Shown: piece after piece, positions 1 to 45,367 of the stretch
How the letters are laid out: each line of letters begins with the position of its first letter
How positions within the stretch are numbered: position 1 is the stretch's first letter
From: Gammaproteobacteria bacterium
Lineage (GTDB): Bacteria; Pseudomonadota; Gammaproteobacteria; Pseudomonadales; Azotimanducaceae
DNA length: 45,367 bases
Assembly: GCA_026708185.1 (NCBI GenBank)
Contig: JAPOVK010000041.1
Coordinates: 1 to 45,367 of the forward strand
Reading direction: 5' to 3'
Translations under genes and position numbers: made by a program
The notes under the pieces: generated by a model
Told to the model about the DNA's origin: nothing
Database searches by the model: none
Seen by the model: the letters and a program-made list of their open reading frames with translations, nothing else

Positions 1-2
1 TG

Positions 3-1400
3 CGCGAGGCCGCAGCCCATGTCCTCGCCAACCTCTTGCAGGCGGACTACCTCGAGAACCGGCGCAACCGCGAAGCGGCCGTTTCCGCTCTCGTCGTCTC
101 TCTGGATCGGTCTGAGACGTCGCTCGGCGCACGCGTGGCTGCCATCGAGGCGCTGGGCGATGCCGCCGAGGCCGTTGTCGGCAACGAGGACGCGATGCGC
201 ATCATCTCGCTCGATACGCCCTTCGAGACCCTTTCCGAATTCTCGGCGCGCCTCGAGGTACTCGGACGCATCCGAAAGGACGAGGGTGCCGCGCCGGGCA
301 TCGGCGGGCTGCTTGCCGAGTTGCCGCTGGACGCACCGGGCCACCTGCAACGATCCGTCGCCCGGGCGTGGGCCCGCATCACCTCGGCCAGCGGCGCGGT
401 TCTCCTGTTTGAACGCATGGGACGCAAGCACGCGATCGGCCTCGGCCGTGAGCCTGAAATCGAAGCGTTCAGCGAGATACTGCCAACGACCCAAGACCCC
501 TGGCCCCTGCAGCGAGCGTTGCTCGAACTCGGCTTGACGACCACCGAGAAGGAGGCCTTCGTCCGGGCGTCGCGATGGGCGCCGGCACCCGAGCTCGCAC
601 CGGCTCTCGGCGACATGCTCGATCCCCGCCGCGCCTACGTCCAACTGCGCCAGCTGGCGGGCGAACTCCTGATGGAAATCGACACCCGAGCAGCCGCGCA
701 GGCCTTGCGGCCGCACATGCCGACGGAGCAAGACCTGCTCCGCAAGCTGCGCTTCGCCGCCTTCCTCGGTCGCCACGGTTTCGACGACGGCTATCCCTTC
801 GCGCTTGAGCACCTGTCCGAGCCACGCTACCTCGAAGCGGCGCTGGAGGCGATCGCCGGCATCGCCAAGCCCGGAACCGCCGAACAACTGCTGGACATCT
901 ACGCGAGAAGCAATGATCGCGAATGGAAACGGGCTGCCGTGCGCGGCCTTGGCCTGCTCCGGCACGCCGCGTTTGCGGAAGAGCTCGGGGCCTTGACGCG
1001 CGACCCGAAACATCCACTCGCGGCTGCGGCGCTTCTGGCCCGGGCAGACTTCGGGGATGTCGATGCCGTCGAGCTCCTCCCGGCGGCGCTGGCATCTCGC
1101 AGCGAAGTTCTTGTGATTGCCGGTGCGAGAGCTGCGGCCAAGCTGTTGCCGCTGTTGCCGAAGGGGGACCGTCCGACCAGGCCGATCGAGGAGGCCATCC
1201 GCAAAGCGCTCGCAACCTTGGCACCGGATCCCGAGGCGACCGAAGCGGTTCGCCGCAACGCGCTCGATGCGTTGGTCGCTGCCGAGGACGAGCGATTGGA
1301 CGGAGTGCTCGCCGCCATGATCCGTGACGTCCGCTTGGAGCGGACCGATCTCCTCTCCCGCGTCCGCGAGCTGCTACGCGCTCGGGATGTGAGAATGTAG
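3..1400 (+). CDS. HEAT-like helical repeat protein (5' truncated by window edge)
   Basis: The frame is open from the first bases of the window, so the N-terminus lies outside it; a TTG at 36 is unlikely to be the real start. The visible ~466 residues are Ala/Leu/Arg-rich paired helices of about 30-40 residues with recurring patterns such as AAIEALGDAAE, ALEAIAGIAKPGTAEQLL, RAAVRGLGLLRHAAFAEELGAL and NALDALVAAEDERLDGVLAAM. This is typical of HEAT or PBS-lyase-type alpha-solenoids, which generally serve as protein-binding scaffolds. No catalytic motif, signal peptide or membrane segment is visible in this part. It ends with TAG about 130 bp before the TonB receptor on the same strand, so an operon is possible but unproven. 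The specific role is unknown; the repeat assignment is by eye. Confidence 0.6.
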   Translation, partial: REAAAHVLANLLQADYLENRRNREAAVSALVVSLDRSETSLGARVAAIEALGDAAEAVVGNEDAMRIISLDTPFETLSEFSARLEVLGRIRKDEGAAPGIGGLLAELPLDAPGHLQRSVARAWARITSASGAVLLFERMGRKHAIGLGREPEIEAFSEILPTTQDPWPLQRALLELGLTTTEKEAFVRASRWAPAPELAPALGDMLDPRRAYVQLRQLAGELLMEIDTRAAAQALRPHMPTEQDLLRKLRFAAFLGRHGFDDGYPFALEHLSEPRYLEAALEAIAGIAKPGTAEQLLDIYARSNDREWKRAAVRGLGLLRHAAFAEELGALTRDPKHPLAAAALLARADFGDVDAVELLPAALASRSEVLVIAGARAAAKLLPLLPKGDRPTRPIEEAIRKALATLAPDPEATEAVRRNALDALVAAEDERLDGVLAAMIRDVRLERTDLLSRVRELLRARDVRM

Positions 1401-1529
1401 CCGGGCAGGCACGACCTTCGTGCCGATTCCGGCATGATGCTGTTCTGCGAGTCCTACGAAGCGGCGTCAGTTTCGTGGCAAAGATAGAGTAGCCCGGTGT
1501 TACGAGATACAGACCCTTCCCGGGAACAA

Positions 1530-3641
1530 ATGCCGAAGGGACCGTCCCGGGAGACGGAGAACAGAGACCGACCGGACTGCCGCGCGAGGCGTGCGGGCGG
1601 GCGCTGGGCACGGTTACTAGGAATCTGCTGCGGCTTGGCTGCCACGCCCGGATTCGCCGGGACGGAACACGCGCACCACCACGACCACGACCAACCCCAC
1701 ATCCACGAAGAGATCATCGTCTACGGTCGCGCTCAGCACCACATCGGCGCCGCGACCTCGGCCTCCGAGGGCGTGGTCGGGTACGCGGACTACCACCTGC
1801 CGCCGCTCTTGCGGGTCGGCGAACTGGTGGAAGCCGTCCCCGGCATGATCGCCACCCAGCATTCCGGCACCGGGAAGGCGAACCAGTACTTCCTGCGCGG
1901 GTTCAATCTCGATCACGGTACCGACTTTGCCGTCCATCTCGACGGCGTGCCCGTCAACATGCGTTCCCATGGCCATGGCCAGGGCTATCTCGACCTCAAC
2001 TTCGTCATTCCCGAACTCGTGCAGACCGCCGTCTACCGCAAGGGCGTCCACCACGCTGAGAACGGCGACTTCTCCTCGGCAGGCAGCGTCGACTTCTCTT
2101 ACTACCGGCGGCTCCCCGAGCCCTTCCTGCAAGCGACGTGGGGCGAACACGGCTATGTCCGCGGCATCGCCGCGGGCAGTGCCGACATCGGCGATGGTGT
2201 GCTCACCGGAGCCGTGGACAAGACCCTCTACAACGGGCCGTGGGAACTGGACGAGGATCTCGCGCAGTCCAAGTTCTTTCTCGGCTACGGGTTCTGGCTC
2301 GGTCCCGCAGAGGCGCAGATCGCGCTGCACGGATACACCGGGCAGTGGAACGCGACCGACCAGATACCGCGCCGCGCCGTACGGGCCGGCTTGGTGCGAC
2401 GGACCGGATACATCGACCCGGATCTCGGCGGCGATACACGTCGCTTGGGTTTGGTGGCGCGTGTGGAGGCTGATCGCTGGCAAGCCGGCATGTACCGCCT
2501 CGACTACGACTTCACCTTGTACTCGAACTTCACCTACCTGCTCGACGACCCCGTGCTTGGCGACGAGTTCGAGCAGCGTGACGACCGCACGCAGAGCGGC
2601 CTTTGGGTCGCCGCGGAGCGGAACGTCTGGTTTGGCGCGCTACCGGTCCTGCTCCGCTGGGGCGTCGAGGGCCGCCGCGACGACATCCACGAGGTGGGGC
2701 TCTTCGGCACCCAGGCGCGAACGCGGACCCACGTCCGCAGGCATGACCGTGTCGACGAGGCGTCCGTCGGTGCCTACGGCGAGCTAGGCGTGCATGCCAC
2801 GGAGCGGATTCGGGCCGTGCTTGGCCTTCGCGCGGACTACTACGACTGGGACGTCGCGGCCCTCGGCCACGACGACCACGCCGCTGGCGACGACAGCATC
2901 GCAAGTCCCAAGATCAGCGTCGCGTTCCGGATCCTGGACGGGCTTGAAGCGTACGCCAACTGGGGTTACGGCTTTCACTCGAACGACGTTCGGCTCCGGC
3001 CTGTGGAGGACGACACCCTGAGTGCGAGGCGAAGCGACGACCTGCTTGCGGCCAGCGAGGGCGCCGAGCTTGGTCTGCGTTTCGAACCGCATTCGTCCTT
3101 CAACGCGACGCTTGTCGGCTTCGAGGTCAGACTGGATTCCGAGCTCGTGTACGTCGGCGACGCCGGTACTACCGAACCCAGCGACGCCTCGGTCCGGCGC
3201 GGGGTCGAAGTCGCCGGATTCTGGCATGCCCGCGACTGGCTGACAGTCAACGCAGCTTTCACCCACAGCGACGCGGAACTGGAAACCGGCGACGCGGTCG
3301 CCGGGGCCGTTGGCGTCACGGGCAGCCTGGGCGTCAACGCGCTCCTCGGACGGGGCGTACACGTCAGCATGAACGCGCGCTATCTCGGCGATGCACCCCT
3401 GTCCAACGACGGCAGCGTCCGATCCGAAGCGTCCTGGCTTGCTCACGCGGGTTTCGGCTGGCATTACCGACGCGCCGATTTCGGCCTCGAGGTGTTCAAC
3501 CTGTTCGACTCAGCCGGCGACGACATCGCCTACTACTACCATTCGCGCCTCGCGGGCGAACCGTCGCACGGCGTGCTCGACACCCACTTCCATCCCCTGG
3601 AGCCACGCACGGCGCGCCTGCGTGTCGCGGTGCACCTATAG
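1530..3641 (+). CDS. TonB-dependent outer-membrane receptor, probable zinc receptor
   Basis: This protein of ~703 residues has a basic N-terminus, a hydrophobic signal segment (LLGICCGLAATPGFA) and a His-rich mature N-terminus (EHAHHHDHDQPHIHE). A plug domain follows (LRVGELVEAVPGMIATQHS, FLRGFNLDHGTDFAVHLDGVPV), then a long beta-barrel of alternating aromatic and polar strands ending RVAVHL. More His clusters occur in RSHGHGQGY, KGVHHAENG, GHDDHAAGD and THFHPLEP. The family imports metal chelates, cobalamin, sugars or free metals using TonB energy. His-rich extracellular loops and znuABC next door argue for zinc, as in ZnuD-type receptors. The ATG at 1530 was preferred; a GTG at 1497 adds 11 residues. 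The gene converges with znuB, leaving 15 bp. Receptor family is near certain; the zinc substrate is inference. Confidence 0.88.
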   Translation: MPKGPSRETENRDRPDCRARRAGGRWARLLGICCGLAATPGFAGTEHAHHHDHDQPHIHEEIIVYGRAQHHIGAATSASEGVVGYADYHLPPLLRVGELVEAVPGMIATQHSGTGKANQYFLRGFNLDHGTDFAVHLDGVPVNMRSHGHGQGYLDLNFVIPELVQTAVYRKGVHHAENGDFSSAGSVDFSYYRRLPEPFLQATWGEHGYVRGIAAGSADIGDGVLTGAVDKTLYNGPWELDEDLAQSKFFLGYGFWLGPAEAQIALHGYTGQWNATDQIPRRAVRAGLVRRTGYIDPDLGGDTRRLGLVARVEADRWQAGMYRLDYDFTLYSNFTYLLDDPVLGDEFEQRDDRTQSGLWVAAERNVWFGALPVLLRWGVEGRRDDIHEVGLFGTQARTRTHVRRHDRVDEASVGAYGELGVHATERIRAVLGLRADYYDWDVAALGHDDHAAGDDSIASPKISVAFRILDGLEAYANWGYGFHSNDVRLRPVEDDTLSARRSDDLLAASEGAELGLRFEPHSSFNATLVGFEVRLDSELVYVGDAGTTEPSDASVRRGVEVAGFWHARDWLTVNAAFTHSDAELETGDAVAGAVGVTGSLGVNALLGRGVHVSMNARYLGDAPLSNDGSVRSEASWLAHAGFGWHYRRADFGLEVFNLFDSAGDDIAYYYHSRLAGEPSHGVLDTHFHPLEPRTARLRVAVHL

Positions 3642-3656
3642 AGCGGCTGCGCCGGC

Positions 3657-4466
3657 CTAGCGGACCCTGCGGACTGCCGGCCAAGGCAGACGCGCCACGG
3701 CGAAGAGGAACAGCGCAACGACGACGATCGAGGGGCCCGTCGGCGTGTCGAGTTCCGCGGAGGCGTACAGTCCCCCGCCAACGGCGAAAACGCCCGTCAT
3801 CGCCGCTCCCAACGCCATCGCCTCCGGGCTCCTGGCGAAGCGGCGAGCCGTCGCGGCCGGTATGACGAGCAAGGCGACCACGAGCAGGACACCGACGAGC
3901 TTGACGGCCACCGCGATGATGGCAGCGACCAGGAACCCGAACACGAGACGCGCGCGCTCCGGCTTGAGGCCGTCCACCGCGGCAAGGTCCACGCTCACCG
4001 TCGCCGTCAGCAGCGCCCGCCAGATCCATGCCAGGACACCGAGCGCCACCGCGCCGCCTGCCCAGACCAGGAGGACATCCGCACGGGTAACGCCGAGGAT
4101 GTCGCCAAACAGCAAGGCCTGCAGATCGAGACGCACGGCTGGGAAGAACGACAGGATGACCAGGCCCAGCGCCAGCCCTCCGTGGGCGAGCAGGCCGAGC
4201 AGCGTGTCCGTCGGCAGCGTCTCCCGGCGCTCCAGGAAGAACATCACGAGAACGACGACGGACGAGATCGCGAAGATGCCGACGGCGACGTGCAGGTCTA
4301 CCAGGATAGCGACAGCAACGCCAAGCAGCGCCGAGTGAGCGATAGTCTCCCCGAAGTAGGCGAGCCGGCGCCAGACGATGAAGCAGCCGGTCGGGCCGGT
4401 CACCAACGCAAGCCCCACACCGGCAAGGAGAGCGCGCACCACGAAGTCGTCGAGCATCGCGTGCAT
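3657..4466 (-). CDS. znuB: Zinc ABC transporter, membrane permease ZnuB
   Basis: A very hydrophobic protein of 269 residues with about eight membrane helices, starting LDDFVVRALLAGVGLALVTG and containing the ABC-3 family signatures GCFIVWRRLAYFGETIAHSALLGVA and LLVVALLVIPAATARRFA. ABC-3 permeases move zinc or manganese across the inner membrane with a ZnuC-type ATPase and a ZnuA-type binding protein. It starts 7 bp after the znuC stop, with AAGG just upstream, so the two genes are co-transcribed and probably translationally coupled. A second in-frame ATG nine bases downstream (4457) is an equally plausible start. The neighbouring His-rich binding protein favours zinc over manganese. Confidence 0.92.
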   Translation of the reverse strand: MHAMLDDFVVRALLAGVGLALVTGPTGCFIVWRRLAYFGETIAHSALLGVAVAILVDLHVAVGIFAISSVVVLVMFFLERRETLPTDTLLGLLAHGGLALGLVILSFFPAVRLDLQALLFGDILGVTRADVLLVWAGGAVALGVLAWIWRALLTATVSVDLAAVDGLKPERARLVFGFLVAAIIAVAVKLVGVLLVVALLVIPAATARRFARSPEAMALGAAMTGVFAVGGGLYASAELDTPTGPSIVVVALFLFAVARLPWPAVRRVR

Positions 4467-4472
4467 GCGGCC

Positions 4473-5180
4473 TTAGCTGTTCTCTAGGTTCGCGGAGGCG
4501 CGCCCTTGCTCGACCCGAGCATGGAAGTAAGGATTGGGGTCGTCGTGCTCGTGGGGTACCAGTACCACCACGTCGTCGCCCGTTTCCATGACCACCCGGA
4601 TGTCGTGCGAAATCAAGAGGACGCCGCAGCCGAGTTCGTGCCGAATCGCCTCGATGCGCTCCTGGAAGATCTCGGTGCCTGCGGCATCGACGCCTTGGGC
4701 AGGCTCGTCCAGCACCAGCAGGTCGGGCCGATGGATGAACGCCCGGGCCAGCAAGGCGCGTTGGAACTCGCCACCGGACAGGGTCGAAACCAACGGGTCG
4801 CCCAATCGATCCAGACCTGCGGCTGCCAAAGCCGCGTCGATGTCAGCGGGCGGGAAACGTCGCGTCAACGTCAGCAGGCGGCGCAGGGTGAGTGGCAGGT
4901 TGGGACTGACCTGCAGGCGCTGGGGGACGTAGCCGATGCCGAGCGATGGCGCACGCTCGATCGTACCTTCGTTGATGTCGGTCAATCCGAGGATCGACTT
5001 GGCGAGCGTCGACTTGCCGGCGCCGTTGGCGCCAATCAGGTAGACCAGCTTGCCCGGGTACACGTCCACATCGACGTGCCGGATGATCCAGCGGCCTTGG
5101 CGCAGCACCCCGACGTCGCGCGTCCGCACAAGCGGCCGGGCGTCGGCAGCGGTGTCGCCTTCCGTCGGCTCGCGTTGCAT
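4473..5180 (-). CDS. znuC: Zinc ABC transporter, ATP-binding protein ZnuC
   Basis: ATPase of ~235 residues with Walker A GANGAGKST, signature LSGGEFQRALLARA, Walker B LLVLDEPAQGVDAAG and H-loop LLISHDIRVVM. It powers ZnuB. The frame is open further upstream to 5222, but the ATG at 5180 is chosen because a strong Shine-Dalgarno (AAGGGGGAGG) lies about 8 bp before it. The C-terminal tail HEHDDPNPYFHARVEQG carries several histidines, as is common in ZnuC. The gene diverges from znuA, and the short interval between them (5181-5232) must hold both promoters. I looked there for a Zur-type AT-rich dyad and did not find a convincing one. Confidence 0.93.
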   Translation of the reverse strand: MQREPTEGDTAADARPLVRTRDVGVLRQGRWIIRHVDVDVYPGKLVYLIGANGAGKSTLAKSILGLTDINEGTIERAPSLGIGYVPQRLQVSPNLPLTLRRLLTLTRRFPPADIDAALAAAGLDRLGDPLVSTLSGGEFQRALLARAFIHRPDLLVLDEPAQGVDAAGTEIFQERIEAIRHELGCGVLLISHDIRVVMETGDDVVVLVPHEHDDPNPYFHARVEQGRASANLENS

Positions 5181-5232
5181 GGACAAGGCCTCCCCCTTAA
5201 GCTGCATCGTCGTGGCGCGCACGTACCCTACT

Positions 5233-6273
5233 TTGCAGCGATGGGCGGCCGGCAGGCAAGCGTATGGTCAGGATCGCAGCGCGTCCCACAGCCCCGCCCG
5301 GAAACCGTGGCGCCCGGCCCGCGTGATCGCAGCGGGCTTGCTCTGCACCTTGTCCGCGCAGCTACCCGCAGCCGACGAGCTCGCGGTCGTTGCCACCATC
5401 AAACCTCTCCACTCGCTGGTGAGCGCCGTGATGGCCAGCGTCGGAAAACCGCAGCTCATCATCCGGGGTACGACGTCACCGCACAGCTTCAGCATGCGCC
5501 CATCGGACGCCAGGAAGCTGGAAAACGCCGACTTGGTGTTCCTGATCGGCGAGGCGGTGGAGACATCGATCTCCCAGTCGATCGACGCGCTCGCGGCCGA
5601 CGCCCGGGTGGTCGTGTTGGCGAGCGCTGACGGCATCGTCAAAAGGCCGTTGCGCGAGGGCGGCAGCTTCGAGTGGAGCCATGAACATGCCCACCACGGC
5701 GCGGACCAGCGAACGGAAGACGGCGCGGTCCTAGAGACGGACGCGGATGCCGGGGAAGCCTTCGACATGCACGTCTGGCTGGATCCGACGAACGCCAGGG
5801 CCATGACCCGGGCGATCGCCGACGCCCTCGCAGCGGCGGATCCGCCCAACTCCGCCGTCTACATCGACAATGCCGCGCGTCTCCTGCAGCGGCTTGAAGA
5901 ACTCACGACGGAGATCGCATCGGAAGTAGCTCCGGTTCGTGGTCGGGGATTCCTCGTTTTCCACGACGCGTACCAGCACTTCGAGGATCGCTTCGGCTTG
6001 GTGGCAGCCGGTTCCGCGGTGGTCACCGCCGATCGTTCGCCCGGGGTGCGGCGGATCCGGGAGTTGCGGCGGAAGGTCCGGGATCTCGAAGTCAAGTGCG
6101 TGATGGCCGAGCCGCAATTCGACCCGCGGCTCGTCCACGTGATCGTCCAGGGCGTCGAGGCGAAGGTGGGGTCGGTAGATCCCCTAGGTAGCACAATCCG
6201 GAGCGGCCCGGAGTTGTACTTCACGCTTCTGCGCGACATGGCGACGTCGTTCAGAACCTGCCTGTCGAGCTGA
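5233..6273 (+). CDS. znuA: Zinc ABC transporter, periplasmic binding protein ZnuA
   Basis: Cluster A-I metal-binding protein. After a hydrophobic export signal (RVIAAGLLCTLSAQLPAADE) comes the family start VVATIKPLHSLVSAVMASVG and then SPHSFSMRPSDARKLENADLVFLIG with the first His ligand. A short acidic, His-bearing loop follows (EWSHEHAHHGADQRTEDG), then MHVWLDP and VFHDAYQHFEDRF with the other His ligands and MAEPQFDPRLV near the end. The loop is much less His-rich than in E. coli ZnuA. The start is uncertain: TTG 5233 keeps the basic segment RKPWRPAR ahead of the hydrophobic core (346 residues). GTG 5323 gives 316 residues, nearer the usual length, but no basic n-region. Neither has a clear ribosome site. 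The role is capturing periplasmic zinc for ZnuBC. Confidence 0.9.
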   Translation: MQRWAAGRQAYGQDRSASHSPARKPWRPARVIAAGLLCTLSAQLPAADELAVVATIKPLHSLVSAVMASVGKPQLIIRGTTSPHSFSMRPSDARKLENADLVFLIGEAVETSISQSIDALAADARVVVLASADGIVKRPLREGGSFEWSHEHAHHGADQRTEDGAVLETDADAGEAFDMHVWLDPTNARAMTRAIADALAAADPPNSAVYIDNAARLLQRLEELTTEIASEVAPVRGRGFLVFHDAYQHFEDRFGLVAAGSAVVTADRSPGVRRIRELRRKVRDLEVKCVMAEPQFDPRLVHVIVQGVEAKVGSVDPLGSTIRSGPELYFTLLRDMATSFRTCLSS

Positions 6274-6294
6274 GCGGACTAACCGCACCCCGTT

Positions 6295-6320
6295 GCCCGG
6301 GCGCTCCGGGCGCAGTTTTT
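6295..6320 (+). terminator. Rho-independent terminator after znuA
   Basis: Stem GCCCGG (6295-6300) and CCGGGC (6306-6311) with a five-base loop, followed within four bases by five T residues. It begins 22 bp after the znuA stop codon. Confidence 0.75.
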
Positions 6321-6662
6321 CCTCTGGCGAGCATTGGTTCTGCTAGGCACCGCTGCCGCAGCACCCGCATTGCAGCGAAGTTGGCTCGCCCTCATGAAAC
6401 AAATGCCAGAGCGAGCATAGCGAGCGGCGGCGGTGTTTCATGCGGGGTCGGCGTGGCCTTGGGCCGGAGTCGGCGTGCCGCAAGCGGCACGCGCCGGTGC
6501 CGAGCGAACGCGAGGTACCGGACATGGCTATGGGGCGCTTTGATGGAACATCCGCCAAAGGGAACGCGCCACCGCGCGTTTCGTCAGAACGCCTACCAAC
6601 GGGCGTTAAGCGAGTGACGGCGTCGATCGCCCTCAACGTCCCTCGGCTGAGGCCGTTACGGC
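6321..6662. other. Gene-free interval with perfect inverted repeats
   Basis: No convincing gene is present: short open frames here have no recognisable domain. Two perfect inverted repeats stand out. CATGAAACA at 6393-6401 pairs with TGTTTCATG at 6434-6442, with CCC/GGG extending the stem after one mismatch. GCGTGCCGC at 6473-6481 pairs with GCGGCACGC at 6484-6492 around a two-base AA loop. GCTCGC at 6384-6389 can also pair with GCGAGC at 6411-6416, competing with the first stem. The interval could be a relic of a palindromic mobile element or a structured RNA; no promoter or U-tract identifies it as either. A CATGAAACAA string and a CCGC-loop-GCGG hairpin also occur together at the rsmH 3' end (44.8-44.9 kb). 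Confidence 0.45.
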
Positions 6663-6675
6663 GTTGTCAAACAAC
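6663..6675. promoter_or_regulatory. Candidate vapB operator or promoter dyad
   Basis: Perfect inverted repeat GTTGT (6663-6667), three-base spacer, ACAAC (6671-6675), 30 bp upstream of the antitoxin start. It overlaps a TTGTCA that could serve as a -35 box, with TATGTG 17 bp downstream (a weak -10). VapB-type antitoxins usually repress their own promoter through such short dyads. Suggestive only. Confidence 0.35.
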
Positions 6676-6705
6676 CCCGAGCGCCCTATGTGCTAACGTT
6701 GGCCC

Positions 6706-6945
6706 ATGAGAATACACATCGCTCTCCCGGACGCGCTTGTCGCGGAACTCGACAGGCGTGCCGGCAGGCGTCGCCGAAGTGCCTTCATCTGCAAGCTGAT
6801 CGAGCGAGGACTGGACGACGAGCAGCGCTGGGACGAGATCGAGGCGGCGCTGGGTACGATTGACGGTCGGGGGCACGCCTGGGACGACGACCCGGCCGCG
6901 TGGGTCCGCGAGCAACGCCGGAGCGACAAGAGTCGGTCCGGCTGA
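6706..6945 (+). CDS. VapB-type antitoxin, ribbon-helix-helix
   Basis: A protein of 79 residues. The first ~45 residues (MRIHIALPDALVAELDRRAGRRRRSAFICKLIERGL) match the ribbon-helix-helix pattern: one beta strand for DNA contact, then two helices. The acidic, Trp-containing tail (EAALGTIDGRGHAWDDDPAAWVREQR) is the expected toxin-wrapping part. It is followed after three bases by a PIN-domain toxin, the standard antitoxin-first order. It should neutralise the toxin and repress its own operon. No clear Shine-Dalgarno precedes the ATG. Confidence 0.82.
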   Translation: MRIHIALPDALVAELDRRAGRRRRSAFICKLIERGLDDEQRWDEIEAALGTIDGRGHAWDDDPAAWVREQRRSDKSRSG

Positions 6946-6948
6946 CCG

Positions 6949-7341
6949 ATGCCGCGATTGCTGCTCGACTCGACGGTGCTCATCGACGCGCTGCGCGGCC
7001 GCCCCGCCGCAGCGCGCGTGGTTCGACTGCGTCGACGTGGCATCGAGCCCTGGGTTTGCGCGATCTCCGTGGAGGAGATCTGGCGGGGCCTGCAGTCGAC
7101 CGAGGAGGGCAGCGCACGTCGGCTCTTCAATGCGCTTCGCGTGGCCCCGCTCGGCGCTGCAGAGGGGAGGCGAGCCGGCACCTGGCGGCGTTCATTCGCG
7201 ACACGCGGCGTCACGCTGCATCAGGCTGACTGCCTGATCGCGGCCGCGGCAGCAGGAATCGGTGCCAATCTTGCCACCGCGAACATCGACGACTTCCCGA
7301 TGCACGGACTCGTCGTCGAGCACTGGCCCGTGGGCGTCTAG
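6949..7341 (+). CDS. VapC-type PIN-domain ribonuclease toxin
   Basis: PIN-domain protein of 130 residues. The acidic metal-binding residues are visible: Asp7 in LLLDSTVLIDAL, Glu42/43 in ISVEEIWRGL, Asp94 in LHQADCLIAAAA and Asp114/115 in TANIDDFPM. VapC toxins are Mg-dependent endoribonucleases, often cutting tRNA or rRNA, held inactive by the cognate VapB. The start codon lies three bases after the vapB stop, so translation is coupled. The gene converges with the molybdenum-hydroxylase operon and looks intact. The cellular target cannot be told from sequence. Confidence 0.87.
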   Translation: MPRLLLDSTVLIDALRGRPAAARVVRLRRRGIEPWVCAISVEEIWRGLQSTEEGSARRLFNALRVAPLGAAEGRRAGTWRRSFATRGVTLHQADCLIAAAAAGIGANLATANIDDFPMHGLVVEHWPVGV

Positions 7342-7394
7342 GCGGCCAGCAGAGCGGGGCCGGACCGGTCGGCCAAACGTGTGCCCGGCTCGTC

Positions 7395-8177
7395 TCAGCC
7401 GATTCGCGCCACCGCTCGTTTGGTCAACACGCCAACCAAGTGCGCCCGGTACTCCGCCGACGCGTGGATGTCCGCGTTGAAGTCGCTGCTGTCGACGGCG
7501 ACTCCGTCAACCGCGCCTGGCGAGAAGTCGGCCGCCAGCGCCTCTTCCAGGGCCGTCGCGCGGAAGGCGTGGGGTCCGGCACCGGTGACGCCGACGCAGA
7601 CCGCATCGCCGCAGCGTGCCACCATCACGCCGACCACCGCGTAGCGGGAAGCCGGGTTGGGGAACTTCTCGTAGGCCGCGGCGTCGGGGATGCGGAAGTC
7701 CACCGAGGTGACGATCTCGCCCTCCCGCAGCGCTGTTTCGAAGAGCCCCGTGAAGAAGTCGCCGCCGGCGATGGGACCGATCGACGTGCGAACCGTGCTG
7801 TCGAGCGCAACGATGGCCGCCGGGTAGTCCGCCGCCGGGTCGCTGTTGGCGATCGAGCCGCCGAGCGTGCCCCGATTGCGAACATGGGCGTCGCCGATGC
7901 CGCCGGCCAGCTCCGCGAGAGCTGGGATGGCATCGCTGGCGGCGACTTCGGCGTGCCGCGTCATCGCGCCGATGGACACGATGTCGCCGTCGATGCTGAT
8001 GCCCGACATGCCGGGCAAGCCGGACAGGTCGATCACGTCCGACGGCGCAGCGAGGCGTTGCTTGAGCGTCGGGATCAGGGTCATGCCGCCCGACAGGTAC
8101 GCGCCCTCCTCCGCCTCGACCATCCGGCTGGTCGCCTCGGTGAGCGTCGAAGGCTTGTGGTAGTTGAACTGGTACAT
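7395..8177 (-). CDS. coxM: CO-dehydrogenase-like FAD-binding medium subunit
   Basis: A protein of 260 residues of the molybdopterin-dehydrogenase FAD-binding family. FAD motifs are LSGGMTLIPTLKQRL and GTLGGSIANSDPAADYPA, and the C-terminus has the CO-dehydrogenase flavoprotein fold (YAVVGVMVARCGDAVCVGVTGAGPHAFRA). It passes electrons from the iron-sulfur subunit to an acceptor. The ATG at 8177 is fixed by AAAGGAGG seven bases upstream; the frame is open further up. It lies last in the coxG-S-L-M transcript, 13 bp after coxL. Which substrate the complex oxidises is not determined by this subunit, so the symbol is used by family only. Confidence 0.88.
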   Translation of the reverse strand: MYQFNYHKPSTLTEATSRMVEAEEGAYLSGGMTLIPTLKQRLAAPSDVIDLSGLPGMSGISIDGDIVSIGAMTRHAEVAASDAIPALAELAGGIGDAHVRNRGTLGGSIANSDPAADYPAAIVALDSTVRTSIGPIAGGDFFTGLFETALREGEIVTSVDFRIPDAAAYEKFPNPASRYAVVGVMVARCGDAVCVGVTGAGPHAFRATALEEALAADFSPGAVDGVAVDSSDFNADIHASAEYRAHLVGVLTKRAVARIG

Positions 8178-8190
8178 GCTCGTGCCTCCT

Positions 8191-10548
8191 TTAGCCGTTG
8201 CCGCCATTGCGCAATGCGCGCCACACCGTCTCCGATGTCGCCGGCATCGGCACGTCCTTGACACCCAAGGCGTCCGTCACGGCGTTCATCACGGCAGCGG
8301 TGGAGCCGATCGCTCCCGCTTCGCCGCAGCCTTTCACGCCGAGCGGATTGTGCGTGCAGGGCGTCACGGTGGTGTCGACCGTGAAGCTCGGCAGGTCGTC
8401 CGCCCTCGGCATGGTGTAGTCCATGTAGGATCCCGACAGCAGTTGGCCCGTGTCGTCGTAGACGCCATGCTCGAGGAGCGCCTGGCCGATGCCCTGGGCG
8501 AGGCCGCCGTGAACCTGGCCCTCGACGATCATCGGGTTGATCACGTGCCCGAAGTCATCCACCGCCACGAACTTCTCGATGGTCACGACGCCCGTGTCGG
8601 GATCCACTTCAACCTCGCAGATGTGGGCGCCCGCCGGATAGGTGAAGTTCGGTGGATCGTAGAACGCCTTCTCGGAAAGCCCGGGCTCGAGTTCCTCGAG
8701 CGGGTAGTTCGCGGGCACGTAGGCTGCGAACGCCACCTCGCCGAAGGTGAGCGACTGGTTCGAGTCGGCGACGTTGAAGCTGCCGTCCTCGAACTCCACC
8801 TGGTCCTCTTTCGCCTCCAACATGTGGGCGGCGATCTTCTTGCCCTTGGCTATGATCTTGTCCGTCGCCTTGATGATGGCCGAGCCGCCAACCGCCAGGG
8901 ACCGCGAACCGTAGGTGCCGAGCGCATAGTCGGAACGGCCGGTGTCGCCGTGCAATACGGTGACGTTCTCGAACGGCACGCCGAGCTTGTCGGAGATGAT
9001 CTGCGCGAAGGTCGTCTCGTGGCTCTGGCCGTGGCTGTGCGAACCGGTCACCACCGTGACCGACCCCGTGACGTCCACGCGCACCTCGCCGACTTCGAAG
9101 AGCCCCACGCCGGCGCCTAGGGAAATCGCCACTTGCGACGGCGCCAGGCCGCAGGCCTCGATGTAGCACGAGAAGCCGATGCCGCGCTTCTTGCCCCCTT
9201 GCTCGGACGCCTCCCTTCGCGCCTGGAATCCCGAGTAGTCGGCATGGTCCAGCGCGCGATCGAGGCTCGCCTCGTAGTCGCCCGTGTCGTATGTCAGTGC
9301 GACGGGGGTTTCGTACGGGAAGTCGGCCGGCTGGATGAAGTTCCGCCGGCGCAGTTCCGCCGGGTCGATCCCCATTTCGCGCGCGGCGGTTTCCACCAGC
9401 CGTTCCACGACGTAGGTGGCTTCCGGCCTGCCCGCTCCGCGGTAGGCGTCCACCGGTGCGGTGTTGGTGAAAAGGGACTGCACCTCGACGTAGATCGCTG
9501 GCGTCTTGTACTGGCCAGCCATCAGCGTGCCGTAGAGATAGGTCGGAACACTGGACGCGAATGTCGAAAGATAGGCGCCCATGTTGGCCTTGTTCTTGAC
9601 CCGCAGACCTAGGAACCGCCCGTCCTCGGCGAGCGCGAGTTCCGCGTGCGTCACGTGGTCGCGGCCGTGGGCGTCGGCGAGGAAGGACTCGGAACGCTCC
9701 GCGCGCCATTTCACCGGGCGCCGCAGTTGGCCTGCTGCCCAGATGACGGCGGTCTCTTCCGCGTAGACGAAGATCTTGGAACCGAAGCCGCCGCCGACGT
9801 CCGGAGAGATCACCCGCAAACGTGCTTCCGGCGCGATGTTGACGAACGCCGCAAGCACAAGCCGCTCCAGATGCGGGTTCTGCGACGTGGTGTGCAGCGT
9901 GTACGTGCCGGATGCTTCGTCGTATTCGCCGAGCGCCGCCCGGGGCTCGATCGCATTCGGGATCAGGCGATTGTTGACGATGTCGATGGACGCGACGTGG
10001 TGGGCTTGCGCGAACGCGGCGTCCGTCGCCGCCTTGTCGCCGAGTTCCCAGTCGTAGCACTGGTTGTTCGGGACGGACTCGTGGATCTGGTCCGCCTCGG
10101 CGGCCGTGGCGAGGTCGACGACCGCGTCCTGTTCCTCGAAGTCCGGATCGAGAGCCTCGGCCCCGTTCTTGGCCGCCTCCAGGGTCTCGCCGATGACCAC
10201 CGCGTAGGGTTCGCCGACGTAGTTGACGCTGGAAACCGCGAGTGGTGGGTGGGGCGGCTGGACCATGTCCGAGCCGTCCTTCGACTTCACCATCCAGCCG
10301 CAGGGCAGATCGCCCACTTCGCTGGCTTGAAGATCCGCGCCCGTGAACACCGCGACCACGCCGTCGGTGGCGAGCGCCGCGCTGGTGTCGAGCCCGTTGA
10401 GCCTTGCGCGGGCGTACGGCGAGCGCGCGAACACCGCGTAGGTTTGCCCGTGCTGGCCCACGTCGTCCGTGTAGCGGCCCGCGCCGGTGATGAAACGCGC
10501 GTCTTCCTTGCGCTTGACCGATGCGCCGATGCCGGTTTCTGTAGCCAT
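8191..10548 (-). CDS. coxL: CO-dehydrogenase-like molybdenum large subunit, form II
   Basis: A protein of 785 residues of the xanthine-oxidase/CO-dehydrogenase family with N-terminal [22 protein letters not shown], molybdopterin-binding [26 protein letters not shown] and the active-site Glu motif GCGEAGAIG. The active-site loop reads AYRGAGR, the form II signature; true aerobic CO oxidisers (form I) have AYxCSFR. The protein therefore probably hydroxylates some other small molecule or aldehyde, and CO oxidation should not be assumed. AGGGGAG precedes the ATG. It is flanked by the Fe-S and FAD subunits in a tight minus-strand operon. Family certain, substrate unknown. Confidence 0.92.
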
Positions 10549-10569
10549 TGTCCGCTCCCCTCCCTTGAT

Positions 10570-11031
<462 letters not shown>

Positions 11032-11080
11032 TCCCTTAGCCCTCCCTAAAGCGTTCGGAGTTATTCGATTACAACGCTAC

Positions 11081-11524
11081 CTAGGCCGCGAAGTCCACCG
11101 CGAATCGTTCGAAGAAGCTCGCCGTCAGCTTGCGCGCTGCACTCTCCACGAGCCGCGAGCCGATCTGCGCCAACTTGCCGCCGATCCCCCCGGTGATCTG
11201 GTACTTGAGCAGGGTCTCCTCGGTGGTGACTTCCTCGAGTTCGACCAAGGCGGTCCCCTTGGCGAATCCAGCCACCCCGCCTTTCACCTGGACTTCGAGG
11301 CGATAGCGCTCGGGCGGCTCGACATCGCACAGCGCAATCGCCGCGTTGAACGTGGCCTTGACCGGTCCGACCCGGGCGGCGACGACAGCTTCGAAGCGGT
11401 CGTCGCCGACCGGCGTCATGCTGCGGCAGCCGTCGATGCAGCGCACGAGAACCGCCGGATCGTTCAGGGCTTCCCAGACGCGCATCCGCGGACCCGCGAT
11501 GCGGTACTCGCCTGACTGTTCCAC
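11081..11524 (-). CDS. coxG: CoxG-like SRPBCC-fold protein
   Basis: A protein of 147 residues of the CoxG family: [36 protein letters not shown], then [19 protein letters not shown] and [25 protein letters not shown]. CoxG proteins are START-like folds that accompany molybdenum hydroxylases; in CO oxidisers CoxG helps recruit the enzyme to the membrane. This copy lacks the long C-terminal tail seen in some CoxG proteins, so membrane anchoring is not obvious. The start codon is GTG. It is the first gene of the coxG-S-L-M set. Confidence 0.85.
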
Positions 11525-11594
11525 GCGTGTCCCTTGCCCGCGACCTCGGCACTACTCTCGCACAAGACCGCGCTCTGGCGAAAGTCCGGCGAGA

Positions 11595-12611
11595 CTACAC
11601 GCCCAGCCGCTCGTGCATGATGGGGCTCGTCGTCGTGTATTGCAGATGCACTTTCTCGTTGGGGTTGAGCCTGGCCTTGATGGCGAACGCGGCGAGCGCC
11701 GCCTCGTGGAAGCCGGAGAGGATGAGCTTCTTCTTGCCCGGATAGGTGGCGATGTCCCCGATCGCGTAGATGCCCGGGATGTTGGTCTCGAAGCGCTCCG
11801 TGTCCGTGGGGATCTGGCTCTTCGAGAGTTCGAGGCCCCACTCGGCGATGGGCCCGAGCTTCGGCGACAGGCCGAAGAACACCAGCGCGTGGTCGATGTC
11901 GACCTTGGTCACGGACTCGTCCGTGTGCCGGATGCACAGACGCTCAAGGGTGCCGTTCGATGCTTCGAAGTCGACGCAGTTGCCGACCATGAAACGCACC
12001 TGTCCGGCCGCCTCCAGCTCGCGCATGCGCGCGACGGTGGCGGGCGCCGCCCGGAACCGGTCGCTGCGGTGCACCAGGGTCATCGACTTCGCGTGCGGCG
12101 CCAACTCCACGGTCCAGTCGAATGCCGAGTCGCCGCCGCCCAGGACCAGGAGGTCCTTACCGCGATGGGCGGACGGATCGCGGACACGGTAGAACACCTG
12201 CTCGTCCAGGAACTGCTCGACGCCGGCCACGCGCAGCGGCATGGGCTGGAAGGACCCGACGCCGCCTGCGATGACCACGGCGCCCGCGTCGAACTCTTCC
12301 TCCCGGCTGGTGACCACGCGGAAGCGGCCGTCGACGGGCGTGACCTCGGTCACCTGGGAGTCCAGGTGAAAACCCGCGTCGAACGGCCTGATCTGTTCGA
12401 GCAACTGATCCACGAGTTCCTGCGCATCGCAGACCGGGATCGCCGGGATGTCGTAGATGGGCTTGTCGGGATACAACTCGGCGCACTGCCCGCCAGGTGC
12501 CGGCAAGGCGTCGACGATGTGCGCCTGGATCCCGAGCAGACCGAGTTCGAAGACCTGGAACAGGCCGCACGGTCCGGCGCCGACGATCACGACGTCTGTC
12601 TTGGTGGCCAA
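11595..12611 (-). CDS. Ferredoxin-NADP reductase, thioredoxin-reductase-like
   Basis: Flavoprotein of 338 residues with an FAD-binding GxGxxG site near the N-terminus (VIVGAGPCGLFQVFELG), GGQCAELYP, an NADPH site (LLVLGGGDSAFDW) and a C-terminal FAD motif (YAIGDIATYPG). The redox-active CxxC of thioredoxin reductases is absent, which together with the aromatic C-terminal stretch (TTTSPIMHERLGV) marks it as the TrxR-like ferredoxin/flavodoxin-NADP reductase family (YumC type). The start is TTG, supported by AAGGAGG seven bases upstream. It lies between cysNC and coxG on the same strand. It could supply reduced ferredoxin for sulfite reduction or handle electrons from the hydroxylase; neither is shown. 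Confidence 0.88.
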   Translation of the reverse strand: MATKTDVVIVGAGPCGLFQVFELGLLGIQAHIVDALPAPGGQCAELYPDKPIYDIPAIPVCDAQELVDQLLEQIRPFDAGFHLDSQVTEVTPVDGRFRVVTSREEEFDAGAVVIAGGVGSFQPMPLRVAGVEQFLDEQVFYRVRDPSAHRGKDLLVLGGGDSAFDWTVELAPHAKSMTLVHRSDRFRAAPATVARMRELEAAGQVRFMVGNCVDFEASNGTLERLCIRHTDESVTKVDIDHALVFFGLSPKLGPIAEWGLELSKSQIPTDTERFETNIPGIYAIGDIATYPGKKKLILSGFHEAALAAFAIKARLNPNEKVHLQYTTTSPIMHERLGV

Positions 12612-12639
12612 GGGGTGTCCTCCTTAAGGCGAAAGGTCG

Positions 12640-12660
12640 GGCCGCGTCAAAGACGCGGCC
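12640..12660 (-). terminator. Perfect hairpin just after cysNC
   Basis: GGCCGCGTC (12640-12648), three-base loop, GACGCGGCC (12652-12660): a perfect 9 bp stem two bases beyond the cysNC stop. No T-tract follows on the minus strand, so it may be a Rho-assisted 3' end, an attenuator or an mRNA-stabilising stem between cysNC and the reductase. Confidence 0.5.
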
Positions 12661-12662
12661 GC

Positions 12663-14621
12663 TTAGTGAATGAAGTCCTTCGCGCGGAGCAGCTCGATGA
12701 TGCGCTCCGCGCAGGCGTCGATTCCGAGGCGGTCGGTCTCGAGCGTCAGGTCCGGCGCGACGGGCTCGTCGAAGTCCTCGGTGACGCCCGGCACGTGGGG
12801 CGCCTCGCCGCGCTCCGCGGATGCATAGAGGCCGTCCTCGTCACGGTCCTTCAAAACGGCCAACGGCGCCGTCAGGTAGACCTCCAGGAAGCGGTCCTCG
12901 CCAATGGCACGACGTGCCCGTTCCCGCACCGCCTCCTCGGGCGCGACGAACGACGTAAGGCAGATCAGGCCGGCGTCGTTCATCAGCCGCGCGGTTTCGG
13001 CGGCGCGGCGGATGTTCTCCGAGCGCTCCTCGGGGCTGAACCCCAGGTCGCGACTCATGCCAAGGCGGAAGCTCTGGCCGTCGAGAACGGTGGCGAGTCC
13101 GCCCGCGTCGAACAGCTTGCGTTCCACGGCGTGGGCGATGACGGTCTTGCCGACCTTGGCCAGGCCCGTCAATAGCACCGTCACCGGATGCTGGCCGAGG
13201 CGCGCCGCCCGTTCGTCGGCCGCCACGCGGCTCACGGCGGCGTGCAATTCGCCGCGCGGCGTGCGATCCCAAGCCGCCTGTGCGATCGAACCGCCGGGAT
13301 CGAACGCCATGCCCGCGCCGACCGTCACGTTGGAGATGCGGTCGATGAAGATCAGGCTGCCCAAGTCGCGATTCGCACCGTACGCGTCGAACGCGATGGA
13401 CTCCGTCAACGCGACTTCCACGCGGCCGATCTCGTTGAGTCTGAGTTGTGCGGCGGGTTCGTGCTGCAGCGTGTTGACGTCCACCCGGTAGCGCAACGTC
13501 GCCGCCTGCCCCACCACCTGGCGCGTACCGTGCTTGACGGTGTACTGCCGCCCCGGAACCAGTGCATCGTCCGCCATCCAAACCACCATCGCGTCGAGCC
13601 GGTCGGCGATGTAAGGCAGCCCCCCCGGCGCGGCCAGCACGTCCCCTCGGCTGACGTCGACGTCGTCGGTCAGCGTCAGCGTCACCGCCATGGGTGCGAA
13701 CGCTTCGTCGAGGTCGCCGTCCATGGTGACGATGCGGTCGACAGTCGAGCGACGACCCGAGGGCACGACCACCACCTCGTCGCCGGACCGGACCACGCCA
13801 CCCGCGACGCTGCCGCTGTAGCCGCGAAACGACGGATCCGGGCGGTTGACCACTTGAACGGGCAGGCGGAAATGCTCGATGTCCTTGTCGGCGGTGACCT
13901 GCACGTTCTCCAGGAGGTGCATCAGCGTCGCGCCCTGGTACCAAGGCATGTGCGGCGACTGCTCGACGACGTTGTCGCCATGCAGCGCCGAGATCGGAAT
14001 GAAGTGCAACTCGTCGACGCCAAGCTTCGACGTGAACGCGAAGTAGTCGGCACGGATAGCGTCAAAGACGCTTTCGTCGTAGTCCACCGTGTCCATCTTG
14101 TTCACAGCGGCCACGAGGTGCCGGATTCCGAGCAGGCGCGCGATGAACGTGTGGCGGCGGGTTTGCGGCAGGACGCCCTGCCGGGCGTCGATAAGAATAA
14201 CGGCCAGGTCGCACGTGGACGCGCCGGTTGCCATGTTCCGCGTGTACTGCTCGTGGCCCGGCGTGTCGGCGATGATGAACTTGCGCTTGGTGGTCGAGAA
14301 GTAGCGGTAGGCGACGTCGATGGTGATGCCTTGTTCGCGCTCCGCCTGCAAACCATCGGTCAGGAGGGCGTAGTCGACACCACCGCGCTGCGTGCCGGTG
14401 GTCTTGCTGTCGCGCACGATGGCGTCCAACTGGTCCTCGTAGATCATCTTCGAGTCGTGGAGCAGGCGGCCGATCAGCGTGCTCTTGCCGTCGTCGACGC
14501 TGCCGCAGGTGAGGAACTTCAGGATCTCCTTGCGCTCGTGCTGGGCGAGGTAGGCATGGATGTCGCTGGCAATCAGCTCTCCTTGTTGCGAGGGGGAAGA
14601 CCCTCGAGTTCCCGGGACCAT
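12663..14621 (-). CDS. cysNC: Sulfate adenylyltransferase large subunit / APS kinase fusion
   Basis: A fusion of 652 residues. The N-terminal ~430 residues are the CysN GTPase: [26 protein letters not shown] and NKMD, followed by EF-Tu-like beta domains. The C-terminal ~190 residues are the APS-kinase domain, with P-loop [10 protein letters not shown], then [26 protein letters not shown] and a lid region. CysN stimulates CysD to make adenylylsulfate with GTP hydrolysis, and the kinase domain phosphorylates it to PAPS. The kinase has Gln where stand-alone APS kinases have Asp in DGDN; I recall Gln there in other CysNC fusions. The start overlaps the cysD stop as TGATG. The gene belongs to assimilatory sulfate activation in the cytoplasm. 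Confidence 0.95.
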
Positions 14622-15529
14622 CAGAAGTAGCCCTCGCGCTTCTTCTGCTCCATGGAACCGGAGGCGTCGTAGTCGATCACGCGGCCTTGGCGCTCGGAGT
14701 GCGTGGCGATCAGCATCTCCTGGATGATCTCCGGCAGCGTGGCGGCTTCGGACTCGATGGCGCCCGACAGCGGATAGCAGCCAAGGGTGCGGAAGCGCAC
14801 GGAGCGCATGGTCGGTTCTTCGCCCGGCTCCAACTCCATGCGGTCGTCGTCCACCATGATCAGCGTACCGTCGCGTTCAACGACGGGTCGCTGGGCGGCC
14901 AGGTACAGGGGCACGATCTCGATGTTCTCGAGATAGACGTACTGCCAGACGTCCAGCTCCGTCCAGTTGGACAGCGGGAAGACGCGCACCTCCTCGCCGG
15001 GGTTGATGCGGCCGTTGTACAGATTCCAGAGCTCCGGGCGCTGGCTCTTCGGATCCCAGCGGTGGTTGCGGTCGCGCACTGAGTACACCCGTTCCTTGGC
15101 ACGTGACTTCTCCTCGTCGCGCCGCGCGCCGCCAAAGCACGCATCGAAGCCGTACTTGTCGAGCGCATCCTTCAGGGCTTGCGTCTTCATGATGTCCGTG
15201 TACTTGCGGCTGCCGTACGTGAACGGCGTGACGTTGGCGGCACGGCCCTCTTCGTTGGTGTAGACGATGAGGTCCAGTTCCAGCTCGCGGGCGATGCGGT
15301 CGCGGAAGGCGATCATGTCGCGGAACTTCCAAGTGGTGTCCACGTGGAGAAGCGGGAACGGGAGCCGGCCCGGGTAAAACGCCTTGCGTGCCAAGTGCAG
15401 CAGCACGGAGGAGTCCTTGCCGATGGAATACAGCAGCACCGGCCGCTCGAACTCGGCTGCCACTTCGCGGATGATGTGGATGCTCTCCGCCTCGAGCTGT
15501 TTGAGGTGCGTGAGTGTGTAGCCCGGCAT
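14621..15529 (-). CDS. cysD: Sulfate adenylyltransferase small subunit
   Basis: A protein of 302 residues of the PP-loop family, with [55 protein letters not shown] and [15 protein letters not shown]. It catalyses ATP plus sulfate to adenylylsulfate and pyrophosphate together with CysN. Length matches the family. It is the first gene of cysD-cysNC, with a promoter-like sequence upstream (15568-15597), and its stop overlaps the cysNC start. A small subunit with its own GTPase partner is the bacterial assimilatory type. Confidence 0.96.
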
Positions 15530-15567
15530 GCGCGGACACCTAAGTGCAAGAACCGAAAAAGGCGCGC

Positions 15568-15597
15568 TTTATACGGGACTCCCCCGCGCGCGTCCAA
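15568..15597 (-). promoter_or_regulatory. Candidate sigma70 promoter of cysD-cysNC
   Basis: On the minus strand, TTGGAC (15597-15592) and TATAAA (15573-15568) are separated by 18 bp. The -10 matches five of six consensus bases, the -35 three of six. The -10 box ends 39 bp before the cysD ATG in an otherwise GC-rich stretch. Confidence 0.5.
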
Positions 15598-15630
15598 GTC
15601 GATGTGGTTATATGTTTAACGATGGCACAG

Positions 15631-16239
15631 TCAGCGCCGGGCGAAGTCGAAGACGGCGTCTACCGCAATGTCGAAGCCGTCCAGAACCCTCGAGACGGCG
15701 GTGTCGCCGCGACCGTATGCGCCGTCCTCGGCGTAGGCGTCGCCGCTGAGCGTCAGCACCGTGACCAACTCGGTGCGCGGATCCACAATCCAGTATTCTG
15801 GTATCCCGGCCTCCGCGTAGTCGGCCCGCTTCACCACGTAGTCTCGTGCCGCGTCATCCGGGCTGACCGTCTCGAGCACCAGGTCTGCGCCGGTCCACCG
15901 AGCATCCGCTCGGCGGGCGTCGTCGGCGTCACAGAGCACAGCCAGGTCCGGCTCCCGGTACTTTCCCTCGCGGACGCGCAACGGGAAAGGCGCGAACAGC
16001 ACGACGCCGCCGCGAGGACGAACAAAGGCGGCAAAGGCGCTGAAGAGAAACTGTAGGACGAGCTGGTGGGTCTCGGTCGGCATGGGCGGTTGCTCAATTC
16101 GACCGTCGGTCATCTCGAGGTGCCTCGCCAGACGCCCGGCGAGCCACAGGTAGTCGGTGTCGCTCCAGCATCCCTGTGGAGGCACGGCGTTGCGCACAAT
16201 GGCGTCCACGGCTTCCTGCGTGGTCGCGGCGGTATCCAT
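15631..16239 (-). CDS. Uma2-family (DUF820) putative restriction-like endonuclease
   Basis: A protein of 202 residues with the Uma2/DUF820 layout: an N-terminal helix pair (YLWLAGRLARHLEMTDGRIEQ), a helical region (HQLVLQFLFSAFAAFVRP), then the PD-(D/E)xK-like core EPDLAVL, DLVLETVSPDDAARDYVVKRADYAEAGIPEYWIVDP and a short C-terminal beta region. The family is common in cyanobacteria and others, often in multiple copies; its biological role is poorly known. It looks complete. It stands alone between cysD and gatB on the same strand, with no methylase or other partner, so it is not an obvious restriction system. Confidence 0.85.
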   Translation of the reverse strand: MDTAATTQEAVDAIVRNAVPPQGCWSDTDYLWLAGRLARHLEMTDGRIEQPPMPTETHQLVLQFLFSAFAAFVRPRGGVVLFAPFPLRVREGKYREPDLAVLCDADDARRADARWTGADLVLETVSPDDAARDYVVKRADYAEAGIPEYWIVDPRTELVTVLTLSGDAYAEDGAYGRGDTAVSRVLDGFDIAVDAVFDFARR

Positions 16240-16344
16240 CAGTGCGAACGTTACACCTGTAGGTCACGCCGTGCTACAACACGACAATGGAGTTCTCCCT
16301 GTCCGGGGCAATCCGCAGTAGCAGGTCCGAGCGTGGTTCCATAG

Positions 16345-17781
16345 TCACTCCGCACGCAGGTGCTCGCGTAGCAACTCGTTCACCTTGCGCGGATTGGCCT
16401 TCCCCGACGTCGCCTTCATCACCTGCCCCACAAAGTACCCGAGTAGCTTCGCCTGGCCGGCGCGATACTGCGCCGCCTGCGCCGGGTTGGCGGCGACGAT
16501 ATTCGTGACTAACTCGGTCAACGAGTCATCGTCGCTGACCTGCTTCAAACCGTGCTCTGCAATCAGATCGTCCACGTCGCCTTCGCCTGACGACCACAGC
16601 ATCTCGAATAGCGATTTGGCGATCTTCCCGGAGACCGTCTCGTCCAATGTCCGCACGATCAGCTTCGCCAACTGCTCCGCGGGTACCGGGATCATCGAGG
16701 GCGGACGTCCGTCGCGGTTGAGTGCCGCGGCGACATCGCCCATGATCCAGTTGGCTGCGGCCTTGGGTTGACCTCCCGCATCGACCGCCGCCTCGAAGTA
16801 GGCCGCCCGATCGGGGTCTGCCGCCAACCAACGGGCGTCGCGAGCGTCGAGGCCCAGCGTACGCTCGTAGCGCTCCCGCTTTGCATCGGGCAACTCGGGC
16901 AACGTCGCACGGACTTCGGCAAGCAGTTCCTGGGTCACCACGACGGGCAGGAGGTCGGGATCCGGGAAATACCGGTAGTCGTCGGACAGTTCCTTGCCGC
17001 GCATGGGCCGCGTCTCGTCGCGTTCGGCGTCGTAGAGGAGCGTCTCCCGGTCTACCGAGCCGCCCGATTCGAGGACGTCGATCTGCCGGTCGATCTCGAA
17101 CACCAGGGCCTTCTCGAGAAAGCGGAACGAATTGAGGTTCTTGATCTCGGTGCGCTCGCCGAGCGGCGCGCCGGGCCGGCGCACCGATACGTTGGCGTCG
17201 CAGCGCATTGAGCCCTGGCTCAGGTCGCCGTCGCAGATGCCGAGATAGCGCACGAGTGCGTGCATGGCCCGGAAGTACGCCGCCGCCTCCCGCGGATTCG
17301 TCAACTGCGGTTCGCTGACAACCTCCAGCAACGGCGTTCCGGCACGGTTGAGGTCGATCCCGGTCAGACCCGCGTAGTCCTCGTGCAGGGACTTCCCTGC
17401 GTCCTCCTCGAGATGGGCGCGCGTGAGATCGATCTGTCGAGGCCCGTCGTCCGTGTCTACCATGACGTGACCCCCACGCACGATGGGCTCGTCGAGTTGG
17501 CTGATCTGGTAGCCCTTCGGCAGATCCGGGTAGAAGTAGTTCTTGCGGTCGAATCGGCAGGTTTCCGCGATCTCGCCGTCGACCGCCAATCCAAACAGCA
17601 CGGCTTTGCGCACGACCTCGCCGTTCAGTACCGGCAGGACGCCGGGCAAGGCAAGATCGACCGTGCACGCCTGCGTATTGGGCGGCTCGCCGAACGCAGT
17701 TCCCGCCCCCGAGAAGATCTTCGAGGCGGTGTTGAGCTGCACGTGCACCTCGAGGCCGATGACGCTCTCCCACCTGGCCAT
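16345..17781 (-). CDS. gatB: Asp/Glu-tRNA amidotransferase subunit B
   Basis: A protein of 478 residues with family blocks ESVIGLEVHVQLNTASKIFSG, YFYPDLPKGYQISQ, LTRAHLEEDAGK, DLNRAGTPLLEVVSEP, CDANVSVR and DYRYFPDPDLLP, plus a C-terminal YqeY-like tail (GYFVGQVMKATSGKANPRKVNELL). GatB binds the mischarged Glu-tRNA(Gln) or Asp-tRNA(Asn), activates the acyl group with ATP, and receives ammonia from GatA through a tunnel. The ATG is chosen at MARWESV, where it overlaps the gatA stop as TGATG; the open frame upstream is not used. It is last in gatC-gatA-gatB. GatCAB implies indirect synthesis of Gln-tRNA and/or Asn-tRNA. Confidence 0.96.
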   Translation of the reverse strand: MARWESVIGLEVHVQLNTASKIFSGAGTAFGEPPNTQACTVDLALPGVLPVLNGEVVRKAVLFGLAVDGEIAETCRFDRKNYFYPDLPKGYQISQLDEPIVRGGHVMVDTDDGPRQIDLTRAHLEEDAGKSLHEDYAGLTGIDLNRAGTPLLEVVSEPQLTNPREAAAYFRAMHALVRYLGICDGDLSQGSMRCDANVSVRRPGAPLGERTEIKNLNSFRFLEKALVFEIDRQIDVLESGGSVDRETLLYDAERDETRPMRGKELSDDYRYFPDPDLLPVVVTQELLAEVRATLPELPDAKRERYERTLGLDARDARWLAADPDRAAYFEAAVDAGGQPKAAANWIMGDVAAALNRDGRPPSMIPVPAEQLAKLIVRTLDETVSGKIAKSLFEMLWSSGEGDVDDLIAEHGLKQVSDDDSLTELVTNIVAANPAQAAQYRAGQAKLLGYFVGQVMKATSGKANPRKVNELLREHLRAE

Positions 17782-19229
17782 CAAGCCGCCTCCGGCACCG
17801 TTGGCGTTCTCAAGTGCCAGTCGGTCTCCCGCTGGAACGCCTCGCCGAGGGCGAGCAGTCGATCTTCGGCGAAGTGCGGACCAATGAGCTGCAGACCCAC
17901 GGGCAAGCCGTCCGCGAATCCGCATGGGATCGACAACGCCGGAAGGCCGGCGAGGCTCGCCGGCACCGTGTAGACGTCCTGCTTGTACATCACCGTTGGG
18001 TCTACCCCGCCGGTCAACGCGCCCAATGCCGGGGCCGGCGTCGGTGTCGCCGGCGTGAGCAGCACATCGACCTGCCCGAAGGCGTCGAGGAAGTCCTGCC
18101 GGATCAATCGACGAACCCGTTGCGCCTGGCCGTAGTACGCGTCGTAGTAGCCAACCGACAGCGTATACGTCCCGGTGAGAATCCGCCGCTTCACCTCGAT
18201 CCCGAAACCCTCGCTGCGCGAGCGCCTGTACAGGTCGTCGAGGTCGGCTGGCTCCCCAGCGCGATGCCCGTAGCGAACGCCGTCGTAGCGCGACAGGTTG
18301 GTCGATGCCTCGGCACTGGCAACCACGTAGTACACCGGCACCGCGAACGCGGTGTGCGGGAGCGAAACCTCATGGCATCGGTGTCCGAGCCGCCGCAGCG
18401 ACTCGACGGCCTCCTCGAGCGGGCGCGCGACGTCTTCGCCGAGGTCAGCCCAGTATTCACGCGGGATGCCGACGTTCATGGTGCGTTGCGGCGCATGCGG
18501 CGTCGGGGCTTCGTCGGCGCTGGTCGAGTCACGCGGGTCATGGCCTTCCATGTGGTGCAGCAGCAGCCGAAGATCGGCGGCACTGCGCGCCATCGGTCCC
18601 CCCTGATCCAGACTGGAGGCAAACGCCACCATGCCGAAGCGCGACACCCGCCCGTAGGTTGGCTTGAGGCCGCTGACGCCGCAGAACGCCGCAGGCTGGC
18701 GAATCGAGCCGCCGGTGTCGGTGCCCGTAGCGGCGGGCACCAGGCCGGCAGCGAGTGCCGCCGCGGAGCCGCCGGACGAGCCGCCGGGAACGCGGCCGAC
18801 ATCCCAAGGATTGGCCACGGGGCCGAAAAAGCTCGTCTCGTTGGTGGAACCCATCGCGAACTCGTCCATGTTGGTCTTGCCGACCATGACCGCTCCGGCC
18901 GCGCGCAGCCGTGCGACCACGGTCGCATCGTAGGGCGAGACGAAGTTCTCGAGCATCCTCGATGCGCACGTCGTGCGCACGCCATCGGTACAGAAGATGT
19001 CCTTGTGGGCGATCGGCACGCCGAGCAATCCACGCATGCCATCCCGGGCAATGGCGGCGTCAGCCCGTGCGGCGTGCCCTAGGGCATCCTCCTCGCACAC
19101 CGTGATGAAGGCGTTCACGTGCCGAGCAGTGTCGATTCGCCTGATGCAGTCACGGACGATCTCGACGCTGCTCGCCGCCTTCGCCCCAAGCGCATCTCGG
19201 ATCCCGGTCAGGGTCCCCAGATTGTCCAC
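17781..19229 (-). CDS. gatA: Asp/Glu-tRNA amidotransferase subunit A
   Basis: A protein of 482 residues, an amidase-signature enzyme. The Ser-cisSer-Lys triad is visible: Lys in [11 protein letters not shown], the Ser pair in [20 protein letters not shown] and [16 protein letters not shown]. It hydrolyses glutamine and delivers ammonia to GatB. The start is GTG. Its stop overlaps the gatB start and it begins 20 bp after gatC. Length and motifs are normal. Confidence 0.96.
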
Positions 19230-19249
19230 CGCCCAGCGCGTCCTGCAGC

Positions 19250-19549
19250 CTATTCCACGACCCGCGGCACGAGGTAGAGCCCGTCCCGGGCCCGCGGCGC
19301 GTTGCGCTGAAGGCGGTCGCGGTCGACCGACTCGGTGACAGCATCGGCCCGGAGCGGCTGCGTGCCGTCCAGCGGATGGGCCAGCGGCAGAACGCCGCGC
19401 GTATCGACGGACTGCATGGCATCGATCAGGCCGACGATCTTGTCGAGGTCGCCTTGCAGCAGGGACCTCTCGTCCGTCTCCAAGCTGAGCGCGGAGAGCC
19501 GCAACAGCTTCTCCACGACGTCTCCCGGAAGTGCCACCGGCGTTCCCAC
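19250..19549 (-). CDS. gatC: Asp/Glu-tRNA amidotransferase subunit C
   Basis: A protein of 99 residues matching GatC in size and pattern: [49 protein letters not shown], then a C-terminal [17 protein letters not shown]. GatC wraps around GatA and stabilises the complex. The start appears to be GTG with a few extra residues ahead of the conserved helix. It is first in gatCAB and diverges from mreB. Confidence 0.9.
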
Positions 19550-19858
19550 GTAGCGACGTTTCTTTAGAGCCGCGCAGTGTACGCCAATGGCCGTGGCCAG
19601 ATGCAGTGGAGCGCGGGTGTTTGGGCGTACATTCTGCGACGCCGGAGAACGCGGCGCGTTTTCCGTGTCGCGTCGCCCTGAGGCGACGGGCCTAGTGTGA
19701 TCACGCGCTTACTGCGCATTGTTGCATGCGTGGCGCAGGCCCCCCGCGCTCCCCGGCTGAGGGCTCCTTCACACTCCCTGCGGTTTGCCCCAATGCTCCG
19801 TCCATGCGGGACGTGGTAGAGTGCCAAGTTGGTATCGGGCACGACCGGGAAGTACGGT
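19550..19858. other. Divergent gatC/mreB promoter region
   Basis: A 309 bp gene-free interval that must carry the promoters of gatCAB (leftward) and mreBCD (rightward). A hairpin with CGTCGCC arms (19671-19677 and 19682-19688, CTGA loop) lies in the middle. A GTGATCAC palindrome follows at about 19697-19704. A truncated copy of the 45 bp palindromic repeat sits at 19739-19767. I could not assign a confident -35/-10 pair for either direction. Confidence 0.5.
19739..19767 (-). repeat. Truncated copy of the 45 bp palindromic repeat
   Basis: Reading the minus strand, this begins GGAGCCCTCAGCCGGGGAGC and continues into one hairpin arm, differing by one base from GCGAGGGGC. The second arm is missing. 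It is in the same orientation as the copies in murD and rsmH. It lies about 90 bp before the mreB start codon, inside the probable promoter or leader region. Confidence 0.75.
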
Positions 19859-20899
19859 TTGAAGCTCCTAGGCGGACGTTTCTCGCGCGATCTGGCGATT
19901 GACCTCGGCACGGCGAATACGCTGGTCTACTCCCGTGATCAGGGCATCATTCTCGACGAGCCGTCGGTCGTGGCGATCCGCAATGACGGCAACCGCCACC
20001 ATCGCGTAATCGCCGTCGGTCTGGACGCCAAGCGGATGCTCGGCCGCACGCCCGCCAACATCCGCGCGATCCGCCCGCTCAAGGACGGCGTCATCGCGGA
20101 TTTCGCGGTCACAGAGGAAATGCTCAAGCATTTCATCTCGAAGGTGCACCAGGACTCCTGGATCCGACCCAGCCCTAGGGTCCTGATCAGCGTGCCATGC
20201 AAGTCGACCCCGGTGGAGCGCAAGGCGATCCGGGAATCCGCCAAGTCGGCCGGCGCGCGCGACGTCCGCCTGATCGAAGAACCCATGGCGGCCGCGCTCG
20301 GTGCGGGTCTGCCGGTTCACGAGGCGATCGGCACCATGGTCGTGGACATCGGCGGCGGCACCACCGAGATCGCCATCATCTCGTTGAGCGGTGTCGTGTA
20401 TTCCGACACTGTTCGCGTCGGCGGCGACCGATTCGACGAGACCATCATCAACTATGTCCGCCGAACCAAGGGGAGCCTAATCGGCGAGGCCAACTCCGAG
20501 CAGATCAAGCAACAGATCGGCGTCGCCTACCAACAGGCGGAGGACGACGTCCAGGAGATCACGGTTCGCGGCCACAACCTGTCCCTTGGCGTGCCGCGGA
20601 GCTTCAAGCTCAACAGCAACGATCTCCTGGAAGCCCTGCGGGACCCGCTCGCAATGATCGTACAGGCGGTCAAGAATGCGCTCGAGGCCACGCCGCCCGA
20701 ACTGTCGGGGGACATCGCCGAGACCGGCGTCGTCCTGACCGGCGGCGGCGCGCTGCTGAAGGACCTCGACGTGCTCGTTGCGGAAGAGACCGGCTTGCCG
20801 GTGATCATCGCCGAGCAGCCGTTGACCTGCGTCGCCCGCGGTGGCGGGCGGGCACTCGAGGACTTCGAGGGGTACGCCGACTTGCTCTGGGACGAGTAG
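19859..20899 (+). CDS. mreB: Rod-shape actin homologue MreB
   Basis: A protein of 346 residues. Actin-fold phosphate loops are [11 protein letters not shown] and [16 protein letters not shown], with [61 protein letters not shown] and [14 protein letters not shown]. MreB filaments lie under the inner membrane and direct lateral-wall synthesis with MreC, MreD, RodA and PBP2. The TTG at 19859 ([20 protein letters not shown]) gives the usual length and has GGGAAG upstream; a further TTG at 19829 would add ten residues. It heads mreB-mreC-mreD-maf and indicates a rod-shaped cell. Confidence 0.96.
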
Positions 20900-21023
20900 G
20901 CCACCTTCACCAAACTAGCCATAGGGATGCGTCGCTTTCATCGCGCGATCGCCCGTAGGCGTTGCGAAACATCGGCTTAAGTGCAAGGATTCCGCCGCCG
21001 CAAGACCAACAGGCAGCCCCATC

Positions 21024-21923
21024 GTGCTCGGCAGGTCCTCGAGATCCCCGCGCCGGCGACGGCAACCGACCGCTGATTCCCTGTTCGCCCGGCAGCGAAG
21101 CGGCATCTACAGGCTGTCGCTGTTGGTCATGCTGTCGGGCTTATTGATGGTCGTGGATCAGAACACGCGGTGGCTCGCGCCTGCCAGGTTCGTGATCGGT
21201 ACCGCCCTCGACCCGTTGGAGTTCGCTGCGCGCTCGCCCTATCTCGCCTTCCGCGAGATCGCCGACTTTTTCACCGACCGCGCCACCTTGCAGGACCGCC
21301 TGACGGCCTTGGAGGACGAGAACCTCGAACTCAAGGCGGTGCTACTGCGGTTCGATGCCATCGCCCAGGAAAACGACACGTTGCGGGCGCTGCTGAACTC
21401 CCAAGCTCCGCTGGCACACACGACCTTGATCGCCGAACTGATCGCCCTCGTTCCGGAACCCGCGGAAGCGATCCTGGACAAGGGACGGCGCCACGGTGTC
21501 CGCGTCGGGCAGCCCGTGATCGATGCGGCAGGCCTTTTCGGCCAAGTCGTGGAAACGACCGCTATCACCAGCAACGTGCGCCTAGTCACCGACCCGTCCC
21601 ACGCCGTGCCGGTGTACGTCCTCCGTAACGGCGTGCGAGCGATCGCAGTCGGCGACGGCTTGGGCAACCTGACGCTCAAGTACGCTGCCGCGACACTAGA
21701 CGTGCGCGTTGGCGACGAGTTGAACTGTTCCGGGCTCGGCGGACGCTTCCCGTACGGATACCCGGTCGGCGTCGTCACCGGGACGACGCAGGACGCGGCC
21801 GAACCGTTCCTGCGCACGACCATCAAGCCCCGCGCGGCGCTCGATCGGTCCCGCCATCTGTTGGTGCTGACCGGCATTCCAGGGGATCGAGCCCGCGTCG
21901 ACGGAGCGTCAATTAGTGACTAA
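21024..21923 (+). CDS. mreC: Rod-shape protein MreC
   Basis: A protein of 299 residues with a basic cytoplasmic N-terminus (RSSRSPRRRRQP), one membrane helix (YRLSLLVMLSGLLMVVDQ), a coiled coil (LQDRLTALEDENLELKAVLLRFDAIAQENDTLRALL) and the periplasmic beta-barrel domain (DKGRRHGVRVGQPVIDAAGLFGQVVETTAITSNVRLVTDPSHAVPV, CSGLGGRFPYGYPVGVV). MreC links MreB to the wall-synthesis enzymes. The start is GTG. The stop overlaps the mreD start by eight bases. Confidence 0.93.
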   Translation: MLGRSSRSPRRRRQPTADSLFARQRSGIYRLSLLVMLSGLLMVVDQNTRWLAPARFVIGTALDPLEFAARSPYLAFREIADFFTDRATLQDRLTALEDENLELKAVLLRFDAIAQENDTLRALLNSQAPLAHTTLIAELIALVPEPAEAILDKGRRHGVRVGQPVIDAAGLFGQVVETTAITSNVRLVTDPSHAVPVYVLRNGVRAIAVGDGLGNLTLKYAAATLDVRVGDELNCSGLGGRFPYGYPVGVVTGTTQDAAEPFLRTTIKPRAALDRSRHLLVLTGIPGDRARVDGASISD

Positions 21924-22401
21924 CCGGTACGCGCTGGTCGCGGCGACCGTCCTCGGCGCACTGCTCCTCACCGCCGCTCGTTTGCCCGTCGAAGCGCCGG
22001 AGTGGGTGCGCTGGCTCCGGCCCGACTGGGCACTGGCCGTGTTGCTGTATTGGACCTTGATCGCCCCCGCGCGCCTGGCGATCGTTTGGGCATGGCTGAT
22101 GGGCATTCTCGTCGATGTGCTTTACGGCGATCTGCTCGGCCTGCATGCCATGACCCTCGCGTTGGCGGTCTTCGCCACCGCACGATTCCAGCAGCGGCTA
22201 GTGCTTTTCAAGCTGCTACAGCAAGCCGGTTTCGTCGCCGGCGCCGCCTTGGCCACGGAGCTTGCCCGAGCGCTGTTCCGGGCCGCGGCGGTGGGCGCTG
22301 ATGTTTCGCCATTCCTGCTGGTGCCGCCGCTGGCAACGGCCGCCGTGTTCGTGCTGCTTGTGGTCGCGGTCCCGCGGCAGACGAAACGGTTCGTCGAGTG
22401 A
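21916..22401 (+). CDS. mreD: Rod-shape membrane protein MreD
   Basis: A hydrophobic protein of 161 residues with about five membrane helices. It matches MreD in WALAVLLYWTLIAPARLAIVWAWLMGILVDVLYGDLLGLHAMTLALAVF. It works with MreC in the elongation complex. Start GTG, overlapping mreC; its stop overlaps the maf start as GTGA. Confidence 0.9.
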   Translation: MTNRYALVAATVLGALLLTAARLPVEAPEWVRWLRPDWALAVLLYWTLIAPARLAIVWAWLMGILVDVLYGDLLGLHAMTLALAVFATARFQQRLVLFKLLQQAGFVAGAALATELARALFRAAAVGADVSPFLLVPPLATAAVFVLLVVAVPRQTKRFVE

Positions 22402-22979
22402 CACCGGAACACATCGTCCTCGCATCGTCGTCTCCACGCCGCGCCGCCCTGCTTCGCCAAGCGCGTATCCCGTTCCGCGTCCAAACACCCGACGTCGACG
22501 AGACGGCCGAAGCCGGCGAGTCCGGACAGGACTACGTCACAAGGCTTGCCCGGACGAAGGCGCGCGCGGTCCGCGAATCGTTACCCGTGGTGGCTGCGGA
22601 CACGGTGGTCACCATCGATGGCCAATTGCTTGGCAAACCCCGGGACAAGCCGCATTTCGTCACCATGATGCGCACCCTCTCGGGCCGCGAGCATCGCGTG
22701 CTCACCGCCGTCGCCCTGCGCTGGGGCGTGCGCGAGGCCGTCCGCACAGTCGGCGCAATGGTCACCCTGCGCCATATCGCGCCCGCCGAGATCGATGCCT
22801 ACTGGTCCACCGGCGAACCCCAAGACAAGGCCGGGGGCTACGGCATCCAAGGGCTCGGCGGCACATTCGTGCGCATGGTGCACGGCAGCTATCACGCCGT
22901 CGTCGGCTTGCCATTGGCCGAAACCGAGGAGTTGCTGGCGGCCTTCGGAATCGATGCGTGGCACTGGCGGACGAGTTGA
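22398..22979 (+). CDS. maf: Maf-family nucleoside triphosphate pyrophosphatase
   Basis: A protein of 193 residues with HIVLASSSPRRAALLRQ at the N-terminus, then VVAADTVVTIDGQLLGKPRD with the catalytic Asp, MMRTLSGREHRVLTAVAL and DKAGGYGIQGLGGTFVRMVHGSYHAVVGLPL. This is the YhdE-type subfamily, which hydrolyses dTTP, UTP and modified pyrimidine nucleotides as house-cleaning. Start GTG overlapping the mreD stop. Maf next to mreBCD and rng is the common gammaproteobacterial order. Confidence 0.94.
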   Translation: MTPEHIVLASSSPRRAALLRQARIPFRVQTPDVDETAEAGESGQDYVTRLARTKARAVRESLPVVAADTVVTIDGQLLGKPRDKPHFVTMMRTLSGREHRVLTAVALRWGVREAVRTVGAMVTLRHIAPAEIDAYWSTGEPQDKAGGYGIQGLGGTFVRMVHGSYHAVVGLPLAETEELLAAFGIDAWHWRTS

Positions 22980-23130
22980 TTCCCGACCGGGGCGGCGCCG
23001 ATGCCGCATTCGACAGAGGCACGACAACGCGCCCCACACGGTCGGCGGGGCGATGTGCGGGCAAAACGCCGCCCGCGGTGGGAGAATGGCGAAAAAACTC
23101 AAGCGGCAACGCCACTGAAGGAACCACCCG

Positions 23131-24750
23131 GTGTCCGAACAACTCCTCGTTGACACCAACGCGTTTGAAACGCGCATCGCCCTGTTGCGCGATGGCGAGC
23201 CGGTCGAAATCCACCTGCAGCGCCCGGCCAGCGACCCGAAGGCCCGACCGGGAAGCCTGGTCGGTAACATCTACCTAGGCAGGGTCGCGCGTATTGCACC
23301 CGCAATCCAGGCTGCATTCGTAGATATCGGGACGCAAGCGCTCGGCGCGCTGTTCAACGAGCCGTACCGAACCGATTTCGACACGGGGGCAACTCCACGC
23401 GGGACGAATGGCGCCGGGCCTGTCCGGGAAGGCGATCACATCCTGGTCCAGGTCGCCAGGGAGCCGCTGAAGGGTCGCGGCGGAGGCCACGGCAAGGGGC
23501 CGAGACTCAGCGCCAATCCTTCACTCGTCGGCCGCTACGTGGTGGCTTTTCCGTTGGCAACGCGCACGGGCCGCGAAGGGCTCGCCACTGAGTACGGGCC
23601 GGGAGAGCCTTCAGCCGGGGAGCGCGAGGGGCTCGCCCCCCGCAAGGAGCGGGTCAACCTGTCGCGCCGACTCGTCGCCGACGGCGAGCGCAGCCGCCTC
23701 GGCACACTCGTGGCCGACGTCCTCCAAGACCTCGGCCTGCCATGGGACTGCATCGTGCGGACCGCGGCCGCAGGCGCCACGCGCACGGAGATCGCGGCCG
23801 ACATCGCCTATCTATGTCGCCTCTGGCAGCAGATTCGGCACCGGCAAGAACGCACTCAGGCGGCACCAAAACTCCTGTTTCACGAGCTACCCGCCATGCT
23901 ACGCACGGTCCGCGATTTGGCGGGGCCGACCTTAGGCACGATCCTCGTGAACGACGACGACGCCTGCGCCACCGTTCGTAGTCACGTCGAAGCGCATTTC
24001 CCCGCCTTTCGCGACAAGGTCGTGCGCTATCGAAGCACGCGACCGCTGTTCGACGCCTATGGCGTGGAAGCTGCCGTCGACAGCATTCTCGACCCCCGCG
24101 TCGAACTCCCAAGCGGCGGCCAACTGGTGATCGAGCACACCGAGGCCATGACCACCATCGACGTCGACAGCGGTATCGCATTGGATTCCGCCAACCGGGC
24201 TGAGACGGCCCTCGTGACCAATCTGGAAGCCGCTACGGCCATACCGCGTCAACTGCGCTTGCGCAACATCGGCGGCATCATCGTCGTGGACTTCATCGGC
24301 ATGGTCGCGGACGAACACCGCGACCGGGTGCACCGCACACTCCTCGAGGCCGCGAACGACGACCCGGCGCGGTTCACCGCCTCGGGATTCTCCGACCTCG
24401 GCCTCGTGGAAATCAGTCGGCGCCGGATCCGCGACAGCCTGCTCAGCCAGTTGAGCGGCGATTGCCCGGATTGCGTCGGGCGGGGCTACGCCAAGTCGGC
24501 GCAGAGCACGTGTTTCGACATATTCCGCACGCTGTTGCGTCGCACAGCCGTCGACGGCCCCGGTCTCTCGAGCTACGTCCTGCACGCTGCGGAAGCGGTC
24601 GTCGACCGCTTGCTCGACGAGGACGCGCACCACCTCGCCGCCCTCGTAGGCCGAACGGGGCGAAACGTGGAACTCCAAGTGGAGCCGGCCTATCGAAACG
24701 ACCAGTTCGACCTCATCGGCGTGCCAAGGCCCGGAACGGAAACAGCATGA
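23131..24750 (+). CDS. rng: Ribonuclease G with an in-frame repeat insertion
   Basis: An RNase E/G-family protein of 539 residues: start LLVDTNAFETRIALLRDGEPVEIHLQRP, S1 domain VGNIYLGRVARIAPAIQAAFVDIG, then VQVAREPLKGRGGGHGKGPRLS. The catalytic Asp motifs are TTIDVDSG and GGIIVVDFIGM, and the zinc-link cysteines are in GDCPDCVGRGY. RNase G trims the 5' end of 16S rRNA and degrades some mRNAs. Between RYVVAFPL and VNLSRRL, where the family has a short GVSxRI loop, residues 159-173 ([15 protein letters not shown]) are encoded by one copy of the 45 bp palindromic repeat. The start is GTG, preceded by AAGGAA. The stop overlaps the yhdP start as ATGA. Confidence 0.95.
   Translation: MSEQLLVDTNAFETRIALLRDGEPVEIHLQRPASDPKARPGSLVGNIYLGRVARIAPAIQAAFVDIGTQALGALFNEPYRTDFDTGATPRGTNGAGPVREGDHILVQVAREPLKGRGGGHGKGPRLSANPSLVGRYVVAFPLATRTGREGLATEYGPGEPSAGEREGLAPRKERVNLSRRLVADGERSRLGTLVADVLQDLGLPWDCIVRTAAAGATRTEIAADIAYLCRLWQQIRHRQERTQAAPKLLFHELPAMLRTVRDLAGPTLGTILVNDDDACATVRSHVEAHFPAFRDKVVRYRSTRPLFDAYGVEAAVDSILDPRVELPSGGQLVIEHTEAMTTIDVDSGIALDSANRAETALVTNLEAATAIPRQLRLRNIGGIIVVDFIGMVADEHRDRVHRTLLEAANDDPARFTASGFSDLGLVEISRRRIRDSLLSQLSGDCPDCVGRGYAKSAQSTCFDIFRTLLRRTAVDGPGLSSYVLHAAEAVVDRLLDEDAHHLAALVGRTGRNVELQVEPAYRNDQFDLIGVPRPGTETA
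23604..23648 (+). repeat. 45 bp palindromic repeat inside rng coding sequence
   Basis: A single unit aligned base for base with the arrays at 32.5 and 35.2 kb: GAGCCTTCAGCC, GGGGAGC, then arms GCGAGGGGC and GCCCCCCGC around two bases. One base of the right arm is mutated (T to C). It is translated as [15 protein letters not shown] without shifting the frame. Confidence 0.85.
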
Positions 24751-27700
24751 ACGCATTGCTCCGCACGGCGTTCCTCATCGCCACCATCGCGGCGGTCAGT
24801 TTCGCCCTGGTGCAGGTGGTAGGCCGGGTCGTGTTCTGGCAGTTGCCGCACTTGGAGAGCGCGCTCAACGACGTGCTGGCCGACCAAGGCGTCGCCGTGC
24901 GAGGTATAGAAAGCCGCTGGAACGGGATCAACCCGGGCCTCTACGCCGATCGGATCGACTTCCCGGCCGGTCAGGCCAGGGGACTGGATTTCGAACTCGA
25001 CCTCTTGGAAAGCCTGGGCCGCAACCGAATCGTCGCACGGCGCCTGACCATCGCCGACGGTCGGGTCGCGTTCGACAAGACGGCGATGGGCTGGCAGTTG
25101 CGGGGCGCGTCAGGTGCAAGCGGATTCGATCTGCGCGCCCTTTTGACGCACAGCGACCAGGTCTGGCTCCGAGGTCGCATCGGTCTCTTTGGCCCGTCCC
25201 TGGCCGGCACCATCCACGTCGAGTCCATGCTCATCAACCAAGACGGCAACCATCGCTTCCACATCGGCCTGCAAACCGGCGCGAGTTGCCCGGATTGCGC
25301 GCTGACCATCGACGGAGACATCACGGCCGACGGTCCGGGCGCGGTGCGCGTAGCTGGCGAGTCGGTCGTGGTCGCCGGAGACCTCGTCGACTTGGCCGGA
25401 CTTGGTCCCCTGTATGCCGGCGCGACCGCGAAGCGTCTCGGCGTCGACCTCGGCGCTGATTGGCGCCGCGAGGCGACCGGCGAAGAACACTTGAGGCTCC
25501 ACCTGGCGGCCAACCTCGACGGCCTTCCGGGCGCTCCGGCGGCGGTCGGGCTAGACGCCGAAGCCTGGCGCGACACCACCGAGCGGTACCGCGGCCGAAT
25601 CGGCTCCCTGTCGCTCACGAGTGGAGAGGCCGCGTTCCGCCTCGACGGCGGTGGCTTCGTCGTCCGGCCGAGTGCCCGCGAAGCCGAGCTTTGGCTGCCG
25701 ACGCTCGCGCTCGATAGCCTTACGGGACCAGTCGCGCATGCCTTCGGCCCCAAGCACGTACTCGGCCGCCACATCGGCCGGCTGACACCGCGCGCCCAGA
25801 TCAGCGCGGCCGGCGTACATGTCGACGAGAGCGGCGTGGCCTTCCAAGGTCATGCATCCGAAGCCTCGATGACCGGTTACAAGGGCGTACCGGCAGTCGA
25901 CAACGCCACGTTCTCGTTCGCGGGCGGCCAGTACGCGGTACGCGCAACCATCGACAGTCGCGATGTGCTCTTGGCGTTTCCCGACTACCTCACGGCCTAC
26001 ACGACCCACGACGCGGCAACAGGATCGTTCACGTTCGTCTACGCCAGCGACCGTCTCGGCCTTCGCGGCGCGGACATCCTGATCCGCAAGGACGGGATGC
26101 AGGCCACCGGTAACTTCGCACTCGCGCGCCGCATCGGCGACTCGCACTCCCACGTCATCGTCGATGGCCGGGTCAACCAGGTCGACGTCGACATCGCTCG
26201 CGGATACGTGCCGCTCACGTTGTCGCCCGACCTGCGAGAATGGCTCCTCGACAGCGTGCGGTCGGGCGAGTTGACCGGAGCGCGCATGGTCTACCAAGGC
26301 CGCACGACGATCAACGACGACCTTCCCTGGCGCCGCTTCGAAATGAGCTCGCGCTTCGCCAACGCGACGGTTGCCTACCATGCTGACTGGCCAACGGCCA
26401 CGAACGCCGAAGGCGAACTCGCGGTCACCTCCCGTCGCACCCGGATGCACGGTCAAGCCGAGGCATTCGGGGTGCAACTGCCGGATCTCGCCGTCAGCGT
26501 CCGCCACGAGGCCGATGGGAGGGCGCGGACCGTCAACGCTGCAGCAGTCGAGCTCAGTTGTGAAACAACCGTATCGCGGCTGTTCGACTTCGCCCGCGCG
26601 ACGCCGATCCGCGACGCGTTGCCTTTCCTGTCGGACGCCTGGACCGGCGGCGGGCGGGTGAGCATCAGCGCGGCGTTGAACATACCGCTTGGCAACCGGC
26701 CGCTGAATCCTGGGGACGTAAGCGCCGACTTTGAGTTCCGCGACGCCTATCTGGACCTAGCGGACATCGGCCTCGCCTTCGCCGACATGGATGAGCGGCT
26801 TCATTTCGAGTATCCGGCGAACGTGACCAGCACCGCCCTCAAGGCGTCGCTGTTCGGCGAACCGGTGACGATCGCCATCACCTCGGATGCCGACAGCGTG
26901 CAGTTCAGCCTAGCGGGCAGCGCAACGCCAAATGACGCGTATCGGCTGATGGACATCGACGACCCGAAGATCGCCGAAGGCCGGTTCCGGTACGACGCCC
27001 TGTTCACGGTTTTTCCGGACGTGGACCGCGCCATGGAACTGCACGTCACCAGCGACCTCGAGGGCTTGACCGTTCGCTTGCCCCCGCCGCTCGCGAAGTC
27101 CGCGGACGACGCCCGGCCAATGACCGCCTCGATGCAGTTCCTCGACTCCCATGTCGCCGTTTCCGCACGCTACGGCGCAGCCGATGGCTGGCTGCACACC
27201 GCCGACGGCAGCATCCGCGCTGGTTCCATCGGCATCGGCGCCAGCGTGCCCATGATCGACGCGGCCGAAGGGCGGGTCGTGTTGGGCGGCGGGGTCCAGG
27301 AGATCGACTCCGAGACCATGACCGAGTTGCTGGCACCCTCGGCCGGTGTCGATCGCCCTTTCGCCTGGGAACTGCGTCGCTTCTCGGTTGGCCGGATGAC
27401 GCTCGACGCGTTCACCATCACCGACGCTGTACTCGACGGCTTCTCCGATGCCGGCGAGGTGAGTTTCGCCATCGACGCCGCCGAACTCGAGGGGACTGTC
27501 GCCAAGTCCGGCGACGCCCCGTGGCGCGTCAAGTTGAACGAACTGCGTCTCCCCGCTCCGGAAGGCGAGGGCGACCCGCTGACCGCGGCTGCCATGGACC
27601 GGGTACTTCCCGCCGACGTCGAACTCGACCGCGTCATCATTGGCGACGAGGACTACGGCTCGTGGAAGCTTGGCATGCGTCCCGACGCCAACGGCGTGAC

Positions 27701-28577
27701 CCTCACCGACGTCGTCGCCAACGTACGCGGCTTGCACATCGAGTCCAGCCGTGACGTTTACTGGTCCCGCACCGGCGAGACGGACTTCGACGGCGAGGTC
27801 TCCGCCGGGAACCTGCACGATGTGCTCCCGTTGTGGGGTTTCGCACCTAGCGTCGAATCGGAGGCCTTTCACGCCTCGGGTCACGTGCGCTGGCCGGGGT
27901 CGCCGCTCAACTTCGACCTGGCCCACCTTTCAGGCGATGCGCGACTGCACGTGACGAACGGCCGCTTTCTCGACGTCGCCCAAGGCGCGACGCCGATCCT
28001 GAGCCTGATCAACTTCTCCACGGTCGCCAAGCGGATGAATCTCGACTTCTCGGATGTGTTTGGCTCAGGCGTCAGTTTCGAGGAAGTCATCGCCAACTTG
28101 ACGGTGGACGACGGCTTGGCGCGGTTTACGAAGGCCGCGGAAATCGTGGGCACGGGATCGAGCTTCCGACTCGCCGGGACCGTGGACCTCGACAGCGGCG
28201 CGCTTGACAATGAGATGGTGGTAACGCTACCGGTTCACGCCAGCCTCCCTTGGGTCGCCGGGTTCCTCGCACTGTCCAACCCGCCCGGCGCTGCCGCGGT
28301 GGTTGTGGGCCGCCAGGTCTTCAAGGACCAGATCAGGCGGCTGACCAGCGGCAAATACCGGATAAGCGGCACGTACGAGGAGCCCGAGGTGGAGTTCGAG
28401 GGCCCCTTCGCCGATCATGCCGACGTCGCGGCGGGGGGCGAACGAACGGCGGGCCCACCGGGCAACAGCGGCGAGGACGCGCCGGAATCCGTTGCGCCGA
28501 CGGCGTCCACCGCACCCCCGCGAACCGCGCAAGCGCCGCCAAGCGACGTGATCGACGAAATGGAGACCGAACCGTGA
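24747..28577 (+). CDS. yhdP: YhdP-family large envelope protein (AsmA-like lipid transport)
   Basis: A protein of 1276 residues, the size of E. coli YhdP (about 1266). One N-terminal membrane helix (RTAFLIATIAAVSFALVQVVGRVVFW) is followed by a very long periplasmic beta-rich region of the AsmA/TamB-like kind (RRLTIADGRVAFDKTAMGWQLRG). The conserved C-terminal block is ILSLINFSTVAKRMNLDFSDVFGSGVSFEEV and GTGSSFRLAGTVDLDSGALDNEMVVTLPV, followed by GKYRISGTYEEPEVEFEGP. A low-complexity Pro/Ala tail ends it. The family, with TamB and YdbH, spans the periplasm and is implicated in phospholipid transport to the outer membrane. The ATG overlaps the rng stop; the stop overlaps the tldD GTG. Confidence 0.92.
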   Translation: MNALLRTAFLIATIAAVSFALVQVVGRVVFWQLPHLESALNDVLADQGVAVRGIESRWNGINPGLYADRIDFPAGQARGLDFELDLLESLGRNRIVARRLTIADGRVAFDKTAMGWQLRGASGASGFDLRALLTHSDQVWLRGRIGLFGPSLAGTIHVESMLINQDGNHRFHIGLQTGASCPDCALTIDGDITADGPGAVRVAGESVVVAGDLVDLAGLGPLYAGATAKRLGVDLGADWRREATGEEHLRLHLAANLDGLPGAPAAVGLDAEAWRDTTERYRGRIGSLSLTSGEAAFRLDGGGFVVRPSAREAELWLPTLALDSLTGPVAHAFGPKHVLGRHIGRLTPRAQISAAGVHVDESGVAFQGHASEASMTGYKGVPAVDNATFSFAGGQYAVRATIDSRDVLLAFPDYLTAYTTHDAATGSFTFVYASDRLGLRGADILIRKDGMQATGNFALARRIGDSHSHVIVDGRVNQVDVDIARGYVPLTLSPDLREWLLDSVRSGELTGARMVYQGRTTINDDLPWRRFEMSSRFANATVAYHADWPTATNAEGELAVTSRRTRMHGQAEAFGVQLPDLAVSVRHEADGRARTVNAAAVELSCETTVSRLFDFARATPIRDALPFLSDAWTGGGRVSISAALNIPLGNRPLNPGDVSADFEFRDAYLDLADIGLAFADMDERLHFEYPANVTSTALKASLFGEPVTIAITSDADSVQFSLAGSATPNDAYRLMDIDDPKIAEGRFRYDALFTVFPDVDRAMELHVTSDLEGLTVRLPPPLAKSADDARPMTASMQFLDSHVAVSARYGAADGWLHTADGSIRAGSIGIGASVPMIDAAEGRVVLGGGVQEIDSETMTELLAPSAGVDRPFAWELRRFSVGRMTLDAFTITDAVLDGFSDAGEVSFAIDAAELEGTVAKSGDAPWRVKLNELRLPAPEGEGDPLTAAAMDRVLPADVELDRVIIGDEDYGSWKLGMRPDANGVTLTDVVANVRGLHIESSRDVYWSRTGETDFDGEVSAGNLHDVLPLWGFAPSVESEAFHASGHVRWPGSPLNFDLAHLSGDARLHVTNGRFLDVAQGATPILSLINFSTVAKRMNLDFSDVFGSGVSFEEVIANLTVDDGLARFTKAAEIVGTGSSFRLAGTVDLDSGALDNEMVVTLPVHASLPWVAGFLALSNPPGAAAVVVGRQVFKDQIRRLTSGKYRISGTYEEPEVEFEGPFADHADVAAGGERTAGPPGNSGEDAPESVAPTASTAPPRTAQAPPSDVIDEMETEP

Positions 28578-30016
28578 CCGATGCCCTTGAAAACGCCACC
28601 CGCGCCCTGTGGGACGCCGGCGAAATCGCGGAACGCGACGTGACCGGTTTGCTTGGCCGCCTCACCAGTCCCGGCATCGATACCGGCGAGTTGTTCTTTC
28701 AACTCGGCGAGTCCGAGTCCTGGTCCCTCGAGGATGGCATCGTCAAAAGCGGCACGTACAGCGTAGACCGAGGCGTCGGCGTCCGTGCCATCAGCGGCGA
28801 GAAGACCGGGTTCGCCTACGCCGAAGAGGTCGTCTTGCCGGCCCTCGCCAACGCCACGGATGCCGCTCGCGCGATCGCCCGCAGCGGACAAAGCGGCGCG
28901 GTCAAGGCACTCAGTCGCAACCAACCGCCTGCGCGGTATGCCGATGCGAGCCCGATCGCCTCGGCCGACGACGACTCCAAGGTCACCTTGCTGCGCGAGA
29001 TCGACGCCTTCACGCGCGCGTTGGATCCGGCTGTCAAGGAGGTCACGGTGCGCGTCTCGCTGAACCACGACATCAACCTGGTGGTCGCGACCGACGGCAC
29101 GATGAGCGCTGATGTTCGGCCCCTCGCGCGTTTTGACGTCATGGTGATCGCCGAGCGCAAGGGCCGACGGGAACGTGGCTTCGGGGGCGGCGGCGGACGT
29201 TTCGATACCGCTTGGCTGTTCGCCACGGATGCCGCCCAGCGGTACGCCCGGGAAGCGGTACGGACGGCGCTCGTCAATCTCGACGGCATCGACGCCCCGG
29301 CAGGAACGATGCCCGTGGTGCTCGGACCCGGTTGGCCTGGCGTGCTGCTCCACGAGGCCGTCGGCCACGGCCTGGAGGGCGACTGCAACCGCAAGGGCAC
29401 GTCGGCCTTCGCCGGTCGCATCGGCGAGAGGGTGGCCTCGGAACTGTGCACGGTCGTCGACGACGCAACGCTCCCCGACCGCCGCGGCTCGCTGACCGTC
29501 GACGACGAGGGGACGCCCGGACAGCGCACGACGCTCATAGAGGACGGCGTCCTGGTCGGCTACATGCAGGACAAGCACAACGCCCGGCTGATGGGTGCGG
29601 CGAGTACCGGCAATGCGCGTCGGCAGTCGTATGCGCACCTGCCGATCCCCCGGATGACCAACACGTTCATGCTGCCCGGCACAACTGATCCGGACGAGAT
29701 CATCGCCAGCGTCGACAAGGGCGTCTACGCCGTCAGCTTTGGCGGAGGCCAAGTCGAGCCGACGTCCGCCAAGTTCACGTTTTCCGCCACCGAGGCATAC
29801 CTGATCGAGGGTGGCAGGATCGGCCCGCCGATTCGCGGCGCAACCCTGATCGGCAGCGGCCCCGAGGTGATGGCCAGCATTTCCATGGTCGGCAACGATC
29901 TCGAACTCGACACGGGCGTTGGCATCTGCGGCAAGGAAGGCCAGGTCGTGCCCGTGGGCGTTGGACAGCCGAGCCTGAAGATCGACGAGATCACGGTCGG
30001 TGGTACGAACGCCTAG
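28574..30016 (+). CDS. tldD: Metalloprotease TldD
   Basis: A protein of 480 residues. The zinc-binding motif HEAVGHGLEGD lies in PGWPGVLLHEAVGHGLEGDCNRKG. Other family blocks are FFQLGESESWSLEDGIVKSG, EDGVLVGYMQDKHNARLMG, RRQSYAHLPIPRMTNTFM, GVYAVSFGGGQVEPTSAKFTFSATEAYLIEGG and DLELDTGVGICGKEGQVVPVGVGQP. TldD pairs with TldE (PmbA) to form a protease that processes peptides such as microcin B17 precursor and CcdA; the housekeeping role is unclear. The GTG start overlaps the yhdP stop. pmbA follows 150 bp downstream. Confidence 0.96.
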   Translation: MTDALENATRALWDAGEIAERDVTGLLGRLTSPGIDTGELFFQLGESESWSLEDGIVKSGTYSVDRGVGVRAISGEKTGFAYAEEVVLPALANATDAARAIARSGQSGAVKALSRNQPPARYADASPIASADDDSKVTLLREIDAFTRALDPAVKEVTVRVSLNHDINLVVATDGTMSADVRPLARFDVMVIAERKGRRERGFGGGGGRFDTAWLFATDAAQRYAREAVRTALVNLDGIDAPAGTMPVVLGPGWPGVLLHEAVGHGLEGDCNRKGTSAFAGRIGERVASELCTVVDDATLPDRRGSLTVDDEGTPGQRTTLIEDGVLVGYMQDKHNARLMGAASTGNARRQSYAHLPIPRMTNTFMLPGTTDPDEIIASVDKGVYAVSFGGGQVEPTSAKFTFSATEAYLIEGGRIGPPIRGATLIGSGPEVMASISMVGNDLELDTGVGICGKEGQVVPVGVGQPSLKIDEITVGGTNA

Positions 30017-30019
30017 GGG

Positions 30020-30076
30020 CGTCGCTGCGGCGACGGCGCGCCACGGGCGCGATCGAGGCGAACCGCAAGCGGTTCG
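30020..30076. repeat. Two short perfect hairpins between tldD and pmbA
   Basis: CGTCGC (30020-30025), TGCG loop, GCGACG (30030-30035). Then CGAACCGC (30059-30066), AA loop, GCGGTTCG (30069-30076). The second has the CCGC-loop-GCGG core also found at 6473-6492, at 44828-44846 and in the long units of the arrays near lpxC and ftsQ. They lie in the 150 bp gap between tldD and pmbA. Confidence 0.55.
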
Positions 30077-30166
30077 ACGCTCCGCATTCTCCCGCCGACG
30101 TAACGAGACTTGACGCAATTGACGACATTCGACTCTCCCAAGACATCTAGGCAGCGGCCTACCGGA

Positions 30167-31501
30167 ATGCCTGCGGCCGCGGACCAGACTGCCCCAAACC
30201 TCAAGAGCCTCGTCGGACAGATCCTTGACGAGGCGCATCGGTGCGGCGCCACGGCCGCCGAGGTGGCCGTGGGGAACACGACGGGGTTGTCTGTCGGGGT
30301 CCGGAAAGGCGAACTGGAAACCGTCGAGTTCAACAACGACCGGGGGTTCGGCATCACGGTCTACGTTGGCGAGCGCAAGGGCAGCGCCAGTACTTCGGAT
30401 GCGAGTCCAGACGCTGTCCAAACCACGGTCCGCCAAGCGCTGAACATCGCCAAGTACACGGAGGCGGATCCCTGCAACGGCCTCGCGGACGCCGACTTGA
30501 TGGCGCACACTTTCCCGAACCTCGACATCGATCACCCGTGGACGGTCGACGTCGAAGACGCGAGTCGACTCGCGTTGGACGCCGAAGCGGCCGCCCTTGG
30601 CGTCGACAAGCGCATCGTCAACTCCGAGGGTGCGCGCCTCGCGACTCAGCGGGGCTGCCACGTCTACGGCAACTCGCACGGCTTCGTCGAAGCCGCATGG
30701 GGCACCCGCCACAGCTTGAGTTGCAGCGTCATCGCTGCCGACAAGGACGGGATGCAAAGCGACTACGCGTTCACCATCGGTCGCGCCGCCGACGATCTCG
30801 AAGACGCCGCCGCCGTGGGCCGAGAGGCGGGCCGACGGACCATCGCCCGGTTGGGCCACCGCGCCGTGCAGACCGGGCAGTATCCGGTGCTGTTCGACGC
30901 ACCCACGGCGAGCGGCTTGTTCGGTCACCTTTTGTCGGCGATCAGCGGCGCGAGCCTGTATCGCAAAGAATCCTACCTGCTCGACTCCTTGGGTCGCCAA
31001 GCGACCGCGCCGGGGATCACCCTGGCCGAAGACCCCCACCGTCGCAAGGGGTTCGCGAGCGCGGCCCACGACGGCGACGGCGTGGCCACCCGCGCCAAGG
31101 CCTTCGTCGACGACGGCGTGGTCAAGAGCTACATCCTCGGTTCGTACTCGGCACGCCGGCTCGGCTTGGCCACGACGGGAAACGCGGGCGGCGTATTCAA
31201 TCTCGACGTGGTCACCGATGCACAGCCGGCGACCGCGCTCATGCAGACCATGGGTACCGGCTTACTCGTCACCAGCCTGATGGGACAAGGCGTCAACTTG
31301 GTCACCGGTGACTACTCGCGAGCCGCCGCCGGGATGTGGATCAGGAACGGGGAACCGGTCTACCCGGTGGATCGGATCACAATCGCGTCGAACCTCGACG
31401 CCATGTTCAAGGGCATCGTGGCCTGCGGCGACGACATCGACAACCGGCACAACATCCGCACCGGATCGGTGCTGGTCGGGGATATGACGATCGCGGCCTA
31501 G
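30167..31501 (+). CDS. pmbA: TldE/PmbA protease subunit
   Basis: A protein of ~444 residues clearly homologous to PmbA: AEVAVGNTTGLSVGVRKGELETVEFNNDRGFGITVYVGERKGSAST, NIAKYTEADPCNGLAD, VYGNSHGFVEA, GLFGHLLSAISGASLYRKESYLLDSLG, GSYSARRLGLATTGNAGG and MGTGLLVTSLMGQGVNLVTGDYSRAAAGMWIRNGEPVYPVDRITIASNL. It lacks the HExxxH zinc site, as expected for the non-metal partner of TldD. The ATG at 30167 gives a normal N-terminus; a TTG at 30110 would add 19 residues. It converges with lpxC, 36 bp apart. Confidence 0.94.
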   Translation: MPAAADQTAPNLKSLVGQILDEAHRCGATAAEVAVGNTTGLSVGVRKGELETVEFNNDRGFGITVYVGERKGSASTSDASPDAVQTTVRQALNIAKYTEADPCNGLADADLMAHTFPNLDIDHPWTVDVEDASRLALDAEAAALGVDKRIVNSEGARLATQRGCHVYGNSHGFVEAAWGTRHSLSCSVIAADKDGMQSDYAFTIGRAADDLEDAAAVGREAGRRTIARLGHRAVQTGQYPVLFDAPTASGLFGHLLSAISGASLYRKESYLLDSLGRQATAPGITLAEDPHRRKGFASAAHDGDGVATRAKAFVDDGVVKSYILGSYSARRLGLATTGNAGGVFNLDVVTDAQPATALMQTMGTGLLVTSLMGQGVNLVTGDYSRAAAGMWIRNGEPVYPVDRITIASNLDAMFKGIVACGDDIDNRHNIRTGSVLVGDMTIAA

Positions 31502-31537
31502 CGCCGAGCGCCCACCGCACGTACGCGTCGTGCCGCT

Positions 31538-32443
31538 TCAACCAGCGGCTTGGTAAAGGTCGACCGGTGCCGCGGCGGGTACGTCGAACGTGTCAATCCG
31601 GTAGCTCTTCTGGTCGGCCAAGAGCTTGCGCAGCAACGCGTTGTTCGTGGTGTGCCCCGAGCGGTGCCCCGCGAATGCGCCGATGATCGGATGACCGCAC
31701 AGGTAGAGATCACCGATCACGTCGAGGATCTTGTGCTTGGCGAACTCGTCCTGGTAGCGCAGGCCGCCCTCGTTGATGACGCCGTCGTCGTCCAAGACCA
31801 CCGCGTTGTCGAGCCCGCCGCCCAAGGCCAGGCCCGCCGCCTGCAGCTTCGCGACATCCTTAAGGAAGCCGAACGTCCGCGCGTGGCTCACATCCCGCTC
31901 GAACGTCGCCGTGGCGAAGTCCACGACCGCGTACTGGGGCCGTCCGTCGAAGAACGGGTGGTCGTATTCCATGGTGTACTCCACCCGGAAGCCGTCGTAG
32001 GGCCGAAGCCTGGCTACGGCATCACCGTCGGCGACGGCGACCTCCCGAAGCACCCGAAGGAAGCGCTTCGGCGCCGCAACTTCCCTCACGCCGGCCCAAC
32101 GCAGAAGCCGAACGAACGGCGCCGCACTGCCATCCATCACCGGCAACTCTTCGCCGGCCACGTCCACGAAGGCATTGTCGACGCCGAGGCCCGCAAGGGC
32201 CGCCAGCAGGTGTTCGACCGTCGCCACACGGGCGTCGCCAAGCCCCAACGTGGTTGCCAGTTTCGTGTCGACCACGTTGGCAACGGTCGCCGCGATCGGC
32301 TCCTGAAGACCCTGATCGATCCGACGGAAGACGATGCCGGTACCCGCGCCAGCGGGCCGGACGGTCACGCGGGTACCACCTCCGCTGTGCAGCCCCACAC
32401 CCGCAACACTGACGGCCCTTTTTGTTGTTCTCTGCCGGAGCAA
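31538..32443 (-). CDS. lpxC: UDP-3-O-acyl-N-acetylglucosamine deacetylase
   Basis: A protein of 301 residues catalysing the committed step of lipid A synthesis. Zinc and catalytic residues: His78 in TVEHLLAALAGLGVDN, His and Asp in KHKILDVIGDLYLCGH, and His in GHRSGHTTNN. The start is TTG at 32443 (LLRQRTTKRAVSVAGVGLHSG), set by homology and by AAGGGGAGG nine bases upstream. The frame stays open upstream through part of the repeat array to 32605, but that 54-residue extension has no lipid A enzyme sequence and is probably not made from the main start. It lies downstream of ftsZ, the usual place, here separated from it by the array. Confidence 0.96.
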   Translation of the reverse strand: MLRQRTTKRAVSVAGVGLHSGGGTRVTVRPAGAGTGIVFRRIDQGLQEPIAATVANVVDTKLATTLGLGDARVATVEHLLAALAGLGVDNAFVDVAGEELPVMDGSAAPFVRLLRWAGVREVAAPKRFLRVLREVAVADGDAVARLRPYDGFRVEYTMEYDHPFFDGRPQYAVVDFATATFERDVSHARTFGFLKDVAKLQAAGLALGGGLDNAVVLDDDGVINEGGLRYQDEFAKHKILDVIGDLYLCGHPIIGAFAGHRSGHTTNNALLRKLLADQKSYRIDTFDVPAAAPVDLYQAAG

Positions 32444-32519
32444 CCGAGCCAGCCTCCCCTTGAACCGGCCGACGCAGTTTGCCCCGTCGAAGGTCTTTGG
32501 GTCTGTATCATTTTGTATC

Positions 32520-32710
32520 GGAGCCCTCAGCCGGGGAGCGCGAGGGGAAGCCCCTCGCATGGAGGAGCCCTCAGCCGGGGAGCGCGAGGGGCCTGCCCCT
32601 CGCATGGAGGAGCCCTCAGCCGGGGAGCGCGAGGGGAAGCCCCTCGCATGGAAGAGCCCCCAGCCGGGGAGCGCCCCGCCGCGAAGCGGAGGGCGGGGCC
32701 CTGCCCCTCG
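32520..32710 (+). repeat. Tandem array of four palindromic repeat units between lpxC and ftsZ
   Basis: Units begin at 32520, 32564, 32609 and 32653 (periods 44, 45, 44 bp). Each reads GGAGCCCTCAGCC, GGGGAGC, then arms GCGAGGGG and CCCCTCGC with a 3-4 base loop, then ATGGA. The fourth unit is longer (~58 bp) because its hairpin is replaced by GCCCCGCC...GGGCGGGGC built round a CCGCGAAGCGG core. It fills most of the 287 bp gap; the remaining 76 bp (32444-32519) is the lpxC leader. Its hairpins could end the ftsZ transcript or stabilise it, but no U-tract follows. Confidence 0.92.
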
Positions 32711-32730
32711 AATAACAAGGCCGCCCTCGT

Positions 32731-33876
32731 TCAGCTCGCATTGCGCCGCAGAAACGACGGCAAATCGAGAATCTCCGAGTCGTCCGCCTCGAGTGGCGGT
32801 GGCGGTTCAGCGCCAGCGCTTCGGGCACGTCCGATCGCCGGCTCATCGTAGCCGCGGTACTCGCCAGGCGCCGCCGCTGGTGCCGTGTCCAAGTTGCCGA
32901 CGGCGGCCAGCCCAGGCTTTCGTTCTCCACCCAACCCGGTAGCCACCACGGTTACGCGCATGTCCTCGCCGATGTCCGGGTCATTTACCGCTCCGACGAC
33001 CACCGTGGCCTCCTTGGCCGCGAATTCCCGGACCATGGTCCCCACATCCGCGTACTCGCGGATCCCCAAGCTCGGACCGGTCGTGATGTTGACCAGAACC
33101 CCACGGGCGTCGTGCAGGTCGACGTCCTCGAGCAGGGGGCTGTGAATCGCCTTTTCCGTCGCCTCCTGGGCACGGCCCTCGCCGCTCGCCTGGCCGGTGC
33201 CCATGATCGCGACGCCGCGCTCCCGCATCACGGTGCAGACGTCGGCGAAATCGACGTTGATCCGTCCCGGCCGCAGGATGATGTCGGCAATCCCCTGCAC
33301 CGCCCCGAGCAGTACATCGTTGGACGCCGAGAAAGCGTCCTCCATGGTGACCTCCTCGGGGAGCACGGTGAGCAGCTTGTCGTTGGGGATGGCGATCAAG
33401 GAGTCGACGTGATGCGTCAGTTCGACGATGCCCTGCTGTGCCGCCTTGGTCCGGTTCTCCCACGCGAAGGGCTTGGTCACCACGCCGACGGTGAGGGTGT
33501 CCAGGTCCTTGGCAATCTGCGCCACAACCGGTGCCGCGCCAGTGCCCGTGCCGCCGCCCATGCCCGCAGTCACGAACACCATGTCGGCACCGGTGATCGC
33601 ATCCTGCAGGCGCGCCCGGTCCTCCATCGCCGCAGCACGCCCGATATCAGGATCCGCACCCGCGCCCAGCCCCTTGGTCACCTCCGCACCGATCTGCATG
33701 GTGATTCCGGGGTCGAGTTCGCCAAGCGCCTGCAAGTCCGTATTGGCGGCGATGAACTCAACGCCGGATACCGACTTCGACACCATGTGCTCGACGGCAT
33801 TGCCGCCGCAGCCCCCGATACCGATCACCTTGATCACGGCCGTTCGCGACGGCGATTCAACCAGCTCAAATGACAT
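32731..33876 (-). CDS. ftsZ: Cell-division tubulin homologue FtsZ
   Basis: A protein of 381 residues with GTP-binding VIGIGGCGGNAVEHM, tubulin signature AGMGGGTGTGAAPVVAQ, T7-loop RINVDFADVCTVM, a short linker and the conserved C-terminal peptide EILDLPSFLRRNAS that binds FtsA and ZipA. FtsZ polymerises into the division ring. AAGGAG precedes the ATG by seven bases. It follows ftsA with a 37 bp gap. The C-terminal linker is short and Pro/Ala/Glu-rich, with no repeat insertion. Confidence 0.97.
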   Translation of the reverse strand: MSFELVESPSRTAVIKVIGIGGCGGNAVEHMVSKSVSGVEFIAANTDLQALGELDPGITMQIGAEVTKGLGAGADPDIGRAAAMEDRARLQDAITGADMVFVTAGMGGGTGTGAAPVVAQIAKDLDTLTVGVVTKPFAWENRTKAAQQGIVELTHHVDSLIAIPNDKLLTVLPEEVTMEDAFSASNDVLLGAVQGIADIILRPGRINVDFADVCTVMRERGVAIMGTGQASGEGRAQEATEKAIHSPLLEDVDLHDARGVLVNITTGPSLGIREYADVGTMVREFAAKEATVVVGAVNDPDIGEDMRVTVVATGLGGERKPGLAAVGNLDTAPAAAPGEYRGYDEPAIGRARSAGAEPPPPLEADDSEILDLPSFLRRNAS

Positions 33877-33913
33877 GTCTACTCTCCTTAGTCCACGGCC
33901 GTCGGCCGCCTTG

Positions 33914-35146
33914 TCACAGGTTGTTGTTTATCCAGCTCTTCATGCGAGAAAAGACACCCTTGCGCGCGGCGCTCTTGCCGCCGTGCTCGAGTTCCTCTCG
34001 CCAGCCATACATCAGGAGTCCAACGCCCGTGGCGTAGATGGGATTCCTTACGATGTCCGTCAGCCCGGCAACACTGCTTGGCACGGCCAGGCATACGGGC
34101 ATGTGGAAAACCTCCTCGGCGAGTTCCACAACGCCCTCCATCTTGGCGGCGCCGCCTGTCAATACGACGCCCGATGCGATCAACTGCTCGAAGCCACTGC
34201 GCTGGAGTTCGCGCTGCACCAGGCGAAACAGCTCCTCGTAGCGCGACTCCACCACCTCGGCAAGCGTTTGCCGCGACAACTCCCGCGGCGGTCGGTCGCC
34301 GACGCCGGGGACGCGAATGGTCTCGGTGGGCTTGGCCAGTTGGGTCAGCGCGCAGGCCCACTTCACCTTGATCTCCTCGGCATGCGGCGTCGGCGTCCGC
34401 AAGGTCATGGCGATGTCGTTGGTCACTTGGTCGCCCGCGATCGGGATCACGGACGTGTGCCGGATCGCGCCGTCGGTGAAAACCGCGATGTCCGTCGTGC
34501 CGCCGCCGATGTCCACGAGGCAGACGCCAAGGTTGCGCTCGTCATCCGAGAGCGTCGCGTAGCTCGACGCGAGCTGCTCGAGGATGATGTCGTCCACAAC
34601 CAGACCGCAGCGTTCAATGCATTTCTCGACGTTCTGCACCGCGTTCGCCGCGCAGTGCACGAGGTGGACTTTCGCCTCCAAGCGCACGCCCGACATGCCG
34701 AGTGGTTCCTTCACGCCTTCCTGGCTGTCCACCAGGTACTCCTGCGGCAGGACGTGCAGCAGTTTCTGATCCGCCGGTATCGCGACGGCCTGCGCCGCGT
34801 CGATGACCCGTTCGATATCTTGGGGATAGACCTCTCGATCGCGTACGGCGACGATGCCGTGCGAGTTCATGCCACGCACATGGCTGCCCGCGATGCCGGC
34901 GTAGACCGACTCGATCTCGCCGCCGACCATGAGTTCAGCCTCTTCCACCGCGCGCTGGATTGATTGCACGGTGGACTCGATGTTCACCACGACACCCTTT
35001 CTCAAGCCGTGCGACGGGTGGGAACCGATCCCGATCACCTCCAGTTCGCCGCCGGGGGCCTGTTCGCCGACCACGGCTGCCACCTTGCTGGTGCCGATGT
35101 CGAGACCGACGATCCTTCGACTCTGTTCGTTCGCCGTTGCCGCCAC
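33914..35146 (-). CDS. ftsA: Cell-division actin homologue FtsA
   Basis: A protein of 410 residues: [117 protein letters not shown] and the C-terminal amphipathic helix GVFSRMKSWINNNL that tethers it to the membrane. FtsA anchors FtsZ and recruits late divisome proteins. The GTG start directly abuts the ftsQ stop codon. Confidence 0.97.
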   Translation of the reverse strand: MAATANEQSRRIVGLDIGTSKVAAVVGEQAPGGELEVIGIGSHPSHGLRKGVVVNIESTVQSIQRAVEEAELMVGGEIESVYAGIAGSHVRGMNSHGIVAVRDREVYPQDIERVIDAAQAVAIPADQKLLHVLPQEYLVDSQEGVKEPLGMSGVRLEAKVHLVHCAANAVQNVEKCIERCGLVVDDIILEQLASSYATLSDDERNLGVCLVDIGGGTTDIAVFTDGAIRHTSVIPIAGDQVTNDIAMTLRTPTPHAEEIKVKWACALTQLAKPTETIRVPGVGDRPPRELSRQTLAEVVESRYEELFRLVQRELQRSGFEQLIASGVVLTGGAAKMEGVVELAEEVFHMPVCLAVPSSVAGLTDIVRNPIYATGVGLLMYGWREELEHGGKSAARKGVFSRMKSWINNNL

Positions 35147-36049
35147 CTAAGGAGCCCTCAGCCCGGGGAGCGCGAGGGGCTCGTCCCTCGCAAGAGGAGC
35201 CCTCAGCCCGGGGAGCGCGAGGGGCTCGTCCCTCGCAAGGGGAGCCCTCAGCCCGGGGAGCGCCCCCGCCGCGAAGCGGGGGGCGGGGGCCTCGCCCCTC
35301 GCCAAGAGAGCCCGCGTTGAGTCCATCCGATCCGCGACTTGCCCCGCGCTATCAGGATCGGCACTCAACCAACGCACCGCCACGCCGGTCTCGTAACGGG
35401 CATCGACCCGCGCCACGCGCGCGATCTCGAACTCAAGAGCGCGCCGATGGACGACCAGGAAGCGACGAAACCGCTCGCCTAGGGACGTACTGCCCAAGAC
35501 CACCTCTACACCCCCGGCCACGGTCGCAATCCAGGTGCCTGTCTCGTCCTGTTCGAGACGATCCAGGGTCAAGTTGTCGGTGCGGGCGATCTCGTCAAGC
35601 AATGTGTTGAGACGCATGGCCTCGGCGCTGCTGGCATGGGATGCCTTGAGCACGGGCAGCCGGCTCAGCAGCGGATCGCGGTCTTCTGGCGGGAGCGCGA
35701 CGACGTTGCCGCCGGTGGTTAGATAGAGTTCGTCGTCGTCGCCCCAGCGCGCCGCCAGGGTCTGCCGGCTGACCGTGACATGGAGGATGTCCGGCCAAAG
35801 CCGCCGGACCTGCACGTCCCGCACCCAGTCGAGATCCTCAACCGCGCGCACCACATCGGACGCGCCGCTAAAGGCCGGGTGCGCCAGGGTCGAAGCCACC
35901 GCTGCCTGCACCTCCCGGCCCTCGGCGTGCGTGAGATCACCGGCGAGGCGCACGGTCTTGACGTCCACGGTGGCGAGCGTGTTCGCAAAGCTCAACGCGC
36001 CGAGCGCAGCGCCACCAAGGACCAACACCGTGATGAACGCTCGTATCAT
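35147..36049 (-). CDS. ftsQ: Cell-division protein FtsQ with a repeat-encoded C-terminal tail
   Basis: A protein of 300 residues with one N-terminal membrane helix (AFITVLVLGGAALGALSF), a POTRA domain (VKTVRLAGDLTHAEGREVQAAVA, LDWVRDVQVRRLWPDILHVTVSRQTLAARWGDDDELYLTTGG) and the FtsQ beta domain ending YETGVAVRWLSA, where the family normally stops soon after. The last ~51 residues come from the repeat array at 35151-35302, read antisense, as two copies of LRAPLARDEPLALPG plus a longer first unit. FtsQ holds FtsB/FtsL in the divisome through its C-terminal periplasmic part, so this tail would be periplasmic. murC ends 17 bp upstream, with no murB or ddl between. Confidence 0.92.
   Translation of the reverse strand: MIRAFITVLVLGGAALGALSFANTLATVDVKTVRLAGDLTHAEGREVQAAVASTLAHPAFSGASDVVRAVEDLDWVRDVQVRRLWPDILHVTVSRQTLAARWGDDDELYLTTGGNVVALPPEDRDPLLSRLPVLKASHASSAEAMRLNTLLDEIARTDNLTLDRLEQDETGTWIATVAGGVEVVLGSTSLGERFRRFLVVHRRALEFEIARVARVDARYETGVAVRWLSADPDSAGQVADRMDSTRALLARGEAPAPRFAAGALPGLRAPLARDEPLALPGLRAPLARDEPLALPGLRAP
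35151..35302 (+). repeat. Tandem array of three palindromic repeat units inside ftsQ 3' end
   Basis: Units start at 35151, 35196 and 35241, exactly 45 bp apart. The first two read GGAGCCCTCAGCCC, GGGGAGC, then GCGAGGGGC, two bases, GTCCCTCGC. The third is the long form, with GCCCCCGCC...GGGCGGGGGC round a CCGCGAAGCGG core, as in the last unit of the lpxC-ftsZ array. The array lies antisense to ftsQ and starts only a few bases from the ftsQ stop and the ftsA start. Confidence 0.93.
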
Positions 36050-36066
36050 CAGGCCACGCCTCCCAT

Positions 36067-37479
36067 CTAGTGCACCGCCACCGCATGCGCCAGTTCACCA
36101 ACATCGCCCGCACCCTGAATCACCAACACGTCGTCCGCCGCCGTCCAGTCGGACAGCGCCGCCAAGGCGTCGGCAGGTGTCGCGACCACCGGAACATCCG
36201 AGCCGTTCCGGTGCCGGATCGCCGTTGCCAGCGCACGGCTGTCGGCACCGACGATGGCGTCCTCGCCAGCACCGTAGACTTCGACGAGCAGCAACGCGTC
36301 CGCGCGCGCCAGAACCGCCGCGAACTCCGCGAGCAGGTCGCGTGTGCGCGTGAACCGATGGGGTTGGTACACCATCGCCAGGCGGCGGCCCGGCCACATG
36401 CGCCGCACCGTATCGATGATCTGCGCGATCTCGGTCGGATGGTGGCCATAGTCGTCGACGATCATCACCGGCTTCGAGTCGATGACGCCTCGGCCGACGC
36501 GGAAGCGGCGCTCCACGCCTTGACACTCGGACAGTCCCGCGACGATCGCTTCGTCACCGACGCCTTCCTCGGTCGCGACGGCTATGGCCGCGAGCGCGTT
36601 CAGGGTGTTGTGGTTGCCAGGGATCGGAATGGATACGCGCAGTGCGTCGCCCGCGGGACGGGTGACATCGAACGTCCAGCGGCCCGCTTCGACGCTCAAC
36701 CCAGAGGCCCGGTAGTGGGCATCCTGACTGAACCCGTAGTGGCGCGTCGGCCGCGAGATTCGCTCGGCGAGTTCCCGAGCATGGGGGTGATCTGCCGCGA
36801 TCAACGCGCAACCGTAAAACGGCAACTGGTCGGCGAATTCGACGAACGCCGCCTTCAACCGCTCGAAGTCCTGGCCGTAGGTATCCAAGTGATCGCGGTC
36901 GACGCCGGTGATCACCGCCAGAACGGGCTTCAGGAACAGGAATGACGCGTCGCTCTCGTCAGCCTCGGCGATCATGTGACGCCCAGCGCCGAGCCGGCCG
37001 TTGGCGCCGGCGCTGGTCACCTGGCCGCCGATGACATACGTAGGCTCCAGTCCGGCGGCCTCGAACACGCTGGCCACCAAACACGCGGTGGTCGTCTTGC
37101 CATGGCTGCCGGCAACGGCAATGCCGAACCGGCCACGCATCAACTCGGCGAGCATCTCGCCCCGTGCAATCACCGGGACGCGCGCTCTTCGCGCGGCAAC
37201 GACTTCGGGGTTGTCCCCGCGGATCGCGCTCGACACGACGACCGCGTCGGCGTCGCCCACGGCCGCGGCGGCGTGGCCGCGGCTCACCCGCGCACCAAGC
37301 GCGGCCAGACGCCGGGTGACCTGCGAGTCCAGCAAGTCCGAGCCCGTCACCGTGAAACCCTGCGCGAGCAGGACCTCTGCGATCCCGCACATGCCGGCGC
37401 CGCCGATACCGACGAAGTGCACGGACCGCACGCCGCGCATGTCCAATGGCTGCTTGGTCACCGACCCGGTGGGACTCAT
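36067..37479 (-). CDS. murC: UDP-N-acetylmuramate-L-alanine ligase
   Basis: A protein of 470 residues. Mur-ligase motifs: SVHFVGIGGAGMCGIAEVLLAQGFTVTGSD, P-loop AVAGSHGKTTTACLVAS, IAEADESDASFLFLKP, PGNHNTLNALAAIAVA, VDDYGHHPTEI and YQPHRFTRT. It adds L-alanine to UDP-MurNAc. The ATG at 37479 overlaps the ftsW stop (ATGA), so it directly follows ftsW where most gammaproteobacteria have murG between. The much longer open frame upstream is antisense or out-of-frame to ftsW and murD and is not part of the protein. Confidence 0.96.
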   Translation of the reverse strand: MSPTGSVTKQPLDMRGVRSVHFVGIGGAGMCGIAEVLLAQGFTVTGSDLLDSQVTRRLAALGARVSRGHAAAAVGDADAVVVSSAIRGDNPEVVAARRARVPVIARGEMLAELMRGRFGIAVAGSHGKTTTACLVASVFEAAGLEPTYVIGGQVTSAGANGRLGAGRHMIAEADESDASFLFLKPVLAVITGVDRDHLDTYGQDFERLKAAFVEFADQLPFYGCALIAADHPHARELAERISRPTRHYGFSQDAHYRASGLSVEAGRWTFDVTRPAGDALRVSIPIPGNHNTLNALAAIAVATEEGVGDEAIVAGLSECQGVERRFRVGRGVIDSKPVMIVDDYGHHPTEIAQIIDTVRRMWPGRRLAMVYQPHRFTRTRDLLAEFAAVLARADALLLVEVYGAGEDAIVGADSRALATAIRHRNGSDVPVVATPADALAALSDWTAADDVLVIQGAGDVGELAHAVAVH

Positions 37480-38636
37480 GCGTAGCCCCCTTGTGTTCTC
37501 GAGGAGGCCAGGTCGCTCGGCGGGAATCCCGCGCCGCTTGAGTCGCCCCCGCGCTCGTACTCGTAGTCCACGCGCAATGCAAGGGCCACCGCCGCCGAAC
37601 ACACGAGCAGGCTGTTGCCGCCGAAACTGACGAACGGCAGGGTGAGTCCCTTGGTCGGCAGCACACCCGTGTTCACGCCGACGTTGATGATCGTCTGTAT
37701 GCCGATCAACAGGCCGGCGCCATAGGCGAGCGACCCCGCGAACACCTGCCCCGCCGCGACCACGCGACGCCCGATCCCGAACATCCGTACCGTGAGAAAC
37801 CCCAGCAGCGCCAAAACGCCCAACGCGCCGACCAAGCCGAGCTCCTCCGCGATCACCGCATAGATGAAGTCGTTGTGGGCTTCCGGCAAATAGAAGAGCT
37901 TCTGCACGCCCTCGCCGAGCCCGATGCCGAAGTACTCGCCGCGACCGAACCCGATCAGGGCTTGCGTCAATTGGTACCCCGCGTCGAGTTGGTCCGCCCA
38001 AGGGTCGACGAACGAGAGTAGCCGCACGACGCGGTACGGTTCGATCACCGCGGCACCGGCCAGCAGCATACCGCCGAAGACGACCAACAGGGCGAAGTCG
38101 CGCGGTCGCGCGCCAGCGAGAAACAGCATCCCGCCCATGACCAAGGCAAGCACCACCGTACTGCCAAAGTCCGGTTGCACGAGGATGACCGCCAACAGCC
38201 CGCCCACCCAGATCACGGGCTTGAGCAACGCGCTCAGACTCACGCTCACTTGGCCGCCGACGCGGGCGAGGTAGCCCGCCAAATAGATGATCGCCAGCAG
38301 CTTCGCCGCCTCGGCCGGCTGGAACCGCGCGAGGCCGAGGTCGATCCACCGGTGCGCGCCCTTGGCCGCCGCGGCGAGCCCAGGCAGGAAGACCAGGAGA
38401 CAGAGGGCGAACGCGAGCACGAGGCAAGGCTTGTGGACGATTTCCCAAGCGCGCAACGGCACGACGGCAAGCAACCCGAATACGCACACGGCCACCGCGA
38501 CGTAGAGGCCGTGCCGGAACAGGTAGTAATAGGTCCCCTCCGGCTGGCCCGCCGCCGCCGAAGTCACCATCACCAAGCCAACGAGAAGAAGCGCACCCCA
38601 TGCGAGTACCAGCGTCATGTCCAGGCGTTCGGTCAC
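37476..38636 (-). CDS. ftsW: Division-specific peptidoglycan polymerase FtsW
   Basis: A SEDS-family protein of 386 residues with about ten membrane helices. Conserved blocks: KGAHRWIDLGLARFQPAEAAKLLAIIYLAGYLAR, VQPDFGSTVVLA with the catalytic Asp, SFVDPWADQLDAGYQLTQALIGFGRGEYFGIGLGEGVQKLFYLPEAHNDFIYAVIAEELGL, and NVGVNTGVLPTKGLTLPFVSFGGNSLL. FtsW polymerises lipid II with FtsI at the septum. The GTG start overlaps the murD stop as GTGA, immediately past the murD repeat array. The stop overlaps murC. Confidence 0.96.
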   Translation of the reverse strand: MTERLDMTLVLAWGALLLVGLVMVTSAAAGQPEGTYYYLFRHGLYVAVAVCVFGLLAVVPLRAWEIVHKPCLVLAFALCLLVFLPGLAAAAKGAHRWIDLGLARFQPAEAAKLLAIIYLAGYLARVGGQVSVSLSALLKPVIWVGGLLAVILVQPDFGSTVVLALVMGGMLFLAGARPRDFALLVVFGGMLLAGAAVIEPYRVVRLLSFVDPWADQLDAGYQLTQALIGFGRGEYFGIGLGEGVQKLFYLPEAHNDFIYAVIAEELGLVGALGVLALLGFLTVRMFGIGRRVVAAGQVFAGSLAYGAGLLIGIQTIINVGVNTGVLPTKGLTLPFVSFGGNSLLVCSAAVALALRVDYEYERGGDSSGAGFPPSDLASSRTQGGYA

Positions 38637-40126
38637 GACGCCTCATCATGCGAGGGGCCCGCCCCTCGCGCTCCCCCGCTGAGGGCTCCTTCTTGCGAGG
38701 GGCCCGCCCCTCGCGCTCCCCCGCTGAGGGCTCCTTTTTGCGAGGCGCCCGCCCCTCGCGCTCCGCCGCCGAGGGCTCCCCGTCCGGCGGATTCCGAACG
38801 GTCACGGGCCGCCCATTCCGAGACCGCGGCGGCGAAATCCTCACCGCGCGCCTCGTAGCTGTCGTACATGTCGAAGCTCGCACACGCGGGCGAGAGCAAC
38901 ACGCTTTGGCCCTCCCGGGCATGCCGGCCGGCCAACTGCACCGCGTGGCGCATGCCCTCGGCCCGCAGCACGGGCGCGCAGCCCGCGAGTCCGCGTTCGA
39001 GCGTTTCGGCATCGCGGCCGATCAACACCAGGTGCGACACGTGCCGCGCCACGGCGGACCTCAGCGCTTCGAAGGATGCGCCCTTGGCATCGCCACCCGC
39101 GATCAGCACGATGTTCCCATCGCCTGTGCCGAAACCCTCCAATGCGGCTACGACGGCACCGACGTTGGTCGCTTTCGAGTCGTCGATGAAGGCCACCCCG
39201 CCCACCTCGGCAACGGAAGCGGCGCGATGCGGAAGCCCGCCGGCAAGCGCACGCTTGAGCGCTCGGTGCGTGGTCGCGACGGGAACCTCGGTCAATTGGT
39301 GGGCGATGGCAGCCGCTGCCAACGCGTTGAAGTGGTTGTGGCGGCCCTTGAGAGCCATGTCGGCGACAGGAACACGGGCACCGGCGATGACCAGATCGTC
39401 ATCGACCCGCCACGACGGATCCCGGTTGAGCGCAATCGTGCGCCCTTGGAAGTCCGCTGGCGGCGCGGTCAACGGATCGTCGGCGTTGTACACCGCACAT
39501 TTCGCGCCCGCATAGATCCGCTGCTTGGCGGCCGCGTATGCCTTGAGGTCGGGATAGCGATCCTGATGATCGGCGGTGACATTGAGGATGGCGGCGACGG
39601 TGAGGCTCGGCGCTGCGATCCGCTCGAGCTGAAAGCTCGACAGTTCGAGCACGTAGGCGTCGACCCCGTCCGCCAAGAGGTCCAGGGCCGGCGTGCCGAG
39701 GTTGCCGCCAGCGGGTGCAGAGAGACCGCCAGCGGCGAGCAACTCGCTCGCCAACGCGGTCACGGTGCTTTTGCCGTTGGTGCCCGTGATACCGACGACC
39801 GGCGCGCCGGCGGCCTCGAGGAACAACTCGATGTCGCTGGTGAGCGCAAGGCCGGCGGCACGCGCCTGGCGCACTAAGCAGTGGTCGAGAGAAACGCCGG
39901 GACTCACGATCACGCGACCAGCGGTCCCCACGGCCCGCCCGAAGTCGGCGACCGAGAGGATCTCGACCTCGGGGTATCGTTCGCGCACGGCATCGACGAA
40001 GGGCGGCGACGACCGCGTATCCAGGGCGTACACCTGTTCCCCGGTGTCGCCACCGCCGCACAGGTGCTTCACGCAAGAGAATCCCGTCGCCCCTAGGCCA
40101 ATGACGATGGTGTCGTGGCCGTTCAT
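38633..40126 (-). CDS. murD: UDP-MurNAc-L-Ala-D-Glu ligase with repeat-encoded C-terminal tail
   Basis: A protein of 497 residues: [100 protein letters not shown] and [26 protein letters not shown]. It adds D-glutamate to UDP-MurNAc-L-Ala. The natural family end is about residue 440. Residues ~450-494 are three tandem 15-residue units ([45 protein letters not shown]) from the repeat array at 38645-38779. The ATG at 40126 overlaps the mraY stop. Confidence 0.95.
38645..38779 (-). repeat. Tandem array of three 45 bp palindromic units inside murD 3' end
   Basis: Three contiguous 45 bp units in minus orientation; their GGAGCCCTC starts lie at 38779, 38734 and 38689. Arms GCGAGGGGC and GCCCCTCGC are perfect in the two units nearest the murD stop; the first unit is diverged (GGCGCCTCGC). 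The array is sense to murD and ends nine bases before the murD stop codon, so the GTGA overlap with ftsW is preserved. Confidence 0.94.
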
Positions 40127-41205
40127 CTGAGCTTGAGCGTCGACAGACCCACGAGTACGAGCACCAGGGTGACGATCCACAGCCGCACGATGACGCGAGG
40201 CTCCGGCCAGCCCATGAGTTCGAAGTGGTGATGAATGGGCGCCATGCGGAAGACGCGCTTGCCCGTAAGCCGAAACGACACCACCTGCATGATGACCGAC
40301 ACCGCCTCCACCACGAACAACCCGCCCATGATCAGCATCACGATCTCGTGGCGTACCACCACCGCGACCACGCCCAATGCCGCGCCGAGCGCCAACGCGC
40401 CGATGTCGCCCATGAAGACCTGCGCCGGGTAGGCGTTGAACCACAGGAACCCGAGGCCGGCGCCGATCAGCGCGCCGCAGAACACGGACAGCTCGCCGGC
40501 CCCCGGAATATGGGGGATCTGCAGGTAGGCAGCGAACTCCATGTGGCCGGCCAGGTAGGCGATCAGGCCGAGCGCCGCAGCCACCATCACCGTGGGCAGA
40601 ATGGCCAACCCATCCAGGCCGTCCGTGAGGTTGACGGCGTTGCTCATGAACACGATGACCAAGTAGGTCAGTACCACGAAGCCGATGCCAAGCGGCAATG
40701 CGGCCTCCTTGAAGAACGGCACGATCAGGCTCGTCTCGGCTGGCGTGCTGGCCGCGCTGAAGAGCACGACGGCTGCCAAGAATCCGAACACGGACTGCCA
40801 GAGGTATTTCCACCCGGCCGACAGACCGCGCGAATTGCGCTCGCTGATCTTGAGGTAGTCGTCGACCCATCCAATGGCGCCGAACGACACCACGACGCCG
40901 AGGACGATCCAGATGTAGCGGTTGGCGAGGTCGCACCAGAGCAATGTGGCCACCACGATCGCCACGAGGATCAACGCGCCGCCCATCGTGGGCGTCCCCG
41001 CCTTTGTCAGGTGGCTCTTGGGGCCCAGTTCGCGCACGACCTGGCCGATCTGGTGATGGGAAAGCTGACGAATCATCGTCGGCCCCAGGAGCAACGAGAT
41101 CGCGAGCGCGGTCAAGGCGCTCACCATCGTCCGGAAAGTCAGGTACTGGAAGACGTTGAATCCGCTGATGACCGTCGCCAGGTATTCGGTGAGCCAGAGC
41201 AGCAT
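40123..41205 (-). CDS. mraY: Phospho-MurNAc-pentapeptide transferase MraY
   Basis: A protein of 360 residues with about ten membrane helices. Motifs: [60 protein letters not shown] and [24 protein letters not shown]. It transfers phospho-MurNAc-pentapeptide to undecaprenyl phosphate, making lipid I. Its substrate is the MurF product, yet murF is absent between murE and mraY; only 45 bp separate them. The stop overlaps the murD start (ATGA). Confidence 0.96.
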
Positions 41206-41250
41206 TATTCGGCCCCCGCCCGTTCGGGTGACCGCGGTTCGTGGGCGCGG

Positions 41251-42717
41251 TTAGGTTGCATTTCGGTCGTCGCGTGGCGTTGGTGGCTCTTGTCTGCGGC
41301 GCCGCGCCGCTAGGGTCTCGGCGACCGCCGCGTCGCTGAACGGGACGCGCTCGCCGCCGACTTCCTGGTAGCGTTCGTGCCCCTTCCCCGCGAGCAGGAC
41401 GACGTCGCCCGTTTGCGCTTGACGCAAAGCCGTGGCGATCGCCCGACGCCGGTCGGCAATGCGCAGCAGTTGCTGCGGCGCCCGGAACCCCGCAGCGACG
41501 TCGTCGAGGATGCGCTCGGGTGACTCGGTCCGCGGATTGTCCGAGGTGGCGATCACCAGGTCCGCACCGCGCTCGGCGGCCTGGGCCATGAGGGCGCGCT
41601 TGCCCCGGTCGCGATCCCCGCCGCAGCCGAATACGAGGATCACACGCCCCGCGCCGGCGACATGGCTGCGGACCGCCTGAAGCGCCGCATCGAGCGCGTC
41701 CGGCGTGTGGGCATAGTCCACGACGACGCGCGGCGAACGGGCCACGAGCTGCATCCTGCCGGGCACGGCATGCAATGTCTTCATTGCGTCGACGACCGCC
41801 GCCTGCGGCATGCCGAGCAAACAGCATGTCGCCAACGTGGCGGCAGCGTTGTAGACCGAAAACGGCCCGTAGAAATGCGGCAACGTAAACGCGTTTTCGC
41901 CCCACGGCGTTCGCCACCGGCCGGCGATGCCGTCCGGCCCGTAGGTGATCCCATCCCAACGTACATCCGCGTCGACGCCGAAGGAAAGCGCCGAGGTGCC
42001 GCTCGGCAAGTCCGCGATGATCGACCGGCCGAGCGCATCGTCGGCGTTCACCACGGCGCCGAGCGCAAGGGACCGTTCAAAGAGCTTGGCCTTCGCGGCT
42101 CCGTAGCGCGCGACCGAGCCATGGTAGTCGAGGTGGTCGCGACCGAGATTAGTGAACACGCCAACCGCGAAGTCCACCGCGTCGACGCGGCCTTGATCCA
42201 GGGCATGGGAGCTCACCTCCAAGGCCACTGCGTTGAAGCCTTGGTGTCTGAGTGCGCGCAGGCGCGCGAGCAGCGTGATCGGATCCGCCGTCGTCATGTC
42301 AGCAGCGCACAGCGATGGCGGCGAGCCCCAGCCCAGCGTACCCATGTAGGCGGCGGTCCCCGCCACGCGGGCGACGTTGTATGCCACCGTGGTCTTGCCG
42401 TTGGTGCCGGTGACGCCGACGACGTCGAGTTCCCCGCTTGGCGCGTCGAAGAAGCGGCGCGCAAAGTCACCGATCCGCCGTCCAACCCCGCCCATGACCA
42501 CACTCGGCACGTCGACGGCGACCGGCCGCTCGGAGACGACGGCGACGGCCCCGGCCGCCACGGCGTCGGACACGAAGTCGTGGCCGTCGTATGCACTCCC
42601 GCGGTAGGCGAAGAACACATCCCCCGGGCGGACACGACGCGAGTCACTGGCCAAACCACCGATCACCGTCGCCGGTGCGTCCGGACGCCCCAGCAAATCC
42701 GCCAAGGTCATCGTCAT
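41251..42717 (-). CDS. murE: UDP-MurNAc-tripeptide synthetase, meso-diaminopimelate type
   Basis: A protein of 488 residues: GLASDSRRVRPGDVFFAYRG, VVGVTGTNGKTTVAYNVARVAG, ALEVSSHALDQGRV, FTNLGRDHLDYHGSVARYGAAKAKLF, VVDYAHTPDALDAAL, FGCGGDRDRGKRALM and the DNPRTESP motif that selects meso-diaminopimelate. It adds the third residue of the stem peptide. The ATG overlaps the ftsI stop (ATGA). It is unfused: no MurF domain follows the MurE C-terminus. Confidence 0.96.
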   Translation of the reverse strand: MTMTLADLLGRPDAPATVIGGLASDSRRVRPGDVFFAYRGSAYDGHDFVSDAVAAGAVAVVSERPVAVDVPSVVMGGVGRRIGDFARRFFDAPSGELDVVGVTGTNGKTTVAYNVARVAGTAAYMGTLGWGSPPSLCAADMTTADPITLLARLRALRHQGFNAVALEVSSHALDQGRVDAVDFAVGVFTNLGRDHLDYHGSVARYGAAKAKLFERSLALGAVVNADDALGRSIIADLPSGTSALSFGVDADVRWDGITYGPDGIAGRWRTPWGENAFTLPHFYGPFSVYNAAATLATCCLLGMPQAAVVDAMKTLHAVPGRMQLVARSPRVVVDYAHTPDALDAALQAVRSHVAGAGRVILVFGCGGDRDRGKRALMAQAAERGADLVIATSDNPRTESPERILDDVAAGFRAPQQLLRIADRRRAIATALRQAQTGDVVLLAGKGHERYQEVGGERVPFSDAAVAETLAARRRRQEPPTPRDDRNAT

Positions 42718-44489
42718 GCGCGCCCCCCGCGACGTTCGATGGCGGCGAGGTCCGCAGGCGATGCGGTCGCGTCGTCGGGCGGCACGCCAAGCACTCGCAG
42801 CGCGCGTTCAGCTACGCGCGCGAAGATCGGCGCGGCCACAACGCCGCCACCGATCAGGCCACCGCGCGGTTCGTTGACTACGACCACCAAGACGATGCGC
42901 GGGGTCGAGGCCGGCGCGAAGCCGGCGAAAAACGCCACGTGCGAGCGATCGTCGTAGCCGGACGTGCCAACCTTGCGTGCCGTTCCCGTCTTGCCTGCCG
43001 CCGTGTATCCCGTCGGGCGACCCCTAGGCGCCGTGCCACCGGGTTCGAGCACGCCACGCATCATTGACGTCAAGACCGTCACCGCCGGCTCCTGGAACAC
43101 CACGTCCTCACGAACCGCGGCCCCGCGCAGAATCGTCAGGTCGCGACGGACGCCGCCGGCCGCCAATGCGAGATAGGCGCGCGCGAGTTGCAGCGGCGAC
43201 ACGGTCAACCCGTATCCGTAGGCCAACGTCGCTCGACCGATCGGCTTGTCCAGGTCGTCGGTGCGCAACTCGCCGATCGCCTCGCCGGGCAAGCCACTTC
43301 CCGTCAGATCGCCGAAACCCGCTTGCTGGAGGGCGTCGAAGACGGCGTACTCGGGCAATGACAGCGCGATCTTGGCGATGCCAACCTGGCTCGACTTGGC
43401 GACGACCGTGGCGACGTCGATCCGACCGCGGTTCAGCGGATCCTCGATCAGCTTGCGGCCAACGCGGAAGTACCCGGGCGCGGTGTCGACTTCCGTCTCG
43501 GGCTGGTAGTCGCCGCTTTGCAGAGCGGCGAGTACGGCGAACGGCTTCACGGTCGAGCCCGGCTCGTAGACATCGGCGACCGCCCGGTTGCGGACGCCCG
43601 AGACGCCGCGATTGGGCCAATCATTCGGGTTGAACGAGGGCAGGTTGGCCAGCGCCAGGATCTCGCCGGAAGCCGCGTCGAGCATGACCAGGGAACCCGA
43701 CGACGCACCGTGCCGCTCCACTGCAGCCTTGAGCTCGCGGTAGGCGAGAAACTGCAGCCGCAGGTCCAACGACAGGTGCAGGTCTTCGCCGAACTCCGGC
43801 ATACGGACGTAGCCGAGGCTCTTGATCAACTGCCTCTTGCGGTCCTGCAGGATCCGTTTGACACCCGGAACACCGGCGAGGAAGTCGTTGAACATCAACT
43901 CGACACCCTCCTGGCCCACGTCGTCGACATTCGTACGCCCGACGACGTGGGCCACGGTCTCCCCGGCAGGGTAGAAGCGGTGGTATTCCCGTCCGATCCG
44001 GACACCCTCGATGTCCAGTGATTCAACCCGGGAGACAAGGTTTGGCGGCACGCGCCGAGCGAGGTTCGCGTATTGGGGGCTTCCGGCCGCCATGCGCGCC
44101 GCGAGCCGGGTCACATCCAGCTCCAGTGCGACCCCGAGACGACGGAGGTCGAAGTCGGTCAGCGTCGTCCGCGACGGATCGACCCAAACCTTCGCCATGG
44201 GTGCACTGACCGCCAACGGTTCGCCGTTGCGGTCGAAGATCATGCCGCGGTGCACGGGGATCGGGACCTCGCGCACCGACCTCGCGTCACCTTGCAGCTT
44301 GAGGAAGTCGCGCTCCGTGACCATGAGATAGCCGGCCCGGCCCGTCAGGCCGACCAACGCGATCACGAATCCGGCCACGACCGCACGGTGCCGCACCACC
44401 GTCGAGGTCGGCTCTCGTCCGACAGACCTCGCCAGGTCGCGCTTGCGCGCCCTAGCGGCCCGTGCCTGTCGCGAGGTCCGTCTGCTCAT
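42714..44489 (-). CDS. ftsI: Division transpeptidase FtsI (PBP3) with altered SxN motif
   Basis: A class B penicillin-binding protein of 591 residues. One N-terminal membrane helix (AVVAGFVIALVGLTGRAGYLM) is followed by the pedestal domain (VPVHRG-like IPVHRGMIFDRNGEPLAVSAP) and the transpeptidase with nucleophile Ser312 in EPGSTVKPF and KTGTA in YTAAGKTGTARKV. The SxN motif is Ser366-Ser367-Gln368 (KSSQVGIAKIAL) instead of Ser-Ser-Asn; the codon CAG at 43386-43388 is unambiguous. FtsI cross-links septal peptidoglycan together with FtsW. The start overlaps the ftsL stop; the stop overlaps the murE start. Confidence 0.95.
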   Translation of the reverse strand: MSRRTSRQARAARARKRDLARSVGREPTSTVVRHRAVVAGFVIALVGLTGRAGYLMVTERDFLKLQGDARSVREVPIPVHRGMIFDRNGEPLAVSAPMAKVWVDPSRTTLTDFDLRRLGVALELDVTRLAARMAAGSPQYANLARRVPPNLVSRVESLDIEGVRIGREYHRFYPAGETVAHVVGRTNVDDVGQEGVELMFNDFLAGVPGVKRILQDRKRQLIKSLGYVRMPEFGEDLHLSLDLRLQFLAYRELKAAVERHGASSGSLVMLDAASGEILALANLPSFNPNDWPNRGVSGVRNRAVADVYEPGSTVKPFAVLAALQSGDYQPETEVDTAPGYFRVGRKLIEDPLNRGRIDVATVVAKSSQVGIAKIALSLPEYAVFDALQQAGFGDLTGSGLPGEAIGELRTDDLDKPIGRATLAYGYGLTVSPLQLARAYLALAAGGVRRDLTILRGAAVREDVVFQEPAVTVLTSMMRGVLEPGGTAPRGRPTGYTAAGKTGTARKVGTSGYDDRSHVAFFAGFAPASTPRIVLVVVVNEPRGGLIGGGVVAAPIFARVAERALRVLGVPPDDATASPADLAAIERRGGRA

Positions 44490-44779
44490 CGCCGCACCCT
44501 GACCACCTCTTGCGGGAAGCCCATGCCAAGTTCCTCCCGCGCAACCCGTTCCACGTTGAGGTAGCCCGCAAAGGTCGCGCGCTCGAGGAGCAGCAGGCGG
44601 TGCCGCGTCAGGTGTTCATCCTGAACGGCCTGAATGTCCGAGAGCCGCTGGTTGTAGCCGCGCACCTCGTTGGACTGCACCGCCGTCTGCACGCCGGTTA
44701 CGGCGACCGCGGCATATGTCGCCAAGCCGAAGGCGACCCACAAGCCCGTCGACGAACGTCCCCTCTGCCCCTTCACCAT
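44486..44779 (-). CDS. ftsL: Cell-division protein FtsL
   Basis: A small bitopic protein of 97-99 residues. It has a basic N-terminus (VKGQRGRSS), one membrane helix (GLWVAFGLATYAAVAVTGVQ), a periplasmic coiled coil (NEVRGYNQRLSDIQAVQDEHLTRHRLLLLERATF) and the typical LNVERVAREELGM end. FtsL forms the FtsQLB complex that activates FtsWI. The ATG at 44779 has AGGTGA upstream; a GTG two codons earlier (44785) overlaps the rsmH stop. It sits in the standard position between rsmH and ftsI. Confidence 0.92.
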   Translation of the reverse strand: MVKGQRGRSSTGLWVAFGLATYAAVAVTGVQTAVQSNEVRGYNQRLSDIQAVQDEHLTRHRLLLLERATFAGYLNVERVAREELGMGFPQEVVRVRR

Positions 44780-44781
44780 GC

Positions 44782-45367
44782 TCACCTAAGGCCGGCACCC
44801 GCCGCTGGCGACGTTTGCATGCGAGACGCGACCGCTTCGCGGTCGCCCCGAGAATTCGCTGCGCGAATTCTCCCGGCGGCGAGGCGGCGCCGACCGCCAG
44901 GCAACAAGACTTGGGCTTGTTTCATGGAAGGGGCTCGCCCCTCGCGCTCCCCCGCTGAGGGCTCCTTCTCTACCGCCTGCAGGAAGGCGCTTCGGGCGCG
45001 CGGATTGGCCTCGATCTCCTCGGGCGACGGCCGTTGGCCATTGCCGACGCCGGCGACGGGTCGCGCGCGCCCCGCTGCAAGACCGCGGACGGGCAGCCGC
45101 CTTGGAAGGTCCGGGCCGCGAACCCACTGCCGGAAGCGCTGGCGCACGAGGCGATGCTCGAGGCTGTGGAATGTGATCGTCACGAGCCGGCCGCCGGCAC
45201 CGAGCGCATCGAAAGCTGCGTCGAGACCGCGCGCCAGCTCGTTGAGTTCGTCGTTGAGGTGGATCCGGATTGCCTGGAACACCCGGGTCGCGGTGTTCCT
45301 TGCAGCTTGGCCCCCAGGCATTGCGGCGCGTACGACTGCAGCCAACTCGGCCGTGGTTTCGAGCGGT
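44782..45367 (-). CDS. rsmH: 16S rRNA m4C1402 methyltransferase RsmH, C-terminal part (5' end beyond window) with repeat-encoded tail
   Basis: About 194 residues are visible; the frame runs off the right edge. LETTAELAAVVRAAMPGG, ATRVFQAIRIHLNDELNELARGLDAAFDALGAGGRLVTITFHSLEHRLVRQRFRQW and SPEEIEANPRARSAFLQAVEK are classic RsmH. The family normally ends just after the last block. Here ~60 more residues follow: [15 protein letters not shown] from a 45 bp repeat (44921-44965), then a tail encoded over two perfect hairpins (44828-44872). The enzyme methylates C1402 of 16S rRNA and is the first dcw gene visible. The stop overlaps a possible ftsL GTG start. Confidence 0.93.
   Translation of the reverse strand, partial: PLETTAELAAVVRAAMPGGQAARNTATRVFQAIRIHLNDELNELARGLDAAFDALGAGGRLVTITFHSLEHRLVRQRFRQWVRGPDLPRRLPVRGLAAGRARPVAGVGNGQRPSPEEIEANPRARSAFLQAVEKEPSAGEREGRAPSMKQAQVLLPGGRRRLAAGRIRAANSRGDREAVASRMQTSPAAGAGLR
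44828..44872. repeat. Two adjacent perfect hairpins in the rsmH tail
   Basis: GCGACCGC (44828-44835), TTC loop, GCGGTCGC (44839-44846): an 8 bp stem with the CCGC-loop-GCGG core. Then GAGAATTCGC (44850-44859), TGC loop, GCGAATTCTC (44863-44872): a 10 bp stem. Both are within the translated extension of rsmH, about 40-90 bp before the ftsL start, and could shape the rsmH-ftsL mRNA. Confidence 0.85.
44921..44965 (-). repeat. 45 bp palindromic repeat inside rsmH 3' end
   Basis: A single unit in minus orientation: GGAGCCCTCAGCG, GGGGAGC, GCGAGGGGC, two bases, then a right arm GCCCCTTCC that has lost part of its complementarity. It is read in the same frame as the rng copy, giving [15 protein letters not shown]. 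Confidence 0.88.

What the first reader, a model, noticed from the sequence alone, without database searches (positions are those of the whole stretch)
19739..44965. A dispersed 44-45 bp palindromic element, unknown to me, spread through the cell-shape and division genes
Seen: six loci (19739-19767, 23604-23648, 32520-32710, 35151-35302, 38645-38779, 44921-44965) share GGAGCCCTCAGC, GGGGAGC and a hairpin with arms GCGAGGGGC and GCCCCTCGC. They occur in both orientations, as single, truncated or head-to-tail copies. Four of the six are translated. Known parallels are REP/BIME elements, usually extragenic and mobilised by RAYT transposases, and Rickettsia palindromic elements, which insert in frame into genes. 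Inference: a new family of small non-autonomous palindromic elements that tolerates insertion into essential genes. I recognise no mobilising enzyme in the window.
Basis: partly seen in the sequence, partly recalled or inferred. Interest (0 to 1): 0.88.

Follow-up and report, generated by a model that had tools for sequence, protein, structure and literature searches.

The report
Gene-invading 45-base hairpin repeats
A 45-base hairpin-forming DNA repeat has spread, as single units or short tandem arrays, through the genomes of a group of uncultured gammaproteobacteria, in many cases inside conserved genes, where it adds a short soluble peptide without breaking the reading frame.

Summary
The window's six loci hold 13 units of 44-45 nt (two in a longer form); the genome holds 248 pattern matches, 2 for the backwards control. 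The unit is a bulged hairpin plus an 8-bp hairpin. None of 30 multi-unit arrays sampled is of mixed orientation. It disperses: in a relative about 90% identical, 12 of 17 hand-picked sites with an orthologue are clearly empty, though 5 of 6 window loci are shared. The division-gene stretches taken from 11 other genus genomes hold no unit. Arrays differ by exact 45-nt multiples in three cases and are homogenised within each array. Copies sit inside RNase G, Lon, trigger factor, ZipA, RsmH, HolB and others; at 9 of 9 internal sites aligned the net insert is a multiple of 3, and 14 of 17 internal arrays use one frame ([14 protein letters not shown]) although five of six are open. Junctions favour GA, like the unit's own start. 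In behaviour it is closest to Rickettsia palindromic elements and intragenic REPs, but has no GTAG or CGTC tag and only head-to-tail arrays. No mobilising enzyme was found: RAYT genes occur in the genus, none beside the unit, and a 33-copy genome of another genus has none.

The parts
19723..19767 (-). one decayed unit, intergenic, upstream of mreB (gene at 19829-20899 +); the close relative has two units here
23604..23648 (+). one unit inserted in frame inside rng (RNase G, 23131-24750 +), encoding [16 protein letters not shown]; clean empty site in the 90%-identical relative (net 42 nt)
32520..32652 (+). three head-to-tail units (44/45/44 nt) between lpxC and ftsZ, intergenic
32653..32710 (+). 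terminal unit of longer form with an inner palindrome CCCCGCCGCGAAGCGGAGGGCGGGG and a variant start AGAGCCCCCAGC
35151..35240 (+). two 45-nt units at the 3' end of ftsQ (35147-36049 -), translated antisense as GLRAPLARDEPLALP repeats; the units agree within each genome but differ between relatives
35241..35302 (+). long-form third unit in ftsQ
38645..38779 (-). three 45-nt units at the C-terminus of murD (38633-40126 -), next to the ftsW start; the relative has one unit (exactly 90 nt less)
44921..44965 (-). one unit just after the methyltransferase domain of rsmH/mraW, read as [13 protein letters not shown]; also present in the close relative

Best explanation
This is a small, recently active, selfish protein-coding palindromic element of the general kind of Rickettsia palindromic elements. 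A copy of one unit (about 45 nt: bulged hairpin plus 8-bp hairpin) is placed next to a GA or GAG that resembles the unit's own GAGCC start. Shown: dispersal to new sites, the GA preference, head-to-tail arrays only. Arrays then gain and lose units locally, by slippage or unequal recombination; exact 45-nt multiples (three cases) and within-array homogenisation are shown, the process is inferred. Inside genes, copies survive mostly when the net insert is a multiple of three, in sense orientation and in the frame giving the hydrophilic peptide [14 protein letters not shown]. The bias is shown; selection on host proteins as its cause is inferred. The copying step most likely needs an enzyme acting in trans on the hairpin as single-stranded DNA. 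That enzyme is unidentified and this step is the least certain (about 0.35 on its own).
For: Copy number 248 against control 2. 131 units in 61 arrays in 883,826 nt of the genome; 0 of 30 multi-unit arrays mixed; spacing 45 in 60 of 70 steps. 20 of the 61 arrays, picked by hand, were queried in the relative G007: 3 had no orthologue, 12 were clearly empty, one probably empty (C4 37381), one decayed (C3 157634), three filled (3 vs 2, 4 vs 2 and 3 vs 3 units). Two more clean empty sites: rng and C1 12505. Five places are filled in G007 and empty here: w21881, w28555, w36053, C31 chunk position 6779 and C1 12812. No unit in division-gene stretches of 12.5-18.5 kb from 11 other genus genomes, against 12 units in the 16.5-kb stretch L121 of G007. 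Net insert is a multiple of 3 at 9 of 9 internal sites and 1 of 4 others. Frame: 14 of 17 internal arrays in one frame, 16 of 17 sense, with 5 of 6 frames open in at least 36 of 41 full units; about 6e-8 if the five were equally likely. Second sample, 47 loci from named genomes: 13 of 15 sense, 9 of 15 in that frame. Within-array distance 0.053 against 0.135 between arrays. GA at the junction in 9 of 13 empty alleles, 2.9 expected, 0 of 4000 random draws; GAG in 4 of 13, 0.76 expected, 0.006.
Against: No enzyme found. Many sites are shared, not polymorphic: 5 of 6 window loci are filled in G007 too, and so are four of the five arrays of this genome in the G007 stretches (most of which were fetched because they carry a unit). 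Not all array differences are whole units (C4 33545 and C1 9464 differ by partial or altered units). The frame bias could partly be adaptive rather than tolerance. The gene calls are from my own gene finder, and the 14 '5-prime-end' arrays may be mis-called starts. At one ankyrin-gene site the unit lies at a similar place in another species (L156) while the 90% relative is empty, which fits either a hot spot or precise loss. The monomer folds no better than shuffles (DNA z -0.69). Empty sites often differ from the flanks by a few bases, so exact ends are uncertain.
Confidence: 0.75

Rival explanations
1. It is a REP family proper, mobilised by the RAYT (TnpA-REP) transposases that exist in this genus.
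For: Hairpin preceded by GGAG in most units; RAYT-like genes in this genome (L050, L051). Copy number correlates with Y1_Tnp count across 16 genus genomes (Spearman 0.76, p 0.0007; RAYT-bearing 5-248 copies, lacking 0-15), without correction for kinship. TnpA-REP cuts at dinucleotides next to its hairpin (PMC8266576, passages).
Against: None of 19 Y1 loci in the genus and none of 22 in the family has the unit in the fetched flank of up to about 1.5 kb, often less at contig ends (only a 4-mismatch hairpin-like match in L080 and an 11-nt chance match in L284). Those looked at are flanked by other repeats. G021 (other genus, 100% complete) has 33 copies and no Y1_Tnp hit; 13 of the 21 other-genus genomes searched have Y1_Tnp with 0-3 pattern matches, as in controls. 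No GTAG or CGTC tag; no inverted dimer: 0 of 30 multi-unit arrays, and the nearest array of opposite orientation is 921 nt away.
Confidence: 0.22
2. No transposase is involved: replication template switching or single-strand repair at GAG microhomology copies the hairpin to new sites, and slippage makes the arrays.
For: GA(G) at junctions equals the unit's own start; 45-nt array steps and homogenisation; copies present in genomes lacking Y1_Tnp hits; small base changes around the empty sites.
Against: Insertion of one discrete unit with a sharp left end at unlinked loci in most sites; arrays within 10 kb are no more alike than distant ones (p 0.81), unlike local template switching.
Confidence: 0.25
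3. The repeat is an adaptive peptide linker or tag spread by selection on proteins.
For: Strong preference for one hydrophilic frame in genes.
Against: 17 of 57 non-edge arrays are called intergenic (16 if rsmH, cut by the window end, is counted as genic); other frames and antisense readings occur (ftsQ, murD; G021 murD); hosts are functionally unrelated; many insertions are lineage-specific.
Confidence: 0.06
4. Ordinary tandem repeats (VNTR) or assembly artefact.
For: Several contigs begin inside arrays (C1, C9, C13, C30, C49), as expected if arrays break assemblies.
Against: 31 of 61 arrays are single units at unrelated loci; the unit is in the single-contig genomes G012 and G013 and in 47 stretches of 14 named assemblies.
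Confidence: 0.02

Closest known systems
Rickettsia palindromic elements (RPE) and Wolbachia palindromic elements
   Same: Palindromic repeats inserted in frame in unrelated, conserved genes and also intergenic; solvent-exposed or unstructured positions (PMC10969869, PMC3767692, PMC2229807, PMC2996958: passages only).
   Different: Most RPEs are about 100-150 bp, though RPE-4 and RPE-6 are counted among the short CGTC REPs; here 45 nt, a multiple of three, in pure head-to-tail arrays. For RPE-4/6/7 in R. japonica each rickettsial orthologue has an insert at the same locus, whereas here many insertions are polymorphic between relatives about 90% identical. The ATGAC motif of RPE-4/6/7 is not in the unit consensus; RPE sequences were not aligned.
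GTAG- and CGTC-tagged REP superfamilies, including REPs inside genes
   Same: Small hairpins in many copies, some inside genes, stem and loop sizes in range; clusters encoding 43-82 residues inside genes are reported for Thauera and R. conorii (PMC3733652: outline, sections 5, 15, 16 and part 1 of 17 read).
   Different: No GTAG or CGTC tag; [quoted passage not shown] no Y1 gene found beside the unit.
PARCEL coding repeats
   Same: Palindromic DNA encoding tandem in-frame peptide repeats, dispersed in genomes (PMC2996958, abstract and passages).
   Different: PARCELs are 25-residue amphipathic domains in ORFs lacking assigned functions; here 15 residues, hydrophilic, in housekeeping genes and intergenic sites.
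YPAL elements of Yersinia
   Same: Recent mobility argued from empty and filled sites; co-translated with upstream genes (PMC2229807, passage).
   Different: About 168 bp; sequences not compared here.
IS200/IS605-type single-strand transposition (ISDra2, IS608)
   Same: Hairpin near the end and a target resembling the element's own end (recalled in part; guide-sequence logic from passages).
   Different: No transposase gene in the element, no flanking pair of distinct ends, enzyme not found.

Membership tests
Rickettsia palindromic elements | palindromic repeat inserted in frame into diverse conserved genes | tested here: met
   17 internal arrays, 15 in Pfam-recognised genes
Rickettsia palindromic elements | length about 100-150 bp | tested here: not met
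   unit 45 nt; RPE length from passages; RPE-4/-6 are shorter REP-type units
Rickettsia palindromic elements | RPE family sequence | not tested
   no RPE sequence was aligned; only the ATGAC motif was looked for in the consensus and is absent
Rickettsia palindromic elements | found in Rickettsia or Wolbachia | tested here: not met
   47 of 47 stretches matched in 84,980 species are in MAGs titled Gammaproteobacteria or Pseudomonadales (one 42-nt pattern)
REP (GTAG superfamily) | unpaired GTAG tag beside the stem | tested here: not met
   GGAG, GGTG or GGAA there in the 30 correctly set units; no GTAG
REP (CGTC superfamily) | CGTC tag | tested here: not met
   absent from the consensus
REP/BIME | predominantly inverted (head-to-head or tail-to-tail) dimers | tested here: not met
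   0 of 30 multi-unit arrays mixed, nearest opposite array 921 nt away; 0 of 53 arrays, single ones included, in other genomes
RAYT-mobilised REP | cognate RAYT gene flanked by the repeat | tested here: not met
   0 of 41 Y1 loci from 37 genomes searched; flanks at most about 1.5 kb
RAYT-mobilised REP | single-strand cleavage by TnpA-REP | not testable with these tools
   needs biochemistry
MITE | terminal inverted repeats and target-site duplication | tested here: inconclusive
   no terminal inverted repeat seen in the consensus; GA(G) on both sides may be target preference or a short duplication
PARCEL | 25-residue amphipathic tandem domain | tested here: not met
   15-residue hydrophilic unit
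known structured RNA | match to an Rfam family | tested here: not met
   0 matches in the window at gathering score

The most novel reading that the evidence does not exclude
A live, gene-adapted mini-element: a 15-codon hairpin with five open frames, one of them a soluble linker peptide, spreading through and expanding inside essential genes by an unrecognised, RAYT-independent mechanism that targets its own start sequence (GAG), so that each insertion creates the target for the next.
Probability: 0.3. Interest if true: 0.78.

Novelty: new variant of a known kind. Interest (0 to 1): 0.62.

Why it matters
Protein-coding palindromes are best known from Rickettsia, where the inserts studied are shared by all orthologues, so their entry into genes is hard to watch. 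Here filled and empty alleles differ between close relatives, array lengths change, and the same element sits in Lon, trigger factor, ZipA, RsmH and RNase G. That makes the entry route, the target rule and the cost to the host protein testable, and it is a natural series of linker-insertion experiments in essential genes.

Tried and rejected
RAYT as mobiliser: Y1_Tnp searched in this genome, 16 genus genomes (this one included) and 21 others of the family; loci read for the unit; not beside it. Local hopping: nearby arrays are not more alike. Covariation of the stems: units are nearly invariant, so the alignment says little (one row of 31, L045, is mis-set because I took the wrong offset; no consensus fold or pair count was run). 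A phage carrier: 0 matches to a 27-nt pattern in viral contigs. Rfam and tRNA: nothing in the window. Structure prediction of RNase G was not run, because relatives from the genome search are not among the sequences that tool says it accepts; instead the sequence match to solved RNase E shows query residues 148-175, which hold the insert, as a stretch without counterpart between chain residues 137 and 138 of 2vrt. Literature on this very repeat: none seen in searches (peptide EPSAGERE, 0 papers), 69, 72 and 96, in an open-licence library only; for these I saw listings, and opened six papers. Sponge association of the host MAGs is recalled from accession-style names, not tested. The junction script left out site C31 23355; an earlier version failed.
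Full report
What is there. The window (contig C35 of a 5.13-Mb, 65-contig genome) holds six loci of a 44-45-nt unit, consensus GGAGCCCTCAGC(C/G)GGGGAGCGCGAGGGGCNNGCCCCTCGCANGNA. Folded alone it forms a small bulged hairpin (GCCCTC-AGCC-GGGG-A-GC) followed by an 8-bp hairpin (GCGAGGGG-CNNG-CCCCTCGC). The monomer's energy is not unusual for its composition (DNA z -0.69, RNA z -1.43); a tandem RNA dimer is more stable than 197 of 200 shuffles (z -2.59). A longer form with a second inner palindrome ends two of the window's arrays; a strict pattern matched 4 long forms in the sample, one of them in the window. Gene names in the window rest on Pfam.

Genome scale. The pattern GGAGCCCTCAGCNNGGGAGC with up to 2 mismatches has 248 matches in the genome against 2 for the backwards pattern. 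I took 883,826 nt (17%) of the genome, partly chosen around known copies, so densities are not unbiased. A profile of the unit found 131 units above 16 bits; the reversed sequence gave at most 12.8. They form 61 arrays (units joined up to 80 nt apart): 31 single units and 30 of two to six. None of the 30 is of mixed orientation, and the nearest array of opposite orientation is 921 nt away. Spacing is 45 in 60 of 70 steps.

Where it sits. With my own codon-based gene finder (repeats masked; 758 genes, 90% coding), 57 arrays not at a chunk edge are 17 internal to a gene, 9 at a 3' end, 14 at a 5' end and 17 intergenic; 4 more lie at chunk edges. If insertion were random and harmless about 90% would be internal, so genes are avoided overall. 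The 5' class may contain mis-called starts, and rsmH, cut by the window end, was counted as intergenic although its ORF reads through the unit. Of 17 internal hosts 15 have a Pfam match: Lon, trigger factor, ZipA, RsmH/MraW, RNase E/G, RseB, DNA polymerase III delta', an S4/pseudouridine synthase, GspJ, DsbD N-domain, an esterase, two ankyrin and two Uma2 proteins; 2 have none. In Lon the five units fall between the lid and the proteolytic domain; in the pseudouridine synthase between S4 and the catalytic domain; in ZipA before the FtsZ-binding domain; in RNase G in a stretch between the two parts that match RNase E. Others (RsmH, GspJ, DsbD) lie within the span of the matched domain.

Reading frame. 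Three sense frames and two antisense frames of the unit are stop-free in at least 36 of 41 full units; the third antisense frame always has a stop. Nevertheless 16 of 17 internal arrays are sense and 14 of 17 read [14 protein letters not shown] (about 6e-8 under equal use of five frames). In 47 loci from named genomes, 53 arrays (overlapping loci not removed; 11 at edges) gave 15 internal arrays, 13 sense and 9 in that frame (several are from the near relative G007). Exceptions are real: ftsQ and murD in the window, and murD of another genus (G021), use other readings.

Mobility. Its rng lacks the unit cleanly (net 42 nt in frame); of the eight rng sequences displayed, out of 16 loci, only this genome's has the insert. 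Five of the six window loci are filled in both; of these murD has one unit in G007 instead of three (exactly 90 nt less). G007 has arrays that this genome lacks at three places in the window. Twenty of the 61 arrays, picked by hand, were then queried: 3 had no orthologue, 12 were clearly empty, one probably empty, one decayed, and three filled (3 vs 2, 4 vs 2, 3 vs 3 units). Two empty sites lack arrays of 5 and 4 units as wholes. In five G007 stretches, one array of this genome is cleanly absent (C1 12505) and four are shared, and two G007 arrays are absent here; four of those five stretches had been fetched because they carry a unit. Division-gene stretches (12.5-18.5 kb) of 11 other genus genomes contain no unit, against 12 in the 16.5-kb stretch L121 of G007, so gain is the simpler direction; G002, G009 and G014 were not looked at there. 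In 13 aligned empty alleles the net difference is a multiple of 3 at 9 of 9 internal sites and 1 of 4 others; GA lies at the junction in 9 of 13 against 2.9 expected (0 of 4000 draws), GAG in 4 of 13 against 0.76 (0.006) and AG in 5 of 13 against 1.9 (0.03). Site C31 23355 could not be split by that script and was left out. Since the unit itself begins GAGCC, insertion next to GA(G) would also explain head-to-tail placement.

Array dynamics. Among 57 of 61 arrays with units of 28 bits or more, units within an array differ by 0.053 on average and between arrays by 0.135 (127 and 1596 comparisons). In ftsQ both genomes have three units, yet each genome's units share their own private variants. 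This is concerted evolution, most simply by slippage or unequal exchange. Differences in array length are exact multiples of 45 nt in three cases (murD 90, C36 90, C31 45), but C4 33545 and C1 9464 differ by partial or altered units. Arrays within 10 kb of each other are no more alike than others (47 pairs, p 0.81), so dispersal is not local.

Distribution. In one search (this genome and 57 relatives) the 15 other genus members have 0-132 matches (14 of 15 with any; those with 5 or fewer are near control level by count, although G012 and G013 have arrays by alignment). Of 42 genomes of other genera only G021 stands out, with 33; the rest have 0-3. A scan of 84,980 species with one 42-nt pattern found 47 stretches in 14 assemblies, all titled Gammaproteobacteria or Pseudomonadales MAGs; records near the window's genome may be left out there. 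Viral contigs gave none. Variants with the same GGAGCCCTCAGC start and 45-nt period but GCGCGGGGGA or TTGGGGGT middles occur in G009 and G014.

The enzyme. RAYT-like genes exist (of three proteins tested only the L076 type passes the NCBIfam cut-off) and copy number rises with Y1_Tnp number over 16 genomes, but no Y1 locus of 41 has the unit nearby, those read carry other repeats, and G021 has many copies without any Y1_Tnp hit. I therefore leave the mobiliser open; a HUH-type enzyme acting in trans and enzyme-free template switching are both compatible.

Known parallels. REPs inside genes, some in clusters, and RPEs are documented (PMC3733652 sections 5, 15, 16 and part 1 of 17; PMC10969869, PMC3767692, PMC2229807 and PMC2996958 passages). 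This element fails the tag and dimer criteria of REPs and the usual length and taxon criteria of RPEs, but works like an RPE. What looks new is the 45-nt head-to-tail form, the frame preference with five frames open, and polymorphic in-frame insertions between close relatives.

Noticed in passing
Looks like a second small mobile repeat.
   Followed up: partly
window 45367 end and G000 C42:191828-192514 (L210): The window's last gene and the last gene of contig C42 hold the two halves of one MraW domain (profile 181-308 and 6-190), and one G007 stretch spans both; so rsmH carries a second array of three units and the two contigs probably adjoin.
   Followed up: partly
window 41218-41311 and 30018-30162: Two stretches (about 94 and 145 nt) with no counterpart in relative G007; not of the 45-nt family.
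   Followed up: no
L050, L051 (G000 C23 and C13): RAYT-like genes beside copies of another repeat (GAAAAGGGCGATGTTCTG with TTGTCCACGC/GTGGGCAACCC blocks), perhaps their own element family.
   Followed up: partly
L067 (G021 C2 165500-170500): In another genus the unit sits inside murD (antisense frame) and near the end of a gene that I take for murC from its motif (recalled, not searched); both arrays end in an extended palindrome CAGCCGGGGAA..TTCCCCG..GCTGA.
   Followed up: partly
L211 15399-17573 and L156 4925-7102: An ankyrin-type protein carries the unit at a similar position in two species while the 90% relative is empty there: hot spot or precise loss.
   Followed up: partly
G000 contigs C1, C9, C13, C30, C49: Contigs begin inside arrays of the unit, so arrays probably break short-read assemblies and true copy number may be higher.
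   Followed up: no
G000 C3:1-200000 (L180-L189): No unit in the first 156 kb, then five arrays in the next 36 kb: distribution along the genome is uneven.
   Followed up: no
window 15621-16357: A stretch with a predicted gene (15631-16239) has no counterpart at the same place in relative G007.
   Followed up: no
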